A DNA stretch of 64,000 nucleotides from Candidatus Nitricoxidivorans perseverans (GTDB lineage: Bacteria; Pseudomonadota; Gammaproteobacteria; Burkholderiales; Rhodocyclaceae): positions 124,001 to 188,000 of the forward strand of contig CP107246.1 of assembly GCA_030246985.1 (NCBI GenBank), given 5' to 3'. Below the pieces are notes generated by a model, which did no database searches, was not told the DNA's origin, and saw only the letters and a list, made by a program, of their open reading frames with translations. How positions within the stretch are numbered: the first letter of the stretch is position 1; each line of letters starts with the position of its first letter. The translations under genes and the position numbers were made by a program. This document shows positions 1 through 64,000 of this stretch, piece by piece.

Positions 1-1
1 C

Positions 2-406
2 ATGCGCACATTAACCATCGCTTCATTGCTGGCCACTGTTTTCTTCTCCATGTCGAGTCATGCCCAGGATGGCCGTCCTGCCAGCGCCGACAAAGCCAAA
101 TGGCTGTCGATCCCCGAAGTGCATGCCAGATTGGAATCTGCCGGTTATCGGAATATCGAGAAGATTGAACGTGAAAACGGCAGCTATGAGGTTAAGGCCA
201 CCGACCCGGCGGGACGGCGGATCAAGCTGTACGTGCACCCGCAGACGGGTGACGTCATCGATCAGCGGCAACGTGACGCCAAGCGCGATAAATACGACAG
301 TGGGAACGCAAGGAATAAGCAGCGAAATTCGGCTGACTGCAACGAACGACGCTGCCGGGATGACTTGCCCCTACAGGGCAATCTTCAACCCGCCGCTGGA
401 AAATGA
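2..406 (+). CDS. secreted PepSY-like small protein
   Basis: Small periplasmic protein of 134 residues. Residues 1-21 form a Sec signal peptide ending in SHA before QDG. Residues about 34-88 have the PepSY pattern: a helix with an ARLESAGY segment, then two strands (NIEKIERENGSYEVKA and RIKLYVHPQTGDVI). PepSY domains are known from secreted inhibitors and from redox and haem systems; the role here is inferred only from the redox genes that follow. The tail is rich in Arg, Lys and Asn and has two Cys (CNERRC) that do not form a haem site. The ATG is the second base of the window, so upstream signals are not visible. The next gene starts 18 nt downstream, which suggests an operon. Confidence 0.7.
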   Translation: MRTLTIASLLATVFFSMSSHAQDGRPASADKAKWLSIPEVHARLESAGYRNIEKIERENGSYEVKATDPAGRRIKLYVHPQTGDVIDQRQRDAKRDKYDSGNARNKQRNSADCNERRCRDDLPLQGNLQPAAGK

Positions 407-424
407 TCCATCAGGAGTCCTGAC

Positions 425-1747
425 ATGAAAATCTTGCTCGGTTTGCTGCTTGCCATTGTCGCTGTCGCTTGGGGAATGGATGTGCTTGCCACGGGCGGTA
501 GCAGTGGCGGCACTCTGCCGTGGGTAATCCGCCAGGAAGTGCTCTATCTGAGCGGCCTTCTATCCATGGCGCTGATGTCGTTGGCGATGTTTTTGTCCAC
601 CCGTCCCGCCTGGCTCGAAACCCCGCTGGGCGGTATGGATCGCGTCTATCGGACCCATAAATGGGCCGGCATTCTCGCGGTAAGCTTCGCCGTGGTCCAT
701 TGGCTCGTCGAGGAAGTCGTCGGAGATATTCTCAAAGCGATGGTCGGGCGCGAAGGCCGCATCCCCAAGGAACAATTCACCGGCTTCCTGGAAGTGATGC
801 GTGATCTGGCGAAGGACATGGGGGAGTGGGCGTTCTATGTGGTGCTGGCCATGCTGGCCATCACGCTATGGAAGCGATTCCCCTACAAAACCTGGCGACT
901 GACGCATCTGGCCATGCCCGTGATCTATCTGATGCTGGCGCTGCATGCAGTCATGCTTGCGCCGACAGATTACTGGGCCCAGCCAGTAGGGATTCTCCTG
1001 GCGACGCTCATTGCGGGCGGAATCTATGGTGCCCTGCATTCACTGGTCGGCCGCATCGGGCGCAAACGCCAGGTGAATGGGGCGATCGTGGCCCTCGAAC
1101 AGCCTGCTCCGGATGTGCTGACGGTACGTTGCCAACTCGGCAATGGCTGGCGAGGGCATCGTCCCGGCCAGTTCGCTTTCGTAACCTTCGACGCGAAGGA
1201 AGGCGCGCATCCTTTCACGATTGCCAGTGCGGATCGCGATGATCGGACCATCACTTTCCAGATCAAGACACTGGGTGATTACACCCGCACCCTCGGCAAC
1301 AGGCTGGAAATCGGCCAGGCAGTGAAGGTTGAAGGTCCTTATGGTCGCTTCGACATGGCCCGGCAGGATACGAACGCCCAACAAATCTGGATTGCTGGCG
1401 GGATCGGGGTGACGCCGTTCCTCGCATGGCTGGATTCATTGCAACAAACGCCGAGCCAGGTTTCTGCGGACCTCCACTACTGCACCCGTGATCGAGCCAA
1501 TGATCCCTTTGTCGCCCGCCTCGAGGCAAGCTGCGCCGCAGTGCCTGGCATCCGTCTGCACATTCATGGCGCCCAACAGGGCGAAACATTGAGCGCTGCC
1601 GATGTTGCCGCTGCGCAGACTGGCTCACGCCGCTCAGAAATCTGGTTCTGCGGGCCACAAGGCCTGGCCGAAAAGCTCAAGCATGAACTCGGGCGTATCG
1701 GACAAGGCCGGTTCAGATTCCACCAAGAAGCTTTTGAAATGCGGTGA
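425..1747 (+). CDS. ferric-reductase-like transmembrane flavoprotein
   Basis: Integral membrane oxidoreductase of 440 residues. The N-terminal half has about six membrane helices with histidines suited to binding haem b (THKWAG, VVHWLVEE, RLTHLAMP, ALHAVML), as in the ferric reductase/NOX superfamily. Residues about 215-440 form an FNR-type module: the flavin motif HPFTIAS, the NAD(P)H motif GGIGVTPF and the C-terminal FCGP motif. The expected activity is electron transfer from NAD(P)H through FAD to membrane haem. The acceptor is unknown; the multihaem cytochrome encoded downstream is a plausible partner by context. A GGAG-type ribosome site (caggagtcctgac) precedes the ATG. Confidence 0.85.
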   Translation: MKILLGLLLAIVAVAWGMDVLATGGSSGGTLPWVIRQEVLYLSGLLSMALMSLAMFLSTRPAWLETPLGGMDRVYRTHKWAGILAVSFAVVHWLVEEVVGDILKAMVGREGRIPKEQFTGFLEVMRDLAKDMGEWAFYVVLAMLAITLWKRFPYKTWRLTHLAMPVIYLMLALHAVMLAPTDYWAQPVGILLATLIAGGIYGALHSLVGRIGRKRQVNGAIVALEQPAPDVLTVRCQLGNGWRGHRPGQFAFVTFDAKEGAHPFTIASADRDDRTITFQIKTLGDYTRTLGNRLEIGQAVKVEGPYGRFDMARQDTNAQQIWIAGGIGVTPFLAWLDSLQQTPSQVSADLHYCTRDRANDPFVARLEASCAAVPGIRLHIHGAQQGETLSAADVAAAQTGSRRSEIWFCGPQGLAEKLKHELGRIGQGRFRFHQEAFEMR

Positions 1748-1781
1748 CACCCTTTATCCATCAGACCCAAGGAATCAAATC

Positions 1782-2066
1782 ATGAAAGCCATCTCGATCA
1801 TCCTGCTTGCCTTGTCCATGACGACCGTACATGCCGCCACGCCTGAGGTCCAAGCGGAATCCTGCGATCAAATCAGGGAACAGATTCGGGCGCATACCGG
1901 CATTCCGGCCAAACCCAACACGACACTGCTGGGCAAGGTGGGTGAAAACAAGAAATGCCGTTTCACTTCTGCCGAGGCGTATCGTGCGGCCTGGGGCGAC
2001 AAGCCCCTGCCCAAGGATGATCGACGTGATCGTCGCTCGAAAGGGCGCGAGCACGATGATGATTGA
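1782..2066 (+). CDS. small secreted protein with basic HDDD tail
   Basis: A 94-residue protein with a signal peptide (MKAISIILLALSMTTVHA) and no recognised domain. Two Cys (SCDQ and KKCRF) could form a disulphide. The C-terminus is highly charged and ends KGREHDDD. The octahaem cytochrome encoded 1.9 kb downstream ends in a similar basic stretch and HDDD. The start at 1782 was chosen over upstream in-frame ATGs because AAGGA lies at 1769-1773 and a signal peptide follows directly. It lies between two flavoprotein genes, so a role in the same redox assembly is inferred. Confidence 0.65.
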   Translation: MKAISIILLALSMTTVHAATPEVQAESCDQIREQIRAHTGIPAKPNTTLLGKVGENKKCRFTSAEAYRAAWGDKPLPKDDRRDRRSKGREHDDD

Positions 2067-2130
2067 AGCGGATGTCAAACGGATGTTGATTAAGGGTTCC
2101 TTAAGCTGAACGTGAAAGACTGCCAGAATC

Positions 2131-3423
2131 ATGATGCCACCTGAAATGACCTCAGCCTCCTTGCTTCTCTGGATCGTATTGGGGATTACGCTGCAAATCG
2201 CGTTGTGGCTGGGTATCAGCTTCTGGCGGCATTGGGGGGAGTATCAGGCGCTGCGCACAGGCGTGGGGTCTGATGGGGGTGGGGGCGCCCCTGTTAGAGA
2301 GACTTTGCCTTCGGCCTCCGAGCCGGCATCTGTCGCGGCGTGGAGCGGCTTCAGGAGTTTTCGGGTTGATCGCAAGGAAATCGAGGACGGTGCCCAATCC
2401 ATCTGCTCGTTTTACCTGGTAGCGGAGGACAGGCAGCTGCTCCCGGAATTCAAGCCCGGTCAGTTCCTGACATTCCGCCTTGACGTGCCCGCGCCCGACG
2501 GCAAGACGGAGCAGATCACTCGCTGCTACTCTTTGTCCGATGCGCCCCACGCGGGGTTTTACCGCGTCTCCATCAAGCGCGTCCCCGCACCGGCAGGCAG
2601 CGCTTACCCCCCGGGCCGCTCGTCGAATTACTTTCATGACCACGTCCAGGTGGGTGACGTGCTACAAGTCCGCGCGCCTGGCGGTCACTTCCATATCGAC
2701 CGCAGTGACGCACCAGTCGTCTTGATCGGTGGCGGTATCGGGATCACCCCGGTGCTATCCATGCTCAACTGGTGTGTGGCCGAACAGCCTGGCCGGGAAG
2801 TTTGGCTCTACTACGGCGTGCGTAACAGCAACGAGCCGATCAAGCGATCTCATCTCGAAGCGCTGGCCGCGACCTATCCGAACTTCCATCTGCGGCTGTG
2901 TTTCAGTGACCCCTTGCCGGGCGATCAACTGGGGCGTGACTATCACCATCAAGGGCGCGTGGATGTCGCGTTATTCAGGACGGAACTCCCCCTTAAACCC
3001 TACCATTTCTACATCTGCGGACCGACGCCAATGATGGAAAGCCTCGTCCTGGGCCTGGAAGACTGGGGCGTGCCGGAGAGCCGCATCCACTACGAAGCCT
3101 TTGGCCCGGCATCGATCAAGCGCTCGGCAAACCCGACAGCCGTTGAACCTGTGGTAGCAACACAAAGCGACATCGTCGTCACCTTTGCCAAATCGGGCAA
3201 ACAGATTCCCTGGCAGCCGGGTATGGGGAGTTTGCTGGATTTCGCTGAGGCCAATGGGGTAAAAGTTGAGTCCAGTTGCCGGGCGGGAAGTTGTGGATGT
3301 TGCCAAACCACGATCAAAGCAGGCGAAGTGGCTTACGGTCATGCGCCAGACTTTGATCCCGAACCAGGTAGTTGCCTGCTGTGTAGTTGCACCCCGAAAA
3401 CCAGCGTGACTCTGGAGGCCTAG
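2131..3423 (+). CDS. membrane-anchored FAD/NAD(P)H and 2Fe-2S oxidoreductase
   Basis: A 430-residue protein with one N-terminal membrane helix (about residues 9-28). An FNR-like flavin domain follows (RCYSLSDAP), then a nucleotide domain (GGGIGITPVLSML and YICGPTPMM). The last 90 residues are a plant-type ferredoxin domain with the cluster ligands in SSCRAGSCGCC and a distant CLLC. The layout resembles Hcr-like or ring-hydroxylating-type reductases. It should pass electrons from NAD(P)H via FAD and a 2Fe-2S cluster to a partner. The next gene, a membrane protein, starts immediately after the stop codon, so the two are probably translated together. Confidence 0.85.
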   Translation: MMPPEMTSASLLLWIVLGITLQIALWLGISFWRHWGEYQALRTGVGSDGGGGAPVRETLPSASEPASVAAWSGFRSFRVDRKEIEDGAQSICSFYLVAEDRQLLPEFKPGQFLTFRLDVPAPDGKTEQITRCYSLSDAPHAGFYRVSIKRVPAPAGSAYPPGRSSNYFHDHVQVGDVLQVRAPGGHFHIDRSDAPVVLIGGGIGITPVLSMLNWCVAEQPGREVWLYYGVRNSNEPIKRSHLEALAATYPNFHLRLCFSDPLPGDQLGRDYHHQGRVDVALFRTELPLKPYHFYICGPTPMMESLVLGLEDWGVPESRIHYEAFGPASIKRSANPTAVEPVVATQSDIVVTFAKSGKQIPWQPGMGSLLDFAEANGVKVESSCRAGSCGCCQTTIKAGEVAYGHAPDFDPEPGSCLLCSCTPKTSVTLEA

Positions 3424-4002
3424 ATGACCAACAACCTCTGGCGCAATCATATCCTTCCCTTTACGCTGTTGGTTGGCCTGCTCGGTGTGGCAACCCTGGT
3501 GGGCGACTATCTGCTGCACCGCTTCAATCTGGTCTGGATCGGGCGCTACTTGGGCATCCCAGGAACATTGCTCATCATCGGTTCCCTGATCTATTCGTTA
3601 CGCAAGCGCAAGATGATCACCTCGGGCAATATGAAATCCTGGCTCAGCATGCACGAAGTCGGTACCTGGCTGGGTTCCCTGATGGTCTTGCTGCATGCGG
3701 GCATTCATTTCAACGCCATCCTGCCCTGGCTGGCTACAGTGGCGATGGGCGTGAATGTCATCAGCGGTATGGTGGGCAAGCTGCTTCTCGGCCGTTCGCG
3801 TGAGCATGTTCTGGGGCAGCGTGACCACTACCAACTGCGAGGGATGTCCAAAGAGGATATTGAGCGCGCGGTGTTCTGGGATGCGGTCACCCTGGATGCC
3901 ATGACGAAGTGGCGCAAAGTACATATCCCGATCTTCATCGTCTTCGCTGTCCTGGCACTGGGCCACATCATCAGCATCTTTTTGTTCTGGGGCTGGGCAT
4001 GA
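3424..4002 (+). CDS. multi-spanning membrane protein, possible cytochrome b-like subunit
   Basis: A 192-residue protein with about four or five hydrophobic helices. Histidines near the membrane (SMHEVGTW, LLHAGIHF, VHIPIF and LGHIIS) could ligate haem b, but no family signature is certain. The ATG directly follows the stop of the reductase gene. Its own stop overlaps the start of the octahaem cytochrome gene (ATGA), so all three are tightly coupled. A membrane relay between the flavoprotein and the multihaem cytochrome is inferred from this order. Confidence 0.7.
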   Translation: MTNNLWRNHILPFTLLVGLLGVATLVGDYLLHRFNLVWIGRYLGIPGTLLIIGSLIYSLRKRKMITSGNMKSWLSMHEVGTWLGSLMVLLHAGIHFNAILPWLATVAMGVNVISGMVGKLLLGRSREHVLGQRDHYQLRGMSKEDIERAVFWDAVTLDAMTKWRKVHIPIFIVFAVLALGHIISIFLFWGWA

Positions 4003-4748
4003 ACCGCACGCTGAAGTGGATCCTTGCCGCCAACCTGATTGTGTTGGCCATTCTGGCTTTCGTCTATCCCCACCTGATGGTTGGCCCTGGCAAGTTGATT
4101 CCTGGCCATACAAAACTGGAATCAGACTGCTTTGCCTGTCACGCCTCCTTCACCGGTGCCGAATCGGAACGGTGCGTCAGCTGTCACAAGCCGGAGGAAA
4201 TCGGCAAACTCACCACGACAGGTCTGCCAGTCCAGAAGCCTCTGACATCGACACCGTTCCACCAAAAACTCATCCGCTCGGACTGCATCGCCTGCCATAG
4301 CGATCATGCCGGGGTGAAACGTTTCCGACCGACCGGGCAGTTCAATCATCGGTTGCTGGAGAAGGCGACCCGCGAAGAATGTCAGGGTTGCCATAAGTCC
4401 CCCAAGGACAGTCTCCACCAGCAGATCACAGGCAATTGCAGTCAATGCCACAGCCAGGACAAATGGACGCCTGCCACCTTCGATCACGCGAAGTATTTCG
4501 AGCTGGATCGCGACCACAATGTGAAATGCGCAACCTGCCATGTCCGCAACGACTACAGCAGCTATACCTGCTATGGCTGTCACGAGCACTCGCAGGAAAA
4601 GATCCGCCGCAAGCACATCAAGGAGGGCATCCGCGACTACAGCAACTGCGCCGAATGTCACAAGAACGCCGACGAACACGATATCCGAATGCCAGGAAGG
4701 GAGCGTGAGGGAAAAAGGAAGCATGGCAGAAAGCACGATGATGACTGA
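3999..4748 (+). CDS. octahaem c-type cytochrome
   Basis: A 249-residue protein with an N-terminal hydrophobic anchor or signal (residues about 5-24) and eight CXXCH motifs: CFACH, CVSCH, CIACH, CQGCH, CSQCH, CATCH, CYGCH and CAECH. It should sit on the periplasmic side. It resembles the cytochrome c7/c3-like and NapC-associated multihaem families in style, but no specific enzyme class can be assigned. The C-terminus is very basic and ends GRKHDDD, similar to the small protein at 1782-2066. The start at 3999 gives an ATGA overlap with the previous gene; longer upstream frames run into that gene. Confidence 0.85.
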
Positions 4749-5655
4749 CTCGGGCGTACCCAGCCTGCAACGCTATGCGTGGATTTCCATTGGTGCCGCA
4801 ATTGCGACCATTCTGCTCAAGGGGGTGGCATGGCAGCTGACCGGATCGGTCGGCCTGCTCTCGGATGCCATCGAGTCCTTTGTCAATCTCGCGGGCGCGC
4901 TCATGGCGCTGTGGATGCTCTGGCTGGCGGAACAACCTGCCGACGAGGATCACCCGCACGGACACGGTAAGGCCGAGTATTTCTCCAGCGCCTTCGAGGG
5001 TTTCCTGATTGTCCTGGCGGCCGTCAGCATTGGTTATACGGCAATCGAACGATTCATAAATCCCCGGCCGATCGAGGCTGTCGGCATTGGATTGGTTGTT
5101 TCAGTTGCGGCCTCAGTCATAAACCTGCTTGTGGCACGCTTGCTATTGAAGGCAGGCCGCGAGCATCAGTCCATTACGCTCGAAGCTGATGCCCACCATC
5201 TGATGACGGATGTCTGGACCTCCGTTGGCGTCATCCTTGGGGTGGGACTTGTGGCGATGTCAGGCTGGAACTGGCTGGATCCGACGATTGCAGTGCTCGT
5301 TGCCGCGAACATTGTCTGGACGGGATGGCAGTTGATGCATCGCTCAGCTTCCGGGCTTATGGACACTGCTTTGCCGCCAGAGCAAAAGCGCCTCATTACC
5401 GAAGTCTTCGATCGCTACATCGAACAGGGCATCGCCTACCACGCCTTGCGGACACGACAGGCTGGACGACGGTCGTTCATCAGTTTCCATGCGCTAGTGC
5501 CGGGAAAATGGTCAGTTCAGGAGGCCCATAACTGGGTTGAGCGAATTGAACGTGACCTGAGGACAGCGATCCCCAACTGCCATATCACTTCCCATCTGGA
5601 GCCGATAGATGATCCATGTTCAATGGATGATCAGGCACTTGATCGGGCTAGGTAA
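4723..5655 (+). CDS. CDF-family divalent cation transporter
   Basis: Cation diffusion facilitator of 310 residues, a proton-driven metal exporter of the inner membrane. Family signatures: [17 protein letters not shown] in the early helices, the His-rich loop [11 protein letters not shown], and [14 protein letters not shown] carrying the second metal-site Asp/His pair. A cytoplasmic ferredoxin-like domain follows (about residues 215-295). The ATG at 4723 has AAGGA only 3 nt upstream, so 4738 or 4741 are possible alternatives. The gene overlaps the 3' end of the cytochrome gene by 26 nt. Iron, zinc or manganese are possible substrates. Confidence 0.85.
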
Positions 5656-5708
5656 GCCGACCCTCGCTGGTGACCGCCCCCGCTTCTGAACTTCCCCAGG
5701 ATAATCAC

Positions 5709-6653
5709 ATGACACTCGAAGAACAACGTTCCATCCTCGCCCTGTGCCTGCATGCCGCCTTTGCCGATGGCGTCAAGGACGACCGTGAACGCGAAGAGGT
5801 AAAACGCATTGCGGAGTCACTATCCGAAGGCACCCCTGGCCTCGATATGGCCCGCCTGTATCAAGACGTCCTGCTCAAACGCCTGCCGCTGGACACGGCG
5901 GCAGGCACACTTTCCGATATCGGGCAGCGCCAGTTCGCCTACGAAATGGCAGTTTGTGTCTGCGAGGCTGACGGGCGCATGAGTCCGACCGAACGCACCT
6001 TCCTTGACGAACTCAAGCGTTCCCTGAATCTCGACGTTGGCCAATCCAGTGCAATCGAACAGGCGATCGATCCGATTGTTTCCGCCGCCGATTTGCCTGT
6101 GAAGCAGTTGGATCAAGTCGGCCCCCTGGATGCTGAACTGGACAAGACAATCCTCAACAGCGCCCTGCTTAACGGAGCACTTGAACTGTTACCCCAGTCC
6201 TGGGCATCGATGGCGATCATTCCGCTCCAAATCCGCATGGTGTATGGCATCGGTAAGGCTCATGGAGTTGAACTGGATCAAGGGCATATCAAGGAGTTCA
6301 TCGCCGCCGCGGGAGTCGGTCTGACCTCGCAGTATCTGGAGCAGTTCGGCCGAAAGCTGCTTGGCGGCTTGCTGGGCAAGGCGGCAGGAAAAACCTTCGG
6401 GAAGATCGGTCGCGCTGCCACCGGCATGGCCTTCTCATTCGCCACCACCTATGCGCTCGGTCAGGTGGCGAAGCGGTATTACGCCGGTGGTCGGACCATG
6501 AGTACCGCGTTGTTGCAGGAAACTTTCCAGAGCCTGCTGACTCCTGCCAAGCAGTTGCAGCAGCAGTACCTCCCGCAAATGGAACATAAGGCGCAGTCAC
6601 TGGATATGGGGCAGGTGATGAGTTTGGTGCGGGGGGGGGTGATCGGTAGTTAG
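5709..6653 (+). CDS. TerB-like protein with DUF697-like C-terminus
   Basis: A 314-residue protein. Residues about 5-115 are helical and TerB-like, with acidic metal-binding-type pairs in ADGVKDDRERE and EADGRMSPTER. Residues about 150-280 contain two or three hydrophobic glycine-rich helices (KLLGGLLGKAAGKTFGKIG) like the YcjF/DUF697 family. TerB domains are linked to tellurite and stress responses and bind calcium; the role here is unknown. The start at 5709 follows AGGA by 7 nt. It is the last gene of the redox cluster. Confidence 0.65.
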   Translation: MTLEEQRSILALCLHAAFADGVKDDREREEVKRIAESLSEGTPGLDMARLYQDVLLKRLPLDTAAGTLSDIGQRQFAYEMAVCVCEADGRMSPTERTFLDELKRSLNLDVGQSSAIEQAIDPIVSAADLPVKQLDQVGPLDAELDKTILNSALLNGALELLPQSWASMAIIPLQIRMVYGIGKAHGVELDQGHIKEFIAAAGVGLTSQYLEQFGRKLLGGLLGKAAGKTFGKIGRAATGMAFSFATTYALGQVAKRYYAGGRTMSTALLQETFQSLLTPAKQLQQQYLPQMEHKAQSLDMGQVMSLVRGGVIGS

Positions 6654-6941
6654 TCGCTTTGTGCTTCCCGAATGTAGACCGCTGTTGGTCCGGACTGTCA
6701 CCCATTCCACAATGCTGACGCTCAGCGGGCCGGTCTACTCTGAAACCAGCCAGATGCTCTCCGGAATGGCGTCGGCCATTTCGGTCCGTGGAATTGTCAC
6801 AGGCTAATAGCCGATGTCATGTGGATTGCTGACGTTGGGAGGTTGGGGGTGTCTGAACGAAACCGCTTCATCAACGGCGTAGGACGGCGCCCGATCTTCA
6901 ACCTTGATAGTGTGATACGGACAGCACTATAGTTCCACCCC

Positions 6942-7760
6942 GTGGGAACGTTCCATTTTGCCGTTGCCAACATCGATACCTTCCTCTGGTTGCCGCCTTT
7001 GGCCGGCTTTGTATTGGCATTCTTCTGCTCGATGGTCGGCATCTCGGGAGCCTTCCTGCTGATGCCCTTCCAGCTTTCCGTGCTCGGTTACGCCGGCCCG
7101 TCGGCCAGCGCAACGAACCTGATCTACAACCTGATCTCGATTCCCGGCTCGGTTTGGCGCTACCAGCAAGACAAGCGCCTCTGGTGGCGCCTCGGACTCA
7201 TCATCACGGCCGGTGGCATACCGGGGACGTGGCTTGGCGCCTGGGTACGCACCCATCACCTAGCCGTGCGGGCGGATTTCGAGATTTTCGTGGCGCTGGT
7301 TCTGCTTTACCTGGGAGCGCGCATGCTGGCGGATGTCATGCGCCGGTCACCACCCGGAAACAGCGACCCATTAGAGCCGTCGCTCCCTTCGCTGATCCCC
7401 GTGCTGGCGTTTTCCTTCGCGGTCGGCGTCGTCGGCACGATCTACGGCATCGGTGGCGGTTCGTTCATGGTGCCGATCCTCGTCACCTTCTTTCGCCTGC
7501 CGGTGCATGCCGTCGCCGGGGCAACGCTCACGGCGACCTTGCTGACCTCGGTATCCGCCGTGATTGGATACGCAGTGCTGCCCACACCTGTCGGCGTGGT
7601 TGCCTCCCCCGACTGGGCGCTCGGCGCTTTGTTCGGCATGGGTGGACTAGTCGGCGGCAATCTTGGGGCACGCTGTCAGCGCCATGTGCCGCAGAGGGCA
7701 CTCAAGGGCTTCCTGGCCATCGTGCTGCTCGGACTGGCGCTGCGCTACCTGTTCGCTTGA
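6942..7760 (+). CDS. TauE/SafE-family sulfite or organosulfonate exporter
   Basis: A 272-residue membrane protein with about eight helices in two repeats. Each repeat carries the family glycine-rich motif (FFCSMVGISGAFLLMP and GTIYGIGGGSFMVP). Members move sulfite, sulfonates or other small anions out of the cell. GTG is the likely start at 6942, as no in-frame ATG lies nearby upstream. It is followed immediately by a 21-bp repeat that recurs at 10766 and 49897. The 288 nt upstream hold no recognisable gene. Confidence 0.8.
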   Translation: MGTFHFAVANIDTFLWLPPLAGFVLAFFCSMVGISGAFLLMPFQLSVLGYAGPSASATNLIYNLISIPGSVWRYQQDKRLWWRLGLIITAGGIPGTWLGAWVRTHHLAVRADFEIFVALVLLYLGARMLADVMRRSPPGNSDPLEPSLPSLIPVLAFSFAVGVVGTIYGIGGGSFMVPILVTFFRLPVHAVAGATLTATLLTSVSAVIGYAVLPTPVGVVASPDWALGALFGMGGLVGGNLGARCQRHVPQRALKGFLAIVLLGLALRYLFA

Positions 7761-7781
7761 AAGTCGGCGCTGGCGGGACGG
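7761..7781 (+). repeat. short intergenic repeat, copy 1
   Basis: AAGTCGGCGCTGGCGGGACGG begins directly after the stop codon of the exporter gene and lies before the stop of modC. The same 21-mer is found at 10766-10786, and a copy with one change at 49897-49916. Confidence 0.7.
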
Positions 7782-7796
7782 CAGTCAGCGGCCTTG

Positions 7797-8867
7797 CTAC
7801 TGCAAAAGAATCAGATCCGCTGCCCGCAGGCTGAACTGTACGTTATCGCCGATCGTCATGGCATGGCGCTTGAGTGCTCTAGCTGGCAGACGCATTTGTA
7901 AGCGTTCGCTCGGCAATCCGGCCGGCTCAATCCAGACAACGGCTTCCGGTCCCAGTTGCAGGATGTCTGCGATCCGACCATCGATTGGATTCTCCAAGTG
8001 GCCTCCCCATGGTTTATCGGGGCGAACCAGCAGAACGTTTTGCGGCAGGACGGCAAAGCGGCAGCTTTTCTCCGAATGCTCGCTCTTGCCGATGACTAAA
8101 CGATGCGGCCCCCAGTGCAGATGGGTTCGACCTTCCAAATGTTCGATCGCGCCGGAAAAGATATTGGGAATATCGAGCAGGCGTGCAGCAATATCAGTGG
8201 TTGGATGCGTGAGCACTTCATCCGTTGGGCCGGCCTGAATCACCCTGCCGGCGTCGAGCAGCACGAGATGGGAAGCGAGTTGTGCCGCCTCGTCGAGATC
8301 GTGCGTGACCAGCAGAATCATCGTCGGCCTGCTGGCATGCAGCAGGCGCAGTTCGACGTAAAGCGATTTCCGGGTGGCGCGATCCACCGCCGAGAAGGGT
8401 TCATCAAGCAATAGCAACTTGGGTTCCCGAGCAATCGCACGCGCCAGTGCCACGCGCTGTTTTTGACCGCCGGACAACTGCCTTGGGCGCCGTTCCGCAC
8501 AATCGTCCACATGGGCAGCCTCAAGATAAGCCAGCGCCCTGGCCTTGCGCTCCGCCGCCGGCAAGGCCAGCAGCGCGGTCTCGACGTTGCCGAGCGCGGT
8601 CAGATGCGGAAACAGGCCGTAATGCTGCGGCACGAAGCCGATGGGCCGCTGCTGCGTGGGTAGATGGCGCACCGGGCCCTCGTCCCAAGTCTCGCCAGCC
8701 AGCGTGATACGCGCCTGCCGGGGTTGCAACAGGCCGGCAATCGCGCGCAGCACCGAGGTCTTGCCCGACCCCGACGGCCCGACCAGCGCGGTGATCACGC
8801 CTTCTGGCAGTTCGGCGGCGAAATCGAGCCGCGGCGCTTCATGGCGGAGTTCGATGCGCAAACTCAT
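7797..8867 (-). CDS. modC: molybdate ABC transporter ATP-binding protein ModC
   Basis: Cytoplasmic ATPase of the molybdate importer, 356 residues. Walker A is GPSGSGKTS, the signature motif LSGGQKQR and Walker B LLLLDEPFSAVD. A switch His follows in LLVTHDLDEA. Residues about 290-355 form the C-terminal Mop/TOBE oxyanion-binding domain typical of ModC. The start at 8867 was chosen because the TGA of modB overlaps this ATG; the reading frame extends upstream but has no ModC sequence there. It is the last gene of modABC. Confidence 0.92.
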   Translation of the reverse strand: MSLRIELRHEAPRLDFAAELPEGVITALVGPSGSGKTSVLRAIAGLLQPRQARITLAGETWDEGPVRHLPTQQRPIGFVPQHYGLFPHLTALGNVETALLALPAAERKARALAYLEAAHVDDCAERRPRQLSGGQKQRVALARAIAREPKLLLLDEPFSAVDRATRKSLYVELRLLHASRPTMILLVTHDLDEAAQLASHLVLLDAGRVIQAGPTDEVLTHPTTDIAARLLDIPNIFSGAIEHLEGRTHLHWGPHRLVIGKSEHSEKSCRFAVLPQNVLLVRPDKPWGGHLENPIDGRIADILQLGPEAVVWIEPAGLPSERLQMRLPARALKRHAMTIGDNVQFSLRAADLILLQ

Positions 8868-9535
8868 GCGCGACGCGCTTTCAGCAGACGGTCGGCGAGG
8901 CCGTAGGAGATGGCGATGGTCGCCAGCGAGATCACCAGCAAGGCGAGCGACATCGCGCCGGCCGCGCCATGATCGAAGGACTGCACGCGGTCGTAGATCG
9001 CGATGGCGATGGTCTGCGTCTCGCCGGGAATGTTGCCGCCGACCATCAGCACCACGCCGAACTCGCCCAGCGTATGCGCGAAGGTCATCACGCCCGCCGA
9101 CAGGATGCCCGGCCAGGCCAGCGGCAGTTCGATGCGCACGAAGCTTTGCCAGGCCGACAGGCCGCAGCACTTCGCCGCTTCGAGCACTTCCGGTTCGATG
9201 GCCTCGAAGGCGCGCTGCATCGGCTGCACGGCGAACGGGATGTTGAAGACCACCGAGGCGACGACCAGCCCGGTGAAACTAAAGGCCAGCGTGTGGCCGG
9301 TGACTGCCTCGAACCACTGGCCGAGCGGCGAATGGCCGCCCATCGCAACCAGCAGGTAATAGCCGATCACCGTTGGCGGCAGCACCAGCGGCAACGCAAG
9401 CAGACCCTCGACCCAGGGACGGGCTGGCGACGACCAGCGCGCCAGCGCCCGCGCGCCGATCAAGGCAAGCGGCACCAGCACCAGCAGCGTGGCCAGCGCC
9501 AGCTTGAGCGAAAGGACGAATGCCGCGCTATCCAT
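8864..9535 (-). CDS. modB: molybdate ABC transporter permease ModB
   Basis: Inner-membrane channel subunit, 223 residues with about five helices. It carries the binding-protein-dependent permease loop that contacts ModC (EAAKCCGLSAWQSFVRIELP). The segment PLVLPPTVIGYYLL is typical of ModB. It starts one base from the end of modA and overlaps modC by 4 nt, so the three genes form one translationally coupled operon. Confidence 0.92.
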   Translation of the reverse strand: MDSAAFVLSLKLALATLLVLVPLALIGARALARWSSPARPWVEGLLALPLVLPPTVIGYYLLVAMGGHSPLGQWFEAVTGHTLAFSFTGLVVASVVFNIPFAVQPMQRAFEAIEPEVLEAAKCCGLSAWQSFVRIELPLAWPGILSAGVMTFAHTLGEFGVVLMVGGNIPGETQTIAIAIYDRVQSFDHGAAGAMSLALLVISLATIAISYGLADRLLKARRA

Positions 9536-10306
9536 TCACTTCCCGTCGGGAAGCACGAAGCCGTAACGGACGAACACCGCACGGGCGGCCGGCTGTTGCA
9601 GGTAGTCGTAGAACGCACGCGCGGTCTCGCCAGCTTTCCTGGTCAGGGCCATGCGCTGCCGCAACGGTTCGGCGGCATGCCACTCGGCCGGGATCAGGGC
9701 GAACGATCCCAACTTGGCGATCTCCGGCGCCTTGAACAGCGACAGCGGCACAATGCCGCCCTGGCTCGATCCGGCGGCGGCAAACTGGGTGGCCTGGCTG
9801 GCGTTTTCGCCGAGCACGAGTTTCGGCTGGATTGAATCCCAAAGACCGGCATGCTGGAGCGCAGCGCGCGCCGCCCGACCGTAGGGCGCATGGTCCGGGT
9901 TGGCGATGGCGAAGCGCTTGAGCCGGCCATCGGCAAGCGCGGCTTTCAGGTCGGCAAGTTGCTCATCGACTTTCAGTGTCGAGCCGTGCGGCGCGAACAG
10001 CACGACGCGCCCGACGGCATAGAGCGCGCCACGATCCGCCGCGATGCCCTTGTCGGCCAGTCGGAAGATGTAGTTCTCGTCGGCGGAGAGGAACAGTTCG
10101 AAGTGCGCACCCTGTTCGATCTGGTGCGTAAAGTTGCCTGAGGAGCCGTAGGACACCTTGAGCTTTTGGCCGGACGCCTTCTCAAAAGCCTGGGCGATTT
10201 CAGCCAACGCAAACTTGAGGTCGGCCGCAGCCGCGATGGGCGGTGCGTCCTGCGCATGCGCAGCGGCAGCCAGTAAACCCAGTACGGCAATCAGCAGTTT
10301 TTTCAT
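9536..10306 (-). CDS. modA: periplasmic molybdate-binding protein ModA
   Basis: A 256-residue solute receptor with a signal peptide (MKKLLIAVLGLLAAAAHA). Family sequences visible: AAADLKFALAEIA near the N-terminus, SYGSSGNFTHQIEQGA (oxyanion contact), FLSADENYIFRLADKG, and the conserved FAIANPDHAPYGRAAR. It captures molybdate or tungstate for ModBC. The ribosome site AAGGAA lies just upstream. A perfect inverted repeat of ModE type is 12 nt before the start, so molybdate-responsive repression is expected. Confidence 0.92.
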   Translation of the reverse strand: MKKLLIAVLGLLAAAAHAQDAPPIAAAADLKFALAEIAQAFEKASGQKLKVSYGSSGNFTHQIEQGAHFELFLSADENYIFRLADKGIAADRGALYAVGRVVLFAPHGSTLKVDEQLADLKAALADGRLKRFAIANPDHAPYGRAARAALQHAGLWDSIQPKLVLGENASQATQFAAAGSSQGGIVPLSLFKAPEIAKLGSFALIPAEWHAAEPLRQRMALTRKAGETARAFYDYLQQPAARAVFVRYGFVLPDGK

Positions 10307-10317
10307 GACTTTCCTTA

Positions 10318-10341
10318 CGCTATGTCATTAAGGACATAGCG
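10318..10341. promoter_or_regulatory. ModE-type operator
   Basis: CGCTATGT, 8 nt, then ACATAGCG: a perfect 8-8-8 inverted repeat immediately upstream of the modA ribosome site. The architecture and half-sites resemble the E. coli modABC operator. A ModE protein is encoded just upstream, at 10389-10748. Confidence 0.8.
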
Positions 10342-10388
10342 AGTCTAGGCGGGTTCGCAACCCAGGTCAATCCGCCTTCGATTTCCGC

Positions 10389-10748
10389 CTATGGTTTCGC
10401 CAGTTGCGTCAGCACCCGCAATTCCTTGCGGGCCGCTTCGTTCAGGCGAGATTCCAGCGCATCGTAGGCCGCGACGAGGGCCGCGCCGCGCGGTGTCAGC
10501 CGCGCGCCACCACCCGAGCGTCCGCCGGCAGCCGTATCCAGCACGGGAGAAGGAAAACCCTTGTTCAGGGTGTCGATCAGCAGCCAGGCGCGCTTGTAGG
10601 GAACGCCCAGTTCGCGGGCCGCCGCGCTGATCGAGCCGCATTCGCCGATCTTGCGCAGCAGGTCGATCTTGCCGGGGCCGAGCGACAGCTCGCCGCCCAG
10701 ATAAAGGCGGGGGCGCACCAGCGGACGAATCGTTTTGGTGGTGGTCAT
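10389..10748 (-). CDS. modE: ModE-type regulator lacking the molybdate-binding domains
   Basis: A 119-residue DNA-binding protein with the winged-helix N-domain of ModE (GKIDLLRKIGECGSISAAAR, PYKRAWLLIDTLN, RSGGGARLTPRG). Full-length ModE adds a C-terminal tandem Mop region of about 140 residues that binds molybdate. That region is absent here, and no extra frame follows before modA. It presumably binds the operator at 10318-10341. How it senses molybdate is unclear. Same strand as modABC, 82 nt upstream of modA. Confidence 0.85.
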   Translation of the reverse strand: MTTTKTIRPLVRPRLYLGGELSLGPGKIDLLRKIGECGSISAAARELGVPYKRAWLLIDTLNKGFPSPVLDTAAGGRSGGGARLTPRGAALVAAYDALESRLNEAARKELRVLTQLAKP

Positions 10749-10765
10749 GCGCCGATTATCTCCAA

Positions 10766-10786
10766 AAGTCGGCGCTGGCGGGACGG
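10766..10786 (+). repeat. short intergenic repeat, copy 2
   Basis: Identical to the 21-mer at 7761-7781 and in the same orientation. It lies between the stop of the Nudix gene and the start of modE, so copies 1 and 2 bracket the mod cluster. Confidence 0.7.
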
Positions 10787-10787
10787 C

Positions 10788-11351
10788 TCAGAAACGGGCA
10801 GCCAGCCAGCGCAGGGCCAGACCGGCCCAGAGTGAGAGCGTATGTGACTCCAGCAATCGCAATGCTTCGATACGCTCCAGCGTCACCGGTCGAATATCCT
10901 CACCCTCATCCGCCACGCCATGCGTTCCGGCGATCCGGGTCGAATCGACCTGCGCGCAAAACAGATGCACGCGCTCGCTCGTGATATGCGGTGCCGTGTA
11001 ATGGCAACCGATCGGGTGCAGGTCATGGCAATCGACGCCGGCTTCCTCGAGGATTTCGCGGATGATCGTTTCTTCCGGCGTGTGCCCGGACACGATGCGG
11101 CCGGCGACGATGTCGACCAGCCAAGGTGACTGGCCGGCCGCGTAGGGGCCGGGGCGAAACTGTTCGACCAGCACCACCCGGCCGCGTGCATCGTCCACCA
11201 GCAAGGCGGCGCCGACATCGCTGCGCTCGACCACTTCGCGCACCAGGGGCGGGGTCATTCCGCCGTCGTAACGTTCATGTGCCAGCTTCAGTCGTCGCAG
11301 GCGGTAAAACCCGGCATAGGCGGTTTGCTCGTCAAGGAGATCGATCTTCAT
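10788..11351 (-). CDS. Nudix hydrolase, ADP-ribose pyrophosphatase-like
   Basis: A 187-residue protein related to NudF-type ADP-ribose diphosphatases. The Nudix box is GRIVSGHTPEETIIREILEEAG: the REXXEEXG core is intact, but the first conserved Glu of the consensus (six residues after the Gly) is His. Upstream strand motifs such as VVLVEQFRPGPY fit the NudF dimer fold. The start at 11351 was preferred to 11393 because AGGAAG lies about 7 nt before it. The gene reads toward modE but is separated from it by repeat copy 2. Confidence 0.8.
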   Translation of the reverse strand: MKIDLLDEQTAYAGFYRLRRLKLAHERYDGGMTPPLVREVVERSDVGAALLVDDARGRVVLVEQFRPGPYAAGQSPWLVDIVAGRIVSGHTPEETIIREILEEAGVDCHDLHPIGCHYTAPHITSERVHLFCAQVDSTRIAGTHGVADEGEDIRPVTLERIEALRLLESHTLSLWAGLALRWLAARF

Positions 11352-11790
11352 GGCGCACTTCCTGGGTAACGACGGCGATTGGGTGACAAACACGCCATCT
11401 GCTTGATGTCATCTTAGCGTCATTCCACCGTCACATTGGGCCGATATGCCCCAAACAGAACCAGCCCGTGGTGAGGATCAAGTCAATGTGTCCGAGCGGG
11501 ATGGTATCCCGCTCGAATACGCACCTTCTCCGCCGCGTTGGTCTGAAGGTCCGTTGACCGCAGAACACCGGCCCGACATCCTGGCCACCCCCAATGGCCG
11601 CTCAGGCCGATTTGAGTGAATTGGGCTAACGGCAGGTTTCGAGCTTCAAAATGCGATCCTATACTTGGGGTCCAAATGATCGATAACTGCTTTATGCGTG
11701 CACTCCATTCACAGCACGAAGATCAAAACAGATCGATTATTGATGCTTTTCACCCCCGGTTTGGCATGTCGCGATTGGTTCAATTGCAAC
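11352..11790. other. intergenic region with a perfect inverted repeat and a diverged 45-nt repeat
   Basis: No convincing gene. CGAGCGGGAT at 11493-11502 and ATCCCGCTCG at 11506-11515 form a perfect 10-bp hairpin without a T-tract. Positions 11596-11640 share conserved blocks with identical spacing with 43276-43320 (see that entry). Confidence 0.5.
11596..11640 (+). repeat. diverged 45-nt repeat, left copy
   Basis: Blocks GGCCG, AGGCCGATT, TTGGG and CGGCAGGTTTC occur with the same gaps (3, 8 and 4 nt) at 43276-43320. Both copies precede small helix-turn-helix genes. A weaker copy is at 34747-34790, before czcI. Confidence 0.6.
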
Positions 11791-12126
11791 ATGTCACCAC
11801 TGCTACTTGATCTTGAATCTGCTGCTGATGCGATCGGTATTGCGCGCGGCACATTACGCCGCTGGGCTTACGGGGCGCGTCCAGCACCGGCAGGATTTCC
11901 TCTGCCTGTCCGGCTTGGTCGCCTATTACGCTATCGCGTAGCTGATCTGGAGGCTTGGGTATCATCTCTAGCACCACAGGTTGGTGCTAGTTGTCGAGCG
12001 GCTTCGCGTGACCAGTATCAGCTCGGCCACGACAACCAGGAGCGTGAAGCGAACTCGCCGAATAGCTTACATGCCACTCGTCGCCCTCGCGGAAGGCCCA
12101 AGAAGCTCGCGGCGATCAATCCGTGA
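11791..12126 (+). CDS. AlpA/excisionase-like helix-turn-helix protein
   Basis: A 111-residue protein whose first 65 residues fit an AlpA/MerR-type helix-turn-helix domain (AADAIGIARGTLRRWAYG and RLGRLLRYRVADLEAWVSS). Such proteins act as regulators or recombination directionality factors in mobile elements. The C-terminus is polar and ends RRPRGRPKKL, an AT-hook-like basic stretch. The start at 11791 is chosen because the domain begins there. No strong ribosome site is visible and an in-frame start at 11698 remains possible. Confidence 0.65.
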   Translation: MSPLLLDLESAADAIGIARGTLRRWAYGARPAPAGFPLPVRLGRLLRYRVADLEAWVSSLAPQVGASCRAASRDQYQLGHDNQEREANSPNSLHATRRPRGRPKKLAAINP

Positions 12127-12917
12127 CATCTCTGCGACCTTGGTCGCAACCAATGTGGTGGTGTCCAATCTTTTAATCCAGACCGGATTCACTGAGAAAT
12201 CGCGATTCAAGGCCTTCCTCCATGGCGCTACTCAGGACAAGTCTATTCCTGGCCCGCGTCATGCCCACATAGAGCAGTCTTCGCTCATCTTCCTCCGTCG
12301 AATCGGTGTGGGGTAAGTTTCCATCTTCGCATCCCATAATCCAGACGTTATCGAACTCCAGCCCTTTCGAGGCATGTAGGGTCATGATCTGGATCGTTGG
12401 TTGCTGGCGGGCTTGATTGTTTCTCCCCAGAGCAGCGAGTCGCTGAGCCAGTGTGCCCGGCATTCTGGCCAAGACCGCTTCGAGCTTGTAAAGCATATTG
12501 AGCTGGTTCGGCTTGCAGTAATCGGCCAGAAATCCGGCGATACCATGCACAACCAAGGCAGATCGACCTTTTGCGACCTGATCACACCACGAGGCAAGCC
12601 CCATTCTCAATCGCACTACGGTCTTCCTTGAGTCATCATCTTTCACCTGATCGATTGCAGCATCCAATCGACCAGCGCATCCCCCCGATGTTCTTCGCGA
12701 GTGATTGTTCACCCACTCGGCATGAATTCCGCAGAAGGACAGCGCATTGGCGATACCTGTCCATGAGTCATCGACGGCGCTTCGCAGGAGCCCAGCGAAA
12801 ACGCTACCAATCGAGTGTTCCCAGATACTTTTGCCGCCCGTGCGCCGATAGGGAATGCCCATGTCGGTCAGGGCAACTTCGGAGGCATCGAGGATCAGGT
12901 TGGTACGCGAAAGAATT

Positions 12918-14313
12918 GGCTCTTCCGGTAAATCCTACGGAGAAATGAGATGACCGACATCCCTGAGATGGTGTATCCACACGGGTTTTCCAGGACTCGG
13001 GTAGGTACGACATTATGGGAGCGGTCATCCCGGCGAAGATTTTGGGGCTTGAGGGGCAAGTGATCAAGGACGTTGTGTTCAACGAAGAGCGTGGGCGAGT
13101 GCGCGTCATCTGCGCCCGTGACCGCCGGCGCCGGCCGGTGGATCACTGGACGAAGCGGCGTGGCGCAGTGAATCGCCTGCTGCGGCGAACGGTGCGAGAC
13201 GTTCCGATCGGCGGCTGGCCCTGTGAAATCGAGATCGAGTACGCCGAGACTTATGTCTGTCATGGTCATGCGCGCGTAGAGGCCTTGTCCTTCGTAGCCC
13301 CCAAGACACGCGTCACGCGGCGCTATGCCCGCCTGATTGCCGGCATGGCCCGGCACATGCCGCTCTCGGCGGTGGCACGCCATACGGGGTTGTCCTGGGA
13401 CGCGGTGAAGGCGATCGAGTGCGCCCACCTGGCTGAGACACTCTCGATGCCGCGCCCGCAGACGCTGGCAGGGATTCGTTACCTGGGCGTCGATGAGGTG
13501 GCGCGCGCCAAAGGCCAGAGCTACTTCACCCTGGTCTATGACCTGTCGCCGGGAAGGCACTACGGGCGCATCCTGTGGATCAAGGAAGGGCGCGAAGCGG
13601 CCGTGCTGCTGGAGTTCCTCGATGCCCTCACACAGGAATGCGCCGCCGGCATCGCGGCCATAGCGCTGGATATGGGGCCAGCCTACATCGCTGCCGTGCG
13701 TGCGTCGCTGCCGAACGTCGCCATCGTCTTCGACCGCTTCCACGTCATGCAGATGTTCAACAAGGTGATCCGCGATTGCCGCCGTGCCGAGTTCAAGGCG
13801 GCCAAGACGCTGGGAGACCTGACTGGTCAGCAAACCATCAAGGGCAGCCTGTGGCTGCTGTTGTCGAATCGTACGACCCTCAAGGAAACCGACCAAGAGC
13901 GACTCAATCAGCTGCTCGCACAGAACCAGCCGCTGGCCACGCTGTATGCCCTCAAGGAACAGTTGCAGCGTTTGTGGCAGCCCGGCTCCGCAGTTGCCGA
14001 CATGGCGACGCGTCTCGACGACTGGTGCGGTATGGCACGTGCCGCAAAGATCGCCGGCCTGGCAAAGTTCGTGAAGACATTGCAGTCCCACCGCACCGGC
14101 ATCTGCGCGTATGCCGATCATCCGATCACCACCTCGCGCCTGGAAGCCGGCAACGTCTCCATCGCCCTCCTGCGCCGCAGAGCCCGTGGCTTCCGCGACA
14201 TGACGTATTTCAAACTCAAAATCTTCCAGCTCAACACCGAGGACACCCCATCGTTCCTCTATCAACGAATCCCTTCAGCATGCTCGACTACCGTAGGAAA
14301 CCCGTGAACAGCC
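12918..14313. mobile_element. ISL3-family insertion sequence, 1396 bp
   Basis: The left end GGCTCTTCCGGTAAATCC and the right end (read inward) GGCTGTTCACGGGTTTCC are imperfect inverted repeats; both continue with TACGG. The element is flanked by the 8-bp direct repeat AAAGAATT (12910-12917 and 14314-14321), the target duplication size expected for ISL3. One full-length transposase frame is present, so the copy may be active. Confidence 0.93.
13015..14307 (+). CDS. ISL3-family transposase
   Basis: DDE transposase of 430 residues, a normal length for ISL3. A helix-turn-helix region is at about residues 100-145 (MPLSAVARHTGLSWDAVKAI). The catalytic core has LGVDEVARAKGQSYFTLVYD (first Asp), ALDMGPAYIAAV (second Asp) and FDRFHVMQMFNKVIRDCRR. 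The distal Glu region includes TTSRLEAGNVSIALL (short of the usual NG-E motif but at the expected place). The C-terminal end reads into the right inverted repeat. Confidence 0.93.
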   Translation: MGAVIPAKILGLEGQVIKDVVFNEERGRVRVICARDRRRRPVDHWTKRRGAVNRLLRRTVRDVPIGGWPCEIEIEYAETYVCHGHARVEALSFVAPKTRVTRRYARLIAGMARHMPLSAVARHTGLSWDAVKAIECAHLAETLSMPRPQTLAGIRYLGVDEVARAKGQSYFTLVYDLSPGRHYGRILWIKEGREAAVLLEFLDALTQECAAGIAAIALDMGPAYIAAVRASLPNVAIVFDRFHVMQMFNKVIRDCRRAEFKAAKTLGDLTGQQTIKGSLWLLLSNRTTLKETDQERLNQLLAQNQPLATLYALKEQLQRLWQPGSAVADMATRLDDWCGMARAAKIAGLAKFVKTLQSHRTGICAYADHPITTSRLEAGNVSIALLRRRARGFRDMTYFKLKIFQLNTEDTPSFLYQRIPSACSTTVGNP

Positions 14314-15287
14314 AAAGAATTGCCCACTCCTGTTTGTCACCGCCATTTATGATTGTGTTGCCGATCTGATCGACCTCAGCCCATCGATCTGGCAAGCGCA
14401 GTACATTTATTTCTCCAGAGACCTCCTTGTGTGCGGAAATCTTCTTGGGCGCCCGATTCTTGTTGTGCTCGATGAGTTTCGCCGCATGGGTCAGGATGTT
14501 GGGAGCGCAGCGGTAATTAATCGGCAAGGTAGTCTCAGTAGCTGATAGGGCAAAGGTCACTTCCTGGAGTCCTTCGTAGCCGAGGGCATGGCGGAAGGCG
14601 TAAAGGCTTTGATCGTCATCCCCGACCAAGGTCACTTCGATACCGGAGCGGCCGTGAAGAAGGATCCACTCCATCTGTACCTCATCCATATCCTGCGCCT
14701 CATCGACGAGAAGCCAGCGAATTGGCAGAGGGGACATTTCGCCACTGGTCATTTTGCTGACCGTGGTCAGTAGCAGATCGGAAAAATCCATGGATCCTTC
14801 GGATTCCATCAGATCCTGGTACCCGAGAAAAACCGATTCAAGTGCCGGATCAGAAAACACAGGGAGCGCCAGACGGGACTTAACTCGGTCGATTCCCTGA
14901 ATAACATTCTCGAAGGACAGACTTGGAGCATGCTGTTTCCAGCATCGTCGTAGCACGGCAAGCCGTTCACCTTCTGCGAGCAGCCTCGGTGGCTTCCCTT
15001 TACTGAAGCGCTTGATCTGAGCAAGCGCCAGCGAGTGAAATGTCCCGTCAGCGAGCCGTCTTGCGTGGTCAGGCCCACAGGCTAGAAGAATTCGGGATCG
15101 AAGCTCATCCGCAGCATCCCGAGTGAAAGTCACTGCGCACAATCGACCTTTCTCGTTGTTGGCCAGAAGGTGAGCAGCCCGCGCCGAAAGAACCCGGGTT
15201 TTGCCGGAACCGGGACATGCCAGGATCGTGCAGTGCCCGCTAGCCGTTACGGCACGCTCCTGGTACAGATTGAGATTCACTCAACCC

Positions 15288-15938
15288 CTATGCGACTACT
15301 TGTTCAGGGACTGAAGCGGCAGTTTCGTGAGTGATTGAAACCACCTCTGCCTTGTCCTTGCCTTGAGACTCCTTTCTTCGAGCGGCCGTCATTGCACGAC
15401 CTGAGATTGAACGAATGGTGCCAGCCAATCGAAGGATGCGGCGCTTCCAGTCATAGATGCTGCGGGAGTAGATGCCATCGGGGATAACGCCGGATAGCCA
15501 GAGGGTATCGAGCTTGGCCACCAAGGAATCGAATTCACGGATCAGGCCGATATAGCGCACAGCTCTTGGCGAGGTTATCTTCGCCTCGACCTCTTTCGGG
15601 TGCGAGTAATCGATCCCGGAAAACTCAATCCCATTGGATTCGGCAAGCTTGTCCAGGCGAGCAACCTCACCACGAATTTCTTCAAACATTGCACTCAGTC
15701 GCTCATCGACAATCCCCTCGACATCCCGCGCCTGATCGTCGGTACCGATAATTCTCAGAACGACTGACAGGGAGAAGATTGCCGTTGTACAGAGATCGAA
15801 ACCACGATCAAAAACCTGCTGGGCATGAAAGGAATGCAGGCGGACCTTCTGGGTGAAATAGGGATGACTTTTTGAACGATCTGATGCGGTGGGAACTTCC
15901 TTCTGTACTGCGGTTGTTGCTACCTCCTTGGCTGCCAT
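15288..15938 (-). CDS. DUF1845/TIGR03761-type integrating-element protein
   Basis: A 216-residue protein. The segment ITSPRAVRYIGLIREFDSLV and the following LDTLWLSGVI match my memory of the conserved block of the DUF1845 (PFL_4669) family of PFGI-1-type integrative elements; some relatives are called transcriptional activators. No catalytic motif is seen. It is the first gene of a minus-strand pair with the helicase gene, and its promoter would lie in the divergent region 15939-16033. Confidence 0.6.
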   Translation of the reverse strand: MAAKEVATTAVQKEVPTASDRSKSHPYFTQKVRLHSFHAQQVFDRGFDLCTTAIFSLSVVLRIIGTDDQARDVEGIVDERLSAMFEEIRGEVARLDKLAESNGIEFSGIDYSHPKEVEAKITSPRAVRYIGLIREFDSLVAKLDTLWLSGVIPDGIYSRSIYDWKRRILRLAGTIRSISGRAMTAARRKESQGKDKAEVVSITHETAASVPEQVVA

Positions 15939-16033
15939 TTTGGGTTTCTCCCGATGAGTTAAACCGCATCATCATAAAAAATGGAACGCCCAAAACTGAA
16001 CCGAAAAGCACACCAAAACGCACTGTTTAGACA

Positions 16034-16061
16034 TTGCTATTGCTAAAACGGTCGTTACAAT
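16034..16061 (+). promoter_or_regulatory. candidate sigma-70 promoter of the leading-region transcript
   Basis: TTGCTA at 16034-16039 and TACAAT at 16056-16061 are separated by 16 nt. Transcription from it would begin near 16068, ahead of the first pseudoknot, which would then be part of the RNA leader. Confidence 0.45.
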
Positions 16062-16098
16062 GAAGCCATTCATTCGAGGTGCGTAATGCCTTCGATGC

Positions 16099-16130
16099 TT
16101 CGGTAGCTGGCCGAAAAAAACAAACAGCAT
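16099..16130 (+). promoter_or_regulatory. pseudoknot element, copy 1
   Basis: Stem TTCGG/CCGAA (16099-16103, 16111-16115) encloses the loop TAGCTGG. After an A-rich linker, CAGC at 16125-16128 can pair with GCTG in the loop, giving an H-type pseudoknot. Confidence 0.7.
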
Positions 16131-16148
16131 TCATCCGACGATCGCGTC

Positions 16149-16280
16149 ATGCGCGACGACGAACAAAAGGGGGCCGAAGCGCCCATCCCCGTACCGCAGG
16201 GCAATGCGGCTGGGCTTGGGTGCAGCTGTAAGACCTTGCATGCGCGTTGTTTGCGCGTGTCGAGGCAGCGTACCCCGTGA
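16149..16280 (+). CDS. possible 43-residue protein
   Basis: A short open frame between the first pseudoknot and the first structured leader. The product is polar, with a Cys cluster (GCSCKTLHARCL). There is no ribosome site of note and no family resemblance. It may be chance; it is listed because it fills a 230-nt stretch otherwise without assignment. Confidence 0.25.
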   Translation: MRDDEQKGAEAPIPVPQGNAAGLGCSCKTLHARCLRVSRQRTP

Positions 16281-16373
16281 ACCTGCGTCAAAGGACTTCA
16301 ACCATCGAGATCGGCGCTCCAGAAGAGCATTGATCTCCCGCCTGCGAATGCAGGACGGTTTTTCAACCCTGCG

Positions 16374-16431
16374 GGGGCTATCACGCCCCGACAAGGGACG
16401 TGGTGCCTCCGTTTTTCATTCTGGAGGCATC
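16374..16431 (+). promoter_or_regulatory. structured leader 1 (ribosome-site sequestering)
   Basis: Hairpin GGGGC/GCCCC with loop TATCAC, then GGTGCCTCC (16402-16410) complementary to GGAGGCATC (16423-16431). The second strand is the Shine-Dalgarno sequence up to the ATG at 16432. Confidence 0.7.
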
Positions 16432-16788
16432 ATGGAAAAAGTTCTTCTTGTCATGGCACTGCTGGGTTCTGTGTATCTGGCACTGCGCGGTTTGGTCAAG
16501 GTCGGAAGGTTGCTGATGGCGTTGTTGATGCCGAAGGCAATTCCCGTCCTCCCCAGCGCAGTACGGAAGCTGGACACCACGGGGATGGCCGTGCCCAACG
16601 ACGAAGTTGAAGATTGGTCGAAGTACGAAGTTCCGGCGTTCATCCGGCGCGGCATTCCCATGCCCGTGCTGGAGCCGGCAAACGCAAAACCCACAAAACC
16701 CCGCAAGCGCAGGAGTAAGGCAAAGTCGGACGGCAAACCCGTCACGGACGTTACGCCCGAGTCTCCTTCCTTCGAGTTTGTGGCTTAA
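16432..16788 (+). CDS. small membrane-anchored basic protein
   Basis: A 118-residue protein. Residues 3-34 are hydrophobic (VLLVMALLGSVYLALRGLV and a second patch), probably one or two membrane helices. The remainder is soluble and ends in a Lys/Arg/Pro-rich tail (KPTKPRKRRSKAKSDGK). No family is recognised. The start at 16432 follows GGAGG within leader 1; the longer frame upstream covers non-coding leader. It is the first gene of the leading-region array. Confidence 0.65.
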   Translation: MEKVLLVMALLGSVYLALRGLVKVGRLLMALLMPKAIPVLPSAVRKLDTTGMAVPNDEVEDWSKYEVPAFIRRGIPMPVLEPANAKPTKPRKRRSKAKSDGKPVTDVTPESPSFEFVA

Positions 16789-16804
16789 ACAGTTTTTCAA
16801 CCCC

Positions 16805-16866
16805 GCGGGGGCTATCACGCCCCCGCAAGGGGCGTGGTGCCTCCGCATTTTCTATCTGGAGGCATC
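16805..16866 (+). promoter_or_regulatory. structured leader 2
   Basis: Perfect hairpin GCGGGGGC/GCCCCCGC (16805-16812, 16819-16826) with loop TATCAC. GGTGCCTCC (16836-16844) then pairs with GGAGGCATC (16858-16866), right up to the ATG at 16867. Confidence 0.75.
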
Positions 16867-16944
16867 ATGTCGCTCGTCATCATCGCTTGCTGTATCACTG
16901 GTTGGATCATCAGCCGTCCCGTTGTCCGGGTGCTGGGCATCTAA
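16867..16944 (+). CDS. 25-residue single-helix membrane microprotein
   Basis: Very short frame with a full leader and GGAGG site. The product is almost entirely one membrane helix followed by SRPVVRVLGI. It is clearly related to the 27-residue product at 17093-17176: both read I-I-(x)-C-x-I-(S/T)-G-(F/W)-I-I-S-R-P-(I/V)-V-(K/R). Two neighbouring paralogues with the same conserved end argue that they are real genes. Function unknown; a regulator of a membrane complex is one possibility. Confidence 0.65.
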   Translation: MSLVIIACCITGWIISRPVVRVLGI

Positions 16945-16974
16945 CCGGCAGCAGCATTAATCGCCTGTGGGAAT

Positions 16975-17022
16975 CCCCGCAGGCCTAATCGCTTTCGAGA
17001 GAGAGCCATTAGGCCTGCGGGG
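16975..17022 (+). promoter_or_regulatory. type-B leader with perfect 15-bp inverted repeat
   Basis: CCCCGCAGGCCTAAT (16975-16989) and ATTAGGCCTGCGGGG (17008-17022) form a perfect 15-bp stem with an 18-nt loop, upstream of the second microprotein gene. No T-tract follows, so it is unlikely to be a terminator. Confidence 0.7.
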
Positions 17023-17092
17023 TTGCTACGGGCGCGAATCAAGCCTGGCAATTCCTGTGGGGTTTTCAATCAACCCGACCAGGAGCCTAGCC

Positions 17093-17176
17093 ATGATATT
17101 TGCGATCATCACCATGTGCGTCATTTCAGGATTCATCATCAGTCGTCCGATCGTCAAGGCGTTCGGGTTGCGGTGA
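17093..17176 (+). CDS. 27-residue single-helix membrane microprotein, paralogue
   Basis: AGGAG at 17081-17085 lies 7 nt before the ATG. The product (MIFAIITMCVISGFIISRPI then VKAFGLR) is a membrane helix with the same SRP(I/V)V ending as the product at 16867. The following small gene starts 19 nt downstream. Confidence 0.65.
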   Translation: MIFAIITMCVISGFIISRPIVKAFGLR

Positions 17177-17195
17177 GAGCCAGGAAGCGGATGCC

Positions 17196-17354
17196 ATGAG
17201 CCTGTCGCATCTTTTTGAAAAGGTGGTCCAGGGTGACCGTAACGCATGTAACTCGATCGATGCGGACACCATGGATCAATTGATCCAATGGGCGTGCGAT
17301 CACAAAGTTCTTTGGAAACTCCGAGACGCTTTGTGCAATCTCGCGCCAGTTTAA
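17196..17354 (+). CDS. 52-residue hypothetical protein
   Basis: A short soluble product beginning MSLSHLFEKVVQGDRNACNS and ending CNLAPV, probably helical. AGGAAG at about 17182-17187 supports the start at 17196. No family is recognised. It is followed at once by a terminator, so it closes the first transcription unit. Confidence 0.5.
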   Translation: MSLSHLFEKVVQGDRNACNSIDADTMDQLIQWACDHKVLWKLRDALCNLAPV

Positions 17355-17367
17355 TGAGCATGTCAGA

Positions 17368-17425
17368 GTCCGGCGTCACGACGCTGGACTTTCCTTAATG
17401 CATTCGAGAGTGCATTAAGGAAAGT
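17368..17425 (+). terminator. terminator with overlapping downstream hairpin, copy 1
   Basis: Stem 17368-17377/17380-17389 is followed by TTTCC. A second, perfect 15-bp stem (17388-17402/17411-17425, loop TTCGAGAG) uses the end of the terminator and its T-tract as its 5' strand. The same geometry recurs four more times. Confidence 0.7.
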
Positions 17426-17460
17426 TGAAATTGTCGCTCTGGTTATTCTGGAGCTTCATG

Positions 17461-17467
17461 GCGGTAG
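17461..17467 (+). promoter_or_regulatory. pseudoknot element copy 2, left part (split by IS)
   Basis: GCGG followed by TAG is the 5' stem and half of the loop. The rest of the element lies beyond the IS1634-like insertion at 19395-19419. Confidence 0.65.
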
Positions 17468-19394
17468 CCCCGACTTTGACACCGCCAAGTAACACGCCCC
17501 ACGGAAAGCCGCATGGCGCAAAGCATTCGGCGAGACAGCCGAAATCGGTGTGTATCTAGGCGGGGAAGGCGGTCAATCCAGATTCAGGATCGGCTTCGGC
17601 GGCTTTATTTTCAATGCCTTCAATCGGTTAGCGGCATCCGGCGAAGGCTCGGTCACCTGCCAGACACGACCGTGGGGGCTGGACAATAGCGCCAACTGGA
17701 TGCGCTTCAGGTCATCCCGGATAGTGCGCCAGGTATCCTGACACGCGTGCTCGATGGTGCGCTCCAGCAAGAGCGACAGAACGGTGATGGCGATGTGGGC
17801 ATGAATGCGGTGGGGCGCCCAGTGGAACACCGGACGCATCTTCAATCCGCTCTTCATCGTCCGCCAGGCCTCTTCCACCCGCTGCTGCTGTTTGTAGCCC
17901 AGCGCCATGTCCTCGGCCGTGAGCGTGTCGTCGTTGCTATGCACCACGAACTTGCCGTCGAAACGCTCCAGTTCGGCGACCGCCTGGCGATCAATCGCCA
18001 AGCCCCGCTTCGTTTCCTTCAGCAAGCGCCCGTAGCGGGCGCTGCTGCGCAAGGCGCAGACCCGTTTCGTGTGACTCACCTTGGCCAGATCGGACAGGCT
18101 GGCCAGTTCCGCCTCCAGTTCGTTCAGCAGTTCCTCCCGATGTGCCTTCTGGCGTTTGGCTTCCAGCGGATTGAAGCAGACCGCATAGCGTCGCCGCCGC
18201 TCGCCCTCGCCGACGATGACTTCCTTCACCTCCAGATTCTCGGCGACAGTGCGATAGCGGCCCGGTCGCGATAGCACGTCCTCGGTGACCTCGTCGCCGC
18301 GGCGCATTGGCATCGCCAGCAGGTACTTGCCGCCGCCCTTGGACAAGGTCTGCAAGTTGGCCTGCGAGACCATGCCGGCATCGCCGACGAAGAGGCAGCG
18401 CGTGAGTTGCCAGCCGCGTAGGTCTTCCTTGACCCGGGCAACGGTGGTGACATCGACCGTGTTGCCGGGGAAGACCCAGTGACGCACCGGAAAGCCATCC
18501 CGGGTGACGGCCATACCGACGATGATCTGCGGCGCATCGCTGCGGCCGTTCTTGCTGTGGCCGCGCTTGCGAGGAGCGGCATAGACTTTCTTGCCGGCCG
18601 CCTGGCTGCCCTGGACGTTTCCGTTCTTGTCGCCTTCGTCTTCCTCATCGGTCTCGAAGTGCAGCGAGGTGGTGTCGTAGAAGATCACCTCGACGTCGAG
18701 ATTGAGCAGGTCGGCCACCCGGTGGAAGATGGCGTGCTCGATGGCGTTCTTGTTCGCTTCCAGGAAGTCCATGGCGCGGTACAGCTGGTGCAGTTTCAAT
18801 CCCTGCGTCCCGTCGATATGCGCGTCTTCCTTGAGCCACTGTTCATGGCAATAGAGTTTCGAGGCCGGCGCGCAGGCACGATTGGCGACCAGAGCGAACA
18901 GGGCGCGCTCGACGTCGAACCCGAGATGCCGCGGGCTGGCCTGCTGTCGCACGATGGCGTCGATGCCGAGTTGCTTCCAGATGGCTTCGAGGACGTAGAG
19001 GTCGCCGTAGGGCCAGGCGCAGATCAGGCGCCAGTCGCCATCGGCAGCGACGATCTCTTCCGGCGAGCAGCGGCGCAGGATGCTTTTGGCCAGCCTGCGC
19101 AGACGCTCGACAACGTCGGGATCGTCGGCGCGCCCGCAGTTATGCACGATGCTGGCTTGCGACCTTCCCTTGGCGGCATCCCAGACGTTCTCCGCCAGTT
19201 GCAGATAGGTCACGACGCTGCCATCCGCTCGCCGTTGTTTGCTCTCGCGTAGGTACATGGCCCGTATCGTAGCGGCCTTCCGGGGCGATAATCAACAATC
19301 CATGTATCTAGGCGTTTTGCGATTCGACGCTCGGAAACCCGCATGGTTGATGGGTGTCGGTCTGAAATGTGCCTCGAAAGTGTCAAAGTCGGGG
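17468..19394. mobile_element. IS1634-like (IS4 group) insertion sequence
   Basis: Ends are CCCCGACTTTGACAC (17468-17482) and its exact inverse at 19380-19394. TAG flanks both sides. Removing the element restores GCGG-TAGCTGG-CCGC, a normal pseudoknot stem and loop, which independently supports the boundaries. Inside, TGTATCTAGGCG occurs as a direct repeat at 17551-17562 and 19303-19314 on either side of the transposase gene. That could mean a nested arrangement. Confidence 0.8.
17573..19258 (-). CDS. IS1634-like transposase
   Basis: A 561-residue DDE transposase of IS4/IS1634 type. The N-terminus (YLRESKQRRADGSVVTYLQL and IVHNCGR) is typical. Catalytic Asp candidates are in IFYDTTSLHFE and LFVGDAGMVSQ. 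The Glu is in the Y-(2)-R-type motif YKQQQRVEEAWRTMKSGL. The frame is full length with no stop, so the copy may be active. It is oriented against the surrounding genes. Confidence 0.9.
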   Translation of the reverse strand: MYLRESKQRRADGSVVTYLQLAENVWDAAKGRSQASIVHNCGRADDPDVVERLRRLAKSILRRCSPEEIVAADGDWRLICAWPYGDLYVLEAIWKQLGIDAIVRQQASPRHLGFDVERALFALVANRACAPASKLYCHEQWLKEDAHIDGTQGLKLHQLYRAMDFLEANKNAIEHAIFHRVADLLNLDVEVIFYDTTSLHFETDEEDEGDKNGNVQGSQAAGKKVYAAPRKRGHSKNGRSDAPQIIVGMAVTRDGFPVRHWVFPGNTVDVTTVARVKEDLRGWQLTRCLFVGDAGMVSQANLQTLSKGGGKYLLAMPMRRGDEVTEDVLSRPGRYRTVAENLEVKEVIVGEGERRRRYAVCFNPLEAKRQKAHREELLNELEAELASLSDLAKVSHTKRVCALRSSARYGRLLKETKRGLAIDRQAVAELERFDGKFVVHSNDDTLTAEDMALGYKQQQRVEEAWRTMKSGLKMRPVFHWAPHRIHAHIAITVLSLLLERTIEHACQDTWRTIRDDLKRIQLALLSSPHGRVWQVTEPSPDAANRLKALKIKPPKPILNLD

Positions 19395-19420
19395 TAGCTG
19401 GCCGCTCGAAATAAGCAGCA
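19395..19420 (+). promoter_or_regulatory. pseudoknot element copy 2, right part
   Basis: TAGCTGG (of which TAG is the duplicated target), then CCGC (19402-19405), which would pair with GCGG at 17461-17464, then CAGC at 19416-19419 for the second helix. The insertion has separated it from its 5' strand. Confidence 0.65.
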
Positions 19421-19459
19421 TCCAAAGTGGTCAGAGATGGCCAATTCAGTTCCCTAACC

Positions 19460-19514
19460 GGGGCATCGCGCCCCTGCTAGGGGAGTGGTGCCCCATTACC
19501 TTGGAGGTACCACC
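19460..19514 (+). promoter_or_regulatory. structured leader 3
   Basis: Hairpin GGGGC/GCCCC (19460-19464, 19470-19474). GTGGTGCC (19485-19492) pairs with GGTACCAC (19506-19513) in front of the ATG at 19515, covering part of the GGAGG site. Confidence 0.7.
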
Positions 19515-20465
19515 ATGAAGATGGAAAACGTAGGTCTGTTGTCGATGTCTGCCGAGCAATATCACGGCAACAAGGAGGCTGTTGGACACTCAGGTCTAGT
19601 GAAGCTGATGCGTTCACCTGCGCATTATCAGGAGTACGTAGCCAATCCGCCTGAGCCAACGCCGGCCATGGCTTTCGGGACCGCGCTGCATATGGCGGTT
19701 CTGGAACCGGCTGAGTTCTCCTCGGTGTATTCAGTCTTCGATGAATCCAGGCTGGAAGGCACATTGCAATCCCTGGATGATTACAAGTCTGCGGCTGAAG
19801 CGCTGGGCATCAAGGTTGGGAAGATGAAGAAGGATGAGATCAAGGATGCCATCAAGGTAGCCGATGTCGATTCCCGTTTCGTGTTCCGTGAAGATGCGAT
19901 CGCCAGACTGTACGGCGGCAAGCAGATTCTGCAACCGACAGCAATGTTGGCCATTCAGTCGATTCAGGCCAGCATCTCCCGGCATAAGGGTGCGGCGCGT
20001 TTGCTCTCCACAGGGCTGGCGGAAATGTCAGGCTTCTGGATGGATTCAGAAACCGGGATCCCGTGCAAATGTCGCCCTGACTGGCTGGTCATGGCAGGCG
20101 AAATGACCACCGGCATCGTGGATGTGAAGTCTTGCTGCGATGCCTCGGCAGAAGGCTTTTCCCGAGTTATTGCAACGATGGGCTACGACCTGCAGGCAGC
20201 CTATTATCAGGACGGGATAAAAGCCCTGACGGGCCGTACGCTTCCGTTCCATTTCATTGCTGTCGAGAAGGACGCCCCGTTTGCAACGGCGGTCTACAAG
20301 GCAAGTGACGAAATGATCGAGGTCGGCCGTGCGAAGTATCGCGGCGCACTTCAGCTGCTGAAGTGGTGTCGAGAAAACAACCAATGGCCGGCTTACCAAC
20401 CGAGCGGTGTGATCGAAGAGATCGATCTGCCGCGCTGGGCAGCCAACTTCAATCTGGATGACTAG
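19515..20465 (+). CDS. RecE-like PD-(D/E)XK exonuclease (DUF3799 type)
   Basis: A 316-residue nuclease of the RecE/lambda-exonuclease superfamily. Visible core: PAMAFGTALHMAVLEP (helix and motif I), CKCRPDWLV (Asp), GIVDVKSCCDAS (Asp-X-Lys) and YDLQAAYYQDG (the Q/Y motif). It should degrade one strand of double-stranded DNA so that the RecT protein encoded 350 nt downstream can load. Start chosen after GGAGG and leader 3. ICE and phage relatives are of similar size. Confidence 0.82.
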   Translation: MKMENVGLLSMSAEQYHGNKEAVGHSGLVKLMRSPAHYQEYVANPPEPTPAMAFGTALHMAVLEPAEFSSVYSVFDESRLEGTLQSLDDYKSAAEALGIKVGKMKKDEIKDAIKVADVDSRFVFREDAIARLYGGKQILQPTAMLAIQSIQASISRHKGAARLLSTGLAEMSGFWMDSETGIPCKCRPDWLVMAGEMTTGIVDVKSCCDASAEGFSRVIATMGYDLQAAYYQDGIKALTGRTLPFHFIAVEKDAPFATAVYKASDEMIEVGRAKYRGALQLLKWCRENNQWPAYQPSGVIEEIDLPRWAANFNLDD

Positions 20466-20466
20466 C

Positions 20467-20727
20467 ATGTTGTCCAATCCGGTTGAGGCGCTTGCGGACT
20501 ACCTCCATGAGGTTGGCCAGCCAATCCTTGATCTGGCAGCCAAGACAAGACGGAAGGCCGAAGCCCTTAGACAGTCAGAAGCCGAAGTCGCTCGTTGTCG
20601 CCGCGAATTGAAGCAAAGTCGTCGGCTGCTCATGGCCTGCGTCAAGCGTAACTATGTCATTTCGGAAATCGAGACGGCGGATGTTATGTGCAACAGAAAC
20701 AACGGCAGCCCGTACTGGGCACCGTAA
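20467..20727 (+). CDS. hypothetical coiled-coil protein
   Basis: An 86-residue product. Residues about 20-60 are a probable coiled coil (KTRRKAEALRQSEAEVARC). It lies between the nuclease and RecT genes. An ATG at 20458 overlaps the nuclease stop and would add three residues. No clear ribosome site is seen, so translation may be coupled. Function unknown. Confidence 0.5.
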   Translation: MLSNPVEALADYLHEVGQPILDLAAKTRRKAEALRQSEAEVARCRRELKQSRRLLMACVKRNYVISEIETADVMCNRNNGSPYWAP

Positions 20728-20749
20728 TAATCAGTAGTTCTCAACCCTC

Positions 20750-20818
20750 GGCGGGCCGCCATGCTCCCGCCAGGGACATGGTGCTCGCCTTTTACTTTCA
20801 TGAAGGAGATCCACCATG
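20750..20818 (+). promoter_or_regulatory. structured leader 4 (start-codon sequestering)
   Basis: Hairpin GGCGGG/CCCGCC (20750-20755, 20766-20771). CATGGTG (20777-20783) is complementary to CACCATG (20812-20818), which includes the start codon. The Shine-Dalgarno AAGGAG lies in the loop. Confidence 0.7.
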
Positions 20819-21919
20819 TCATTGCAAGCACTCAAGAACATCAATCGCAACGCTGCGGCAGACGCAAACGAGCAGCCCAAGAACTTCCCGGCCATGCTGG
20901 AGCAGTTCAAGGGGGAAATCGCCCGAGCCCTGCCCAAGCACATCAACCCGGATCGCATGGCGCGGATTGCGCTGACGGCGTTCCGTATGACGCCGAAGCT
21001 TGGCGAGTGCGACCCCCGCAGTGTTTTTGCGGCAGTCATACAGTCCTCGCAGATGGGTCTGGAGGTCGGGCTGATGGGAGAGGCGCACCTGGTGCCATTC
21101 GGTAACCAGTGTCAGCTGATTCCCGGTTACACCGGACTCATGAAGCTGGCACGTCAATCGGGATTGGTTCAGGACATCTATGCCCATGAGGTTCGTGTGA
21201 ATGACCAGTTCACCTTGAAACTCGGCATGGAGCGCAGCTTGGATCACGACCCGATGACAGGGTTTGGCGGTTTCCCGGCATCCGATGAAGAGCGCGGCGA
21301 CGTGGCAGGCTTTTATGCTGTCGCTGTGTTCAAGGACGGTAGCAGGACGTTCGTGGCGATGGGGCGCAAGGAAGTCGAGAAGATCCGCGATAACTCGCGG
21401 GGCTATCAGGCAGCCAAGCGCTACAAGAAAGAGTCCGTCTGGGACTCGGACTTTACGGCGATGGGACTCAAGACGGCGATTCGTCGGCTCTGCAAGTTCC
21501 TGCCGAAATCTCCCGAACTGGCGGCTGCGCTTGCACTCGATGCAGCATCCGAGCAGGGTAAGGAACAGAACCTGAATCTGAACGATGTTATCGAGGGCAA
21601 TTACGCCCCGGTGGTCGATGAGGAAACGGGCGAAATTACCGAACCCGACGTTGCGCAAGCCACCCAAGCCAAGGTTGCCGAAAAGCCGGCTGAGCCCGCC
21701 AAAGCCAAGACCGCGCCCGCTGCCAAAGCGGATGCCGCCAAGGCCGAGGATGCGCCCAACCCGAAGCTGAAGGTGATCTTCGATCAGATGGCCGCCGCAA
21801 AGACCAATGAGGCGCTGGATGAGATCTACATCCGCGCCGAAGGTGAGCTTGACGGTACCGAACTGGAGGCACTGATGCGCGAATACCGCAAGTGCAAGAG
21901 CCAGGACGGCCTGTTCTGA
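20816..21919 (+). CDS. recT: RecT-family single-strand annealing protein
   Basis: A 367-residue recombinase. Residues about 20-250 have the RecT core (MARIALTAFRMTPKLGECDP, QSSQMGLEVGLMGEAHLVPF, LIPGYTGLMKLARQSG, and WDSDFTAMGLKTAIRRLCKF). An Ala/Lys-rich linker (about 285-320) and a short C-terminal domain follow. It anneals complementary single strands together with the RecE-like nuclease and SSB encoded nearby, a module that can recircularise or repair incoming DNA. A strong terminator follows. Confidence 0.92.
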   Translation: MSLQALKNINRNAAADANEQPKNFPAMLEQFKGEIARALPKHINPDRMARIALTAFRMTPKLGECDPRSVFAAVIQSSQMGLEVGLMGEAHLVPFGNQCQLIPGYTGLMKLARQSGLVQDIYAHEVRVNDQFTLKLGMERSLDHDPMTGFGGFPASDEERGDVAGFYAVAVFKDGSRTFVAMGRKEVEKIRDNSRGYQAAKRYKKESVWDSDFTAMGLKTAIRRLCKFLPKSPELAAALALDAASEQGKEQNLNLNDVIEGNYAPVVDEETGEITEPDVAQATQAKVAEKPAEPAKAKTAPAAKADAAKAEDAPNPKLKVIFDQMAAAKTNEALDEIYIRAEGELDGTELEALMREYRKCKSQDGLF

Positions 21920-21931
21920 TTCAACAACGAA

Positions 21932-21994
21932 CCCTACGCGCTTCGGCGCGTGGGTTTTCCCAGGGGTGTTCCATGAGTGCCCCTCGGCAAACCC
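21932..21994 (+). terminator. terminator with overlapping downstream hairpin, copy 2
   Basis: ACGCGC/GCGCGT with a TTCG loop, then GGG and TTTT. Downstream, GGGTTT (21952-21957) can pair with AAACCC (21989-21994), with an inner AGGGG/CCCCT helix. This re-uses the terminator end and T-tract. Confidence 0.75.
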
Positions 21995-22027
21995 AGATTC
22001 TTCCTCCCGGCTATCCGGAAGGCTGAT

Positions 22028-22058
22028 AGTCGTAGCTGGCGACTCAAATCAAACAGCA
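22028..22058 (+). promoter_or_regulatory. pseudoknot element, copy 3
   Basis: Stem AGTCG/CGACT (22028-22032, 22040-22044), loop TAGCTGG, linker CAAATCAAA, and CAGC at 22054-22057 for the second helix. Confidence 0.75.
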
Positions 22059-22096
22059 TTCAAGATCACTCGCTGGAAACAGCAGGTGCAAAACAA

Positions 22097-22210
22097 CCCT
22101 GCCGGGGAGGCTCTTCCCGACAGGGAATCTCCTTTGCGCTGGGTCATTCCCAACGTCCCACCCAGGGCCTGCCATAGCGTCTAGCCCGCTGGGCGTTACG
22201 GCAGGCCCTG
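22097..22210 (+). promoter_or_regulatory. type-B leader with two hairpins
   Basis: CCCTGCCGGG/CCCGACAGGG (22097-22106, 22116-22125; one mismatch), then CAGGGCCTGCC/GGCAGGCCCTG (22163-22173, 22200-22210; perfect). A related pair precedes the primase-like gene at 25417. Confidence 0.7.
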
Positions 22211-22247
22211 TTTGGGGTTGTCGCTTCAAATCGCAAAGGAGATCAAC

Positions 22248-22499
22248 ATGAAAATCATCGATGCAATTCCTGTGTCGAATTCACTTCACAAAGTGAATCT
22301 CGTTGAAAACGCTGGCCAGTTTTCCATCGTTCGTCAGGCCGTCAACAGGCCTGCAGTCGTAGTTCTGAAAAACATGACGCGTGAAGCGGCCAAGTCCTTT
22401 TGGTGGCGCATGTGCATGTCTCACTTCTACGGCGCTACGCACAATCTCCACGATGCGGAGAGGATGGCGGATCGTCGTGTTGATGAAACCATTCACTGA
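22248..22499 (+). CDS. hypothetical protein, 83 residues
   Basis: A small soluble protein starting MKIIDAIPVSNSLHKVNLVE, probably alpha/beta. AAGGAG lies 7 nt before the ATG. No family is recognised. It is followed 12 nt later by the TSCPD-like gene, so the two form one unit. Confidence 0.6.
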   Translation: MKIIDAIPVSNSLHKVNLVENAGQFSIVRQAVNRPAVVVLKNMTREAAKSFWWRMCMSHFYGATHNLHDAERMADRRVDETIH

Positions 22500-22511
22500 T
22501 TGGAGGCGGCA

Positions 22512-23477
22512 ATGAACAGCAATCCACAAACAGTGAATTCGACTACCTCGGGCAACCAAGCGCTGGCGACGGATGAAACCGACCCGGATCGCCGCTTTCG
22601 ACTCGAAGCTCTGCCAAACACCGTGATGAGCAGTTTGCGGTGGCTGAGTCGGCCGCAGATGCCGGAGGGAAACCCGGCTTACTCGTACATGGTTGAAACT
22701 CCGCAAGGTGACTTTGCCATCATGATCGGTCACTACGTCAACGGCGTGGTTCATCCTTTCGAGGTGTGGATCAACGGTGCAGAGGCTCCGCGCGGTCTGG
22801 GAGCCATTGCCAAGACGCTTTCCGCAGACATGCGCACCTATGATCGATCCTGGTTGTCTCTCAAGCTGGAATCGCTCGTGATGTGCGACGGTTATCCCTG
22901 TGAAATCGAACTTCCGCCAGATGGCGACAAGGTTCGCGTTCCTGGGGTGGTCAGTGCGTTTGCGCGCGTCGTTCAGTATCACGTCAAGAAAATCGGTTGG
23001 ATCGATGGCGAAGGAGACAACTCTTTGGTGAACGCGATGATGTTCCGCAAGGAACCAAAAACGGGAACCGAAGGGACGCTCTCCAAAACCTTCGATGTCA
23101 AGAATCCCTCAACCGGTGAAGACTTCGCGATGTTCATCAAGGAACTGGAGCTGCCAGATGGCACTTGCAGGCCGTATTCGGTCTGGCTATCCGGCTCGTA
23201 CCCCAAGGATCTTGATGGCCTATGCAAGTTGTTGTCGATCGACATGCGGATTGTTGACCTCGCATGGATCGGGATGAAGTTGCGCAAGCTTCTTAACTAC
23301 AAGGAACCTCTCGGAAGCTTTATCGGGAGGACTCCCGGTTCGGGAGCGCAGGAGAAATACCCGTCGACGATTGCCTACATCGCGCGACTGCTGCTGTATC
23401 GCTACTACCAGCTCAATCTCTTGAATATGGACGGTTCGGTGAAAGCTTCCGGCCCCCAGATGAAGATGGTGAGTTGA
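22512..23477 (+). CDS. TSCPD-like protein related to NrdJb, duplicated domain
   Basis: A 321-residue protein with an internal repeat. Residues about 65-125 read HPFEVWINGAEAPRGLGAIA then KTLSADMRTYDRSWLSLKL. Residues about 225-275 read RPYSVWLSGSYPKDLDGLCK then LLSIDMRIVDLAWIGMKL. This resembles the TSCPD domain of the NrdJb subunit of B12-dependent ribonucleotide reductase; no catalytic NrdJ part is nearby. It might bind or regulate the host reductase during establishment, but that is inference. GGAGG lies at 22502-22506. A terminator follows. Confidence 0.55.
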   Translation: MNSNPQTVNSTTSGNQALATDETDPDRRFRLEALPNTVMSSLRWLSRPQMPEGNPAYSYMVETPQGDFAIMIGHYVNGVVHPFEVWINGAEAPRGLGAIAKTLSADMRTYDRSWLSLKLESLVMCDGYPCEIELPPDGDKVRVPGVVSAFARVVQYHVKKIGWIDGEGDNSLVNAMMFRKEPKTGTEGTLSKTFDVKNPSTGEDFAMFIKELELPDGTCRPYSVWLSGSYPKDLDGLCKLLSIDMRIVDLAWIGMKLRKLLNYKEPLGSFIGRTPGSGAQEKYPSTIAYIARLLLYRYYQLNLLNMDGSVKASGPQMKMVS

Positions 23478-23507
23478 GACGTGGCCTGGCGGCAATCATG
23501 CATCTCC

Positions 23508-23562
23508 CCCTCCCCAAGCGGGGAGGGTTTTCCAGAACGCTGCGAAATCAGCGTTGCGGAAA
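23508..23562 (+). terminator. terminator with overlapping downstream hairpin, copy 3
   Basis: CCCTCCCC/GGGGAGGG (23508-23515, 23520-23527), loop AAGC, then TTTT. TTTCCAGAACGCTG (23529-23542) pairs with CAGCGTTGCGGAAA (23549-23562). Confidence 0.75.
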
Positions 23563-23578
23563 GCTAAATTGTTCCCCC

Positions 23579-23629
23579 TGGCTACGCCATGAGGACATGA
23601 AGGTAGCTGGCCTTCTCAAACAATCAGCA
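23579..23629 (+). promoter_or_regulatory. mini-hairpin and pseudoknot element, copy 4
   Basis: TGGC-TAC-GCCA (23579-23589), then stem GAAGG/CCTTC (23599-23603, 23611-23615) around TAGCTGG, and CAGC at 23625-23628. Nearly identical to copy 5. Confidence 0.75.
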
Positions 23630-23672
23630 TACACCGTGAGTGGAATTCCACTCACTTTCAAACTCCCGCTGT

Positions 23673-23734
23673 GGGGCGCTCTGTGCTCCTGGTAGGGACT
23701 CTGCGCTTCCAGTGGGTTCAATATTGGAGGCGTC
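23673..23734 (+). promoter_or_regulatory. structured leader 5
   Basis: Hairpin GGGGCGC/GTGCTCC (two G-U pairs). GCTTCC (23705-23710) can pair with GGAGGC (23726-23731), the Shine-Dalgarno region of the gene at 23735. Confidence 0.55.
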
Positions 23735-24583
23735 ATGTTTTACGAGAAAAAAGTTGATCTTCGTAGCCGACGGAAAATGACAGACTTTTTGGTTAATCAT
23801 TTTCGGTACTCCACGATGAACTCGTGGAATCTATCCAAAAGCTACGCCAACAAAATCAAGATTAGCACCCTTGGTCTGACCCATGAACAAGCGTCAGAAG
23901 CGTTCGATGTTCTATCCGCTGATGGTTGGTGGGACGAGATTAGTTTCCCAATCGATGAATTTACCGCTGAGTGTAGTGGTGAATTTACCATTGGGTCGAA
24001 TGGCCGCTCCGGCGGCTATCTCGTCCTTTACAGGTCAGCGCATGAAAGTACCGGGCATAAGTCATGGTGCCGAACATGCGGGCAACGCAATTTCGCGAAG
24101 GTCTTCACTATTCCAGCTGGCAATGAGGGAATTGTCGCCGCAGAAGTACTGCGGACTAATTGCACGTTCCGGGCAGAAGTCTATCTTGAGCAACCTTCGA
24201 TCCAAGATCTGAAGTTTCCTGAAGTCCAGAAGACTGCGCTGGTTCGGAAATATCTAGCCGAACTCAAAAGCCAAAACTACACGCTTGGCAACAAGTGCGG
24301 GAAGTGCGGTGCGTATGGAGACAAGGGACGTGTGAATTATGAGCACGAACCGAGGATCCTGCGTGTCATGAGCGGCGGAATGGATGAAGACAAAGATTAC
24401 GAGGAATGGTCAATTGGACAGCTTCGTGATCGAGTCGAGCTGGTTTGCCGCTTCGACAGGGCATGCGATGCTATCCGCGATAACTTCATCGATCTAATCG
24501 ACAACTGCAAGGTCGTCGAAGAAGTTGTGATGGTGCCAAGGAATGTGAAGCGGCTTGTTTGCGCAGTTGGAGCAGCAGTATGA
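23735..24583 (+). CDS. hypothetical protein with two Cys-pair zinc-ribbon-like sites
   Basis: A 282-residue protein of unknown function. CRTCGQRN (about residue 110) and CGKCGAYGDKG (about residue 189) are CXXC knuckles that could form one zinc ribbon. The rest shows no catalytic motif. GGAGG precedes the ATG within leader 5. Codon use looks less GC-biased than its neighbours (an impression, not counted), which would fit recent acquisition. Confidence 0.6.
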   Translation: MFYEKKVDLRSRRKMTDFLVNHFRYSTMNSWNLSKSYANKIKISTLGLTHEQASEAFDVLSADGWWDEISFPIDEFTAECSGEFTIGSNGRSGGYLVLYRSAHESTGHKSWCRTCGQRNFAKVFTIPAGNEGIVAAEVLRTNCTFRAEVYLEQPSIQDLKFPEVQKTALVRKYLAELKSQNYTLGNKCGKCGAYGDKGRVNYEHEPRILRVMSGGMDEDKDYEEWSIGQLRDRVELVCRFDRACDAIRDNFIDLIDNCKVVEEVVMVPRNVKRLVCAVGAAV

Positions 24584-24744
24584 GATGCCTTCATGCTGAA
24601 TTCGTTGGCGGCAGGATGTCCCATGTGATTTCTGCCATGTCAAGAATCCGCGAAACGTGTAATGCAGATATTCACGCTCTGTGGCTTACGGTTATGCAAA
24701 AAATTCTCGCTATGACTGTCATGGCAGGACGTTCAGGGTCTTAA
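24580..24744 (+). CDS. possible 54-residue downstream protein
   Basis: The ATG overlaps the stop of the previous gene (ATGA), as in coupled gene pairs. The product begins MRCLHAEFVGGRMSHVISAM and is Met-rich, with no family resemblance. It could be chance. Confidence 0.35.
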   Translation: MRCLHAEFVGGRMSHVISAMSRIRETCNADIHALWLTVMQKILAMTVMAGRSGS

Positions 24745-24767
24745 CCTGAAATTGATTTTCAACCCTC

Positions 24768-24838
24768 GGCGGGACGCCATGCTCCCGTCAGGGACATGGT
24801 GCTCGCCTTTTTATCTTTCATGAAGGAGATTCACCATG
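24768..24838 (+). promoter_or_regulatory. structured leader 6 (start-codon sequestering)
   Basis: Hairpin GGCGGG/CCCGTC (24768-24773, 24784-24789; C to T change gives a G-U pair compared with leader 4). CATGGTG (24795-24801) pairs with CACCATG (24832-24838), which contains the ssb start codon. Confidence 0.7.
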
Positions 24839-25243
24839 CTTAACAAGGTTCAACTGATCGGTTTCCTCGGAGCTGATCCGGATGTGCGTTTCACCCAGGA
24901 GCAGGAAGCGATCGCACGCGTGCGCATCGCCACCAGTGAGACCTGGAAAAAGGACGGCAAGCGCCAGGAGAGGACAGAGTGGCATAACGTCGTGTTCTTC
25001 GGCAAGCTGGCTGAAATCGTCGGCAACCACCTCAAGAAAGGATCCCTGGTGTACGTCGAAGGTCGTTTGCAGACGCGCTCTTGGGATAAAGAAGGCGAAA
25101 CCCGCTATTCGACCGAGATCGTCGCGGAGAGCATGAAGATGCTACCCAATGGCAGCGGCAAGTCGAAAGATGATCCTGCCAGCGAGGAATCGCCTGCAAG
25201 AGGCAAAAAGCCGCCGGCCAAGCATGACGACGGTCCTTTCTAG
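24836..25243 (+). CDS. ssb: single-stranded DNA-binding protein
   Basis: A 135-residue OB-fold SSB. Family sequences: MLNKVQLIGFLGADPDVRFT, ERTEWHNVVFFGKLAEIV, and KKGSLVYVEGRLQTRSWDK. The tail ends KHDDGPF, a variant of the acidic tip (DDDIPF) that recruits partner proteins. It probably coats incoming conjugative single strands and works with RecT. It sits behind leader 6, the near twin of the recT leader, which suggests the two are regulated alike. Confidence 0.93.
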   Translation: MLNKVQLIGFLGADPDVRFTQEQEAIARVRIATSETWKKDGKRQERTEWHNVVFFGKLAEIVGNHLKKGSLVYVEGRLQTRSWDKEGETRYSTEIVAESMKMLPNGSGKSKDDPASEESPARGKKPPAKHDDGPF

Positions 25244-25280
25244 CCTGCGTTAGTCGCGCGCACATCAGCAACACACAAAG

Positions 25281-25390
25281 TCCCTGCCGGGGAGAGCATC
25301 CCGGCAGGGATGTCTCCATGCCGGTGGGAATTTCATCGGCCCGCGACGGGGCCTACCAAAGCGCCTCGTTTGGGGTGCTTTGGCAGGCCC
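25281..25390 (+). promoter_or_regulatory. type-B leader with two hairpins
   Basis: TCCCTGCCGGG/CCCGGCAGGGA (25281-25291, 25300-25310; perfect 11 bp), then GGGCCTACCAAAGC/GCTTTGGCAGGCCC (25349-25362, 25377-25390; one mismatch). Organised like 22097-22210. Confidence 0.7.
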
Positions 25391-25416
25391 GGTCCGGGTA
25401 ACACATGGAGGCAATC

Positions 25417-26511
25417 ATGGAAATAGAGGAAGTGAAAATCGCGGCACAAGGCATGTGGGACTCGATTCTTCGGTCTCTGGCGCCTCAGCTGAGAGCAGCT
25501 CTCGAGCGTCCGGGGCATCACGTACCTTGTCCGGTTCATGGTGGCAAGGATGGATACCGGACGTTTCCGGACGTTGCGGAAACAGGGGGTGGCGTCTGTA
25601 ATACATGTGGAGTACATGCAGATGGCTTTGCTACGCTGATGTGGGTTGCCGGCATGAACTTCAAGGAAGCACTCGGCGAGGTTGTGGGCTACTTGCAGCT
25701 TGGCACAACCCGGCCGTTACCAGCACGGGTCGTGAAGCGCGAGAAGACGTCGGATGAAAGGGAAGACGAGAAACTTCGTCAGTCTCTGAATCGGGTCTGG
25801 AATGAATCCATCCAGATCTGCGAGCGTGATGCAGAGCCAGCCAGGCTGTATCTGGCGCGGCGCGGCATTGCACTCAGTCCGCCAGAAGCACTTCGATTCC
25901 ATCCTTCACTGCCGTACTACGAGGGGAAAGAGAAGTGTGGTGAGTATCCAGCCATGATTTCAATGGTGTCTGGTACTCAGGGGAACGCAGTGACTATCCA
26001 CCGCATCTATCTGACCCAGGATGGCATCAAGGCACCTGTCAAGTCGCCAAAGAAGCTCATGGCATATCCCGGTTATCGACAGATCATAGGTGGTGCCATA
26101 CGGTTGTCACCGGCAAGCGGGAAGTCATCCACCTTGCTGGTTGCTGAAGGCGTCGAAACATCCCTGGCTGTCATTGAGGGAACGAAGGGATCCAATTTCC
26201 CTGTCTGGAGCACAGTCAATGCGCTTCTGATGGAGAACTTGATTCCTCCCGACTGGGCAACCCGAGTCATCATCTTCGGCGACAAAGATCGTCCTACCGA
26301 GCAACACCCCAAGGGACATGGACAGGAAGCGGCAAAGAAGCTTGTCCAGCGTCTCTGGCAACGAGGTATCCAGGCATCGGCAATTATCCCGGCAGGAGAA
26401 ATCTCGCCTGGCGAAAAGTCGCTGGACTGGCTCGACATCCTTAAAACCAAAGGCAGCGCAGGTTTTCCGGTCATGAATATGATCGAGCGTGCCATGCGGA
26501 ATGCAGCGTAG
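25417..26511 (+). CDS. Toprim and zinc-finger primase-like protein
   Basis: A 364-residue protein related to the primase-helicase/Toprim proteins of phages and mobile elements. The N-terminal zinc site is CPVHGGKDGYRTF plus CNTCG (about residues 33-65). The Toprim core has LLVAEGVETSLAV (Glu) and VIIFGDKDRP (DXD) at about residues 238 and 280. It probably makes primers on single strands. No helicase motif is present. GGAGG lies at 25407-25411, so ATG 25417 is favoured over 25405, which overlaps that site. Confidence 0.82.
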   Translation: MEIEEVKIAAQGMWDSILRSLAPQLRAALERPGHHVPCPVHGGKDGYRTFPDVAETGGGVCNTCGVHADGFATLMWVAGMNFKEALGEVVGYLQLGTTRPLPARVVKREKTSDEREDEKLRQSLNRVWNESIQICERDAEPARLYLARRGIALSPPEALRFHPSLPYYEGKEKCGEYPAMISMVSGTQGNAVTIHRIYLTQDGIKAPVKSPKKLMAYPGYRQIIGGAIRLSPASGKSSTLLVAEGVETSLAVIEGTKGSNFPVWSTVNALLMENLIPPDWATRVIIFGDKDRPTEQHPKGHGQEAAKKLVQRLWQRGIQASAIIPAGEISPGEKSLDWLDILKTKGSAGFPVMNMIERAMRNAA

Positions 26512-26533
26512 GGAGTCGATATGTAGCAACATC

Positions 26534-26589
26534 CCCAGCGCTTCGGCGCTGGGCTTTCCCGAGAGCGCTGGACAGCGCTTTCAGGAAAG
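26534..26589 (+). terminator. terminator with overlapping downstream hairpin, copy 4
   Basis: CCCAGCGC/GCGCTGGG (26534-26541, 26546-26553) with a TTCG loop, then CTTT. The segment from 26554-26570 pairs with 26573-26589 (CTTTCC with GGAAAG at the base, AGCGCTG with CAGCGCT at the top). Confidence 0.75.
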
Positions 26590-26604
26590 CTGAATTGTTC
26601 CCCC

Positions 26605-26656
26605 TGGCTACGCCATGAGGACATGAAGGTAGCTGGCCTTCCCAAACAATCAGCAT
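26605..26656 (+). promoter_or_regulatory. mini-hairpin and pseudoknot element, copy 5
   Basis: TGGC-TAC-GCCA (26605-26615), stem GAAGG/CCTTC (26625-26629, 26637-26641) around TAGCTGG, and CAGC at 26651-26654. Confidence 0.75.
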
Positions 26657-26703
26657 CAGATCGCAGCACGCAACATCGCTGCCTAAAAGAAGTTCTCAAC
26701 CCT

Positions 26704-26764
26704 GCGGGGGCTATCACGCCCCCGCAAGGGGCGTGGTGCCTCCGCATTATCTTAGGAGCGCAAT
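26704..26764 (+). promoter_or_regulatory. structured leader 7
   Basis: Hairpin GCGGGGGC/GCCCCCGC identical to leader 2, then GGTGCCTCC. Here the ribosome site is AGGAGCG, so only CTCC/GGAG can pair. This is the weakest anti-ribosome-site helix of the set. Confidence 0.55.
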
Positions 26765-27484
26765 ATGCCTAACTGGTGCGAAAACCGCCTTTCGGTCTCA
26801 GGCCCGAAAGAAACTATCGCCAAGATCATCGTGGCGACCAAAGTAGATCAAGGTGAATTCGACTTCAACGGTATCGTCCCGATGCCGCCAGAGTTGAACA
26901 TCACCGCTGGGTCATCCACAAGCTGGGGCGAGGACATCCTTTACGGAGACTGGGCCAGGATGTTGGGCCTTCCAGTGTGGCGCGATCTTTTCCTTGAACT
27001 GACTGGCGGTCTACTGCCGGAAACGCGCGAGGAGATGGTTCGCCTTATCGAGTATGAGCATCGCCTCTACCAGCTTAGCAACCGGTTGTCGTGGTCGTTC
27101 AATCTCAATGAAGCGCGTCAGGCGAAAGCCAATCGGGAGAAATATGGGTTCAAGGATTGGTACGACTGGTCGGTTGCCAACTGGGGAACCAAGTGGAACG
27201 GCGGGCAAGTTGATGTCGAATCGATGGAATCCGAAAGCTTTACGATCTACTTCAGTACCGCCTGGAGCCCTCCGGTGCCTGTCATCGATTCATTGTGCGA
27301 ACAGTACTCCGATATCGAGGTCGAACTGTCCTACGCCGAAACTGGCTGCTGGTTTGCCGGCAAGGTATATGGCAGCGATGGCGTGATAACAGATAGCCCT
27401 TTTGATGATGTGAAACAGTTTTGCATCGATGAGTTCGGTCACGAATTCGACGATGACGAAGCTGAAGAGGAGGTCGAAGCATGA
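26765..27484 (+). CDS. YubB/Api92-like ferredoxin-fold protein (DUF1281 type)
   Basis: A 239-residue protein starting MPNWCENRLSVSGPKETIAK, the hallmark beginning of the DUF1281/YubB family common on plasmids and integrative elements. Tryptophan-rich segments (WYDWSVANWGTKWNG, FSTAWSPPVPVIDSL) belong to the same fold. The C-terminus is acidic (DDDEAEEEVEA). The molecular role of the family is not established. The stop overlaps the next gene by 4 nt. Confidence 0.75.
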   Translation: MPNWCENRLSVSGPKETIAKIIVATKVDQGEFDFNGIVPMPPELNITAGSSTSWGEDILYGDWARMLGLPVWRDLFLELTGGLLPETREEMVRLIEYEHRLYQLSNRLSWSFNLNEARQAKANREKYGFKDWYDWSVANWGTKWNGGQVDVESMESESFTIYFSTAWSPPVPVIDSLCEQYSDIEVELSYAETGCWFAGKVYGSDGVITDSPFDDVKQFCIDEFGHEFDDDEAEEEVEA

Positions 27485-28011
27485 CTTCCTTGATGATCAC
27501 CACCGGAATGCTGGCTTCAATTGTTTCCGAAATACTCACCAACCCCTTCTCGGGGGAGGTCGAGGAGCAGGAAACATTTGAGCGGTTCTTCACCGATGTC
27601 GCCCAGATTGTTTGTGATTACTGCGGCGGAGAGGTGACCACTCCGGCTGGCTACATCCCGGAAGCAGACAGCATGGACTGGGCAACGCATTACCGACTGG
27701 AAGTTCAGCTCAATGGGTCGTCTCCTCAAGGTGGCGGTTTGTGGGCGAAAGTAGCGGCATCAGTCACTGAAAAAACTGCGGTGCCCACTCGGACGCTGCT
27801 CAATGAGACCACCCAAGTGGTGGTATTTGCGAGCGAAGGAGTGACACGTTCCGTTGCTGTTCGGGATATTCCTGAAGGTGGAGTGCCGTGTGTCGTGGTG
27901 GACTACGACGACATGCGAGAGCATCCCCATCAAGATGTAGGCGACTTTGAGCGCGAACGGATTGGTTGTACGCGTGATGAGTTCGATCTGGCAGCAAGCT
28001 ACATTTGGTAG
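27481..28011 (+). CDS. hypothetical protein, 176 residues
   Basis: Translationally coupled (ATGA) to the YubB-like gene. A possible metal knuckle CDYCGGEV is at about residue 41, with no partner pair seen. The remainder is mixed alpha/beta without known motifs. Function unknown. Confidence 0.6.
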   Translation: MTSLMITTGMLASIVSEILTNPFSGEVEEQETFERFFTDVAQIVCDYCGGEVTTPAGYIPEADSMDWATHYRLEVQLNGSSPQGGGLWAKVAASVTEKTAVPTRTLLNETTQVVVFASEGVTRSVAVRDIPEGGVPCVVVDYDDMREHPHQDVGDFERERIGCTRDEFDLAASYIW

Positions 28012-28040
28012 CTCATTAAGCATTTCTAAACCTACCCGCT

Positions 28041-28098
28041 CGGGAGCTCTACTCCCGGCAGGGATGGTGCCTCCGGCGGATCTTCTTCGGAGGTCTCT
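28041..28098 (+). promoter_or_regulatory. structured leader 8
   Basis: Hairpin CGGGAG/CTCCCG (28041-28046, 28052-28057). CCTCCG (28070-28075) pairs with CGGAGG (28088-28093), the ribosome site of the ardC-like gene. Confidence 0.7.
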
Positions 28099-28923
28099 AT
28101 GTCATCAAAAGACAAACCAGATTGGCAGAGTCTGCTCAAACAGGCACTGACAGTTCCCGGCACGCTTTCAAAGGCGTACTCGGTGTTTCACAACTACTCG
28201 CTGGGCAATCAGCTTCTGGCTTCCTTTGAACTTGCCAGTCGCGGCTTGCCTCTGTCCCCCATCGCGTCATTCATGCGTTGGAAGGAACTGGGGCGTAGCG
28301 TCAAGAAGGGCGAAAAGGCAATTCCCTTGGTGATGCCAGTAACCGTTAAGAAGAAGGCATTAGATGCCGATGCCGGCGAAGAGTCGGTAGATGGTGTCCG
28401 CACTATCTTCATCCTGAAGCGCAACTGGTTCTCACTCGACCAAACTGAGGGTGAAGCATTCAGTCCCGAAGTGATCATGCCCGAGTGGGACAAGGCGAAA
28501 GCCCTTGTCGCATTGGACATCAGGGAGGTTCGCTTTGAGATGGCTGACGGAAATTGCCAGGGCTATGCCAAGCTGGGTGTCCGCGAGGTTGCCGTCAATC
28601 CGGTAGCGGCAATGCCATGGAAAACACTGTTCCATGAAATTGCTCATCATCTGCTCGGTCATACGGCCACCGGTGATGCGACTGGCACGATGGCCGATGG
28701 CCCCTCGATGCCGAAATGCATCAAGGAAGCCGAAGCCGAAGCTACCGCGTATCTGTGCTGCGCGACCCTCGGGTTGTCAGGCATGGAGGAAAGCCGTGGC
28801 TACATTCAGAGCTGGCTGGACGGAGAGGAATTTCCGGAAAAGTCATCGCGACGGGTGTTTGCCGCTGCGGACAAGATCCTGAAGGCCGGAACTATCGGGC
28901 TGCAGGGGAAGGAGGCCAGATGA
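28099..28923 (+). CDS. ArdC-like antirestriction protein with zincin domain
   Basis: A 274-residue protein. Residues about 1-110 match the ArdC N-terminal ssDNA-binding domain (YSLGNQLLASFELASRG, FMRWKELGRSVKKGEKAIPL, IFILKRNWFSLDQTEG). The C-terminal domain has the metallopeptidase motif HEIAHHLLGH and a downstream EAEAEATAYL helix. ArdC-type proteins protect incoming single-stranded plasmid DNA from type I restriction and bind ssDNA. It overlaps the next gene by 4 nt. Confidence 0.85.
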   Translation: MSSKDKPDWQSLLKQALTVPGTLSKAYSVFHNYSLGNQLLASFELASRGLPLSPIASFMRWKELGRSVKKGEKAIPLVMPVTVKKKALDADAGEESVDGVRTIFILKRNWFSLDQTEGEAFSPEVIMPEWDKAKALVALDIREVRFEMADGNCQGYAKLGVREVAVNPVAAMPWKTLFHEIAHHLLGHTATGDATGTMADGPSMPKCIKEAEAEATAYLCCATLGLSGMEESRGYIQSWLDGEEFPEKSSRRVFAAADKILKAGTIGLQGKEAR

Positions 28924-29138
28924 TCGACAGAACTTATCAAGCAGTAGCAACAGTCCATGATCCACTTACCGACAAGGGCATGAACGAAGAACCTGTTCAT
29001 GATCGCGTCAATCTGGATCGCATCAAAGCCCTGAAGCTGGCGAAGCTTTGGTCAGAACAAGGGTACTGGAGCTCGATTTACAACCAACTGACAGCGGAGT
29101 GTGTCGAGTGCTATGCCCCCCAAACGGGGGTGAGCTAA
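28920..29138 (+). CDS. hypothetical protein, 72 residues
   Basis: The ATG overlaps the stop of the antirestriction gene and follows a GGAGG site. The product is acidic at first, then helical (RIKALKLAKLWSEQGYWSSI). Its last codons lie over a CCCCC/GGGGG hairpin. No family is recognised. Confidence 0.55.
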   Translation: MIDRTYQAVATVHDPLTDKGMNEEPVHDRVNLDRIKALKLAKLWSEQGYWSSIYNQLTAECVECYAPQTGVS

Positions 29139-29173
29139 ACCACATACTGAAGTCAGCAAATCATTTCCCACAC

Positions 29174-29235
29174 GGGGCGTTCACGGCCCCATGTGGGCCA
29201 TGGTGCCCCGCCTTTCCAAGAGGAGTTGCACCATG
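29174..29235 (+). promoter_or_regulatory. structured leader 9 (start-codon sequestering)
   Basis: Hairpin GGGGC/GCCCC (29174-29178, 29186-29190). CATGGTGC (29199-29206) is a perfect 8-bp complement of GCACCATG (29228-29235), which includes the start codon; the ribosome site AGGAG is in the loop. Confidence 0.75.
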
Positions 29236-30183
29236 TCACAAATAAAGCAGCAATTGGAGTCTGGCAAGCTGATACACGTTGGCCAGCGGATTCATTGCAT
29301 TCTCAATGGCGGTACCGATGGCGTTGTCACTGCCATTCATGGCGTACAAGATCCGGGATCGTGTCAAACGATCGCAAGTGGGATCGGAGTGACAGGCGGG
29401 GGTGCCCATCTCGATATTGTCTGGGATGACGGTACTGAATCTCGCGGCATTCCGGAAAGCCTGGCCAGAACTTCTGTGCAGTGGAAGATCTATGCGGAAG
29501 TGGCCTCGATGTCGGAGGTAGTCGAACTCAAGGCGAATCTTGCCATTGAGAAGGCGCGCCGCCAGGCAGAAGAGGATGCCAGGCAGGTTACCTTCAACAA
29601 GGAGTGCGATCGGCTTCGTCAGACTTATCCGCAATTAATAAAGCGCGAGACCGAGTCCAGTGATTTCAAGCGCTGCCTTGTGAATGTCCGCATCATCCTG
29701 AAGGAGTTGTTCTCAGGAATCAAGTTCAGCGTTCGTCAGGATTCGTTTGGCTCGCTGACCGTGCGATGGACTGATGGCCCGACTGAAATGCAGGTCGGCA
29801 GCCTGGTGAATGGCTTCAAAGGTGGCAGCTTTGACGGGATGGAGGATATTTACCGTCATGAGCGCACGCCATGGAACACTCTTTTTGGTGAAGCGAAGTA
29901 TCTCTCGCTCCATCGAACAGAGTCTGAAGCGATCGTTCAGAAGGCAATCGACACCCTGTGGGATGTTCTGCCCAACGTGCGAGAGCTCGTAAAGCCGACT
30001 CCAGCATCGGTCTTCTCTGTCAGGTCCGAGCGGGTGCCTGGCCTTGAAGTCAATGTAGCCGAGCTAATTCGCACTCTGTGTTCTCACTACGATGCAATTC
30101 AGAAGCGATTTGAGCGAAACGGTACAAAGTACGGTCGCTTGACCTTCGTGGTTGATTACGCGTGTAAAGCGCAAGGCAAGTAA
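29233..30183 (+). CDS. LPD29-like domain protein
   Basis: A 316-residue protein. The middle (about residues 155-215) reads LFSGIKFSVRQDSFGSLTVR, WTDGPTEMQV and GGSFDGMEDI, which resembles LPD29, a domain of large polyvalent proteins in phages and conjugative elements. The N-terminus has an SH3-like strand pattern (HCILNGGTDGVVTAIHG) and the centre a short coiled coil. Function unknown; such proteins are thought to be injected with or act on incoming DNA. Start after AGGAG in leader 9. Confidence 0.6.
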   Translation: MSQIKQQLESGKLIHVGQRIHCILNGGTDGVVTAIHGVQDPGSCQTIASGIGVTGGGAHLDIVWDDGTESRGIPESLARTSVQWKIYAEVASMSEVVELKANLAIEKARRQAEEDARQVTFNKECDRLRQTYPQLIKRETESSDFKRCLVNVRIILKELFSGIKFSVRQDSFGSLTVRWTDGPTEMQVGSLVNGFKGGSFDGMEDIYRHERTPWNTLFGEAKYLSLHRTESEAIVQKAIDTLWDVLPNVRELVKPTPASVFSVRSERVPGLEVNVAELIRTLCSHYDAIQKRFERNGTKYGRLTFVVDYACKAQGK

Positions 30184-30197
30184 CAGCAATCCCTTAC

Positions 30198-30253
30198 CGG
30201 GGGGCATCTCCCCCGATAGGGGGCGAGCCTCCCTTGTCTTCATGGAGGTACTG
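30198..30253 (+). promoter_or_regulatory. structured leader 10
   Basis: Hairpin CGGGGG/CCCCCG (30198-30203, 30210-30215). CCTCC (30228-30232) pairs with the GGAGG ribosome site (30244-30248). Confidence 0.65.
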
Positions 30254-30406
30254 ATGCGTGCATGTCAAATGTTGTTTGGAACAAGGGAGAGAGACGGGCT
30301 GGCCTATATCGAGCCTTTGCCGTCTTTTCATCCGCTGTACAAGATCCGTAAGAAGATTGTTGCGATCGGCAGCTATATCGGTCGCATCTTTCGCTTGGGC
30401 GAGTGA
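30254..30406 (+). CDS. hypothetical protein, 50 residues
   Basis: Small basic product beginning MRACQMLFGTRERDGLAYIE and ending GRIFRLGE. It has a full leader and GGAGG, so it is probably real. The in-frame ATG at 30242 overlaps the ribosome site and is rejected. A terminator follows. Function unknown. Confidence 0.55.
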   Translation: MRACQMLFGTRERDGLAYIEPLPSFHPLYKIRKKIVAIGSYIGRIFRLGE

Positions 30407-30438
30407 AGGAATGCATTCGACCATTGCATGACAGGAAT

Positions 30439-30502
30439 CCCGTGCCCTCGTGGCACGGGGTTTTCCTGAACCGTCTGGAAACAAACAGGCCGTTCAGGAA
30501 AA
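30439..30502 (+). terminator. terminator with overlapping downstream hairpin, copy 5
   Basis: CCCGTGCC/GGCACGGG (30439-30446, 30452-30459), then TTTT. The T-tract begins a 17-nt strand (30461-30477) that pairs with 30486-30502 with one mismatch and one G-U. Confidence 0.78.
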
Positions 30503-30517
30503 TCGGAATTCAGTCGC

Positions 30518-30571
30518 CCGGCTACGCCAGGTGATCGATGCTCCCAGCTGGGGAGTCAAAACAAACAGCAA
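30518..30571 (+). promoter_or_regulatory. mini-hairpin and pseudoknot element, copy 6
   Basis: GGC-TAC-GCC near 30522, then stem CTCC/GGAG (30541-30544, 30552-30555) around the loop CAGCTGG, and CAGC at 30566-30569. Both stem strands differ from the other copies, yet pairing is kept. Confidence 0.72.
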
Positions 30572-30606
30572 ACAACTTGCGTCGGGGTGACCCGTCGTTA
30601 ATTCAA

Positions 30607-30670
30607 CCCTTGCGGGCACGCCATTCCCGCAAGGGCTTGGTGCGTCCGTGTTTCCAAAAGGAGACGCATC
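30607..30670 (+). promoter_or_regulatory. structured leader 11
   Basis: Perfect 10-bp hairpin CCCTTGCGGG/CCCGCAAGGG. GGTGCGTC (30639-30646) pairs with GACGCATC (30663-30670). Compared with leaders 1-2, both strands changed together (CC to CG-type pairs), a compensatory change. Confidence 0.75.
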
Positions 30671-32389
30671 ATGGATGAGCATCAGTTCTACCCAACGCCC
30701 GAAAAGTTAGCACGGAAGGCATGGGCAACCTTCAAGAACAAGGAATTCTCTCGTGTTCTTGAACCATCGGCCGGTACCGGCGAATTGGCCAAGGTACATC
30801 CGGGGCGCTACGATTCCTGGCGGCAAATCAAGATCGACTGCTGCGAGATCGACATCTCGAAGCATCCGAATCTGAAAGAGGAGGGCTTTACCATCGTCGG
30901 ACTTGACTTCATGCAGTTCTCAAGTGCGGCGGCGTATAGCCATATCCTCATGAATCCACCGTTTGCTCAGGGTGCGCATCATGTCCTGAAGGCCTGGGAA
31001 ATCCTGTTTGACGGTGAAGTGGTGGCGATCATCAATGCGGAAACGATCCGGAATCCGTATTCGAAGGAACGCCAAATGCTGACCCGGATCATCGAGCAGC
31101 ATGGTTCCGTCGAGTTCATCGAAGAGGCCTTCATGGATCCCGATACGAAACGGAAAACAGAGGTCGAAATTGCGCTGGTGCACCTCGTCAAGGAAGCCAA
31201 CTACGGCAAGGATATCGTCGGCATCATCATGGAAGACCTGAAACGGGATTCCATGTCCGACGCCAAGCTGGCTGAGGGCTATCGGGAGATGAATGAGCTG
31301 GTGCTACCCAACTCGTTTATCGAAAATGCCGTGCTTACCTTCAATGCAGCGGTTCGCGCCATGCGCGAGTCCGTCCATGCCGAGGCGCGAGCACAGCACT
31401 ACTCTGGCCTGATCGGGAAAACTTTGACCGAGATGAACGGCAACATTCCTGCGAAGGAAGCCGCCTCAACCTTGGACTTTGTTCGCACCGAACTTGGCAA
31501 TCGATACGACAAGCTGAAGGATCAGGCATGGAGCAATATCCTGCGCTCAACCCAAGTGCTGTCAAAGCTGTCGTCTGCCGCACAGAAGCGCCTGGAAGCC
31601 GAATTCGAGAATATCAAACACCTCGAATTCAGCACTTGCAACATCCATGGATTCCTACTGGGCCTCGTCGAAAGTCAGGGCGAGATCCAGTTGGGCATGG
31701 TGTGCGATGTCTTCGATCAGATAACCCGCTACTACTCGGACAACACCGTGTATTACCGTGGCTGGAAGTCGAATGACAAGCATCGCACCTGTGGCATCAG
31801 GATCAAAGGCACACGCTTCATATTGCCTGGCCACCGCGCTGATTCATGGCGCAACGAGCCATCCTGGGACTCGCTTCAATTGCTGCGCGACTTCGATAAG
31901 GTATTTGCACTGCTGGACGGAAAGCAGGAACCCGACTTCGGTCTGGCCCGTCTTTTCGAGACAAGCTTCAACATGCTTCGCACGTCAAAACGGATGAGCA
32001 CGGATTTTTTTGATGTCCGTTATTTCAAGGGGATGGGGACGATCCATTTCTATCCGCGAGACGTGAAGCTGATTGATCGTCTCAACCGAATGGTCGGTCG
32101 CCATCGTCAATGGCTGCCACCCGAGGGCGAGTCGGTACCGGAGGGATTCTGGTTGCAGTATGACCAGGCCGAGCAACTGGATAAAGAGGTTCGGGCAGAA
32201 GTCGCCAAGCAACATCTCTCCGGTTGGAATGATCCATTCTGGAAACTCAGTCGAGGGCGAACGGATGGTGAGAGCGGCGGTGCTGAGGCAAGCATCGATG
32301 CCGCACTAGCCTCCGTACAGGAGCGCCATGGAATCAGCATTGGCGTTCTCGAAGCAAAAATACAGATGCCGCTACTTCTGGCGGCGTGA
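30671..32389 (+). CDS. SAM-dependent N6-adenine-type methylase fused to DUF4942
   Basis: A 572-residue two-part protein. Residues about 1-180 are a class I methyltransferase: motif I VLEPSAGTGELAKVHPG and the catalytic motif ILMNPPFAQGAHH (NPPF, as in adenine methylases). Residues about 250-480 resemble DUF4942, often fused to such methylases on mobile elements (SNDKHRTCGIRIKGTRFILP, YFKGMGTIHFYPRDVKLIDR). It would modify element DNA to escape host restriction. Start after GGAGA, next to leader 11. Confidence 0.78.
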   Translation: MDEHQFYPTPEKLARKAWATFKNKEFSRVLEPSAGTGELAKVHPGRYDSWRQIKIDCCEIDISKHPNLKEEGFTIVGLDFMQFSSAAAYSHILMNPPFAQGAHHVLKAWEILFDGEVVAIINAETIRNPYSKERQMLTRIIEQHGSVEFIEEAFMDPDTKRKTEVEIALVHLVKEANYGKDIVGIIMEDLKRDSMSDAKLAEGYREMNELVLPNSFIENAVLTFNAAVRAMRESVHAEARAQHYSGLIGKTLTEMNGNIPAKEAASTLDFVRTELGNRYDKLKDQAWSNILRSTQVLSKLSSAAQKRLEAEFENIKHLEFSTCNIHGFLLGLVESQGEIQLGMVCDVFDQITRYYSDNTVYYRGWKSNDKHRTCGIRIKGTRFILPGHRADSWRNEPSWDSLQLLRDFDKVFALLDGKQEPDFGLARLFETSFNMLRTSKRMSTDFFDVRYFKGMGTIHFYPRDVKLIDRLNRMVGRHRQWLPPEGESVPEGFWLQYDQAEQLDKEVRAEVAKQHLSGWNDPFWKLSRGRTDGESGGAEASIDAALASVQERHGISIGVLEAKIQMPLLLAA

Positions 32390-32404
32390 CATTTCATTCC
32401 CACA

Positions 32405-32460
32405 ACGGGGGTACTTATCCCCGTAAGGGGAGGGTGCCCCCTTTTCATTTTGGAGGCACC
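32405..32460 (+). promoter_or_regulatory. structured leader 12
   Basis: Hairpin ACGGGG/CCCCGT (32405-32410, 32419-32424). GGTGCC (32433-32438) is a perfect complement of GGCACC (32455-32460), adjoining the ATG. Confidence 0.68.
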
Positions 32461-33054
32461 ATGAAGCAGAAATCAAACGCAGAGCTACTGGCATTGCTGG
32501 TGGGCAACGATACGGCCAAGGCGCTTGCATCCAGACCACTTGTTGAGATATTGGGATTCGCCAAACCCCGCCAGCAGCAGCTGTGCGAAGAAATGACTCC
32601 CTACGTCGTTCATCCCGCATTAGCCGCCGCCAAGGAACTGTTCACGCGATGTTTCAGTGAGCAGCTTTCAAATGGCGATCTCAGTCTTTCCTCACCGGCA
32701 GCGGTTCAGTCGTTCCTGTGCGCCCAAATTGGGCACTTGGAGCACGAGTCCTTCTGGTGCCTATGGTTGGATGCGCAAAATCGCCTGATCAAGGCGGAAG
32801 AGCTCTTTCGCGGGACCACCACTCAAACCAGCGTGTATCCGCGAGAGGTCGTGAAGCAGGCGATCGCGGTCAATGCGACTGGCGTGATCTTCGCCCACAA
32901 CCACCCGTCCGGATTCCCGGAACCATCGAGAGCCGACCAGACGCTAACAAATGCGTTGAAGACAGCTCTTGCGTTGGTCGATGTGAGAACGCTCGATCAT
33001 TTCGTCATCGCCGGCAATAAAGCGCTCTCTTTCAGCGAAAGGGGTTTGCTGTAA
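32461..33054 (+). CDS. radC: RadC-like JAB/MPN domain protein
   Basis: A 197-residue protein of the RadC family. The JAB metal site is complete: the distal Glu region, HNHPSGFPEPSRAD (HXH and Asp) and LDHFVIAGNKALSFSERG. RadC homologues are frequent on integrative elements; a DNA repair role was once claimed but their activity is unsettled. Start after GGAGG in leader 12. Confidence 0.85.
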   Translation: MKQKSNAELLALLVGNDTAKALASRPLVEILGFAKPRQQQLCEEMTPYVVHPALAAAKELFTRCFSEQLSNGDLSLSSPAAVQSFLCAQIGHLEHESFWCLWLDAQNRLIKAEELFRGTTTQTSVYPREVVKQAIAVNATGVIFAHNHPSGFPEPSRADQTLTNALKTALALVDVRTLDHFVIAGNKALSFSERGLL

Positions 33055-33100
33055 CTGCTGTATCGATTGATGGATCGACATTGTGATGTAGTCACTTAAC

Positions 33101-33162
33101 CCACCGGGGTGCTTTTGTCCCCAGTGGGGTCGGGGCCCCCGGTTTTCCTATGGAGGATCCCT
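33101..33162 (+). promoter_or_regulatory. structured leader 13
   Basis: Hairpin CCACCGGGG/CCCCAGTGG (33101-33109, 33119-33127; one mismatch). A weaker helix between GGGGCC (33132-33137) and GGATCCC (33154-33160) could cover the region between the ribosome site and the GTG start. Confidence 0.5.
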
Positions 33163-34572
33163 GTGAAATCATACGAAGTAACCAAGATCGGCCAACATCG
33201 CGGGAAACCGAGATTGTGGCTGGAAGGCAGCAAGGCGCTACTCGGCGGTTTTTTGCCGGGGAAGCGCTTTGAGGCAAAGAAGGATCTCGACAAGCAAATG
33301 CTGACGCTCGAACTGTCGGACTCGGGCTGCCGTATTGTCTCGCGCAAGCTCAAGGGCGAACGCGAGCTACCGGTGATTGACATCAACAGCGGAGAACTGC
33401 TGTCCGTGTTCGATGGGATCGAGGCGGTTCGAGTGGTTGTTCAGGATGGCAAGATATTTATCCTGCCGTTGGCCACAGAAATTGCGGTCAAGGAACGACT
33501 CGGACGACTCAAGGCAAAGCTGGACTCAGGCACGCCGATCCTGGTGGGCTCCCTCTCGCATGGGGGCGGGGTGTTGTCGCATGCCATTCATGCCGGACTG
33601 AACGAGGCCGGTTTGGAAGCGAAGCTTGCATTTGCCAATGAGATACGGGAAGAGCTACTCGAGCAGGCATCGGAAATGAATGAGGCCTGGGATGGCGAAA
33701 CCTTGCCCCTGGCTGCGCCGATGCAGGAACTGGCATTCGACACATGGGCGATGAATCAGCTGCCCAAGGTCGAGGTGCTGGAAGCAGGTCTGCCGTGCAG
33801 CGGAGCATCAGTTGCCGGACGAGCCAAACGTGGTCTGGAACACCCGGAAGCCCATCCCGATGTCGGGCATCTGGTGGTGCCATTCCTGGCCATCATCGCT
33901 AAGGTACAGCCGGCCGTTATCCTTCTGGAAAACGTCAAGCAATACCTCACGTCGGCCTCGATGTGCATCCTGCGTAATCAACTACGCGACTTCGGCTACG
34001 ACCTTTACGAGGAAGTGCTGCAGGCTGCAGAATGGAACGCGCTGGAGCACAGGGAACGAATGTGCATGGTGGCAGTCACCCGAGGTCTTGCCTTCGATTT
34101 CGCAGGGCTGGTACGGCCGGACAGAAGGGAACAGCGGATTGCTGAAATCCTCGATCCCGTTCCGGAAGATGCCTCCTGCTGGAGTCGCATGGAAGGGTTG
34201 AAGGCGAAACAGGATCGTGACAAGGCCGAAGGTAAAGGCTTTGCCATGCAGATCGTGACACCGTTTGACACCAAGTGTCCGACGATCACGAAGGGCTATG
34301 CGAAGGTCAGATCGACCGACCCGAAGCTCCAGCATCCCAGCAATCCGGATCTGCTACGCCAGTTCACGCCGGCAGAGCATGCAAGGATCAAGGGAATCCC
34401 GGAGAGGGTTGTGAGCGGTCTTTCGGCAACCCTTGCGCATGAGCTACTTGGCCAGTCGATCTGCTACGAGCCTTTCCGGGCTGTGGGCAGGCTGATTGGA
34501 CAGGTAATGAAGGCCTGTGGTCATGCCATGACAACTCCAGCATCAACTTATCGAGCTGCGGTTGCTGGCTGA
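33163..34572 (+). CDS. C5-cytosine DNA methyltransferase
   Basis: A 469-residue methylase with a GTG start 6 nt after GGAGG. Motif IV with the catalytic Cys is GLPCSGASVAG, motif VI LLENVKQYL and motif VIII ALEHRERMCMVAV. The cofactor-binding motif I is unusual (GSLSHGGGVLSHAIHAGL rather than FXGXGG). About 130 residues precede the core with no recognised domain. It probably protects the element's DNA. No restriction enzyme gene is adjacent. A strong terminator follows and closes the array. Confidence 0.82.
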   Translation: MKSYEVTKIGQHRGKPRLWLEGSKALLGGFLPGKRFEAKKDLDKQMLTLELSDSGCRIVSRKLKGERELPVIDINSGELLSVFDGIEAVRVVVQDGKIFILPLATEIAVKERLGRLKAKLDSGTPILVGSLSHGGGVLSHAIHAGLNEAGLEAKLAFANEIREELLEQASEMNEAWDGETLPLAAPMQELAFDTWAMNQLPKVEVLEAGLPCSGASVAGRAKRGLEHPEAHPDVGHLVVPFLAIIAKVQPAVILLENVKQYLTSASMCILRNQLRDFGYDLYEEVLQAAEWNALEHRERMCMVAVTRGLAFDFAGLVRPDRREQRIAEILDPVPEDASCWSRMEGLKAKQDRDKAEGKGFAMQIVTPFDTKCPTITKGYAKVRSTDPKLQHPSNPDLLRQFTPAEHARIKGIPERVVSGLSATLAHELLGQSICYEPFRAVGRLIGQVMKACGHAMTTPASTYRAAVAG

Positions 34573-34593
34573 TCTAGGCGGATTTAATAGCAC

Positions 34594-34632
34594 GCCCGGT
34601 TTCCTCTTTACCAGAGGAGCCGGGCTTTTTTA
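34594..34632 (+). terminator. strong rho-independent terminator
   Basis: GCCCGG and CCTCT pair with AGAGG and CCGGGC around a TTACC loop, followed by a run of Ts. It ends the leading-region array. Unlike the other five, no overlapping second hairpin or pseudoknot follows. Confidence 0.85.
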
Positions 34633-34746
34633 TTGGTTACACGGGCTGAGTCTATCCACACCTGCCAGCCTATCCTCCGCACAGGTTCAATGGAAGGTAA
34701 CACAGTAGACCAGTCCATCAAGGTCAGTACTCGCGGGCCGCTGGTC

Positions 34747-34802
34747 GGCCGAAGCTGCCGCTGGTATTTGAATGGTAGGTGGCAGGTTTAGGTTTACCTG
34801 CC
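34747..34802 (+). promoter_or_regulatory. czc upstream region with inverted repeat and weak repeat copy
   Basis: GGCAGGT (34781-34787) and ACCTGCC (34796-34802) form a 7-bp inverted repeat, a possible operator. The stretch 34747-34790 partly matches the 45-nt repeat found at 11596 and 43276 (GGCCG, GCCG, GGCAGGTTT). Confidence 0.4.
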
Positions 34803-34856
34803 GACCTTGCCAAACAGCTCGCCGGCTATTCCCGACGTTTCTGGTATGATTTCCAA

Positions 34857-35210
34857 ATGCGTCGTCTGTTCGCCATTTTCCTGTTGGTTCTTCTGCCGCT
34901 CCAGCTTAGTTGGGCAGCGGTGGGGGTTTATTGCCAGCATGAGACGGGCGCCGCCGCCAAGCACCTCGGCCATCACGATCACCAGCACAAGACCGATGCC
35001 AGCCATGGCGACCAAGCCGATCCAAAAACATCCGGTGGCATCGACAATGACTGCGGTGCCTGCCATGCCAGTTGTTGTGTGGCAATCTTCGGTGAAATCC
35101 AGGTTTCAGCCCCAACGGATACGTCAACGGACGTCGTTGATTATCGGCATAGCCTGAACACTTCGCCGCATTACCAGCCCGAACGTCCGAACTGGGCGCC
35201 CCTCGCCTGA
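34857..35210 (+). CDS. czcI: CzcI-like periplasmic metal-resistance protein
   Basis: A 117-residue secreted protein (signal MRRLFAIFLLVLLPLQLSWA). It has His-rich HLGHHDHQHKTDASHGD and Cys in DCGACHASCC, as in CzcI, the small protein that opens czc operons and influences their induction. TGGTATGAT at 34842-34850 fits an extended -10; if used, transcription would begin at or next to the ATG. The start was chosen at the signal peptide; the frame extends further upstream. Confidence 0.75.
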   Translation: MRRLFAIFLLVLLPLQLSWAAVGVYCQHETGAAAKHLGHHDHQHKTDASHGDQADPKTSGGIDNDCGACHASCCVAIFGEIQVSAPTDTSTDVVDYRHSLNTSPHYQPERPNWAPLA

Positions 35211-35343
35211 TCGGCGAGGCGGGTAATTCTTTCCCCCTGTATTCGCAGGTAACGTGACGGTCTGATCCGTTCGTTGCATGCCGACCCAACCGGGTCGCGC
35301 CTCGCCGATTCCCCCTGTGTGCCTTTCATCACTGGAGAATCGG

Positions 35344-36618
35344 ATGTATCGGAAATATCCCTATCGCTGGCTGCGTCGAACCCTCTGCCTTGCCATCGGC
35401 AGCCTGTTGGCGGCCGGCAATTTATGGGCGCAATCCGCGCCACTTACGCTCAAACAGGCATTCGAGGCGGCGTGGTCACGCCAGCCCGAAGCGCAGTCGC
35501 TGACAGCACGCCGCGAGGCCGCCGAAGCGCGCCGGCAAATCGCCGACAGTTGGACGGCCGAGCCGCCGGCGCTTGAGCTTTCCGCCAAGACGGACCAACT
35601 CGACAGCAATCAAGGCAGCCGCGAATACGTCGTGGGAATCGCCTTGCCTTTATGGCTACCCGGCGAGCGTTCGCGCACGGCGACACTGGCCGATGCCGAA
35701 GCCAAGGCAACCGCCAGCCGTGCCCTGGCCGCCCAATTGCGTATTGCCGCTGCCGTGCGCGAAGCCTGGTGGGTCTGGCAGCGGGCGCGCATCGAACAGG
35801 GGCTTGCACAAGCACGATGGGACAGCGCCCGGCAGTTGGCCACGGATGTGGCCCGGCGCGTGGCAGCCGGTGATCTTGCCCGCGCCGACCAGCATCAGGC
35901 GGCCAGCGTGGCAGCGGGTGCCGAGCTGGCCAAGGCCGAAGCCGACGCGGCTTTGGCGACGGCGACACAACAACTGCGCGCCTTGATCGGCATAGTGCCG
36001 GGGGTGCCGGGATCGCCGGGGGCTGAAACTTCAGTAGCCGGCGAGCCAGCACCGGCCGTGCCCGCCGATTTTGCCGCGCTGGATGCCGCGCATCCGGCCG
36101 TCGTCGAACTGCTCGACCGTGCCGAAGTTGCCCGCCGGGGCGCGGAACTGGCGGAAGTCCAGACGCGCGCGAACCCGGAATTGACGCTCGCGGCGACGCG
36201 CGACCGGGGTATATCCGGCGATCCCTACCAGCAGACGGTGACTGTCGGCATCCGCTTCCCGTTCGGCTCGGACAGCCGTAACCGCGCCAAGGCGGGCCTG
36301 GCCCGCGCCGAGGCCATCGAAGCCGCCGGACAGTGGCAACTGGAACGCGATCGGCTGATCGCCGATCTGGAGGCGGCGCGCGTGCGCGTCGAGTCTGCCC
36401 GAACGCAATTCGCCGCCGCCGACAAGCGCGCGCAACTGGCGCGCGAATCGAGAGGATTTTTCGAGAAATCTTTCCGCCTGGGTGAAAGTGATCTGCCGAC
36501 GCGCTTGCGTATCGAGCTCGAAGCCGCCGACGCCGAACGCCAAGCCGCGCGCGTGCGCATCGATCTGGCGGCGGCCGTTTCCCTTTTGCGTCAGGCCCTC
36601 GGTTTGCTCCCCGAATAA
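35344..36618 (+). CDS. czcC: CzcC-like outer-membrane efflux protein
   Basis: A 424-residue TolC-superfamily channel with a signal peptide ending LWAQSAP. Ala-rich amphipathic helices of two repeats (LTLKQAFEAAWSRQPEAQ near the start; ELTLAATRDRGISGDPY in the second half) are typical. It forms the outer-membrane duct for the CzcBA pump. GGAG lies before the ATG at 35344; longer frames upstream have no signal peptide. Confidence 0.9.
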   Translation: MYRKYPYRWLRRTLCLAIGSLLAAGNLWAQSAPLTLKQAFEAAWSRQPEAQSLTARREAAEARRQIADSWTAEPPALELSAKTDQLDSNQGSREYVVGIALPLWLPGERSRTATLADAEAKATASRALAAQLRIAAAVREAWWVWQRARIEQGLAQARWDSARQLATDVARRVAAGDLARADQHQAASVAAGAELAKAEADAALATATQQLRALIGIVPGVPGSPGAETSVAGEPAPAVPADFAALDAAHPAVVELLDRAEVARRGAELAEVQTRANPELTLAATRDRGISGDPYQQTVTVGIRFPFGSDSRNRAKAGLARAEAIEAAGQWQLERDRLIADLEAARVRVESARTQFAAADKRAQLARESRGFFEKSFRLGESDLPTRLRIELEAADAERQAARVRIDLAAAVSLLRQALGLLPE

Positions 36619-36635
36619 CGATAAGGAATCCAAGC

Positions 36636-37196
36636 ATGAACCGTTTCAAGAAATCATTACTCGCCCTGATGGGGGCGGCTTGTCTCGCGCTACTGATGAC
36701 CACGGCATGGGCAGGCGAAGGACACGATCACGGCGCGGCCCCGGCCGCTGCCGCTGGCCAGGCCTTGCCGCGTTTCGCGGCGGTATCCGATCTGTTCGAA
36801 CTGGTTGGCGTGGTCAATGGCAAGCAGATCACGCTCTATCTGGATCACTTCGCCGATGGCAGTCCGGTCAAGGATGCCAAGCTGGAGTTGGAATTGGGCG
36901 GTATCAAGGTGCCCGTTGAGTCTCATTCCGAAGGCGAATTCGAGGCGACCTTGGCGCAGGAACTCAAACCCGGCGTCATCGCCGTTGCCGCGACGGTGAT
37001 GGCCGGCGCGGAAAGCGATCTGCTGGCCGGGGAGCTTGATCTGCACGGTGAAACCGCCGTCGCTGAAGCCCATCGCCACGACTGGAAGGAATACCTCACC
37101 TGGAGCGTTGCCGGACTGGCGGGGCTGGCGCTATTGATCGCCATCGCGCGCCGTCTGCGCGCTTCACGTCCCAATATGACCGGAGGTGCCGCATGA
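36636..37196 (+). CDS. periplasmic His-rich protein with C-terminal anchor, czc accessory
   Basis: A 186-residue protein: signal peptide to TTAWA, mature start GEGHDHGAAPAAAA, a beta-rich middle (about residues 50-140) and a C-terminal membrane helix (LAGLALLIAIARRL). The GHDHG head is almost the same as that of CzcB, encoded next. It sits between czcC and czcB and overlaps czcB by 4 nt. A metal-relay or donor role is inferred. Proteins like this occur in some czc operons without a settled name. Confidence 0.65.
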   Translation: MNRFKKSLLALMGAACLALLMTTAWAGEGHDHGAAPAAAAGQALPRFAAVSDLFELVGVVNGKQITLYLDHFADGSPVKDAKLELELGGIKVPVESHSEGEFEATLAQELKPGVIAVAATVMAGAESDLLAGELDLHGETAVAEAHRHDWKEYLTWSVAGLAGLALLIAIARRLRASRPNMTGGAA

Positions 37197-38302
37197 ACCC
37201 GCGCAAACTGATTTCCGCCGCGAGCTTCGCGCTTGCGCTTATCGCTGCCCCCGTCTGGGCGGGTGACGGCCACGACCACGGCGATGCGCCGCCTGCGGCC
37301 AACGGCAATGGCCCGCAACGACTGCCGGATGGCAGCGTCTTTCTGCCCAAACCGGCGCAGCGTCAGATCGGCGTGCGCACCCTGCTCGTCGAGGCCGGCG
37401 AACTGCCGCGCACCATCGAACTGGCCGGCAAGACAGTCATGGACCCGAATGCCGGTGGCAAGGTGCAGGCGATGGTTGCGGGACGGCTGGAAGCCGGCCC
37501 CCGTGGATTCCCAAACATTGGGCAAAGTGTGCGCAAGGGCGATGTGCTGGCGTATGTCGTGCCGTCGAGCGATTCGATTGAACGCGCGAATCAGGCCGCT
37601 TTGCTGGCGGAACTGCGCGCGGCGCGCGGCCTCGCCGAAAAGCGGCTGGCACGTTTGAAGGAACTTGCCGATACGATACCGAGGAAGGAGATCGAGGCCG
37701 CCGAAAGCGAGCTGGCCAGCCTGGCCGGGCGCATGGCCGCCGTCGGCGGCGGCTTGAGCAACCGCGATGCGCTGCTTGCCCCGGTGGCGGGGGTGATTGC
37801 GTCGAGCAATGCGGTCGCGGGTCAGGTGGTAGATGCGCGCGAACTGGTGTTCGAGGTCGTCGATCCGCAACGATTGCACATCGAGGCGCTGGCCTACGAT
37901 GCCGAGCTGGCCGCCGATGTCGCGGCCGCCAGCATTGCCGTCGGCCGCGAGAACGTGCCGCTGGTCTTCATCGGCGCCGCGCGCAGTCTGCGCGAGCAGG
38001 CGCTGCCGCTGCTGTTCCGCAGCGAAGGGGTATTGTTGGGCCGCCTCGCGGTGGGGCAAGCGGTGAAAGTATTCGTGCAGACGCGCAGCAAGGCGCAGGG
38101 CATCCGCGTGCCGGCGGCAGCGCTGGCGAAAAACCCGGCGAACCAGACCATCGTCTGGGTCAAGACGGCGCCGGAGCGCTTCGAACCGCGCACGATCACG
38201 GTCGAGCCGCTGGACGGCGCGCATGTGGCGGCGACAGCCGGCCTGCAGGCGGGAGACCGGGTCGTCACGCAGGGCGCCAGTCTGGTCAATCAGGTGCGCT
38301 GA
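37193..38302 (+). CDS. czcB: CzcB-like membrane-fusion protein
   Basis: A 369-residue periplasmic adaptor of the RND pump. The signal peptide ends VWAGDGHDHGDAPP, giving a His-rich metal-binding N-terminus. Family parts: the lipoyl halves (VQAMVAGRLEAGPRG and ALLAPVAGVIASSNAVAGQV), a short hairpin (ALLAELRAARGLAEKRLARL) and a barrel domain. It links CzcA to CzcC. The gene overlaps the previous one (ATGA) and ends 1 nt before czcA. Confidence 0.9.
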   Translation: MNPRKLISAASFALALIAAPVWAGDGHDHGDAPPAANGNGPQRLPDGSVFLPKPAQRQIGVRTLLVEAGELPRTIELAGKTVMDPNAGGKVQAMVAGRLEAGPRGFPNIGQSVRKGDVLAYVVPSSDSIERANQAALLAELRAARGLAEKRLARLKELADTIPRKEIEAAESELASLAGRMAAVGGGLSNRDALLAPVAGVIASSNAVAGQVVDARELVFEVVDPQRLHIEALAYDAELAADVAAASIAVGRENVPLVFIGAARSLREQALPLLFRSEGVLLGRLAVGQAVKVFVQTRSKAQGIRVPAAALAKNPANQTIVWVKTAPERFEPRTITVEPLDGAHVAATAGLQAGDRVVTQGASLVNQVR

Positions 38303-38303
38303 C

Positions 38304-41300
38304 ATGTTCAAGCAGCTACTCGACAACAGCCTCGCCAATCGCCTGCTGGTCATCATCGCCAGCCTGGTACTGATGGCCTACGGGGCATTCACGCTGACGC
38401 GCACGCCGGTGGACGTTTTTCCCGACCTCAACAAGCCGACGGTGACGATCATGACCGAAGCCGGCGGCATGGCCGCCGAGGAGGTGGAACAACTCATCAC
38501 CTTCCCGCTGGAAACGACGATGAACGGTTTGCCCGGCGTGGGCAGCGTGCGTTCCATTTCCAGCGCAGGACTGTCTTTTGTCTATGTCACCTTCGACTGG
38601 AGCACGGAGATTTTCCGGGCGCGACAGATGGTGTCGGAACGCCTGTCCTCTATGGAAGAAGGCTTGCCGGAAGGCGTGGTGCCGCGCATGGGGCCAATCA
38701 GCTCGGTGATGGGCGAAATCATGCAGATCGCCATTCCCATCGACACGGCGAAAATTTCGCCGATGGCGGTGCGCGAATACGCCGATTGGGTACTGCGACC
38801 GCGCCTGATGGCGATTGCCGGCGTTGCCCAGGTCATCCCCATCGGTGGCGAGGTGCGCCAGTTCCAGGTGCAGCCCGATACCGCGCGCATGGCCGAACTG
38901 GGGATTGCGCATGAGCAGCTGGAAGCGGCGTTGAAAGGCTATTCGTCGAACACTTCCGGCGGCTTCCTGGAACTCAACGGACGGGAGTACCTGATCCGCA
39001 ACCTTGGCCGCACCTCGCGCCTCGACGACTTGAAGAACCTGGCGCTGACGGCGCGCAACGGTCAACCCCTCCTGCTGCGCCAGATCGCCGAGGTGACTTT
39101 TGCGCCGGCCTTGAAGCGCGGCGATGCCGGTTTCGAGGGCAAGCCGGCGGTGATTCTCGGCATCCAGAAGCAACCGACGGCGGACACGATCCAGCTCACA
39201 AATGCCATCGAGAACGCTCTGGGCGATCTGAAAAAGTCCCTGCCGGCCGGCATGGAAGCGCCTAAGGTCACCTTTCGGCAGGCGAGTTTCATCGAAGCAT
39301 CCATCACCACGCTGCAAGGCAAGCTGATTGGCGCTTCCGTGTTCGTGGCGGCCATCCTGTTTTTCTTCCTGGGCACCTTGCGTCCCACGGTGATTGCCCT
39401 GACGGCGATTCCCGTGTCGATCTTCATGACGGCGCTGGTGTTCCAGTATTTCGGCATGTCGATCAACACCATGACCTTGGGCGGTCTTGCCATCGCCATC
39501 GGCGGGTTGGTCGACGATGCCGTGGTCGGCGTCGAGAACGTGCTGCGCCGCCTGAAGGAAGACCGCGTCAAACATCCGGAGCATCGGCTACATCCGTTGA
39601 CGCTGGTGGCGCATGCAACGATGGAAGTGCGATCGGCCATTCTTTACGCGACGATCATCATCGTGCTGGTGTTCCTGCCGCTGTTCGCCTTGCCGGGCAT
39701 GGAGGGCCGATTGTTCGTGCCGCTGGGGATCGCTTTCATCGTGTCGACGCTGGCCTCGCTGGTGGTCTCGGTAACGATCACGCCGGTGCTGTCGTTCTAC
39801 CTGTTGCCGCGCATGAAGTCGCTCGATCACGGCGACACGAAGCTACTGGCCTGGCTGAAAGCGCGTTACCGGAACCATCTGCAAGTCGTGCTGAACCGTC
39901 CACGGCGAGCGATTGCCGCCGGTGCGCTGGCGGTGCTGGTGGCGGTGGCGGCGGTGCCTTTCTTTCCCACGACCTTCCTGCCGCCCTTCAACGAGGGCAC
40001 TTTGTTGATCGGCTTGCGCCTCAATCCCGGCGTAACGCTGGCGGAATCGTCGGCGCTGGCGCGACAGGCCGAAATGCTAGTGGCGCAGGTGCCGGAAGTG
40101 ACGCACGTCGGCCGGCGCAGCGGTCGTGCCGAACTCGACGAACATGCCGAAGGCGTGCATGTGAGCGAGCTCGATGTCGGCATCAAACCGGCGGCCGAGC
40201 TGACCCGCTCGCTGGACGAAATCAAGGCCGACCTGCGCGCGCGCCTGGGCAACCTGCCCGGCGCCATCGAAATCGGCCAGCCGATTTCCCATCGCATCGA
40301 CCACATGCTTTCCGGTGTGCGTTCGCAGGTCGCCATCAAGGTTTTCGGGGAAGACCTGGACACCTTGCGCGGCCAAGCCGAGGCGCTGCGGGCGAAGCTC
40401 GCCACCATTCCCGGCCTGGCCGATCTGGCCGTCGAAAAGCAAGTGCTGGCGCCACAGATCAAGGTGCGCATCGACTACGCGGCCGCCGCGCAGTACGGCA
40501 TCCCGGCGCCGCAGATTCTGGCCACCCTGCAAAGCCTGGTCGAAGGCGAGAAGGTGACGCAGATCGTCGAAGGCAACCGCCGCTTTGCGCTGGTGGTGCG
40601 CCTGCCGGAGTCGGCGCGTTCCGTGGAGGGCCTGGGGCGGATTCTGCTGGAGACGCCCAACGGCCGGATTCCCTTGTCGCGGATCGCCACTATCGAGGAC
40701 AGCGACGGCCCCAACCAGATCAGCCGCGACGACGGCAAACGCCGCATCGTGCTATCCGCCAACGCACAGGGCCGGGCTTTATCCGAAATCGTCGCGGAGA
40801 TTCGCCAGGTGGTCAGCGAAACCCCGTTGCCCGAGGGCTATTTCGTCACGCTGGGCGGACAGTTTCAGGCGCAGGAAGAAGCCTCGCGGCTGGTGGGCCT
40901 GCTGTCTATCGTCTCGCTGGTGCTGATGTTCGTGGTGCTGTTCAGCCGTTACAAGTCGGTCACTCTGTCCGTTTTGATCATGGCCAACATTCCGCTGGCG
41001 TTGGTCGGTGCAGTCATTGGCTTGTGGATTTCCGGGCAACCGCTGTCGGTGGCCGCCCTGGTCGGCTTCATTACGCTGGCCGGTATTTCCGTGCGTAACG
41101 GCATTCTCAAGGTCAGCCATTACATCAACCTGATGCGCATGGAAGGCGAGAACTTCGACCACAAGATGATCCTGCGCGGCTCCCTGGAACGGCTCGCGCC
41201 GGTGCTGATGACGGCGCTGGTTACCGCCTTTGCGCTGGCACCGCTGCTGTTCGAAGCCGAGCAGCCCGGCACCGAAATCCTTCACCCGGTCGCCGTCGTC

Positions 41301-41423
41301 ATTTTCTCCGGGCTGATCAGCTCGACGCTGCTGGATACCTTCCTGACCCCCGCGCTGTTCTGGATGTTCGGCCGCCAGGATGCCGAACGCCTGATGTCGG
41401 ACAAGGATGCCGAGGCACTTTGA
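38304..41423 (+). CDS. czcA: CzcA-like HME-RND heavy-metal efflux pump
   Basis: A 1039-residue inner-membrane proton/metal antiporter with twelve helices and two large periplasmic loops. RND landmarks: RTPVDVFPDLNKPTVTI, VEQLITFPLETTMNGLPGV, and helix IV AIGGLVDDAVVGVENV with the two adjacent Asp and a Glu of the proton path. This helix-IV pattern differs from the CzcA type (DFGXXVDGAVV) and CusA, so the metal range cannot be read off safely. Cobalt, zinc or cadmium is the likely range given the operon. ATG at 38304, 1 nt after czcB. Confidence 0.9.
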   Translation: MFKQLLDNSLANRLLVIIASLVLMAYGAFTLTRTPVDVFPDLNKPTVTIMTEAGGMAAEEVEQLITFPLETTMNGLPGVGSVRSISSAGLSFVYVTFDWSTEIFRARQMVSERLSSMEEGLPEGVVPRMGPISSVMGEIMQIAIPIDTAKISPMAVREYADWVLRPRLMAIAGVAQVIPIGGEVRQFQVQPDTARMAELGIAHEQLEAALKGYSSNTSGGFLELNGREYLIRNLGRTSRLDDLKNLALTARNGQPLLLRQIAEVTFAPALKRGDAGFEGKPAVILGIQKQPTADTIQLTNAIENALGDLKKSLPAGMEAPKVTFRQASFIEASITTLQGKLIGASVFVAAILFFFLGTLRPTVIALTAIPVSIFMTALVFQYFGMSINTMTLGGLAIAIGGLVDDAVVGVENVLRRLKEDRVKHPEHRLHPLTLVAHATMEVRSAILYATIIIVLVFLPLFALPGMEGRLFVPLGIAFIVSTLASLVVSVTITPVLSFYLLPRMKSLDHGDTKLLAWLKARYRNHLQVVLNRPRRAIAAGALAVLVAVAAVPFFPTTFLPPFNEGTLLIGLRLNPGVTLAESSALARQAEMLVAQVPEVTHVGRRSGRAELDEHAEGVHVSELDVGIKPAAELTRSLDEIKADLRARLGNLPGAIEIGQPISHRIDHMLSGVRSQVAIKVFGEDLDTLRGQAEALRAKLATIPGLADLAVEKQVLAPQIKVRIDYAAAAQYGIPAPQILATLQSLVEGEKVTQIVEGNRRFALVVRLPESARSVEGLGRILLETPNGRIPLSRIATIEDSDGPNQISRDDGKRRIVLSANAQGRALSEIVAEIRQVVSETPLPEGYFVTLGGQFQAQEEASRLVGLLSIVSLVLMFVVLFSRYKSVTLSVLIMANIPLALVGAVIGLWISGQPLSVAALVGFITLAGISVRNGILKVSHYINLMRMEGENFDHKMILRGSLERLAPVLMTALVTAFALAPLLFEAEQPGTEILHPVAVVIFSGLISSTLLDTFLTPALFWMFGRQDAERLMSDKDAEAL

Positions 41424-41459
41424 TTTTTTTACTTCTACGAAAGCGAAAGGAAACCACGC

Positions 41460-41846
41460 ATGAAAACCATTCATCTTCTCGCCACGGTCGTTCTTGGTTT
41501 TACGGGCAGCGCTTATGCCGCCGACAAGCATGATCACGGCCACGAACACGCCTCCCTGCATGGCGGCATCGTCACCGAGGTCAAGGATATGGATTACGAG
41601 TTCGTCGCCAAGCCCGACCGGCTGCAACTGCATCTGCGCGACCACGGCAAGGCGGTGGACGTATCCAAGGCCAGCGCCAAGGTAACGCTGCTGGCAGGAA
41701 CCGAAAAACAGGAAGTCGAACTCAAGCCGGCCGGCGACAAGCTGGAAGCTGTCGGCGCCTTCAAGGTGGCGGCTGGCGCCAAGGCGGTCGTGTTGGTAAG
41801 CCTACCCGGCAAGCCTGCTGCGACTGCGCGTTTTGTGTTGAAGTAA
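41460..41846 (+). CDS. secreted His-rich metal-binding protein
   Basis: A 128-residue periplasmic protein with a signal peptide ending SAYA and a mature start DKHDHGHEHASLHGG, a clear His-rich metal site. The rest is a beta sandwich-like strand pattern. It follows czcA by 36 nt with an AAAGGAAA site. A metal buffer or chaperone for the pump is inferred. Confidence 0.68.
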   Translation: MKTIHLLATVVLGFTGSAYAADKHDHGHEHASLHGGIVTEVKDMDYEFVAKPDRLQLHLRDHGKAVDVSKASAKVTLLAGTEKQEVELKPAGDKLEAVGAFKVAAGAKAVVLVSLPGKPAATARFVLK

Positions 41847-41860
41847 AGGAGGGAACCGCC

Positions 41861-42229
41861 ATGAATTCAAAACTGATTCTCTTGGCAGCCAGCACTATCG
41901 TCCTGGCTGCCTGCACATCGACCGGTTCAATGAAATCGGGAAATGACACCTTCTCGGCTGTCGTGACCCGAAATCTATTTGACCCCGACAGAATCGCGGT
42001 GACCCTCAACGGAAAGGTTTATCGAGGCGACTGGCAGCTGGGGCCGCCTGCGAAAGACGAGACACAAGGCGCGACCTACCGGCATAGAACGCATATGCAC
42101 ACGGTCAGACATACGCTGAAAGCCGACGATAGTTCGACAATGGAGTGTCAGTGGAAAACGCATCTTAATGCCGCCGATGGTTTGTGTACTACCAATGGCA
42201 AAGAATACTCAATAGTCATCAAAAAATGA
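41861..42229 (+). CDS. putative lipoprotein
   Basis: A 122-residue protein with a lipobox LAAC at residues 16-19. The mature part includes a motif-poor region with HRTHMHTVRH, which could touch metal. It lies 14 nt after the His-rich protein gene with AGGAGGG upstream, so it belongs to the czc unit. Function unknown. Confidence 0.6.
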   Translation: MNSKLILLAASTIVLAACTSTGSMKSGNDTFSAVVTRNLFDPDRIAVTLNGKVYRGDWQLGPPAKDETQGATYRHRTHMHTVRHTLKADDSSTMECQWKTHLNAADGLCTTNGKEYSIVIKK

Positions 42230-42272
42230 TCAAGTCGCCAATCAGCCATCTCGCCATGTAAGACTCCATACG

Positions 42273-43169
42273 ATGAACGAAACACAGCCAGGTACCTGTG
42301 GTTGCCGATGCAACGCCGAAATGGCAGCTACCGCATCGACGAATGCAGTGATTGGCGCTGCCATTCAGGGGCCGATCTGTCGCTCTGTCTTCCATATTCC
42401 AGGGATGGACTGCCCGTCCGAGGAGCAGATGATTCGTCTTAGCCTCGCGGATGCGCAAGTCGCATCCATGGCTTTTGATTTGCCTGGGCGGACCCTTGTC
42501 ATTGACCACGGCGGCTCATCTGATGACCTGTTGCGCCATTTGGAACCGCTGGGCTATGGTGCAAGACTCAAAGAATCAAGGCCGCTCCTGGCAGAAGATG
42601 CCGCCATGGGTGTTACGGATGATGCTGCGGAATCGCGGGTGCTCTGGATATTGCTGGCCATCAATGCGGCGATGTTCGTCATCGAAATGATTGCCGGCTG
42701 GAGAGCGAGTTCCGCTGGCTTGATCGCCGATGCGGCGGACATGCTGACCGATGCGGCTGTCTATGGGGTGGCGCTTTATGCAGTGGGACGTGATGCCAAA
42801 GACAAGCTGACTGCCGCCAAGCTCGCGGGACTTCTGCAACTCCTCCTCGCCTTGGGGGCTTTGACTGAAACTGGCCGCAGAGTCATGGCAGGAAGTTCTC
42901 CCGAAGGGGTAGCGATGATCGGCATATCCTTGTTGGCTCTAGCAGCAAACGTCACCTGCCTGGCGCTCATCTCCCATCACCGCGAAGGAGGCGTCCATAT
43001 GCGCGCCAGTTACATCTTCACCGCCAACGACGTGCTGGCTAACTTGGGTGTTATCGTCGCCGGGCTTGCGGTAACATGGACAGCCAGTCCCGTGCCTGAC
43101 TGGGCGATCGGAGCGGTGATCGGCATCATGGTTCTGGTTGGTGCCGTGAGGATTTTGAGATTGAAATAG
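42273..43169 (+). CDS. CDF-type transporter with N-terminal HMA-like metal domain
   Basis: A 298-residue protein. Residues about 38-102 look like a heavy-metal-associated domain (FHIPGMDCPSEEQ with one Cys of the usual pair). Residues about 120-298 are a CDF-like membrane part (LIADAADMLTDAAVYGVALY, HMRASYIFTANDVLANLGVI). A further Cys cluster (GTCGCRCN) is near the N-terminus. It probably exports Zn, Co or Cd alongside Czc. Confidence 0.75.
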   Translation: MNETQPGTCGCRCNAEMAATASTNAVIGAAIQGPICRSVFHIPGMDCPSEEQMIRLSLADAQVASMAFDLPGRTLVIDHGGSSDDLLRHLEPLGYGARLKESRPLLAEDAAMGVTDDAAESRVLWILLAINAAMFVIEMIAGWRASSAGLIADAADMLTDAAVYGVALYAVGRDAKDKLTAAKLAGLLQLLLALGALTETGRRVMAGSSPEGVAMIGISLLALAANVTCLALISHHREGGVHMRASYIFTANDVLANLGVIVAGLAVTWTASPVPDWAIGAVIGIMVLVGAVRILRLK

Positions 43170-43275
43170 CTGGCTGTTGCCCCAGCATCTTTGGATGCGG
43201 TGACCTGCGAGGCCTCGCAGATGCCATGGTCTGTTTTCTGTGTCATTCCTGCCGCTCATTTACTACTGGTTGTCT

Positions 43276-43320
43276 GGCCGCAAAGGCCGATTAGCACGTC
43301 TTGGGTATCCGGCAGGTTTC
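43276..43320 (+). repeat. diverged 45-nt repeat, right copy
   Basis: Same four blocks and spacing as 11596-11640; I count 33 of 45 positions identical. It lies about 310 nt upstream of another helix-turn-helix gene. Confidence 0.6.
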
Positions 43321-43493
43321 AAAGTGGAGCAGTCCCCTGAATGTCTATTGCTCAGATCGAGTGACGGTTATCACGTGACCATCTGCACTCATTCACCTAT
43401 GCAGTAGACCAACAGTCAAACCTCAATCTGGCCCAATGCTTGGATCCGTTGCTACGATTAGCAATTCTGGCAATAGACCGCATGTTGCGTTCA

Positions 43494-43543
43494 TGATAAT
43501 CCCCATTATCAAGAACGCCATTTTTCGGTGATAAATCCACCGA
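43494..43543 (+). promoter_or_regulatory. two small inverted repeats upstream of the HTH gene
   Basis: TGATAAT/ATTATCA (43494-43500, 43505-43511) and TCGGTG/CACCGA (43525-43530, 43538-43543). AT-rich, operator-like. The rest of 43170-43633 shows no gene. Confidence 0.4.
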
Positions 43544-43633
43544 TGAAACATCGACCTGCCAATGGCTACGATATATCAATCACTTACGCCTCTAGGCGAT
43601 GGTACATTCAAGCTCTATGAATGTTGATGGAGC

Positions 43634-44029
43634 ATGATGATGCTTGAGTTTCTGAGTACCGACGACATCGCACGGTTATGCAGCCTTACCCGCGAACAAG
43701 CGGAAAATCTGGTTTATAGCGGCGAACTCCAGGTCCTCGACGTGATGCCAGGTGAGGGGCGCGTACTTGCCAGTAGTCTCGTCGAATACCTTAATCGACA
43801 AGCGATGAAGAGTAGGGCAGGGGGTGTCATGTCGGACGATGATCTGACCGTGGCGCTGGCCAAGGCGATTGAGGATGACGAGGTTTTACGATGCCAACTG
43901 GCCAGCATGAGCCCCAGGTCAGGAACATTCGCGGAGATGCTCAAAAATGCCGCAACCGCAACCTCCCATGCATGCGACTCGAGTGCAGACAATGTGATTC
44001 CCTTCCCCAGCAGCGCCACTCGTCACTAA
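43634..44029 (+). CDS. helix-turn-helix (excisionase-like) protein
   Basis: A 131-residue protein. The first 55 residues fit an excisionase/MerR-like domain (FLSTDDIARLCSLTREQAEN and VLASSLVEYLNRQ). The rest is polar and of unknown role. The start may be the second ATG at 43637. It could regulate excision by the recombinase encoded 2.4 kb away, but that is inference. Confidence 0.6.
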   Translation: MMMLEFLSTDDIARLCSLTREQAENLVYSGELQVLDVMPGEGRVLASSLVEYLNRQAMKSRAGGVMSDDDLTVALAKAIEDDEVLRCQLASMSPRSGTFAEMLKNAATATSHACDSSADNVIPFPSSATRH

Positions 44030-44256
44030 GTTACCTGCAAGTCATCTGGAGGTGCATTTCGCTTTCATGGGACCTCGACCGTTTGTGCCAGGTACCGTAG
44101 AAGTGCCCAGAAAGTTTCCTGCAGGCTGAAATCAAAACCTGGAGGTAAAGTGGGTGCTCTGAAAGTCTCCTGTGAGCTACCAAGGGGGAATGAATGGCCT
44201 GATCGGCGCCTGTTGCTGGTCACAAAGTGCCTCAGCAGTATTTCAAATGCACCTTG

Positions 44257-44475
44257 TTATTGGCCAAGGGGACAGTAACCCCGCCTGGCCCGCAACTTCT
44301 GGACTCTCACAAACTCGCGCCTGGCTGACTCCTCGTCACGGAAGATCTGCCTTTTGATTCCGCCGCGCCTGTTCTGTAGCCCATACCATTGCCTGAACAA
44401 TACGAAATCGCCAAACAGATCCTGCTCCAGGATCAAGAGGTATCCCCGGCGTGCAGTGCGGAACTCAAATCGCAT
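44257..44475 (-). CDS. WGR-domain small protein
   Basis: A 72-residue protein that is almost entirely a WGR domain, named for its Trp-Gly-Arg core. Visible: GYLLILEQDLFGDFVLFRQW, YGLQNRRGG, and FRDEESARREFVRVQKLRARRGY. In this copy the core reads WYGLQNR. WGR domains occur in PARP proteins and as small plasmid proteins and may bind nucleic acid. The start overlaps the recombinase stop by 11 nt, so it is the last gene of the parM operon. Confidence 0.75.
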   Translation of the reverse strand: MRFEFRTARRGYLLILEQDLFGDFVLFRQWYGLQNRRGGIKRQIFRDEESARREFVRVQKLRARRGYCPLGQ

Positions 44476-46399
44476 GACTACCCTCCAGTTCGGTCAGCTC
44501 TTGCCATAGGCGCTCGTCGTCAGACTCGGTATAGATGCTGGTGGTTGCCAGACTGGCATGGCCAAGTAGTTTCTGAATGAGATTCGGCGGCATGCCAGCG
44601 GTCCCAAGGTGACTTCCACGTGTGTGCCGTAGCCAATGCACTGAGGCACGATCGAAATCCTTTGCCTCTTGGGTGTGCCCGTCTCTACGCAATGCGTCAG
44701 CGGCAGACTGGAACAACGTTCGCAGCGTCTTGTACAGGCTGCTTGGTGTTACAGCATCGATTCCATTCAGATTGGCGATCAGAGGTGTCTCGGGTAGATT
44801 GTCCAGAGGATCGGGGTTCAGCCCACGTTGGCTGAGGTATTGATGAAGAGCGGACAGGACACTGTCAGGCAAAGGAACCGCGCGCCACTTTCCTCCCTTG
44901 CCACGAACCTTGAGCATCCATCGTGCCCGGATGGAATTTCTGACCGGCATGGTGTAGAGCCTGCCAATCATGGCATCGACCAGTTCGGATAGCCGAAGGC
45001 CGGTGGCGTAGGCGAACGGCAACACAAAGCGCAGCCGTCGCGCTTGTGGATCGTCAGGCTTTGTTGCAAGGTGATCGTTCAGGAATTGCCACTGCGCCTC
45101 AGAAAATACTCTGGTCAGTTCCAAGTCTTCTGGCGCATCGGTTTGAGAGGCCGGTTTTTTCCCAACTACGTCCCACGGGTTGAAGGCGAAGTATTGGACC
45201 CGGACGAGCCATTCAAATAAGCTCGATACTATTGTCAGCGTGTGGCGCACACTTGACGCTGAAAGTGCCCCATCGAATGGCTTCCAGTTCGGACTGAAGC
45301 GTGGGGTGTTCCGCTTTCCTATCCAACTCTCCTGAGGAATTCTGTATGGCCATTGAGAGGGAACGGTACGGCCAAGCATCGATAGCCAGTCCCGGTAAGC
45401 GGTGCAGTCATCAACCTCCATATCAGCGAGTGCTTTCTGTCTTTCGATGACCGCCCATAGCAGGAGGCGTTCAGCTTCCTTACGGTAGGCACGCTCTGTG
45501 TTTGGGCTCCCGGCCTTCGTTGTCAGCCAGGATTGAATGGCATGGTGATCATTGATCGCATCAATTCGTGGTCGTCCAGGATAGCGATTGGACCCTGATT
45601 CTCCTGCGAGAGACGCGGGAACCTCCAGTGCCTCGATTGGCACGATGGCGGTTACTCGATCTCTTTGCTGGATCAGGCTGGGTGTCGACTGGGTACGTAC
45701 CGGTGCCAATGCGTGACCAGGTAGTGGCCCAAGCGTTTGCTCGTACCCCCGCAGCCAAGCAACGATTCTGGCCGCGCCTTTTTCGCCGAGTTTGGGTACG
45801 GTCAGCCACCAGCGGTATCCGCGCTCCCTGATGCGCTCGTGCATTGCGCCAATGGTGGAAATGCCAGCCAGAATCAATCTGTCGGCGACAGGTTTGTCGA
45901 ACCATGCAGAAACCAAATCATCCGGAACAGGTTCCGTGGCGAGCAGTTGCTCTATCCAGACCAAAGCCCCTAGTTGCTGCTCGAGGAGGCGGCGTCGCTG
46001 GCCAACCTTCTTGTCTGCCGCTTGGGGGAAAGTTTGCAGATATAGCTGGATCAGCTCGTCCTCGCGATAGAACCCTTCGGGATCATGCTCAACGCGAAAC
46101 TCCTCCAGCGCCGGATAGTCTTTCTGACAATCACGCTGTTCGCCGGCAAGATGCAGTTTCAGAAGCCGAGCCTCGCCCCAGCGACCATGCCGTAAAGCGG
46201 CCTGGCTAAGTGTGTCGCGCAACCATGTAAGCGTTGCCTTGGCCAGCCGAAGATCCAGACCTGTTTCAAGGTAGAGGTCGGCCAGAGATTTAATATCCAA
46301 CCCCTGCACCCATCCGCGATAGAACGCGAGATGATGCCGACCGACCTTGCGCTCAACCAAAGGCATGTTCTGTTGTCTCAGGTTAGACGCCGTCAGCAA
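44465..46399 (-). CDS. large tyrosine recombinase/integrase with helix-hairpin-helix N-region
   Basis: A 644-residue tyrosine-type recombinase. The C-terminal third has the catalytic set: ATGLRLSELVDAMIG (Arg I), HWLRHTRGSHLGT (His-X-X-Arg) and LLGHASLATTSIYTES (His and Tyr). A core-binding SAM-like domain precedes it. The N-terminal 300 residues resemble DUF3701-type extensions, including a helix-hairpin-helix stretch (VPKLGEKGAARIVAWL). It may start at 46366 (MPLVERKVGRHH). It is the likely integrase of this element, unusual in being in one operon with a ParM-type partition gene. Confidence 0.85.
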   Translation of the reverse strand: MLTASNLRQQNMPLVERKVGRHHLAFYRGWVQGLDIKSLADLYLETGLDLRLAKATLTWLRDTLSQAALRHGRWGEARLLKLHLAGEQRDCQKDYPALEEFRVEHDPEGFYREDELIQLYLQTFPQAADKKVGQRRRLLEQQLGALVWIEQLLATEPVPDDLVSAWFDKPVADRLILAGISTIGAMHERIRERGYRWWLTVPKLGEKGAARIVAWLRGYEQTLGPLPGHALAPVRTQSTPSLIQQRDRVTAIVPIEALEVPASLAGESGSNRYPGRPRIDAINDHHAIQSWLTTKAGSPNTERAYRKEAERLLLWAVIERQKALADMEVDDCTAYRDWLSMLGRTVPSQWPYRIPQESWIGKRNTPRFSPNWKPFDGALSASSVRHTLTIVSSLFEWLVRVQYFAFNPWDVVGKKPASQTDAPEDLELTRVFSEAQWQFLNDHLATKPDDPQARRLRFVLPFAYATGLRLSELVDAMIGRLYTMPVRNSIRARWMLKVRGKGGKWRAVPLPDSVLSALHQYLSQRGLNPDPLDNLPETPLIANLNGIDAVTPSSLYKTLRTLFQSAADALRRDGHTQEAKDFDRASVHWLRHTRGSHLGTAGMPPNLIQKLLGHASLATTSIYTESDDERLWQELTELEGSHAI

Positions 46400-46643
46400 G
46401 CGATCTTGCGAAGCTTACCGCCCGAGCGGAGCCAGACGGCGCAGCTTTATCCTGTACAGGATGCTCACTGCCAGAGGCAATTACTCTGGTCTGCACCCCG
46501 GTGCCAGATACGGCGGTCAAGCCAATGGCGGAAAGGGTACGTACTCGTTCAGCTCGAAGCCGTGATGGGACGGCTTTCAATGCTTTGTACAGCTCCGGGC
46601 TGGCCTCTTCTGTGACGGTCATGATGACGCGAAATCCGGTCAC
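46383..46643 (-). CDS. small protein in ParR/StbB position
   Basis: An 86-residue basic protein starting MTGFRVIMTVTEEASPELYK. Its ATG overlaps the parM stop (ATGA), and its 3' end overlaps the recombinase frame by 17 nt. In actin-type partition operons the gene after parM encodes the DNA-binding adaptor. Position and basic charge suggest the same here, but the sequence is not clearly ParR. Confidence 0.6.
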   Translation of the reverse strand: MTGFRVIMTVTEEASPELYKALKAVPSRLRAERVRTLSAIGLTAVSGTGVQTRVIASGSEHPVQDKAAPSGSARAVSFARSLADGV

Positions 46644-47614
46644 AAGGTGTTCCCCATCAGCCAGAAGCCGCGTGCATTCGAATACACCGCATCCTTGGGT
46701 GTGACTACCTTCAATTTATCGAATGTGTTCTGTACGGCATCGCGGAAGAAGGTTGCTCCTCCGCCAACGAGTACCACCAGGTCGGGCATCCTGCTCTCGA
46801 TGCGCAGCGACTTCTGGATAGCCTCCAGCACCACCGGGCCAACGGTCTGGGCAGCCTGTTCAATGTATGGCGCCAGGTCAACGCGTTGTCCGAGTACCAA
46901 TACCGTCGATTTTCCTGAACGTATGGCATTCTCAAGCGTCTCGGTGTTCACTGCGGATCCGTGATCCTTGGCGATCAGACGAGATGCCTCCTCCAGGACA
47001 ACCGATGAGGCATTGAGGCTGGTGCCTGACGACTGCCGATGCAGATCCTTGTGCGCAATGACCACCCAGTCGACTGAGAAGAAGCCGGGATCGATAACCA
47101 GGACTTGGGCATCCTCGATGTCTGCATCCTCCTGGGCGATGTAGTCGAGAAGCCCCCCGATGGGTTGCGGGACCACCTTTACGTTTTCAACGGTGACTGC
47201 TCGCTTGGGGGTGACCTGATGGGTTCCTTGCATTTGCTCAACCAAAACCTTTTTCCGGTTCTCGTCGAGGTACTGTGAGACAGGGAGGCCGGTAACAAGG
47301 GTGTCGATCCTGTCCATCTCAGACAGAAGCAATCCAGCGTGAAACAGTGCCTTATAGGAATGACTGGATGCGTAATCGGCATGCAGCGAGCGTGTCCACA
47401 TTTCCGCTCGGTCGGGCGATACACCAGCAACAAACTCCTCGTCCCCGACAAGGACGTGAAGAAAATCGGTCTGAACCTTTCCGTCGAAACGATTTCCGAA
47501 TCTGTCGGCCGGAGCTGCGCCTGCCGGGCGAAGAATTGTTTGCGGTTTATCGCCGCTCTTGCTGAAAGCGAGCTTGAGATTGGAGTAGCCGATATCGATG
47601 CCAAGGATGTTCAA
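46640..47614 (-). CDS. parM: ParM/StbA-type actin-like segregation protein
   Basis: A 324-residue actin-fold ATPase. The phosphate-1 loop is GIDIGYSNLKLAF, phosphate-2 VIDPGFFSVDWVV and the adenosine motif LVVLVGGGATFF. ParM filaments push plasmid copies apart. In an integrating element this suggests a replicating circular stage. It is the first gene of an operon with the small adaptor-like gene, the recombinase and the WGR gene. The palindrome array upstream (48041-48218) is a candidate centromere. Confidence 0.88.
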   Translation of the reverse strand: MNILGIDIGYSNLKLAFSKSGDKPQTILRPAGAAPADRFGNRFDGKVQTDFLHVLVGDEEFVAGVSPDRAEMWTRSLHADYASSHSYKALFHAGLLLSEMDRIDTLVTGLPVSQYLDENRKKVLVEQMQGTHQVTPKRAVTVENVKVVPQPIGGLLDYIAQEDADIEDAQVLVIDPGFFSVDWVVIAHKDLHRQSSGTSLNASSVVLEEASRLIAKDHGSAVNTETLENAIRSGKSTVLVLGQRVDLAPYIEQAAQTVGPVVLEAIQKSLRIESRMPDLVVLVGGGATFFRDAVQNTFDKLKVVTPKDAVYSNARGFWLMGNTL

Positions 47615-47792
47615 GATGACCTCCAGAGAACTTTGAGAGAACTGCGATTCGTATTTCCTGCGAGGCGAACTTTCAGGGAACTACCAGTGCACTCCTGGAA
47701 GACTTTCAAGCTTTGCCATGCAAGTTGTCCCTGCCTGATGACTGCCAGCGGACTGCTAGACAACTTAGCAGTGGCATGTCTCAAAACTGAGG

Positions 47793-47821
47793 CGAAAAGC
47801 ATCCAAAGTTGATGCTTTTCG
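47793..47821. promoter_or_regulatory. perfect 11-bp inverted repeat upstream of parM
   Basis: CGAAAAGCATC (47793-47803) and GATGCTTTTCG (47811-47821), 7-nt loop. Could be an operator or an attenuating hairpin in the parM leader. Confidence 0.5.
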
Positions 47822-48040
47822 AATCGGATTCAGGCAATCGCTTTGCTAGGCTGATCGATCGCTACTTAAGTCAGGCAGTACGGCTAAACGCAATTAAATA
47901 GGTGGGATGGCTTATGACGCATGGTCAATTCAGCATCAGGAAAGGGTAGGGCGGTGCCAGTACATTCTTCGTCAATGTGGGGGATCTGGAGAACCTTTAT
48001 CGCTCTTCATGCATTGACTGGTTTGGGCAGCAAAGGCGGT

Positions 48041-48218
48041 GCTTCTATAGAAGCGATTTGCCAGTACTTCGCTTCTATAGAAGCACCAAGCCCTTCATCG
48101 AATGCGTCCGGCAACCTTTCCAATCAACCCAAACACGTCTCTTCTATAGAAGCGATCGGGTACCGGATTGCTTCTATAGAAGCGAAGGAAATTCATCACG
48201 CAATATTTCATAGAAGCA
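48041..48218. repeat. array of GCTTCTATAGAAGC palindromes
   Basis: Full or near-full palindromes at 48041-48054, 48071-48084, 48140-48153 (first base changed) and 48170-48183; a partial site is near 48207-48218. Neighbouring pairs are exactly 30 bp apart, about three helix turns. They sit between the divergent parM and mobI-like operons. A partition centromere or a shared operator is likely. Confidence 0.85.
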
Positions 48219-48260
48219 ATTCGTGGTCGGATTGCTTAGTAGTAATAGGAGCTCGGCAGC

Positions 48261-48737
48261 ATGGAAAAACAAGACCCGTACATTGCGGCAAGAGATGCAT
48301 TGGAAGACCGCATGGAGGCCCTGCATGACCTGGCGTACGAAATCGTTATGAAGCATTGGGAGGCTGTCAGGTCCTACGAGCGCCAATCTCCTGGATGGGA
48401 AAACAGGAGCACCCTGCAACTGCGGTGTGACAAGAAGGGCAACTCGATCAGGATCGATTGGTGTGGATTGAAGTGGTACGGGTCGAAGAAGCTGGACAAC
48501 AGGAAGATGATCAGGATCACCATCACCAAGCCCCCTGGCAGCCACGGCTACCACCTGCCGAAGCTCTACGCGCATGCAAAGGAATGGGAAAAGCCGCTTA
48601 TCAAGGACACCGAGGAAAAGCTGAGTGCGATTCGGCGCGAAGCCAGTCACGTCATCAAGGCCATCATTGCCGTCCGTTACGCTGCCAAGGTGGCCTCAAG
48701 CGATGCCGCCACTCTGTTGAAGGAGGGTGCGGACTGA
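48261..48737 (+). CDS. MobI-like conjugative mobilisation protein
   Basis: A 158-residue protein. The middle (IRIDWCGLKWYGSKKLDNRK, KLYAHAKEWEKPLIKDTEEK) resembles, from memory, the MobI family needed for transfer of SXT/IncC-type elements. MobI proteins are thought to act at oriT, so the palindrome array just upstream could also be part of a transfer origin region. AGGAG lies 9 nt before the ATG. First of four coupled genes. Confidence 0.55.
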   Translation: MEKQDPYIAARDALEDRMEALHDLAYEIVMKHWEAVRSYERQSPGWENRSTLQLRCDKKGNSIRIDWCGLKWYGSKKLDNRKMIRITITKPPGSHGYHLPKLYAHAKEWEKPLIKDTEEKLSAIRREASHVIKAIIAVRYAAKVASSDAATLLKEGAD

Positions 48738-48961
48738 TGCCGCTGGAAAAGCCCAATTCTTACGACCATGCTCGATTGGCCGTAATGACCGATCCCTCCG
48801 TCAGGACGTGGGTCAAAAGCGCGTTAAAAGACCTTGAAGCGCGAGATCCCGTGGATGCCGCTAACGATGCAGACCTGGTGGCCAAGCTAATGGCCTTACG
48901 CAGTACTGAAGCCCTGAATCGATGGCGAAATGGGGGCGGCTGTGAAATGAGTACGAAATGA
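48737..48961 (+). CDS. hypothetical protein, 74 residues
   Basis: ATGA-type overlap with the mobI-like gene and with the next gene. The product begins MPLEKPNSYDHARLAVMTDP and is helical and soluble. No family is recognised. Confidence 0.55.
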   Translation: MPLEKPNSYDHARLAVMTDPSVRTWVKSALKDLEARDPVDAANDADLVAKLMALRSTEALNRWRNGGGCEMSTK

Positions 48962-49437
48962 CAGTTACCTCAAGCATGAAAGCCAAGGCACTTATACCGA
49001 TCGCAGCATTTGCCGGCGCTGTGGTGGCAGGGTGGGTATATGACATCAAGGCGGCAAGGTATGCAGCCCAGTTCTACGTAGCGTTCAGCCTGCTCCTGTC
49101 CCCAATGCTGTTTAGGGAGTCCACTCTGAGGTGGATGGCGGAAACTGGAGAAATATGGCCCCTATGGCTCCAGATTTCAATTGGAACCGTGCTTGGCGCA
49201 TTCATGGTGTGGGTGGGAGCCTACACGGAAGCTGCAGGCTGGATCGTGTCACTAATAATTGCGAGGATGGCATACCTTGATGCCAACACTCTGGCAAATG
49301 GTGGTACCCAAGAACCACAACCCATGAGCAGGCAGGTGAGGCGCAGAATCAAACGAAAGACACAAGCCAAGCATCGCGGTTACAGCAATTCAGGTGTCCA
49401 ACGAAAGCGCGAAATGTCTGACGAGGATTGCAAATGA
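48958..49437 (+). CDS. hypothetical membrane protein
   Basis: A 159-residue protein with three or four membrane helices (about 10-30, 42-60, 72-92, 95-110) and a basic C-terminal tail (SRQVRRRIKRKTQAKHRGY). Coupled by overlaps on both sides. It could be a small conjugation-related membrane protein; no motif proves it. Confidence 0.6.
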   Translation: MTVTSSMKAKALIPIAAFAGAVVAGWVYDIKAARYAAQFYVAFSLLLSPMLFRESTLRWMAETGEIWPLWLQISIGTVLGAFMVWVGAYTEAAGWIVSLIIARMAYLDANTLANGGTQEPQPMSRQVRRRIKRKTQAKHRGYSNSGVQRKREMSDEDCK

Positions 49438-49751
49438 GTGCCTACGATCTGATTGATGCGAGCACGCCGGATGGGCGGATAAAGATCGCACAGTACGAAC
49501 AGGAACAGGCCGAGAAGATCAAACGTGGCCAACAGCTGTACGCCAAGATCAAGCGTAGCAGCAAGTACTGCTACCAGAATGACCTGGCAATAGCTGATCC
49601 GAAGCGTTGGGGAGGTTTTCCATTTCCAGTTTTCGTTGAGGCTGGAGATCCCATGGGGTATATCGTCCAAGGTGGGCCCGGTGGTCAATACCGCCTCAGC
49701 GATGTGAGGCTGTACGTGATAGAAAATGGTCGCGAATTGAAAATTTTGTGA
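49434..49751 (+). CDS. hypothetical protein, 105 residues
   Basis: Overlaps the previous stop (ATGA). The product has a helical, charged N-terminus (KIAQYEQEQAEKIKRGQQLY) and a strand-rich end. No family is recognised. Last gene of the mobI-like operon. Confidence 0.55.
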   Translation: MSAYDLIDASTPDGRIKIAQYEQEQAEKIKRGQQLYAKIKRSSKYCYQNDLAIADPKRWGGFPFPVFVEAGDPMGYIVQGGPGGQYRLSDVRLYVIENGRELKIL

Positions 49752-49896
49752 AGACACACCCAATGCCTTCAGATGTTGTCGAACGTACTGCGCATGGCTG
49801 ATCATTCTAGGAGGGCATGATGCATTTTCCTTATCTCCCTCCTCCAGTGGTATCGCTTCCCGTGGCCGGGGAACTCGATCATATTTGGTCACCAAT

Positions 49897-49916
49897 AGTC
49901 GGCGTTGGCGGGACGG
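49897..49916 (+). repeat. short intergenic repeat, copy 3
   Basis: AGTCGGCGTTGGCGGGACGG differs from copies 1 and 2 by a single C to T. It lies between the mobI-like operon and the toxin-antitoxin pair. Confidence 0.65.
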
Positions 49917-50023
49917 CAACAGCGACACGGGATCGGTAACCAGCGGATGAGAAATGACTTTACTAACGTCGTTTATGGTGTTTAACTTCTTCAGTGTTAA
50001 GTGACATTAAAGGCGTTATTATC

Positions 50024-51031
50024 GTGACCCATGATTTCCGCAAGGCTCTGCAAACCTATCTGGCAACGACGCTGGGTATTGCCGCGCCTGCCTTGTTGGC
50101 CTGGCCTGGGGTGAAGACGCTGCCGCGCTATTTGGCGGAGGAGTTTGCCTTTCATGAACTCGAACTTTGGGGACAGGCGTGCTTGCTGATGGTGGCAAAG
50201 CAGGGGGCTCCCACGCCAGTCGATCTGCAAAAGCAGTTGCGACTCGTGGAGCGTCAGGCCAAGCTGCCCGTGATTTATGGGCAGGCCGGGATGACCGCGC
50301 GCCAGCGGCAGCGGCTTCTGGAATTGTTCGTGCCCTTTGTCGTACCGGGCCGGCAGTTGTTTTTGCCCCCTCTGGGCGTCGATTTGCGCGAGCACTACGC
50401 AGCGCAGGCTCGACAACATGCCCCGGCTTTGGGGCCGGCGGCGCAGGCGGTCTTACTGGCGGGCTTGCTGGGGTTTTGGGAGGGTGACAGCCATGCTTCG
50501 GCGATTGCGCGTCAGTTCGGTTACAGCGCCATGACCTTGTCGCGCGCGCGGCGTGAATTGCTGGATCGGGGATTTGTGCATTTGGACGGAACAGGGCGCG
50601 GTGCCCGATGGGCCTTGAATGGGGCACGCCTGGTGGTTTGGCAGTCGGCACGACCGGCTTTGCGCTCGCCAGTCGTGCGACGCGTATGGTGCGCGCTGCC
50701 CGACGATGAGCTGGCACGACTGCCGGTGGCCGGGCTGGCGGCACTGGCGGCCAATTCGATGCTGGCCGCCCCAGCCGTTCCAGTGACCGCGCTGACCGAG
50801 GCGGCATGGCGCGAACTGACGCATCGTTTGCCGGGTTTGCGCACGGCGGACGAGGCTTTTGACGGCGCGGTCGAACTGGAGCTGTGGTCCTATGAGCCGC
50901 GCATCCTGATGGACCCATCGGTCCGTTGTGTCGATCGCTATTCGTTGTTCCTGAGTTTGCAGGCTGAGGCCGAGGTAGATGAGCGGGTGGCGCAGGCTCT
51001 GGAAGTCATGATGAAGGACGCTGAAGAATGA
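50024..51031 (+). CDS. AbiEi-like (type IV) antitoxin with winged-helix domain
   Basis: A 335-residue protein if it begins at GTG 50024; a GTG at 49994 would add ten residues. Residues about 145-200 form a winged helix (GDSHASAIARQFGYSAMTLS, RARRELLDRGFVHL). The C-terminal half is alpha/beta. The overlapping downstream gene encodes an AbiEii-like nucleotidyltransferase, so this should be the cognate antitoxin and autoregulator. In type IV systems the antitoxin counteracts the toxin without necessarily binding it. Confidence 0.7.
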   Translation: MTHDFRKALQTYLATTLGIAAPALLAWPGVKTLPRYLAEEFAFHELELWGQACLLMVAKQGAPTPVDLQKQLRLVERQAKLPVIYGQAGMTARQRQRLLELFVPFVVPGRQLFLPPLGVDLREHYAAQARQHAPALGPAAQAVLLAGLLGFWEGDSHASAIARQFGYSAMTLSRARRELLDRGFVHLDGTGRGARWALNGARLVVWQSARPALRSPVVRRVWCALPDDELARLPVAGLAALAANSMLAAPAVPVTALTEAAWRELTHRLPGLRTADEAFDGAVELELWSYEPRILMDPSVRCVDRYSLFLSLQAEAEVDERVAQALEVMMKDAEE

Positions 51032-51789
51032 GCGCACCACACGGGCTGGAGGTGTTTCGGCAATACTTTGCCGATTTCGCAGATCAGTATGTCCTGATCG
51101 GTGGCACGGCAAGCTTTTTGGCGATGGATGCGGCGGGGCTGGATGCGCGGCTGACCAAGGATCTCGACATCGTCTTGCTGGCGGAGGCGCTGACGCCAGA
51201 ATTTGGTCGCACTTTCTGGCGTTTCGTCGATGCTGGCGGTTATGGGGTGCAGCAGGAAGCGGCTGCACCGCGCCGGTTCTACCGTTTCAGCAAGCCCGCC
51301 GATCCGGCTTTTCCGGCCATGCTGGAGCTTTTTTCACGGCTGCCCGATGGCATTCGCAACTCGCCTCCACGGGTGCTGACACCCATTCCGTTCGATGAAT
51401 CGGTCGCCAGTCTTTCCGCAATTCTGCTGGATGACGAGTATTACGCCATGCTGCATCAGGGCATGGTGCGCTTTGAGGGGCTGTCGTGGGTAAATGAGCG
51501 GGTTCTGATTCCGTTGAAGATGAAGGCATGGCTCGATCTGCGGGAGCGCAAGGCGGCAGGCCATGCGGTGGATGAGAAGGACATCCGCAAGCATTTCAAC
51601 GACGTGTTGAGGTTGAGCCGCATCCTGCCGCTGGATGCCCGAGTGCCTCTGCCCGAGGCTGTCGGCGCGGACGTGGCGACTTTTATCGGTGCAGCACAAA
51701 GCCAGCCGGACCATACGGCCAGTCTCAAGCTTGGCACAGGCGTGACGCTGGCTTCCCTGCTGAACGATTTGCAGCGAGTATTTGTCTGA
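51028..51789 (+). CDS. AbiEii/AbiGii-type nucleotidyltransferase toxin
   Basis: A 253-residue protein of the DNA-polymerase-beta-like nucleotidyltransferase family: YVLIGGTASFLAMDAAG (GG-S/T motif) and TKDLDIVLL (DXD metal site), then a Lys motif (PLKMKAWLDLRERK). Such toxins (AbiEii, MenT) transfer nucleotides to tRNA or other targets and block growth, often during phage infection. The ATG overlaps the antitoxin stop by 4 nt. Confidence 0.78.
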   Translation: MSAPHGLEVFRQYFADFADQYVLIGGTASFLAMDAAGLDARLTKDLDIVLLAEALTPEFGRTFWRFVDAGGYGVQQEAAAPRRFYRFSKPADPAFPAMLELFSRLPDGIRNSPPRVLTPIPFDESVASLSAILLDDEYYAMLHQGMVRFEGLSWVNERVLIPLKMKAWLDLRERKAAGHAVDEKDIRKHFNDVLRLSRILPLDARVPLPEAVGADVATFIGAAQSQPDHTASLKLGTGVTLASLLNDLQRVFV

Positions 51790-52141
51790 ACGAGTGACTC
51801 CTTCCCATCGATGAACATATGTGGCATCGATTTAGGGAAACGCTGAACAATCCGTCGAGAATTTGTGTGACGGCATTAAATTGAGTGGAAATGGCGAACC
51901 GTGACCGAATTGCATCGATGGAGGGGACCTGGCAGTAGAAGGAATCGGGGTATTCCCTCATTTTTCGCTCATACCGGACACACCTCTCCCGTCAATGGTC
52001 CATAAGCCTCCAACGCGTCCACCTATCTAGGCAAGGTAGCTGAGGGTACACGTGTCCATTTTGTTGGGAGGTGGACACATGGACAAACTAGAGATAATGC
52101 ACTCGTGGTAGTTGTCACGCTCCACTCGGGGGCAACGTAAC
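51790..52141. other. intergenic region with an inverted repeat
   Basis: No gene supported. GTGTCCA (52052-52058) and TGGACAC (52072-52078) form an inverted repeat, possibly a shared terminator or a remnant of an insertion-sequence end. TATCTAGGC at 52024-52032 also occurs inside the IS1634-like element. Confidence 0.35.
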
Positions 52142-53008
52142 TCAGGTCGGGGCCGTGAAGTCCAGGCTGTTTTCGGACAATGTAGCCCCTATGCCCCGGA
52201 TACCGGCAAGCGCCCCGAGGGGAATGCCCACATCTCCTGCACGCGGAACCTGCGATTCCGTCGGGTTGATACGGATAATCGGGCACTGTTGCCTGTGGCT
52301 GAACTCTCGCATGCTGGGTATGGCGGTGCCAGCCCCGATCTCGATGATCACGGGCCGTTCAGATGTCCGCCGCCATGTAGTGAACCGGGATGACTGAATT
52401 CGCGTCCTGCCTTCAGACCAAGACCAATCGCTGAACATCAGGATGGCGGGCCGGGCCAGACCACCGCAGTTGATACAGCGGGGCATTTCGCTCTGGATCC
52501 TGCAATGCTCTTCGTCGATCACCGGATGAAATTCATGCGATGGCCAGATGGCATCTGTGCAGGGTTCCAAGCACTGGAGATGGTGAATCGAGCCGTGACA
52601 CTCGACTACCAGGGTTTCCGGAAAGCCGCTTTTCTGGAACTGACCGTCGACATTGCTGGTGAATACGAAGCCGCCGAACGGCATTTCGTCCACCATGGCT
52701 TTCAGCAAGTGGAAGCCTTCGTGAGGCACAGTGGCCCGGTACAGATTCAGTCTGTGGCCATAAAACCCCCAAGCTAGCGTCGGATCCCTTTCGAAGGTGG
52801 CCGGCGATGCGATCTCCTCGAAGCGGATCTTCGCCCGACCAAGGGCTGGATAGGCTTGCCAGAACCCGCCTATCCCCCGAAAATTGGGCAGACCAGAATC
52901 GACGCCCATGCCAGCGCCAGCAGCAATAATCAGGCTGTCGGCCTCGTCAATCAGGTGTGCTGCTGCGTTGAAACGCCTCTCCAATTCCTCTGCTGAAATC
53001 TCTGTCAC
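52142..53008 (-). CDS. sirtuin (SIR2-family NAD-dependent protein)
   Basis: A 288-residue Sir2 protein. NAD-binding motifs are GAGMGVDSGLPNFRG and TSNVDGQFQKSG; the catalytic His is in VECHGSIHH; Cys pairs CLEPC and CINC fit the structural zinc site; GAGTAIPSMREF is the late nucleotide motif. It may deacylate proteins or consume NAD, as do Sir2 domains in phage defence. GTG at 53008 has AGAGGA 6 nt upstream; GTG 53014 would leave no spacing. Last gene of the 52-64 kb operon. Confidence 0.85.
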   Translation of the reverse strand: MTEISAEELERRFNAAAHLIDEADSLIIAAGAGMGVDSGLPNFRGIGGFWQAYPALGRAKIRFEEIASPATFERDPTLAWGFYGHRLNLYRATVPHEGFHLLKAMVDEMPFGGFVFTSNVDGQFQKSGFPETLVVECHGSIHHLQCLEPCTDAIWPSHEFHPVIDEEHCRIQSEMPRCINCGGLARPAILMFSDWSWSEGRTRIQSSRFTTWRRTSERPVIIEIGAGTAIPSMREFSHRQQCPIIRINPTESQVPRAGDVGIPLGALAGIRGIGATLSENSLDFTAPT

Positions 53009-53018
53009 TCGCACTCCT

Positions 53019-53219
53019 CTACTTCTGACCTTCGAGTCGAGCCGCTCGCTCGGAAAGAATGCGCTTGATCCTGTCGTCAGCTTGGTTTTTGCCTTCCCAC
53101 TTCATATGAGATGTGATGCATTGATATGGCTTGCGTATTTTCATGGTTCGACGCCTCGTCCCAATGGTGAAGATGGCAACGATGATCGCGACAACGAGTA
53201 GGAAGTACATTACATCCAT
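53019..53219 (-). CDS. small single-helix membrane protein
   Basis: A 66-residue product: an N-terminal membrane helix (MDVMYFLLVVAIIVAIFTIG) and a basic cytoplasmic tail (RRRTMKIRKPYQ and later charged helix). AGGAA precedes the ATG. No family is recognised. Confidence 0.6.
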   Translation of the reverse strand: MDVMYFLLVVAIIVAIFTIGTRRRTMKIRKPYQCITSHMKWEGKNQADDRIKRILSERAARLEGQK

Positions 53220-53254
53220 GATTGTTTCCTCGTAGCTGAATCTCAAAGTACCAA

Positions 53255-54013
53255 TCACTCCACTCCTGTAAAGCGGACGTGCATTCCGTATCCCCGCCAC
53301 AAAGGTATAGCTGGCTCATTTTCGGAACTGAATGGCTGTTCCATGCTGACCATGGCCACCGACGCGAAATGTCCAATTCGGCTGATCCTGGAGCAGTCTG
53401 CTGCTATCAACTGCCAGTTCTGAGGACGGTGGGCATGGTTTTCGGGATAGCGTACTGATCGAACCACCACCCATTCAGGTCCTTTGCTGTCGCCGATATA
53501 CCAGATGGCAGGATCGACTTCGGGATTGCCCTGCCAGGACATGAGTTGGAATTCCTGTGTCTCCAGATGGTCACGCACGATCTGGACAGCCATGTCGTGC
53601 AATTCCCATGGAGTCATTTCGATTTTCTCATCCGTCACCAAAGCAACCGGATCGATCGGCCTACGGGATTGAGCATCAACAATTCCCCATCCAGGATGAA
53701 CAGGAAGCCAGTTTCCACCCAGAAGCTGCTTCTGCATTGGCAAAATGCAGGCGTGGCCATTTGCACCTTCGGCGAGAGCGAATAGCCCGCGCAGGCTCCC
53801 CGGGCCATTGATCTTCCCATCTACATCCTCGACACGGATGAAGAACAGCTGATTGCCAAGCCGGAAGGATAGGTGTTCAAGAAAAGGGGGATAGGGATGC
53901 GCTCGCAACCATGCCTGAATCCCTCCATCCACTTGCCTGTTCAGATGCATCCCCGCTGCTTGCCAGCACTTGAGGAAGTCCTGCGACATCTCCTGCATTT
54001 CGACATCGTACAT
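53255..54013 (-). CDS. unknown protein, 252 residues
   Basis: No family recognised. The product is soluble, Trp-rich and alpha/beta (SFRLGNQLFFIRVEDVDG, AIWYIGDSKGPEWVVVRSV, IPLWRGYGMHVRFTGVE). No signal peptide or catalytic motif is seen. GGAGG lies 8 nt upstream. The ending LWRGYG is similar to LWRGYVG in the product at 58871, which may hint at a shared domain type within this operon. Confidence 0.6.
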   Translation of the reverse strand: MYDVEMQEMSQDFLKCWQAAGMHLNRQVDGGIQAWLRAHPYPPFLEHLSFRLGNQLFFIRVEDVDGKINGPGSLRGLFALAEGANGHACILPMQKQLLGGNWLPVHPGWGIVDAQSRRPIDPVALVTDEKIEMTPWELHDMAVQIVRDHLETQEFQLMSWQGNPEVDPAIWYIGDSKGPEWVVVRSVRYPENHAHRPQNWQLIAADCSRISRIGHFASVAMVSMEQPFSSENEPAIPLWRGYGMHVRFTGVE

Positions 54014-54016
54014 ATC

Positions 54017-54547
54017 TCATACCTCCAGGGTGATCACACCGGGGGCCAACCCCTCTTCGTACATCAAGCGCTGAAACTCTGGCCCGTTTTCGGCTGGGAC
54101 GGTCAACGTCAGCATGCCAGTAGCGACGGTTTCCCATCCCCCGCCCATGGCATGCAAGTGCTTGGCAAGCGGGTGATCGTTATTAAATTTCGATGCGAGA
54201 AATCGAAAATGGAGGTGGCGACGAGGGACAAGCACCGACGTGATCCTCAGTGTTCCATCGTCAGTCTGGTCGGCCGTGAACTCGTCACCCCAATACAACC
54301 TGAGCCCGGAGAATGGCCCCATCAACCGTTCAGCCAGGCGATAACGATTCCCGCCAAGCGGGACGACACCAACGTCTTCCTCGTCCCAACCCTTGCCGCG
54401 CACGAGGTCGAGTTCGCCGCGCTCATTCCAGAAGGGGCCACCGGAGTCTCCATCGGCGGGATAAAGGAGGACAGCCTCAACGGCTTCCTCGACAAGGCCG
54501 TAGAAAGCGCTCGGATACTCCGGTTTCACCTTGGCGACATCTTGCAT
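54017..54547 (-). CDS. unknown protein, 176 residues
   Basis: Soluble protein with FYGLVEEAVEAVLLYPADGD near the N-terminus and a C-terminal TLTVPAENGPEFQRLMYEEG strand-helix unit. The start at 54547 has GGAGG with 6-nt spacing, better than 54583, which abuts the previous stop. It resembles small immunity-like or scaffold proteins in size only. Function unknown. Confidence 0.55.
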   Translation of the reverse strand: MQDVAKVKPEYPSAFYGLVEEAVEAVLLYPADGDSGGPFWNERGELDLVRGKGWDEEDVGVVPLGGNRYRLAERLMGPFSGLRLYWGDEFTADQTDDGTLRITSVLVPRRHLHFRFLASKFNNDHPLAKHLHAMGGGWETVATGMLTLTVPAENGPEFQRLMYEEGLAPGVITLEV

Positions 54548-54583
54548 ATTTCCTCCCTCTGACGGCATTGCGTAAATGCCCAA

Positions 54584-54880
54584 CTAGCCTTCATCGTTGG
54601 CAGACCCATCGTAATGAACGATGCCCGTCTTTCGACCAACCAAAATCACCCGACTACTCCGGAGTGCATATTCAGAACGACCATCGCCCCACGGTGCCTG
54701 TATCCACCAGCAAGGTTCCACCGGCTCGTTATAGATGTGGAATCGAGGCGGTTTTCTGCCGTGACAGATCAGGGCGAGATCGGTCTGAGCCATTTTCTTG
54801 GACGCGATCTCCAGCGCATCCCGCCGAGTGACCGGCGGGAACAAGTAGATGCGCAACTTATCAATCACGTTATTGATCAT
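54584..54880 (-). CDS. unknown protein, 98 residues
   Basis: Starts MINNVIDKLRIYLFPPVTRR. The strand-rich end has WWIQAPWGDGRSEYALRSSR and GIVHYDGSANDEG, resembling an NTF2-like or YjbR-like small fold only in outline. It begins 7 nt after the preceding gene. Function unknown. Confidence 0.55.
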   Translation of the reverse strand: MINNVIDKLRIYLFPPVTRRDALEIASKKMAQTDLALICHGRKPPRFHIYNEPVEPCWWIQAPWGDGRSEYALRSSRVILVGRKTGIVHYDGSANDEG

Positions 54881-54887
54881 CACCGTC

Positions 54888-55307
54888 TCAATCGCCCTTC
54901 CAGACAAACGCATACAGCGGCTTGCTGCACCACGCCTTGAGTTCCTTTGCAAACTGCGCGGCATCATCGGGGTTCAGATGGAAACGAATGTCCGCCCGAA
55001 ATGGGGCGCCGTCATCAAGCCAGTCCTGAAAAATGCTGAAGCGCAGAACTCTTTTCCCCTCTTCATGCGGCATGACCGTAAGTTGGAAGTCGAAAATCTC
55101 GTCGTCCTTTGCCCTGCACCGTTCGTCGACCGGTGGCGATTCCTCGCTCAACGACTCGGCTTCCAAGGCAGACACTGCACCGAGAAGCATCGGAATTTTT
55201 GCGTAAATATGTATTGATGCACGCACTCGGTCGCTGCCGACGGTGAAGTGGCAAAACGTATCCGGATCGGAATACTGCGGCTCAATAAGAAAATATCGCT
55301 GGCGCAT
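54888..55307 (-). CDS. unknown protein, 139 residues
   Basis: Starts MRQRYFLIEPQYSDPDTFCH with GGAG 6 nt upstream. The end has FRADIRFHLNPDDAAQFAKE and LKAWCSKPLYAFVWKGD. Mixed alpha/beta and acidic. No family is recognised. Confidence 0.55.
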   Translation of the reverse strand: MRQRYFLIEPQYSDPDTFCHFTVGSDRVRASIHIYAKIPMLLGAVSALEAESLSEESPPVDERCRAKDDEIFDFQLTVMPHEEGKRVLRFSIFQDWLDDGAPFRADIRFHLNPDDAAQFAKELKAWCSKPLYAFVWKGD

Positions 55308-55329
55308 CGTTATCTCCAATGTCTTGTCG

Positions 55330-56541
55330 TTACTTCGCCAGCGCAAGCCACGCGTGACCCAGCACCTGGTCGCGAGTCTGAACATAGCCCTCTTCCGGAT
55401 CTTCATCGCGCCCCATGTCCCAGTGCTGCGGATCGAACTCCGTGGTGAAGAAGCGGCGAAGCTCAGATTTCAGCGCTGACGCCAAGGTAGCCCGATCGAC
55501 AACACCTTCCAGCAAGATTTCGTTATCGTAACTGCGCGTGACGCGCAACAGGACGCGGGATGGATTCTCGGTGCGTAGTACGGTCAACACAGCTATCCGG
55601 CCTTCTTCGTCGATCTCCATCTGGATCGGAAGGTCGCCTTCGTCAATCTCCCGCCCCCATGCGACCAACTCGGGAAATGGATCGAACACATCGGACAAGT
55701 GAATTGAGACCGTGGTGGCATCGAGCGTCAGGTGCAACTTTGCCCAACCGTATTCCTCCATCTCCAAGCGCACGCCAAGATTTGCGTTGGGCAGGCCAGG
55801 GCGGATCACAAACCACTTCGACGGTTCTTCGGCAGGCCTGATCAACCCTCGTCGAGCCCAACGATCTGCGCTGTAGGAATGCAAAACCCCTGTGTCGCCG
55901 CACACATAGAACGGCGTCAAGGCCGACCACCCACCGAAACGATCCGATCCGCGTAGTCCGTGGTACCACTCCATCAATTCGCCAAAACTGCGCCAATGGA
56001 AGTTGCTTGTTTCGGTCACATGGACCACCCCAGTCGGATTGTCCAGAACTAAGATGACGTAATCGAATGACTCGTGCAGTCGCTTGAACAGCCCGGGACC
56101 AGGCTTGAGCGCGAAAAATCCATCCATGCCCTCCCGGTCCTCAATCATCAACTCGCCGCCGAAGGCATCATCAAGCTTGGCCTGTACGGCACGTCGCCGA
56201 TCAGACATCGTGATGTTCTTCGTGCCACGAATCAGTGCAGGAATTTCCAGCAATGAGGTGCGCACCTTTACATCTCGGCACAGGCTTATTGGAAGCACCA
56301 GCCCAACGCGAGGCGCGACGCCAGGACGGTCTCCGCCCGTCTGCTTGCCAATGGCAAAGAGCCCGGCCGCCTCATTCGTCGTCCGCTCGCGAAGCTCACG
56401 ATCAGATGCCCCGTATTGCGCGATGTAAATGAAGGGCAGTATTTCGTCCAGTAGGCCGAGCAACTGGCCAGCGTTGCGGGCGATCCCGCGATCCGGTGGT
56501 TGCCCCTCTGGTTTGTTGTTTTTGCTCCAGGCTAGTTTCAT
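55330..56541 (-). CDS. unknown protein, 403 residues
   Basis: Soluble protein without known motifs. Segments such as FDYVILVLDNPTGVVHVTET, RPGLPNANLGVRLEMEEYGW and DRWARRGLIRPAEEPSKWFV suggest several alpha/beta units. Its ATG overlaps the stop of the 552-residue gene upstream, so the two products are probably made in step and may form a complex. Confidence 0.6.
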   Translation of the reverse strand: MKLAWSKNNKPEGQPPDRGIARNAGQLLGLLDEILPFIYIAQYGASDRELRERTTNEAAGLFAIGKQTGGDRPGVAPRVGLVLPISLCRDVKVRTSLLEIPALIRGTKNITMSDRRRAVQAKLDDAFGGELMIEDREGMDGFFALKPGPGLFKRLHESFDYVILVLDNPTGVVHVTETSNFHWRSFGELMEWYHGLRGSDRFGGWSALTPFYVCGDTGVLHSYSADRWARRGLIRPAEEPSKWFVIRPGLPNANLGVRLEMEEYGWAKLHLTLDATTVSIHLSDVFDPFPELVAWGREIDEGDLPIQMEIDEEGRIAVLTVLRTENPSRVLLRVTRSYDNEILLEGVVDRATLASALKSELRRFFTTEFDPQHWDMGRDEDPEEGYVQTRDQVLGHAWLALAK

Positions 56542-58196
56542 TGTTTTTCTCCCTCAGTCTGGCTGATGTCCGCGATACTCAACCACCCATCCTTGCGATA
56601 CAGTTTGATGACAGGGCTCTCTCCCATGGCTGTTTGGAGCTCCGTGGCAATGCTGATCTCCTCTTGCTCATGGCGTTCCCACCAAGCGTCATCGCCAGTC
56701 GCCGGAGGATTCTCCGTTTCATCAAAATCATGCTGCCAAGCAGCGATACGCCGTACCAGAACGAATGGGAGATCGAGGAGGTCGTAGGCCAGCATCTGTC
56801 CCTTTTCATTCCACAAGCCACTGCTACAGAGCTCGCACGAAAGTCGAATTTCGTTCAGTCGCCTAGTAAATGCCTCGCGTCGATTCCGATTCGCCGTGAC
56901 CCGTTGAGGTACGTTGCGCTTCACCAGAGTCGATTCGGGATTCGATAGCTGTGTGCCATCGACGAAGAAGTACTTCGCATCCAAGCGAAGATCCATCGCG
57001 AGCCAGAGGAGTTCTTCGATGGAATCCGGGATCGCCAAATCAAAAATGCGCTTGGGACATTTCTGGTCTGCAATCACGCAGAGTTCATCGATCTGCGCCA
57101 GCACCTCGAGAGGCTCCTTCAATATTCCGTCGCGGAGATATTGGATAGTCCAGTTCCTGCAGTGTCGTGTCCATGCCTTGACCCAGTCGTCAGGAACAAG
57201 ATCCGGTGGCGCAATGATTAATACGTCGCAGTTGATTTTCTGAAGAAGTAGAGATTCCGCCCAAGCTCTGGCGGCCGGTGTCGAGAAAACAATGCCGACA
57301 GTCTTGTGGGCGATTGGGGGGACATACTCAAGGCGACACGTCTTGGGTTCAATGCCAATGAACGCGTCGTTCATTTTGAAAGGCTGCGTGTAATTTTCGG
57401 GATTGATCAGTGCAGCCTTGAAGTCATCAACATCTGTCGCACCGCTGGCCGACATCAGGAACTTCACGTAGGCCGACTCCGGCCAACACGTGCAAAGCCA
57501 GTGCAGAACCAGAAATCGATGCACATTGTCTTCGTCGGTATCGCAATCTAGCACCTTGAAGTAGTAGACCGGCTCTCCCAGCACCTTTTCGAGACGATCC
57601 GCGACCACACGCATTGAGTCGCGCCATGTATCAAATCTCGCGCCGTAGTCATCATCCTCGACCCAAGGAGGGCCAGGCACAAACTCGATCATCGCCTTGG
57701 CCGGCGGTTCATCCGGAAGACTAGCAATTGACCATGGGGAATCCCAGTTGTCGGGTCCCGTGAACATTGGGGTGCTCACAACCGTCGCCACAGCCCGGTC
57801 AAGGAAGTCGGCAACATGGTCCGACACCAGGTTCTCTTGGCGCAGGTGCAGAAGCAGGACTGGAACAGGTATGTGCTCGTCAGGGTTCATCTCCAGGTAA
57901 TCGTAGAAGACGACCCGCTGCGTCGAGTCCAACTGCTCCTTCAACCCTAACCACTCTGCGTCCGCCTTCGCATTTGCGTCCTCAGCCGGTACGCCCTGAT
58001 GCTTGAACAGCAGCGCCATGGCACTACGGGCGTCAACATAAGGAATATGCTGGCCAGCGGGCGGTTCCAGAAACGTAATTGTCTCTTGCCACCTGTCTTT
58101 TCCCGGTTTGTCCGAGAACCCGTCAATGATTGCCACCCACTGCGGCTCCAGCCCGGAGATCGGTAGCACTCTCTGTAGTGCATTTAAATTGATCAT
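56538..58196 (-). CDS. unknown protein, 552 residues
   Basis: Large soluble acidic protein with no recognised domain. Notable: tightly alternating strands in HKTVGIVFSTPAARAWAESL and NCDVLIIAPPDLVPDDWVKA, which look Rossmann-like; a late segment CELCSSGLWNEKGQMLAYDL has a CXXC pair. The start at 58196 follows AGAGG by 7 nt (an alternative TTG at 58202 is less likely). It overlaps the next gene by 4 nt. Confidence 0.6.
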   Translation of the reverse strand: MINLNALQRVLPISGLEPQWVAIIDGFSDKPGKDRWQETITFLEPPAGQHIPYVDARSAMALLFKHQGVPAEDANAKADAEWLGLKEQLDSTQRVVFYDYLEMNPDEHIPVPVLLLHLRQENLVSDHVADFLDRAVATVVSTPMFTGPDNWDSPWSIASLPDEPPAKAMIEFVPGPPWVEDDDYGARFDTWRDSMRVVADRLEKVLGEPVYYFKVLDCDTDEDNVHRFLVLHWLCTCWPESAYVKFLMSASGATDVDDFKAALINPENYTQPFKMNDAFIGIEPKTCRLEYVPPIAHKTVGIVFSTPAARAWAESLLLQKINCDVLIIAPPDLVPDDWVKAWTRHCRNWTIQYLRDGILKEPLEVLAQIDELCVIADQKCPKRIFDLAIPDSIEELLWLAMDLRLDAKYFFVDGTQLSNPESTLVKRNVPQRVTANRNRREAFTRRLNEIRLSCELCSSGLWNEKGQMLAYDLLDLPFVLVRRIAAWQHDFDETENPPATGDDAWWERHEQEEISIATELQTAMGESPVIKLYRKDGWLSIADISQTEGEKQ

Positions 58197-58226
58197 TGGC
58201 AACCTCTCTCGGTGGTCATGTTCGAA

Positions 58227-58874
58227 TCAGTCCGTCTGCTTCCGAAGCCAAGCCGGAATATCGAATCCACCCGTCTTCTTGCCACTGACTGTCTCTTGGT
58301 CCGCGTCCTCCTCGATGTCTTTCCAGACAGTAATGAAGTAGGGGCCAAGCTCCTCGCCACGCACGATGACGTAGCCCTGCCGAATATCCTTGCTGCCCCA
58401 CGCGCTGATCCAAGGGGCGGTGAAACTCCAAAGGCTGCCGTGCGGATCCATGCCCTCGCAGAACTCCTTCCATGCCGCGTTCAGATGTCCGAATGGCACA
58501 TTCGGCGCGGCCCCCAAGGGATCAAAAACCATCTCCAGCTGTTCGACTTCCTGGAGGCTCAACTGCGTCTGCAAATCATTGCGAGTGACAGCAAATTCGG
58601 TCTCCTCCGAGGGGGAGCGGTTTCCTTTGTCAAAGAAGCGATATTTCATCTCAAAGAAAAACAGCACCGGCCAGAACGGAACAAAAATTAAGCCGGCCAA
58701 TGCAGTGCCGAGAATATTCAAAATGCGGGACAAGAACCCCTTCCTTGCGGACTGGAAGGCGCTCGCCACACTCCGGATTGATTGGTCTTTCTTCTCCTCG
58801 ACGAACTTGTAATAGATGATCCAGAGGAGCATTGAACCGGCGCTAATCCCGAGGTACCAATAGAGATAGATCAT
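58227..58874 (-). CDS. membrane protein of unknown function, 215 residues
   Basis: Two membrane segments: residues about 3-24 (LYWYLGISAGSMLLWIIYY) and 50-75 (ILGTALAGLIFVPFWPVLFF). A soluble C-terminal domain carries a GYVIVRGEELGPYFITVWKD strand set. The ATG overlaps the previous stop. It is the only larger membrane protein of the operon and could anchor a complex. Confidence 0.62.
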   Translation of the reverse strand: MIYLYWYLGISAGSMLLWIIYYKFVEEKKDQSIRSVASAFQSARKGFLSRILNILGTALAGLIFVPFWPVLFFFEMKYRFFDKGNRSPSEETEFAVTRNDLQTQLSLQEVEQLEMVFDPLGAAPNVPFGHLNAAWKEFCEGMDPHGSLWSFTAPWISAWGSKDIRQGYVIVRGEELGPYFITVWKDIEEDADQETVSGKKTGGFDIPAWLRKQTD

Positions 58875-59371
58875 GGTGCATCCCCCTCCGCTTGCTTGCC
58901 ACGTGGGAAGACCGTCATTCCACCGAGCCCGTAACCCTCTGGGCCACCGTCACCTTCAACATTTCCGTTCTGGCGCACGCGGGTATTCTTGAGGACGCCT
59001 TTCTCGATCTCCAGAAACAGATCCCGCTCGTAGGTGCTGCCGTATCCCATGTGGACATAATTAAGCAGCTTGCCTTGCGGAATCCGGATCGTTCCGGAAT
59101 ACCAGTGTGCGAAAGCACGATCGGGATAGTCGGGAAAAATGGTGGCCACGGAAGCCTCTCCGCCGCCTTCCAAATCCCCTCGCAACTTGATTAAATACAA
59201 ACGGCCGTCGACGATTTCCCAGGTGCCGACATAGCCGCGCCACAATGCGGTGCAGTTGTCTTCGAATCTCGGTCGATCACCGCCCATGGCGAAGTAATCC
59301 CCCAGGGGATTGGTACACATCGAGAGTTGTTGGCCCTCGTAGATAAGTCCTTCTGAAATCTGCGCAGTCAT
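58871..59371 (-). CDS. unknown protein, 166 residues
   Basis: Begins MTAQISEGLIYEGQQLSMCT after a strong GGAGGAG site; overlaps both neighbours by 4 nt. Conserved-looking core CTALWRGYVGTWEIVDGRLY then LIKLRGDLEGG, and a Gly-rich end (GDGGPEGYGLGGMTVFP). The LWRGYVGTWEI pattern recalls a family of small hypothetical bacterial proteins whose role is unknown to me. Confidence 0.6.
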   Translation of the reverse strand: MTAQISEGLIYEGQQLSMCTNPLGDYFAMGGDRPRFEDNCTALWRGYVGTWEIVDGRLYLIKLRGDLEGGGEASVATIFPDYPDRAFAHWYSGTIRIPQGKLLNYVHMGYGSTYERDLFLEIEKGVLKNTRVRQNGNVEGDGGPEGYGLGGMTVFPRGKQAEGDAP

Positions 59372-60282
59372 GCTTTCTCCTCCGGGGATGCCGTACAGCG
59401 ATCCAGCACGGAGAGCGTCAGTGCATAGATGCCAGGGCGTTTTTCCTCTCGCGGGCCCGCCACGTTGAGCGTGCTGAACCTGCCCGCGATCAGCCACTCA
59501 GTAATGCGGCCTGCCGATTCGTCTGGCGCGCATTGATCGAGTTGAACCACAAGATGCGACTTACCCATGCGCTCGGCAAACTGCTGCGTCTGCAGTGTGC
59601 CCCCGTCCAATTCCCCTAAATTGAGAATCAGTGTTGCGTCGCTGTCCTGCACATTGAGCTTCGTGCGCTGGCGGTAACCGGCCGATTCGGTTTCGCGTAG
59701 CTGGTATTTCACTGACAGAGTGCCATCTGAGGCGCGACGCCCCTGGGGACACCAGCCGCCATGCGGGATGTGATGGTTGCATGCCCAGTCCAAGGCCGCG
59801 CGATCGACACCTGTCTGCCCACCGGAAACGACTGTTTTCGGAAACCAGTCGGGGGATGACGTCCTCAGACGTCGAGGAAGAACCGTTTCCACAATCGCGC
59901 CACCGGCAAGAATCTCAACACGCTCATTGATGCGCTGGTTTGGATCCTCAACCGGTTTCTCGTAATATATCCGTGCCGCATCGCCCAACTCCGCTTTGAG
60001 CCTGCGAGCCAATCCCATGCCTCGCTCGTGAAAGTTCGGCCAATCCAGAAGCGCGACCCCTGCTTCCCATTCGGTCGGCGCTCGCTCGAATTCCGTCTGC
60101 CAGGCAGCAAAGGCTTCCTGCAGTTCTTCGGAGATCGGGTGATCGCCGCCCCAGTCGGAGGTATCAGCATGGTTGGGGCCAAGCGTGTCCGTCCCTTCCC
60201 GGTTGATCCAACCGTAAGCACCGCCGTAATCCGGCATGATCGTGTAACGCACCATGGACTGGCACTCAGCTTCGCGATTCAC
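59368..60282 (-). CDS. SLOG-superfamily 'putative molybdenum carrier' domain protein
   Basis: A 304-residue protein. Residues about 145-290 match the YpsA/MoCo-carrier type of the SLOG superfamily: TVVSGGQTGVDRAALDWAC, HGGWCPQGRRASDGTL, YQLRETESAGYRQRTKLNV and DSDATLILNLGELDGGT. SLOG domains bind nucleotide-derived ligands, and some act in conflict systems. The N-terminal 140 residues (ending in an IYYEKPVEDPNQRINERVE segment) are unassigned. GTG start at 60282 after GGAGGGG; it overlaps the upstream gene by 17 nt. Confidence 0.8.
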   Translation of the reverse strand: MNREAECQSMVRYTIMPDYGGAYGWINREGTDTLGPNHADTSDWGGDHPISEELQEAFAAWQTEFERAPTEWEAGVALLDWPNFHERGMGLARRLKAELGDAARIYYEKPVEDPNQRINERVEILAGGAIVETVLPRRLRTSSPDWFPKTVVSGGQTGVDRAALDWACNHHIPHGGWCPQGRRASDGTLSVKYQLRETESAGYRQRTKLNVQDSDATLILNLGELDGGTLQTQQFAERMGKSHLVVQLDQCAPDESAGRITEWLIAGRFSTLNVAGPREEKRPGIYALTLSVLDRCTASPEEKA

Positions 60283-61960
60283 GTTTCCCCTCCATATTTG
60301 CAGGCCGAGAATCAGGCTGAAGCCAGAAATCCTCCGTGGCCACGCCGTACAGCGGAATAGCCTTGATTGTTTGCAAATCCGCCAACCACAGTACGGGCAC
60401 CTTCACCTTCACGAACGTTCCAGTCAGATCGGCAAAAACCTCCGCTTGACCCCGGTGGCGAAACGGCTTCGTGATTGGCACGCCAGACCGGTTGCGCACG
60501 ACCCAGCCATCATCGGCAAGCTCAACCCAACGGGTGTTGCTGCGGACCGTCATGCTGGTCTGCGCCAATTCGAGATTCAGGGCCTTGGCAATCGATCGAG
60601 CAGCGTCCGGCAAGGCAGACCGATAAAGCGCTTCCGGTGGGCCAAAGCTTCTCCAGCGCGCTGACTGGAGTTCGGCCGTACTCCAGGCCACGCCATCCAG
60701 CTTCTGCACCTGCGACCACCACAGCATCAACTTCAATGCCAGCAGAGGCCAGTCCTTCCGAAACGGCGCATCTGGTGGCGGTGCTTTGTTCTGCGTTGAA
60801 GAATCATCCTTGGCTGCCGCATGAAGATCGGCATGCCAATCGCTCTGGATTTCATCCAAGAACAACACTCGCCGTCCGTCGTCGGTTTCCCGAATACCTG
60901 TCCGGACGTGGACGAGGGCGTTGCGTGTCCGATAGTGGCGCGGCTTGTAACTACCGGGCCAATCATCCAGTTGAATTAATATCTCGCGATAGCCGTCGTT
61001 TCCCGGCAGAGAGTAGCGCTCCCATTTCGCCAAGGCATGTTCCCTGCCCATCGACGAGAAGCGCTGGTTGATTTTGTGCTCGGCATATTCAATGGCATCC
61101 TCTGGCGAATCGAAGCCCTCCGGCAGTTGTGCAATGAGCTTGCCTCGCTCGTCGAGCACCCACCACCAATCTGCTCGTTTCGTAAACAGGTCGGTGTAGC
61201 GGCAACGCACGACAGACCACCCCAGCGCCCGATGCCGATAACGAATGACATACCAACTCCCGTCGCCCTTGGATCCCCACAGGCCGCGCTTCTTATAGTC
61301 TTTCGCCGGCACCCACTGGCAGCACTCGTTCCACCCTGCCATCGTCTTGAAGCCAAACCGCGATTCGCAGACAAACTTCGGCGTCACGTGTCGAAGATTG
61401 ATCAGACGGACAACCTGTGCCTGCGACAACGTTTCCCCTGCAAATTGGGTTTCAAGGCGAATCAGCACGCCTGACTCGTCCAACTCCTCGGGCTTCACTC
61501 CTTTGCTAGTCATTGCTCGCAGGGTTGCCGCCCATTGCTCGGCGCTGGCTCGCTTCAACCCCAGCCCACGAATCAGACTTGGTAGGGATGACGTCAGGGG
61601 CGGCCGCGCTAATTCGATGCTGTAGAGGTTTTCCGGGAAGCGGGGGCGCTTTGCCAGTTCCTCCAAAAAATGCCCCACGAGGGCTTCATACCATTGGCTG
61701 AAGCGATCCAACTCCGGCGACTTGCGCTCCCGCAAATCCGCCACCCATTCGGCTGCCGACTTGCCCGTGAAGCGATGCGTCCCAAAACCACGCTCCCGAC
61801 GCACAACATCAAGCAGGGGCGCGTAATCCCAATACGTCGCACTTTTATTAAGGCGATAGCGCTGGCGGCGCTGACGTTCGTCAAACCGACTTTCGCTCAA
61901 CCCCAGCATAGTGCCATCCAGTGCGGTAAAGGAAAAATGGGGCGGTGCTTTGGCAGGCAT
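60266..61960 (-). CDS. protein with a domain known from large polyvalent proteins (EIQSDWH type)
   Basis: A 564-residue protein. Residues about 300-430 read GYREILIQLDDWPGSYKPRH, NALVHVRTGI, RRVLFLDEIQSDWHADLHAA, PFRKDWPLLALKLMLWW and LDGVAWSTAELQSARW. From memory, this matches a region common in very large polyvalent proteins of phages and conjugative elements. Earlier parts (RLNKSATYWDYAPLLDVVRR, RADWWWVLDERGKLIAQLPE) are unassigned. ATG 61960 has GTGGA 7 nt upstream; a GTG at 61972 would overlap the previous stop. Confidence 0.62.
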   Translation of the reverse strand: MPAKAPPHFSFTALDGTMLGLSESRFDERQRRQRYRLNKSATYWDYAPLLDVVRRERGFGTHRFTGKSAAEWVADLRERKSPELDRFSQWYEALVGHFLEELAKRPRFPENLYSIELARPPLTSSLPSLIRGLGLKRASAEQWAATLRAMTSKGVKPEELDESGVLIRLETQFAGETLSQAQVVRLINLRHVTPKFVCESRFGFKTMAGWNECCQWVPAKDYKKRGLWGSKGDGSWYVIRYRHRALGWSVVRCRYTDLFTKRADWWWVLDERGKLIAQLPEGFDSPEDAIEYAEHKINQRFSSMGREHALAKWERYSLPGNDGYREILIQLDDWPGSYKPRHYRTRNALVHVRTGIRETDDGRRVLFLDEIQSDWHADLHAAAKDDSSTQNKAPPPDAPFRKDWPLLALKLMLWWSQVQKLDGVAWSTAELQSARWRSFGPPEALYRSALPDAARSIAKALNLELAQTSMTVRSNTRWVELADDGWVVRNRSGVPITKPFRHRGQAEVFADLTGTFVKVKVPVLWLADLQTIKAIPLYGVATEDFWLQPDSRPANMEGKRESRS

Positions 61961-61971
61961 GGCGACATCCA

Positions 61972-63519
61972 CTAAAGCAGCTTGGGCCGCATCCCCTTGG
62001 CGCGCTGACTGGCCTCACGCAGCATTTCATCGACATTGCCGTCGAGCGTGAAATCGACATTCAGGTGTTCCACGTCGACAGTGGCCACAATCCATGGACG
62101 CCACAGACTCTCTGTGCGTGCGGCCTGGCGTGCAAGAACCTCCGCAGCCCATGCCGGAGCATTGATCGCCAGGACGACGTCGAACCAGGGCCGCACGCGC
62201 AGCAGCGCATCCCCTAACCAGCTATGGAAAGTTCTTCCGCCGACTTCTTCCTGGGGCGCCACCAGCACATCACGGCAGCCGGCATCCTCAAACGCCTTGG
62301 TTTCCCCACACACAACCAGCAAGGGATCGCCGCCCTGGCTCTGCCATTCAGCGATGACGAGAGCCAATGTGGAACGAGTGGCCGTTGACGCTTCGGAGCC
62401 CATGACCACAACGGTCTTCTCGTAATCGAAAAGCGTCATTCCTCGGCCAGGAAATGCCAGTACGGGCCCAAGTTTGCTGTGACGGCGGTCTGCGATTCGT
62501 TCCAGTGAGACCCGGCGGCCGTCAGGATGCTGCCGCCGATAGAGGGCCCAGCCGTCGCCGATCTCTCTGTCGAAACCCGTTATCTCGCCCTCGTCTCGTA
62601 CTGACAAGATGACGTTGCTTAAGCGCCGGCCGTGCACCTCAACCAATTCCTTGACGGTGGTAGCACCCATGCCGCCCCCTTCGATGAACAGATCACCTTG
62701 GGACAGCCCTTCGCTGAAAAACCAGATTTCCGAGTCCCACGCTTCGTTGTCGATCGTTCGATTGACAAGGGCACCGAGGTGCAGGGCATTGCCGGCATGA
62801 TGCCCCGTGCGCTGGGCGCGCCGGCGCTGCTCGGTAGCCAGCATGCGTAGTACGCGATAGTCACCATTGGCACGGTACGCCACAGAGACAAGTTCCGTAT
62901 CGCGTAGGAGTTGATCCAGCTGCTTATAGAAGGCGGGGGTATGCACGGGCTCGTTGGGCTCATGCTCCCGAGATTTCTGGCGGGCGATTTCACGGTCAAG
63001 AAAGCAGTACGCGTGTTCGCCAGCGCGGACGGATGAAACAACGTGGCGCAGGAGGTGGTCATTCCATGCAAGGCGGCTCTGAGCCGCCCGAGCCATAGCC
63101 AATGCCTGCTGGGCAAACGAGTGCATCACGCCTGAGTCACGGTGATTCAACCATGCCTCATCCTCGGGTTCCGTGTCATCCCATGCCCAATAGAACAGTT
63201 GATCGAAATCCTGGAACGGCATCGTCCCCTCTGGCCAGGCATGTGTTTGCCCTTCGGCGCGTGGTGCAGATTTCTCGCGGGCACGCGCCACCCGACTGGC
63301 AACACCAGGCGGAAGTTTGTCGAGGACAACCGACGTGTAGGCCCAGATGTCTCCCGGGCGATCAATCAAGAGCAGTTCGTATACTCGGTGCGCGTTCTCC
63401 GCCGCCTCGATCAGCTGCATCAATGGGCGCGAGTCAAGGCGCACGCAGAAGCGATGCTTTGAATTTCGGAAGCCCACCTCGCCGAAATCAACCACTAGTT
63501 CGTTCTGATATGCAGTCAT
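61972..63519 (-). CDS. unknown protein, 515 residues
   Basis: Soluble protein after a GGAGAT site. The C-terminal third has Rossmann-like alternation: FDYEKTVVVMGSEASTATRS, GDPLLVVCGETKAFEDAGCR and PWFDVVLAINAPAWAAEVLA. The middle has EIWFFSEGLSQGDLFIEGGG. No family is recognised. It is followed directly by the polyvalent-type gene. Confidence 0.6.
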   Translation of the reverse strand: MTAYQNELVVDFGEVGFRNSKHRFCVRLDSRPLMQLIEAAENAHRVYELLLIDRPGDIWAYTSVVLDKLPPGVASRVARAREKSAPRAEGQTHAWPEGTMPFQDFDQLFYWAWDDTEPEDEAWLNHRDSGVMHSFAQQALAMARAAQSRLAWNDHLLRHVVSSVRAGEHAYCFLDREIARQKSREHEPNEPVHTPAFYKQLDQLLRDTELVSVAYRANGDYRVLRMLATEQRRRAQRTGHHAGNALHLGALVNRTIDNEAWDSEIWFFSEGLSQGDLFIEGGGMGATTVKELVEVHGRRLSNVILSVRDEGEITGFDREIGDGWALYRRQHPDGRRVSLERIADRRHSKLGPVLAFPGRGMTLFDYEKTVVVMGSEASTATRSTLALVIAEWQSQGGDPLLVVCGETKAFEDAGCRDVLVAPQEEVGGRTFHSWLGDALLRVRPWFDVVLAINAPAWAAEVLARQAARTESLWRPWIVATVDVEHLNVDFTLDGNVDEMLREASQRAKGMRPKLL

Positions 63520-63553
63520 TGGACATCTCCCGCCCAGAGGGGCCGTTGGTCAT

Positions 63554-64000
63554 TCATAGATAACCATCCCTGTCTGGACTGATCAGGCTGTTGGCAAAAA
63601 GGCGCGACACCTCCGTCGACAGTGCTTCGTTTTCCGATTCAGGAAAGCCATAGCTCTCGAACAAATAGTTCACGGCGGTAAAGGCCCGCTCCAAAAAGCG
63701 TCGCAGGCCATCTGGATCGATGTGGGCGGCACCTGGCACGACCTCGATTGATGAAGCCAAGCACAACGCGATCAACTTGATGGAGTCATCCACCTGGTTG
63801 AAGAAAAACAACCAGAACGGCCACTGCTCATCCAAGGCGCGGAGAAACCGGCAAACCTCTGGGATCTCGAACAGCTCGCGCGGATCTGTGTCATAGCCTG
63901 AGATCACCAGCGACAGCCGTCCCTTGTAAACCCACGCATGGTCAGGATGAGCAGTCGGTACCAGGGAGTGCAGGAAGTCGAGGGATTCATCGAGGTCAAG
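63554..64000 (-). CDS. unknown protein, 5' end beyond the window
   Basis: An open frame continues to the right edge, so the true start is outside the window. At least 148 residues are visible: SLVPTAHPDHAWVYKGRLSL, then ISGYDTDPRELFEIPEVCRF, and a hydrophobic helix in EQWPFWLFFFNQVDDSIKLI. No family is recognised. It is 34 nt upstream of the next gene and shows that the operon promoter lies outside this window. Confidence 0.6.
   Translation of the reverse strand, partial: LDLDESLDFLHSLVPTAHPDHAWVYKGRLSLVISGYDTDPRELFEIPEVCRFLRALDEQWPFWLFFFNQVDDSIKLIALCLASSIEVVPGAAHIDPDGLRRFLERAFTAVNYLFESYGFPESENEALSTEVSRLFANSLISPDRDGYL

Follow-up and report, generated by a model that had tools for sequence, protein, structure and literature searches.

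The put RNA of HK022 is about 70 nt long and has two stem structures, with putL lying just 3' of an early promoter, and its action extends over 10 kb or more (PMC9378689). In conjugative elements, canT of Tn916 and conAn of pLS20 are antiterminators at the start of operons that contain terminators; conAn also requires a protein, and the fragment studied for canT was 452 bp long (PMC11658703, PMC8955417). STAXI RNAs form simple pseudoknots and are located close to ssb and to antirestriction and integrase genes (PMC2864571).

These systems are compared here with a pseudoknot motif from Candidatus Nitricoxidivorans perseverans (GCA_030246985.1; CP107246.1, positions 124,001–188,000, forward strand). 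This whole stretch of 64,000 nt, referred to as the window, was analysed. The motif probably helps RNA polymerase to read through terminator-like signals.

Core motif and family assignment

All six copies of the original prediction are present, on the + strand, and agree with it in every coordinate and stem (Table 1). Stems are TTCGG/CCGAA in copy 1, GCGG/CCGC in copy 2, AGTCG/CGACT in copy 3, GAAGG/CCTTC in both copy 4 and copy 5, and CTCC/GGAG in copy 6, the loop of which is CAGCTGG. Copy 2 is indeed split, as had been proposed; the interrupter is an insertion sequence with 15-bp inverted repeats at its ends (CCCCGACTTTGACAC/GTGTCAAAGTCGGGG), and the same copy is uninterrupted in relatives (L069, L105).

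Table 1 Features of the motif operon and its surroundings in the window. Positions are those of the window; E, E-value of the core covariance model.
Feature	Position	Strand	Details
Divergent AcaB-like gene	15288..15938	-	PF08900 match, 25.9 bits, just below cut-off 27
Leader promoter (predicted)	16008..16061	+	Candidate activator-like box GCACACCAAAACGCACTG 16008-16025; -10-like TACAAT 16056-16061
Leader copy 1	16074..16128	+	P1 16074-16095; S1 16099-16103/16111-16115; loop 16104-16110; CAGC 16125-16128; E 1.7e-9
Terminator-like hairpin in leader	16341..16363	+	CCTGCGAATGCAGG ACGGTTTTTC; after copy 1, before first gene; weak, U-tract 4 bases past stem
Copy 2, left part	17368..17467	+	Terminator hairpin 17368-17389; P0 ~17389-17424; P1 17436-17454; S1 5' strand and loop start 17461-17467
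Insertion sequence splitting copy 2	17468..19394		~1.93 kb; transposase ORF 17573-19258, - strand
Copy 2, right part	19395..19419	+	TAGCTGG CCGC ... CAGC; E 3.4e-6
Nuclease and RecT genes	19515..21919	+	PD-(D/E)XK nuclease (DUF3799) 19515-20465; RecT 20816-21919
Copy 3	21933..22057	+	Terminator hairpin 21933-21954; P0 21952-21994; P1 ~21999-22026; pseudoknot 22028-22057; E 5e-10; terminator score 25.8
Copy 4	23508..23628	+	Terminator hairpin 23508-23527; P0 23529-23562; P1 ~23573-23596; pseudoknot 23599-23628; E 1.4e-9; terminator score 38.8
SSB and primase-like genes	24836..26511	+	SSB 24836-25243; primase-like zinc-ribbon/Toprim protein 25417-26511
Copy 5	26534..26654	+	Terminator hairpin 26534-26553; P0 26555-26588; P1 ~26599-26622; pseudoknot 26625-26654; E 1.1e-8; terminator score 6.8
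Antirestriction, methyltransferase and RadC genes	28099..34572	+	ArdC-like antirestriction protein 28099-28923; DUF4942 methyltransferase-like protein 30671-32389; RadC 32461-33054; cytosine methyltransferase 33163-34572
Copy 6	30437..30569	+	Terminator hairpin 30437-30461; P0 30460-30503; P1 30510-30538; pseudoknot 30541-30569, loop CAGCTGG; E 2.7e-8; terminator score 30.1

The core is ordered S1 (4–5 bp, variable), TA, GCTG, G, S1', about nine A-rich bases, CAGC, and A, with always 21 nt from the start of the loop to CAGC and always 14 bases between TAGCTGG and CAGC. The linker, described earlier as A-rich, is so but is more specific than that, reading AAWYAAN (consensus also written AAAYAAN) before CAGC. 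The window contains 11 occurrences of the heptamer TAGCTGG, where 4.2 are expected; by itself it is therefore unspecific and no evidence, and it was rejected as a marker. A covariance model of the core, built on 33 cores from many elements, matched the six copies in the window and nothing else (E 5e-10 to 3.4e-6).

The Rfam search that had been recommended matched no known family: no Rfam 15 family reached its gathering score over the copies, DUF3577 and radC motifs being covered only if present in Rfam. The best sbcD matches (27.2 and 23.7 bits; cut-off 40) fell on other hairpins. Kinship with STAXI, raised in outline by the original prediction, was not borne out. The STAXI RNA model (RF01728) gave nothing at E<=10 in the window, and its weak matches in six genomes were all away from the copies. 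The STAXI consensus consists of CCAAUG...CUGAGAGG tandem repeats (as in a true match in E. coli), from which the motif differs in both loop and linker; STAXI pseudoknots stand in tandem within about 150 nt and have another stem layout, whereas the window copies are 1.6–3.9 kb apart and not in tandem. The gene neighbourhood is STAXI-like: STAXI is associated with SSB, topoisomerase, antirestriction, and integrase genes, and the window operon has SSB, ArdC, RecT, and RadC. Homology to HK022 put was likewise rejected, the core model giving a best score of 8 bits (E 1) in HK022 26–40 kb and no likeness to put. No paper describing the motif was found in a literature search that reached few subscription papers and supplements. 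Because it has no sequence match to put, belongs to no Rfam family, and is not STAXI, the motif is filed as a new RNA family, probably functioning like a known kind.

Covariation and accessory hairpins

Scanning species genomes for the pattern yielded at least 118 stretches; most matches had a stem of 4–5 bp, and a minority had none, as expected of chance matches. In 50 diverse sequences, 90.8% of S1 was paired, all five pairs showed double-sided changes, and the covariation score was 0.456, against 0.119 in shuffled sequences and at most 0.12 with the partners slid. The proposal that structure and loop are conserved and stem sequence is not was supported. Among stems with three of four inner pairs Watson-Crick, the odd pair was G.T in eight cases and A.C in two, and the sense strand is for this reason taken as the structured strand. 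At the third stem pair, G-C with the G on the 5' side was never found in 131 copies, which hints at a tertiary contact.

Invariance of the loop and of CAGC is partly imposed by the search pattern, and the helix between them falls outside what this main set can judge. It was followed in six relaxed variants that touch it: the predicted CAGC-GCTG pairing was kept in four, once by a double compensatory change (L109) and three times by G.U, and was broken in two; shuffled sequence yielded no such variants.

Two further hairpins, P1 and P0, accompany the pseudoknot. P1, which is absent from the original prediction, lies just 5' of the knot and is covarying and conserved: among 76 non-redundant copies, 66% scored at least 8 (13% of shuffles) and 42% at least 10 (2.4% shuffled), with 74 distinct sequences of the 5' arm. 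P0 (UUUCC...GGAAA) is formed between terminator and P1 by the terminator U-tract and the bases following it, and reached a score of at least 6 in 36% of cases (8% shuffled). Folding of four window copies gave z from -3.1 to -6.0.

Leader and internal copies in conjugative elements

Absence from related elements had been named as an argument against function; arrays of the motif are found again in SXT-like, IncC, and Rhodocyclaceae elements. One IncC copy used as query in PLSDB found 868 plasmids, 844 of them conjugative, at 4,780 places, with no annotated feature under the motif in the 30 matches listed; among 5,426 complete E. coli genomes, 91 carried an IncC leader copy. Matches were obtained in 22 of 200 genomes from the family to which the window belongs, most of them with several copies and mostly in clusters, and in none of 368 other genomes taken from the wider class; a widespread chromosomal element was rejected on these counts. 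Phage origin was also rejected: of the 23 pattern matches in an IMG/VR scan, those examined had no stem and are ascribed to chance. In the window's own genome, a flhDC-like pair stands beside a TraI_2 (MobH-type) relaxase gene about 100 kb from the window operon, and perhaps belongs to the same element.

Copies fall into two classes of position. Leader copies lie just 3' of activator-type promoters, in SXT and IncC at the operon under SetCD/AcaCD control, and their position corresponds to the SXT s063/s089 region. The promoter of the recombination operon shows the strongest SetCD and AcaCD binding; in SXT, s089 is the first gene of this large operon, and bet/exo are expressed from Ps089 and Pvcrx087 (PMC4344509, PMC4542580). 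Internal copies have a terminator-like hairpin 5' of them at a near-fixed distance (about -80). By a strict definition of an intrinsic terminator (6 bp or more and a UUU tail), 61 of 131 copies have one, ending mostly 73–89 bases 5' of the loop, compared with about 3% in shuffles and about 3% at random places of the same loci; scoring of terminators in a published style gave 63 of 131 against 4%. An activator-like box near -90 was present in 33 of the 70 copies without a strict terminator (47%) and in 1 of the 61 others (1.6%), and a -10-like hexamer near -50 in 50% and 13%, respectively; several of the remaining copies do carry terminators overlooked by the strict test.

In the window operon, copy 1 is a leader copy and copies 2–6 are internal, every one of the latter in the order terminator-P0-P1-pseudoknot; the five GC-hairpin-plus-UUUCC terminators in the operon gaps are each followed by a copy. 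The predicted leader promoter is located between the divergent AcaB-like gene and the operon, and P1 of copy 1 begins 12 bases past the -10-like TACAAT. Designation of GCACACCAAAACGCACTG as an activator box is putative, by likeness to boxes at other leader copies.

This placement bears on the nature of the molecule, given originally as RNA or ssDNA. That the element is structured is upheld; nascent RNA is favoured over ssDNA because leader copies stand at the 5' ends of activator-driven transcripts and internal copies past terminator-like hairpins. A structure in the transfer strand or a replication intermediate, a role once proposed for STAXI, would suit an operon with ssb, nuclease, RecT, and antirestriction genes, and the sense-strand structure could form there too; RNA-like placement relative to promoters and terminators, motif orientation that follows the genes, and UUCG loops in P1 of IncC copies make it very improbable.

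A regulatory RNA that binds a protein or ligand, such as an element-encoded regulator, and so controls how the gene 3' of it is translated or attenuated would fit the location of copies 5' of start codons with hairpins between that are able to mask the Shine-Dalgarno sequence, and a translational attenuator has been reported 5' of SXT bet (PMC4542580). Attenuator-like hairpins also precede genes without a pseudoknot, the genes 3' of copies are diverse, and any partner encoded by the element would need to be common to SXT-like, IncC, and Rhodocyclaceae elements, so that this explanation is improbable.

The internal terminators themselves admit another explanation. Their U-tract is often short (UUUCC), some hairpins have none, and the Us also pair in P0, for which, instead of for termination, they may be conserved. 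Because the U-tracts are short and also paired in P0, a cassette for mRNA segmentation and stability is a serious rival: the hairpin would guard the upstream 3' end, a cut would fall in or near P0, P1 and pseudoknot would guard the new 5' end, and leader copies would guard the primary 5' end. One function would then cover both classes of copy, in agreement with the strict hairpin-P0-P1-pseudoknot order at near-fixed spacing, the weak U-tracts, and the internal hairpins without one. It would leave unexplained the invariant loop and A-rich strand, the strong terminators elsewhere in the same operon, and the terminators that separate single leader copies from their gene, and is considered unlikely, although less so than the two preceding explanations. 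The tight coupling of terminator to pseudoknot also suits such a cassette.

Proposed antitermination and comparison with known systems

In the IncC plasmid, all five copies are inside the operon with ssb, bet, and exo, and a strong canonical terminator (13 pairs, U5) fills most of a 61-base gap in this operon, with no pseudoknot directly 3' of it. In several relatives with single-copy leaders, a terminator of differing stem sequence stands between the pseudoknot and the next gene. Processive antitermination best explains these arrangements, together with the positions of the leader and internal copies and the conserved loop and A-rich strand. Terminators occupy 7 of 19 IncC gaps in the motif operon and 7 of 48 elsewhere; this difference is only suggestive, and the idea that terminators are peculiar to the motif operon was rejected.

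With a probability of about one half, the motif is a cis-acting RNA of the put kind, which renders polymerase resistant to terminators and is loaded anew past each of them; the layout is observed, and from it we infer read-through. Polymerase leaving the activator-driven promoter of the recombination operon would transcribe the leader copy first, which would fold into P1 and then into the H-type pseudoknot with its A-rich last loop. The conserved loop and A-rich strand call for a partner common to many proteobacteria; the folded RNA would bind it, most likely the elongating RNA polymerase, and polymerase so bound would resist intrinsic terminators. The operon would be built of 'pseudoknot - genes - terminator' modules, in which each terminator would halt unmodified polymerase that had started at a stray promoter, and the copy just past the terminator would re-arm polymerase that got through. 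The wider proposal falls a little short of even odds, namely that SXT/R391-like ICEs, IncC plasmids, and betaproteobacterial ICEs share an undescribed class of RNA-only processive antiterminator, which is loaded at an activator-driven promoter, is loaded again past each internal terminator, and so keeps a long operon of recombination and anti-defence genes closed to stray transcription.

Few carriers of resistance genes have been studied as well as IncC plasmids and SXT/R391 ICEs, yet they contain a multi-copy RNA without an Rfam entry. If the motif is an antiterminator, Gram-negative conjugative elements would have an RNA-based one of their own, which would account for the way in which their long operon of recombination and anti-defence genes first stays closed and is later expressed whole, and which could be tested with simple reporters.

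Luteoviral frameshift pseudoknots and the preQ1-I riboswitch are, as the motif is, small H-type pseudoknots with a short first loop and an A-rich last loop; unlike them, the motif is non-coding and follows promoters or terminators. For its proposed function, put, canT, and conAn are precedents. Processive antitermination systems of conjugative elements combine an antiterminator where the operon begins with terminators within it, and predicted terminators and a candidate are found in these positions here; canT and conAn belong to Gram-positive elements and are single sites near the operon start, whereas the motif recurs through the operon. As with HK022 put, leader copies lie just 3' of a predicted promoter and comprise two stem structures, and the same role is proposed for them. 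In HK022, terminators are read through by means of put RNA bound to the beta' zinc-binding domain of the polymerase. Repeats are not demanded by this analogy, since put acts over its long distance, and the motif differs from put in having a predicted pseudoknot as its second unit and in recurring past terminators within one operon.

Insertions in pseudoknot copy 2 and, apparently, in a helicase gene

Pseudoknot copy 2 is split by an insertion sequence (see table) with a transposase ORF of 561 aa, presumably of the IS1634 type, and is a natural mutant of one knot copy. A UvrD-like helicase gene (12173-15280, minus strand) is seemingly broken by an ORF at 13015-14307 (plus strand), which may encode an ISL3-type transposase.

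Leader copies near integrase-like genes

Two identical leader-type knot copies (L001 and L008) lie 5' of an Integrase_1-like gene (PF12835) in the organism's own genome. Both seem to sit in a mobile segment, at least 3 kb long, that has been duplicated; it may be an island borrowing the same activator. A conserved AGAGACGGGAAGCGATAGA-like stretch is found 3' of the knot in long leaders 5' of integrase-like genes; where the leader has a terminator, the stretch follows it.

Features and their positions (C1, contig of the own genome; L, knot loci)
Feature	Position	Remark
GC-rich leader hairpin	window 16360-16415	
GC-rich leader hairpin	window 16794-16849	
GC-rich leader hairpin	window 20738-20793	
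GC-rich leader hairpin	window 24756-24811	
GC-rich leader hairpin	window 26693-26748	
Insertion sequence	window 17468-19394	splits pseudoknot copy 2
Leader-type knot copies L001, L008	C1:3255-3280 and C1:2687994-2688019 (minus strand)	
AGAGACGGGAAGCGATAGA-like stretch	loci L026, L039, L086, L116, L001, L064	leader, after knot

Alternative fold and GC-rich leader hairpins

In copies 4 and 5, the A-rich strand and CAGC are also able to pair with upstream GCTAAATTGTT/GCTGAATTGTT (predicted folds of 23560-23630 and 26586-26656), an alternative predicted fold mutually exclusive with the pseudoknot.

A GC-rich leader hairpin (AACCC..GGGGC..GTGGTGCC) recurs 5' of many ORFs in the window. Matches of these hairpins to the RNA family sbcD were weak (27.2 and 23.7 bits; cut-off 40). 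The Shine-Dalgarno sequence can pair with parts of the hairpin (GGTGCCTCC/GGAGGCATC), which is likely of the same kind as the translational attenuator reported 5' of bet in SXT.
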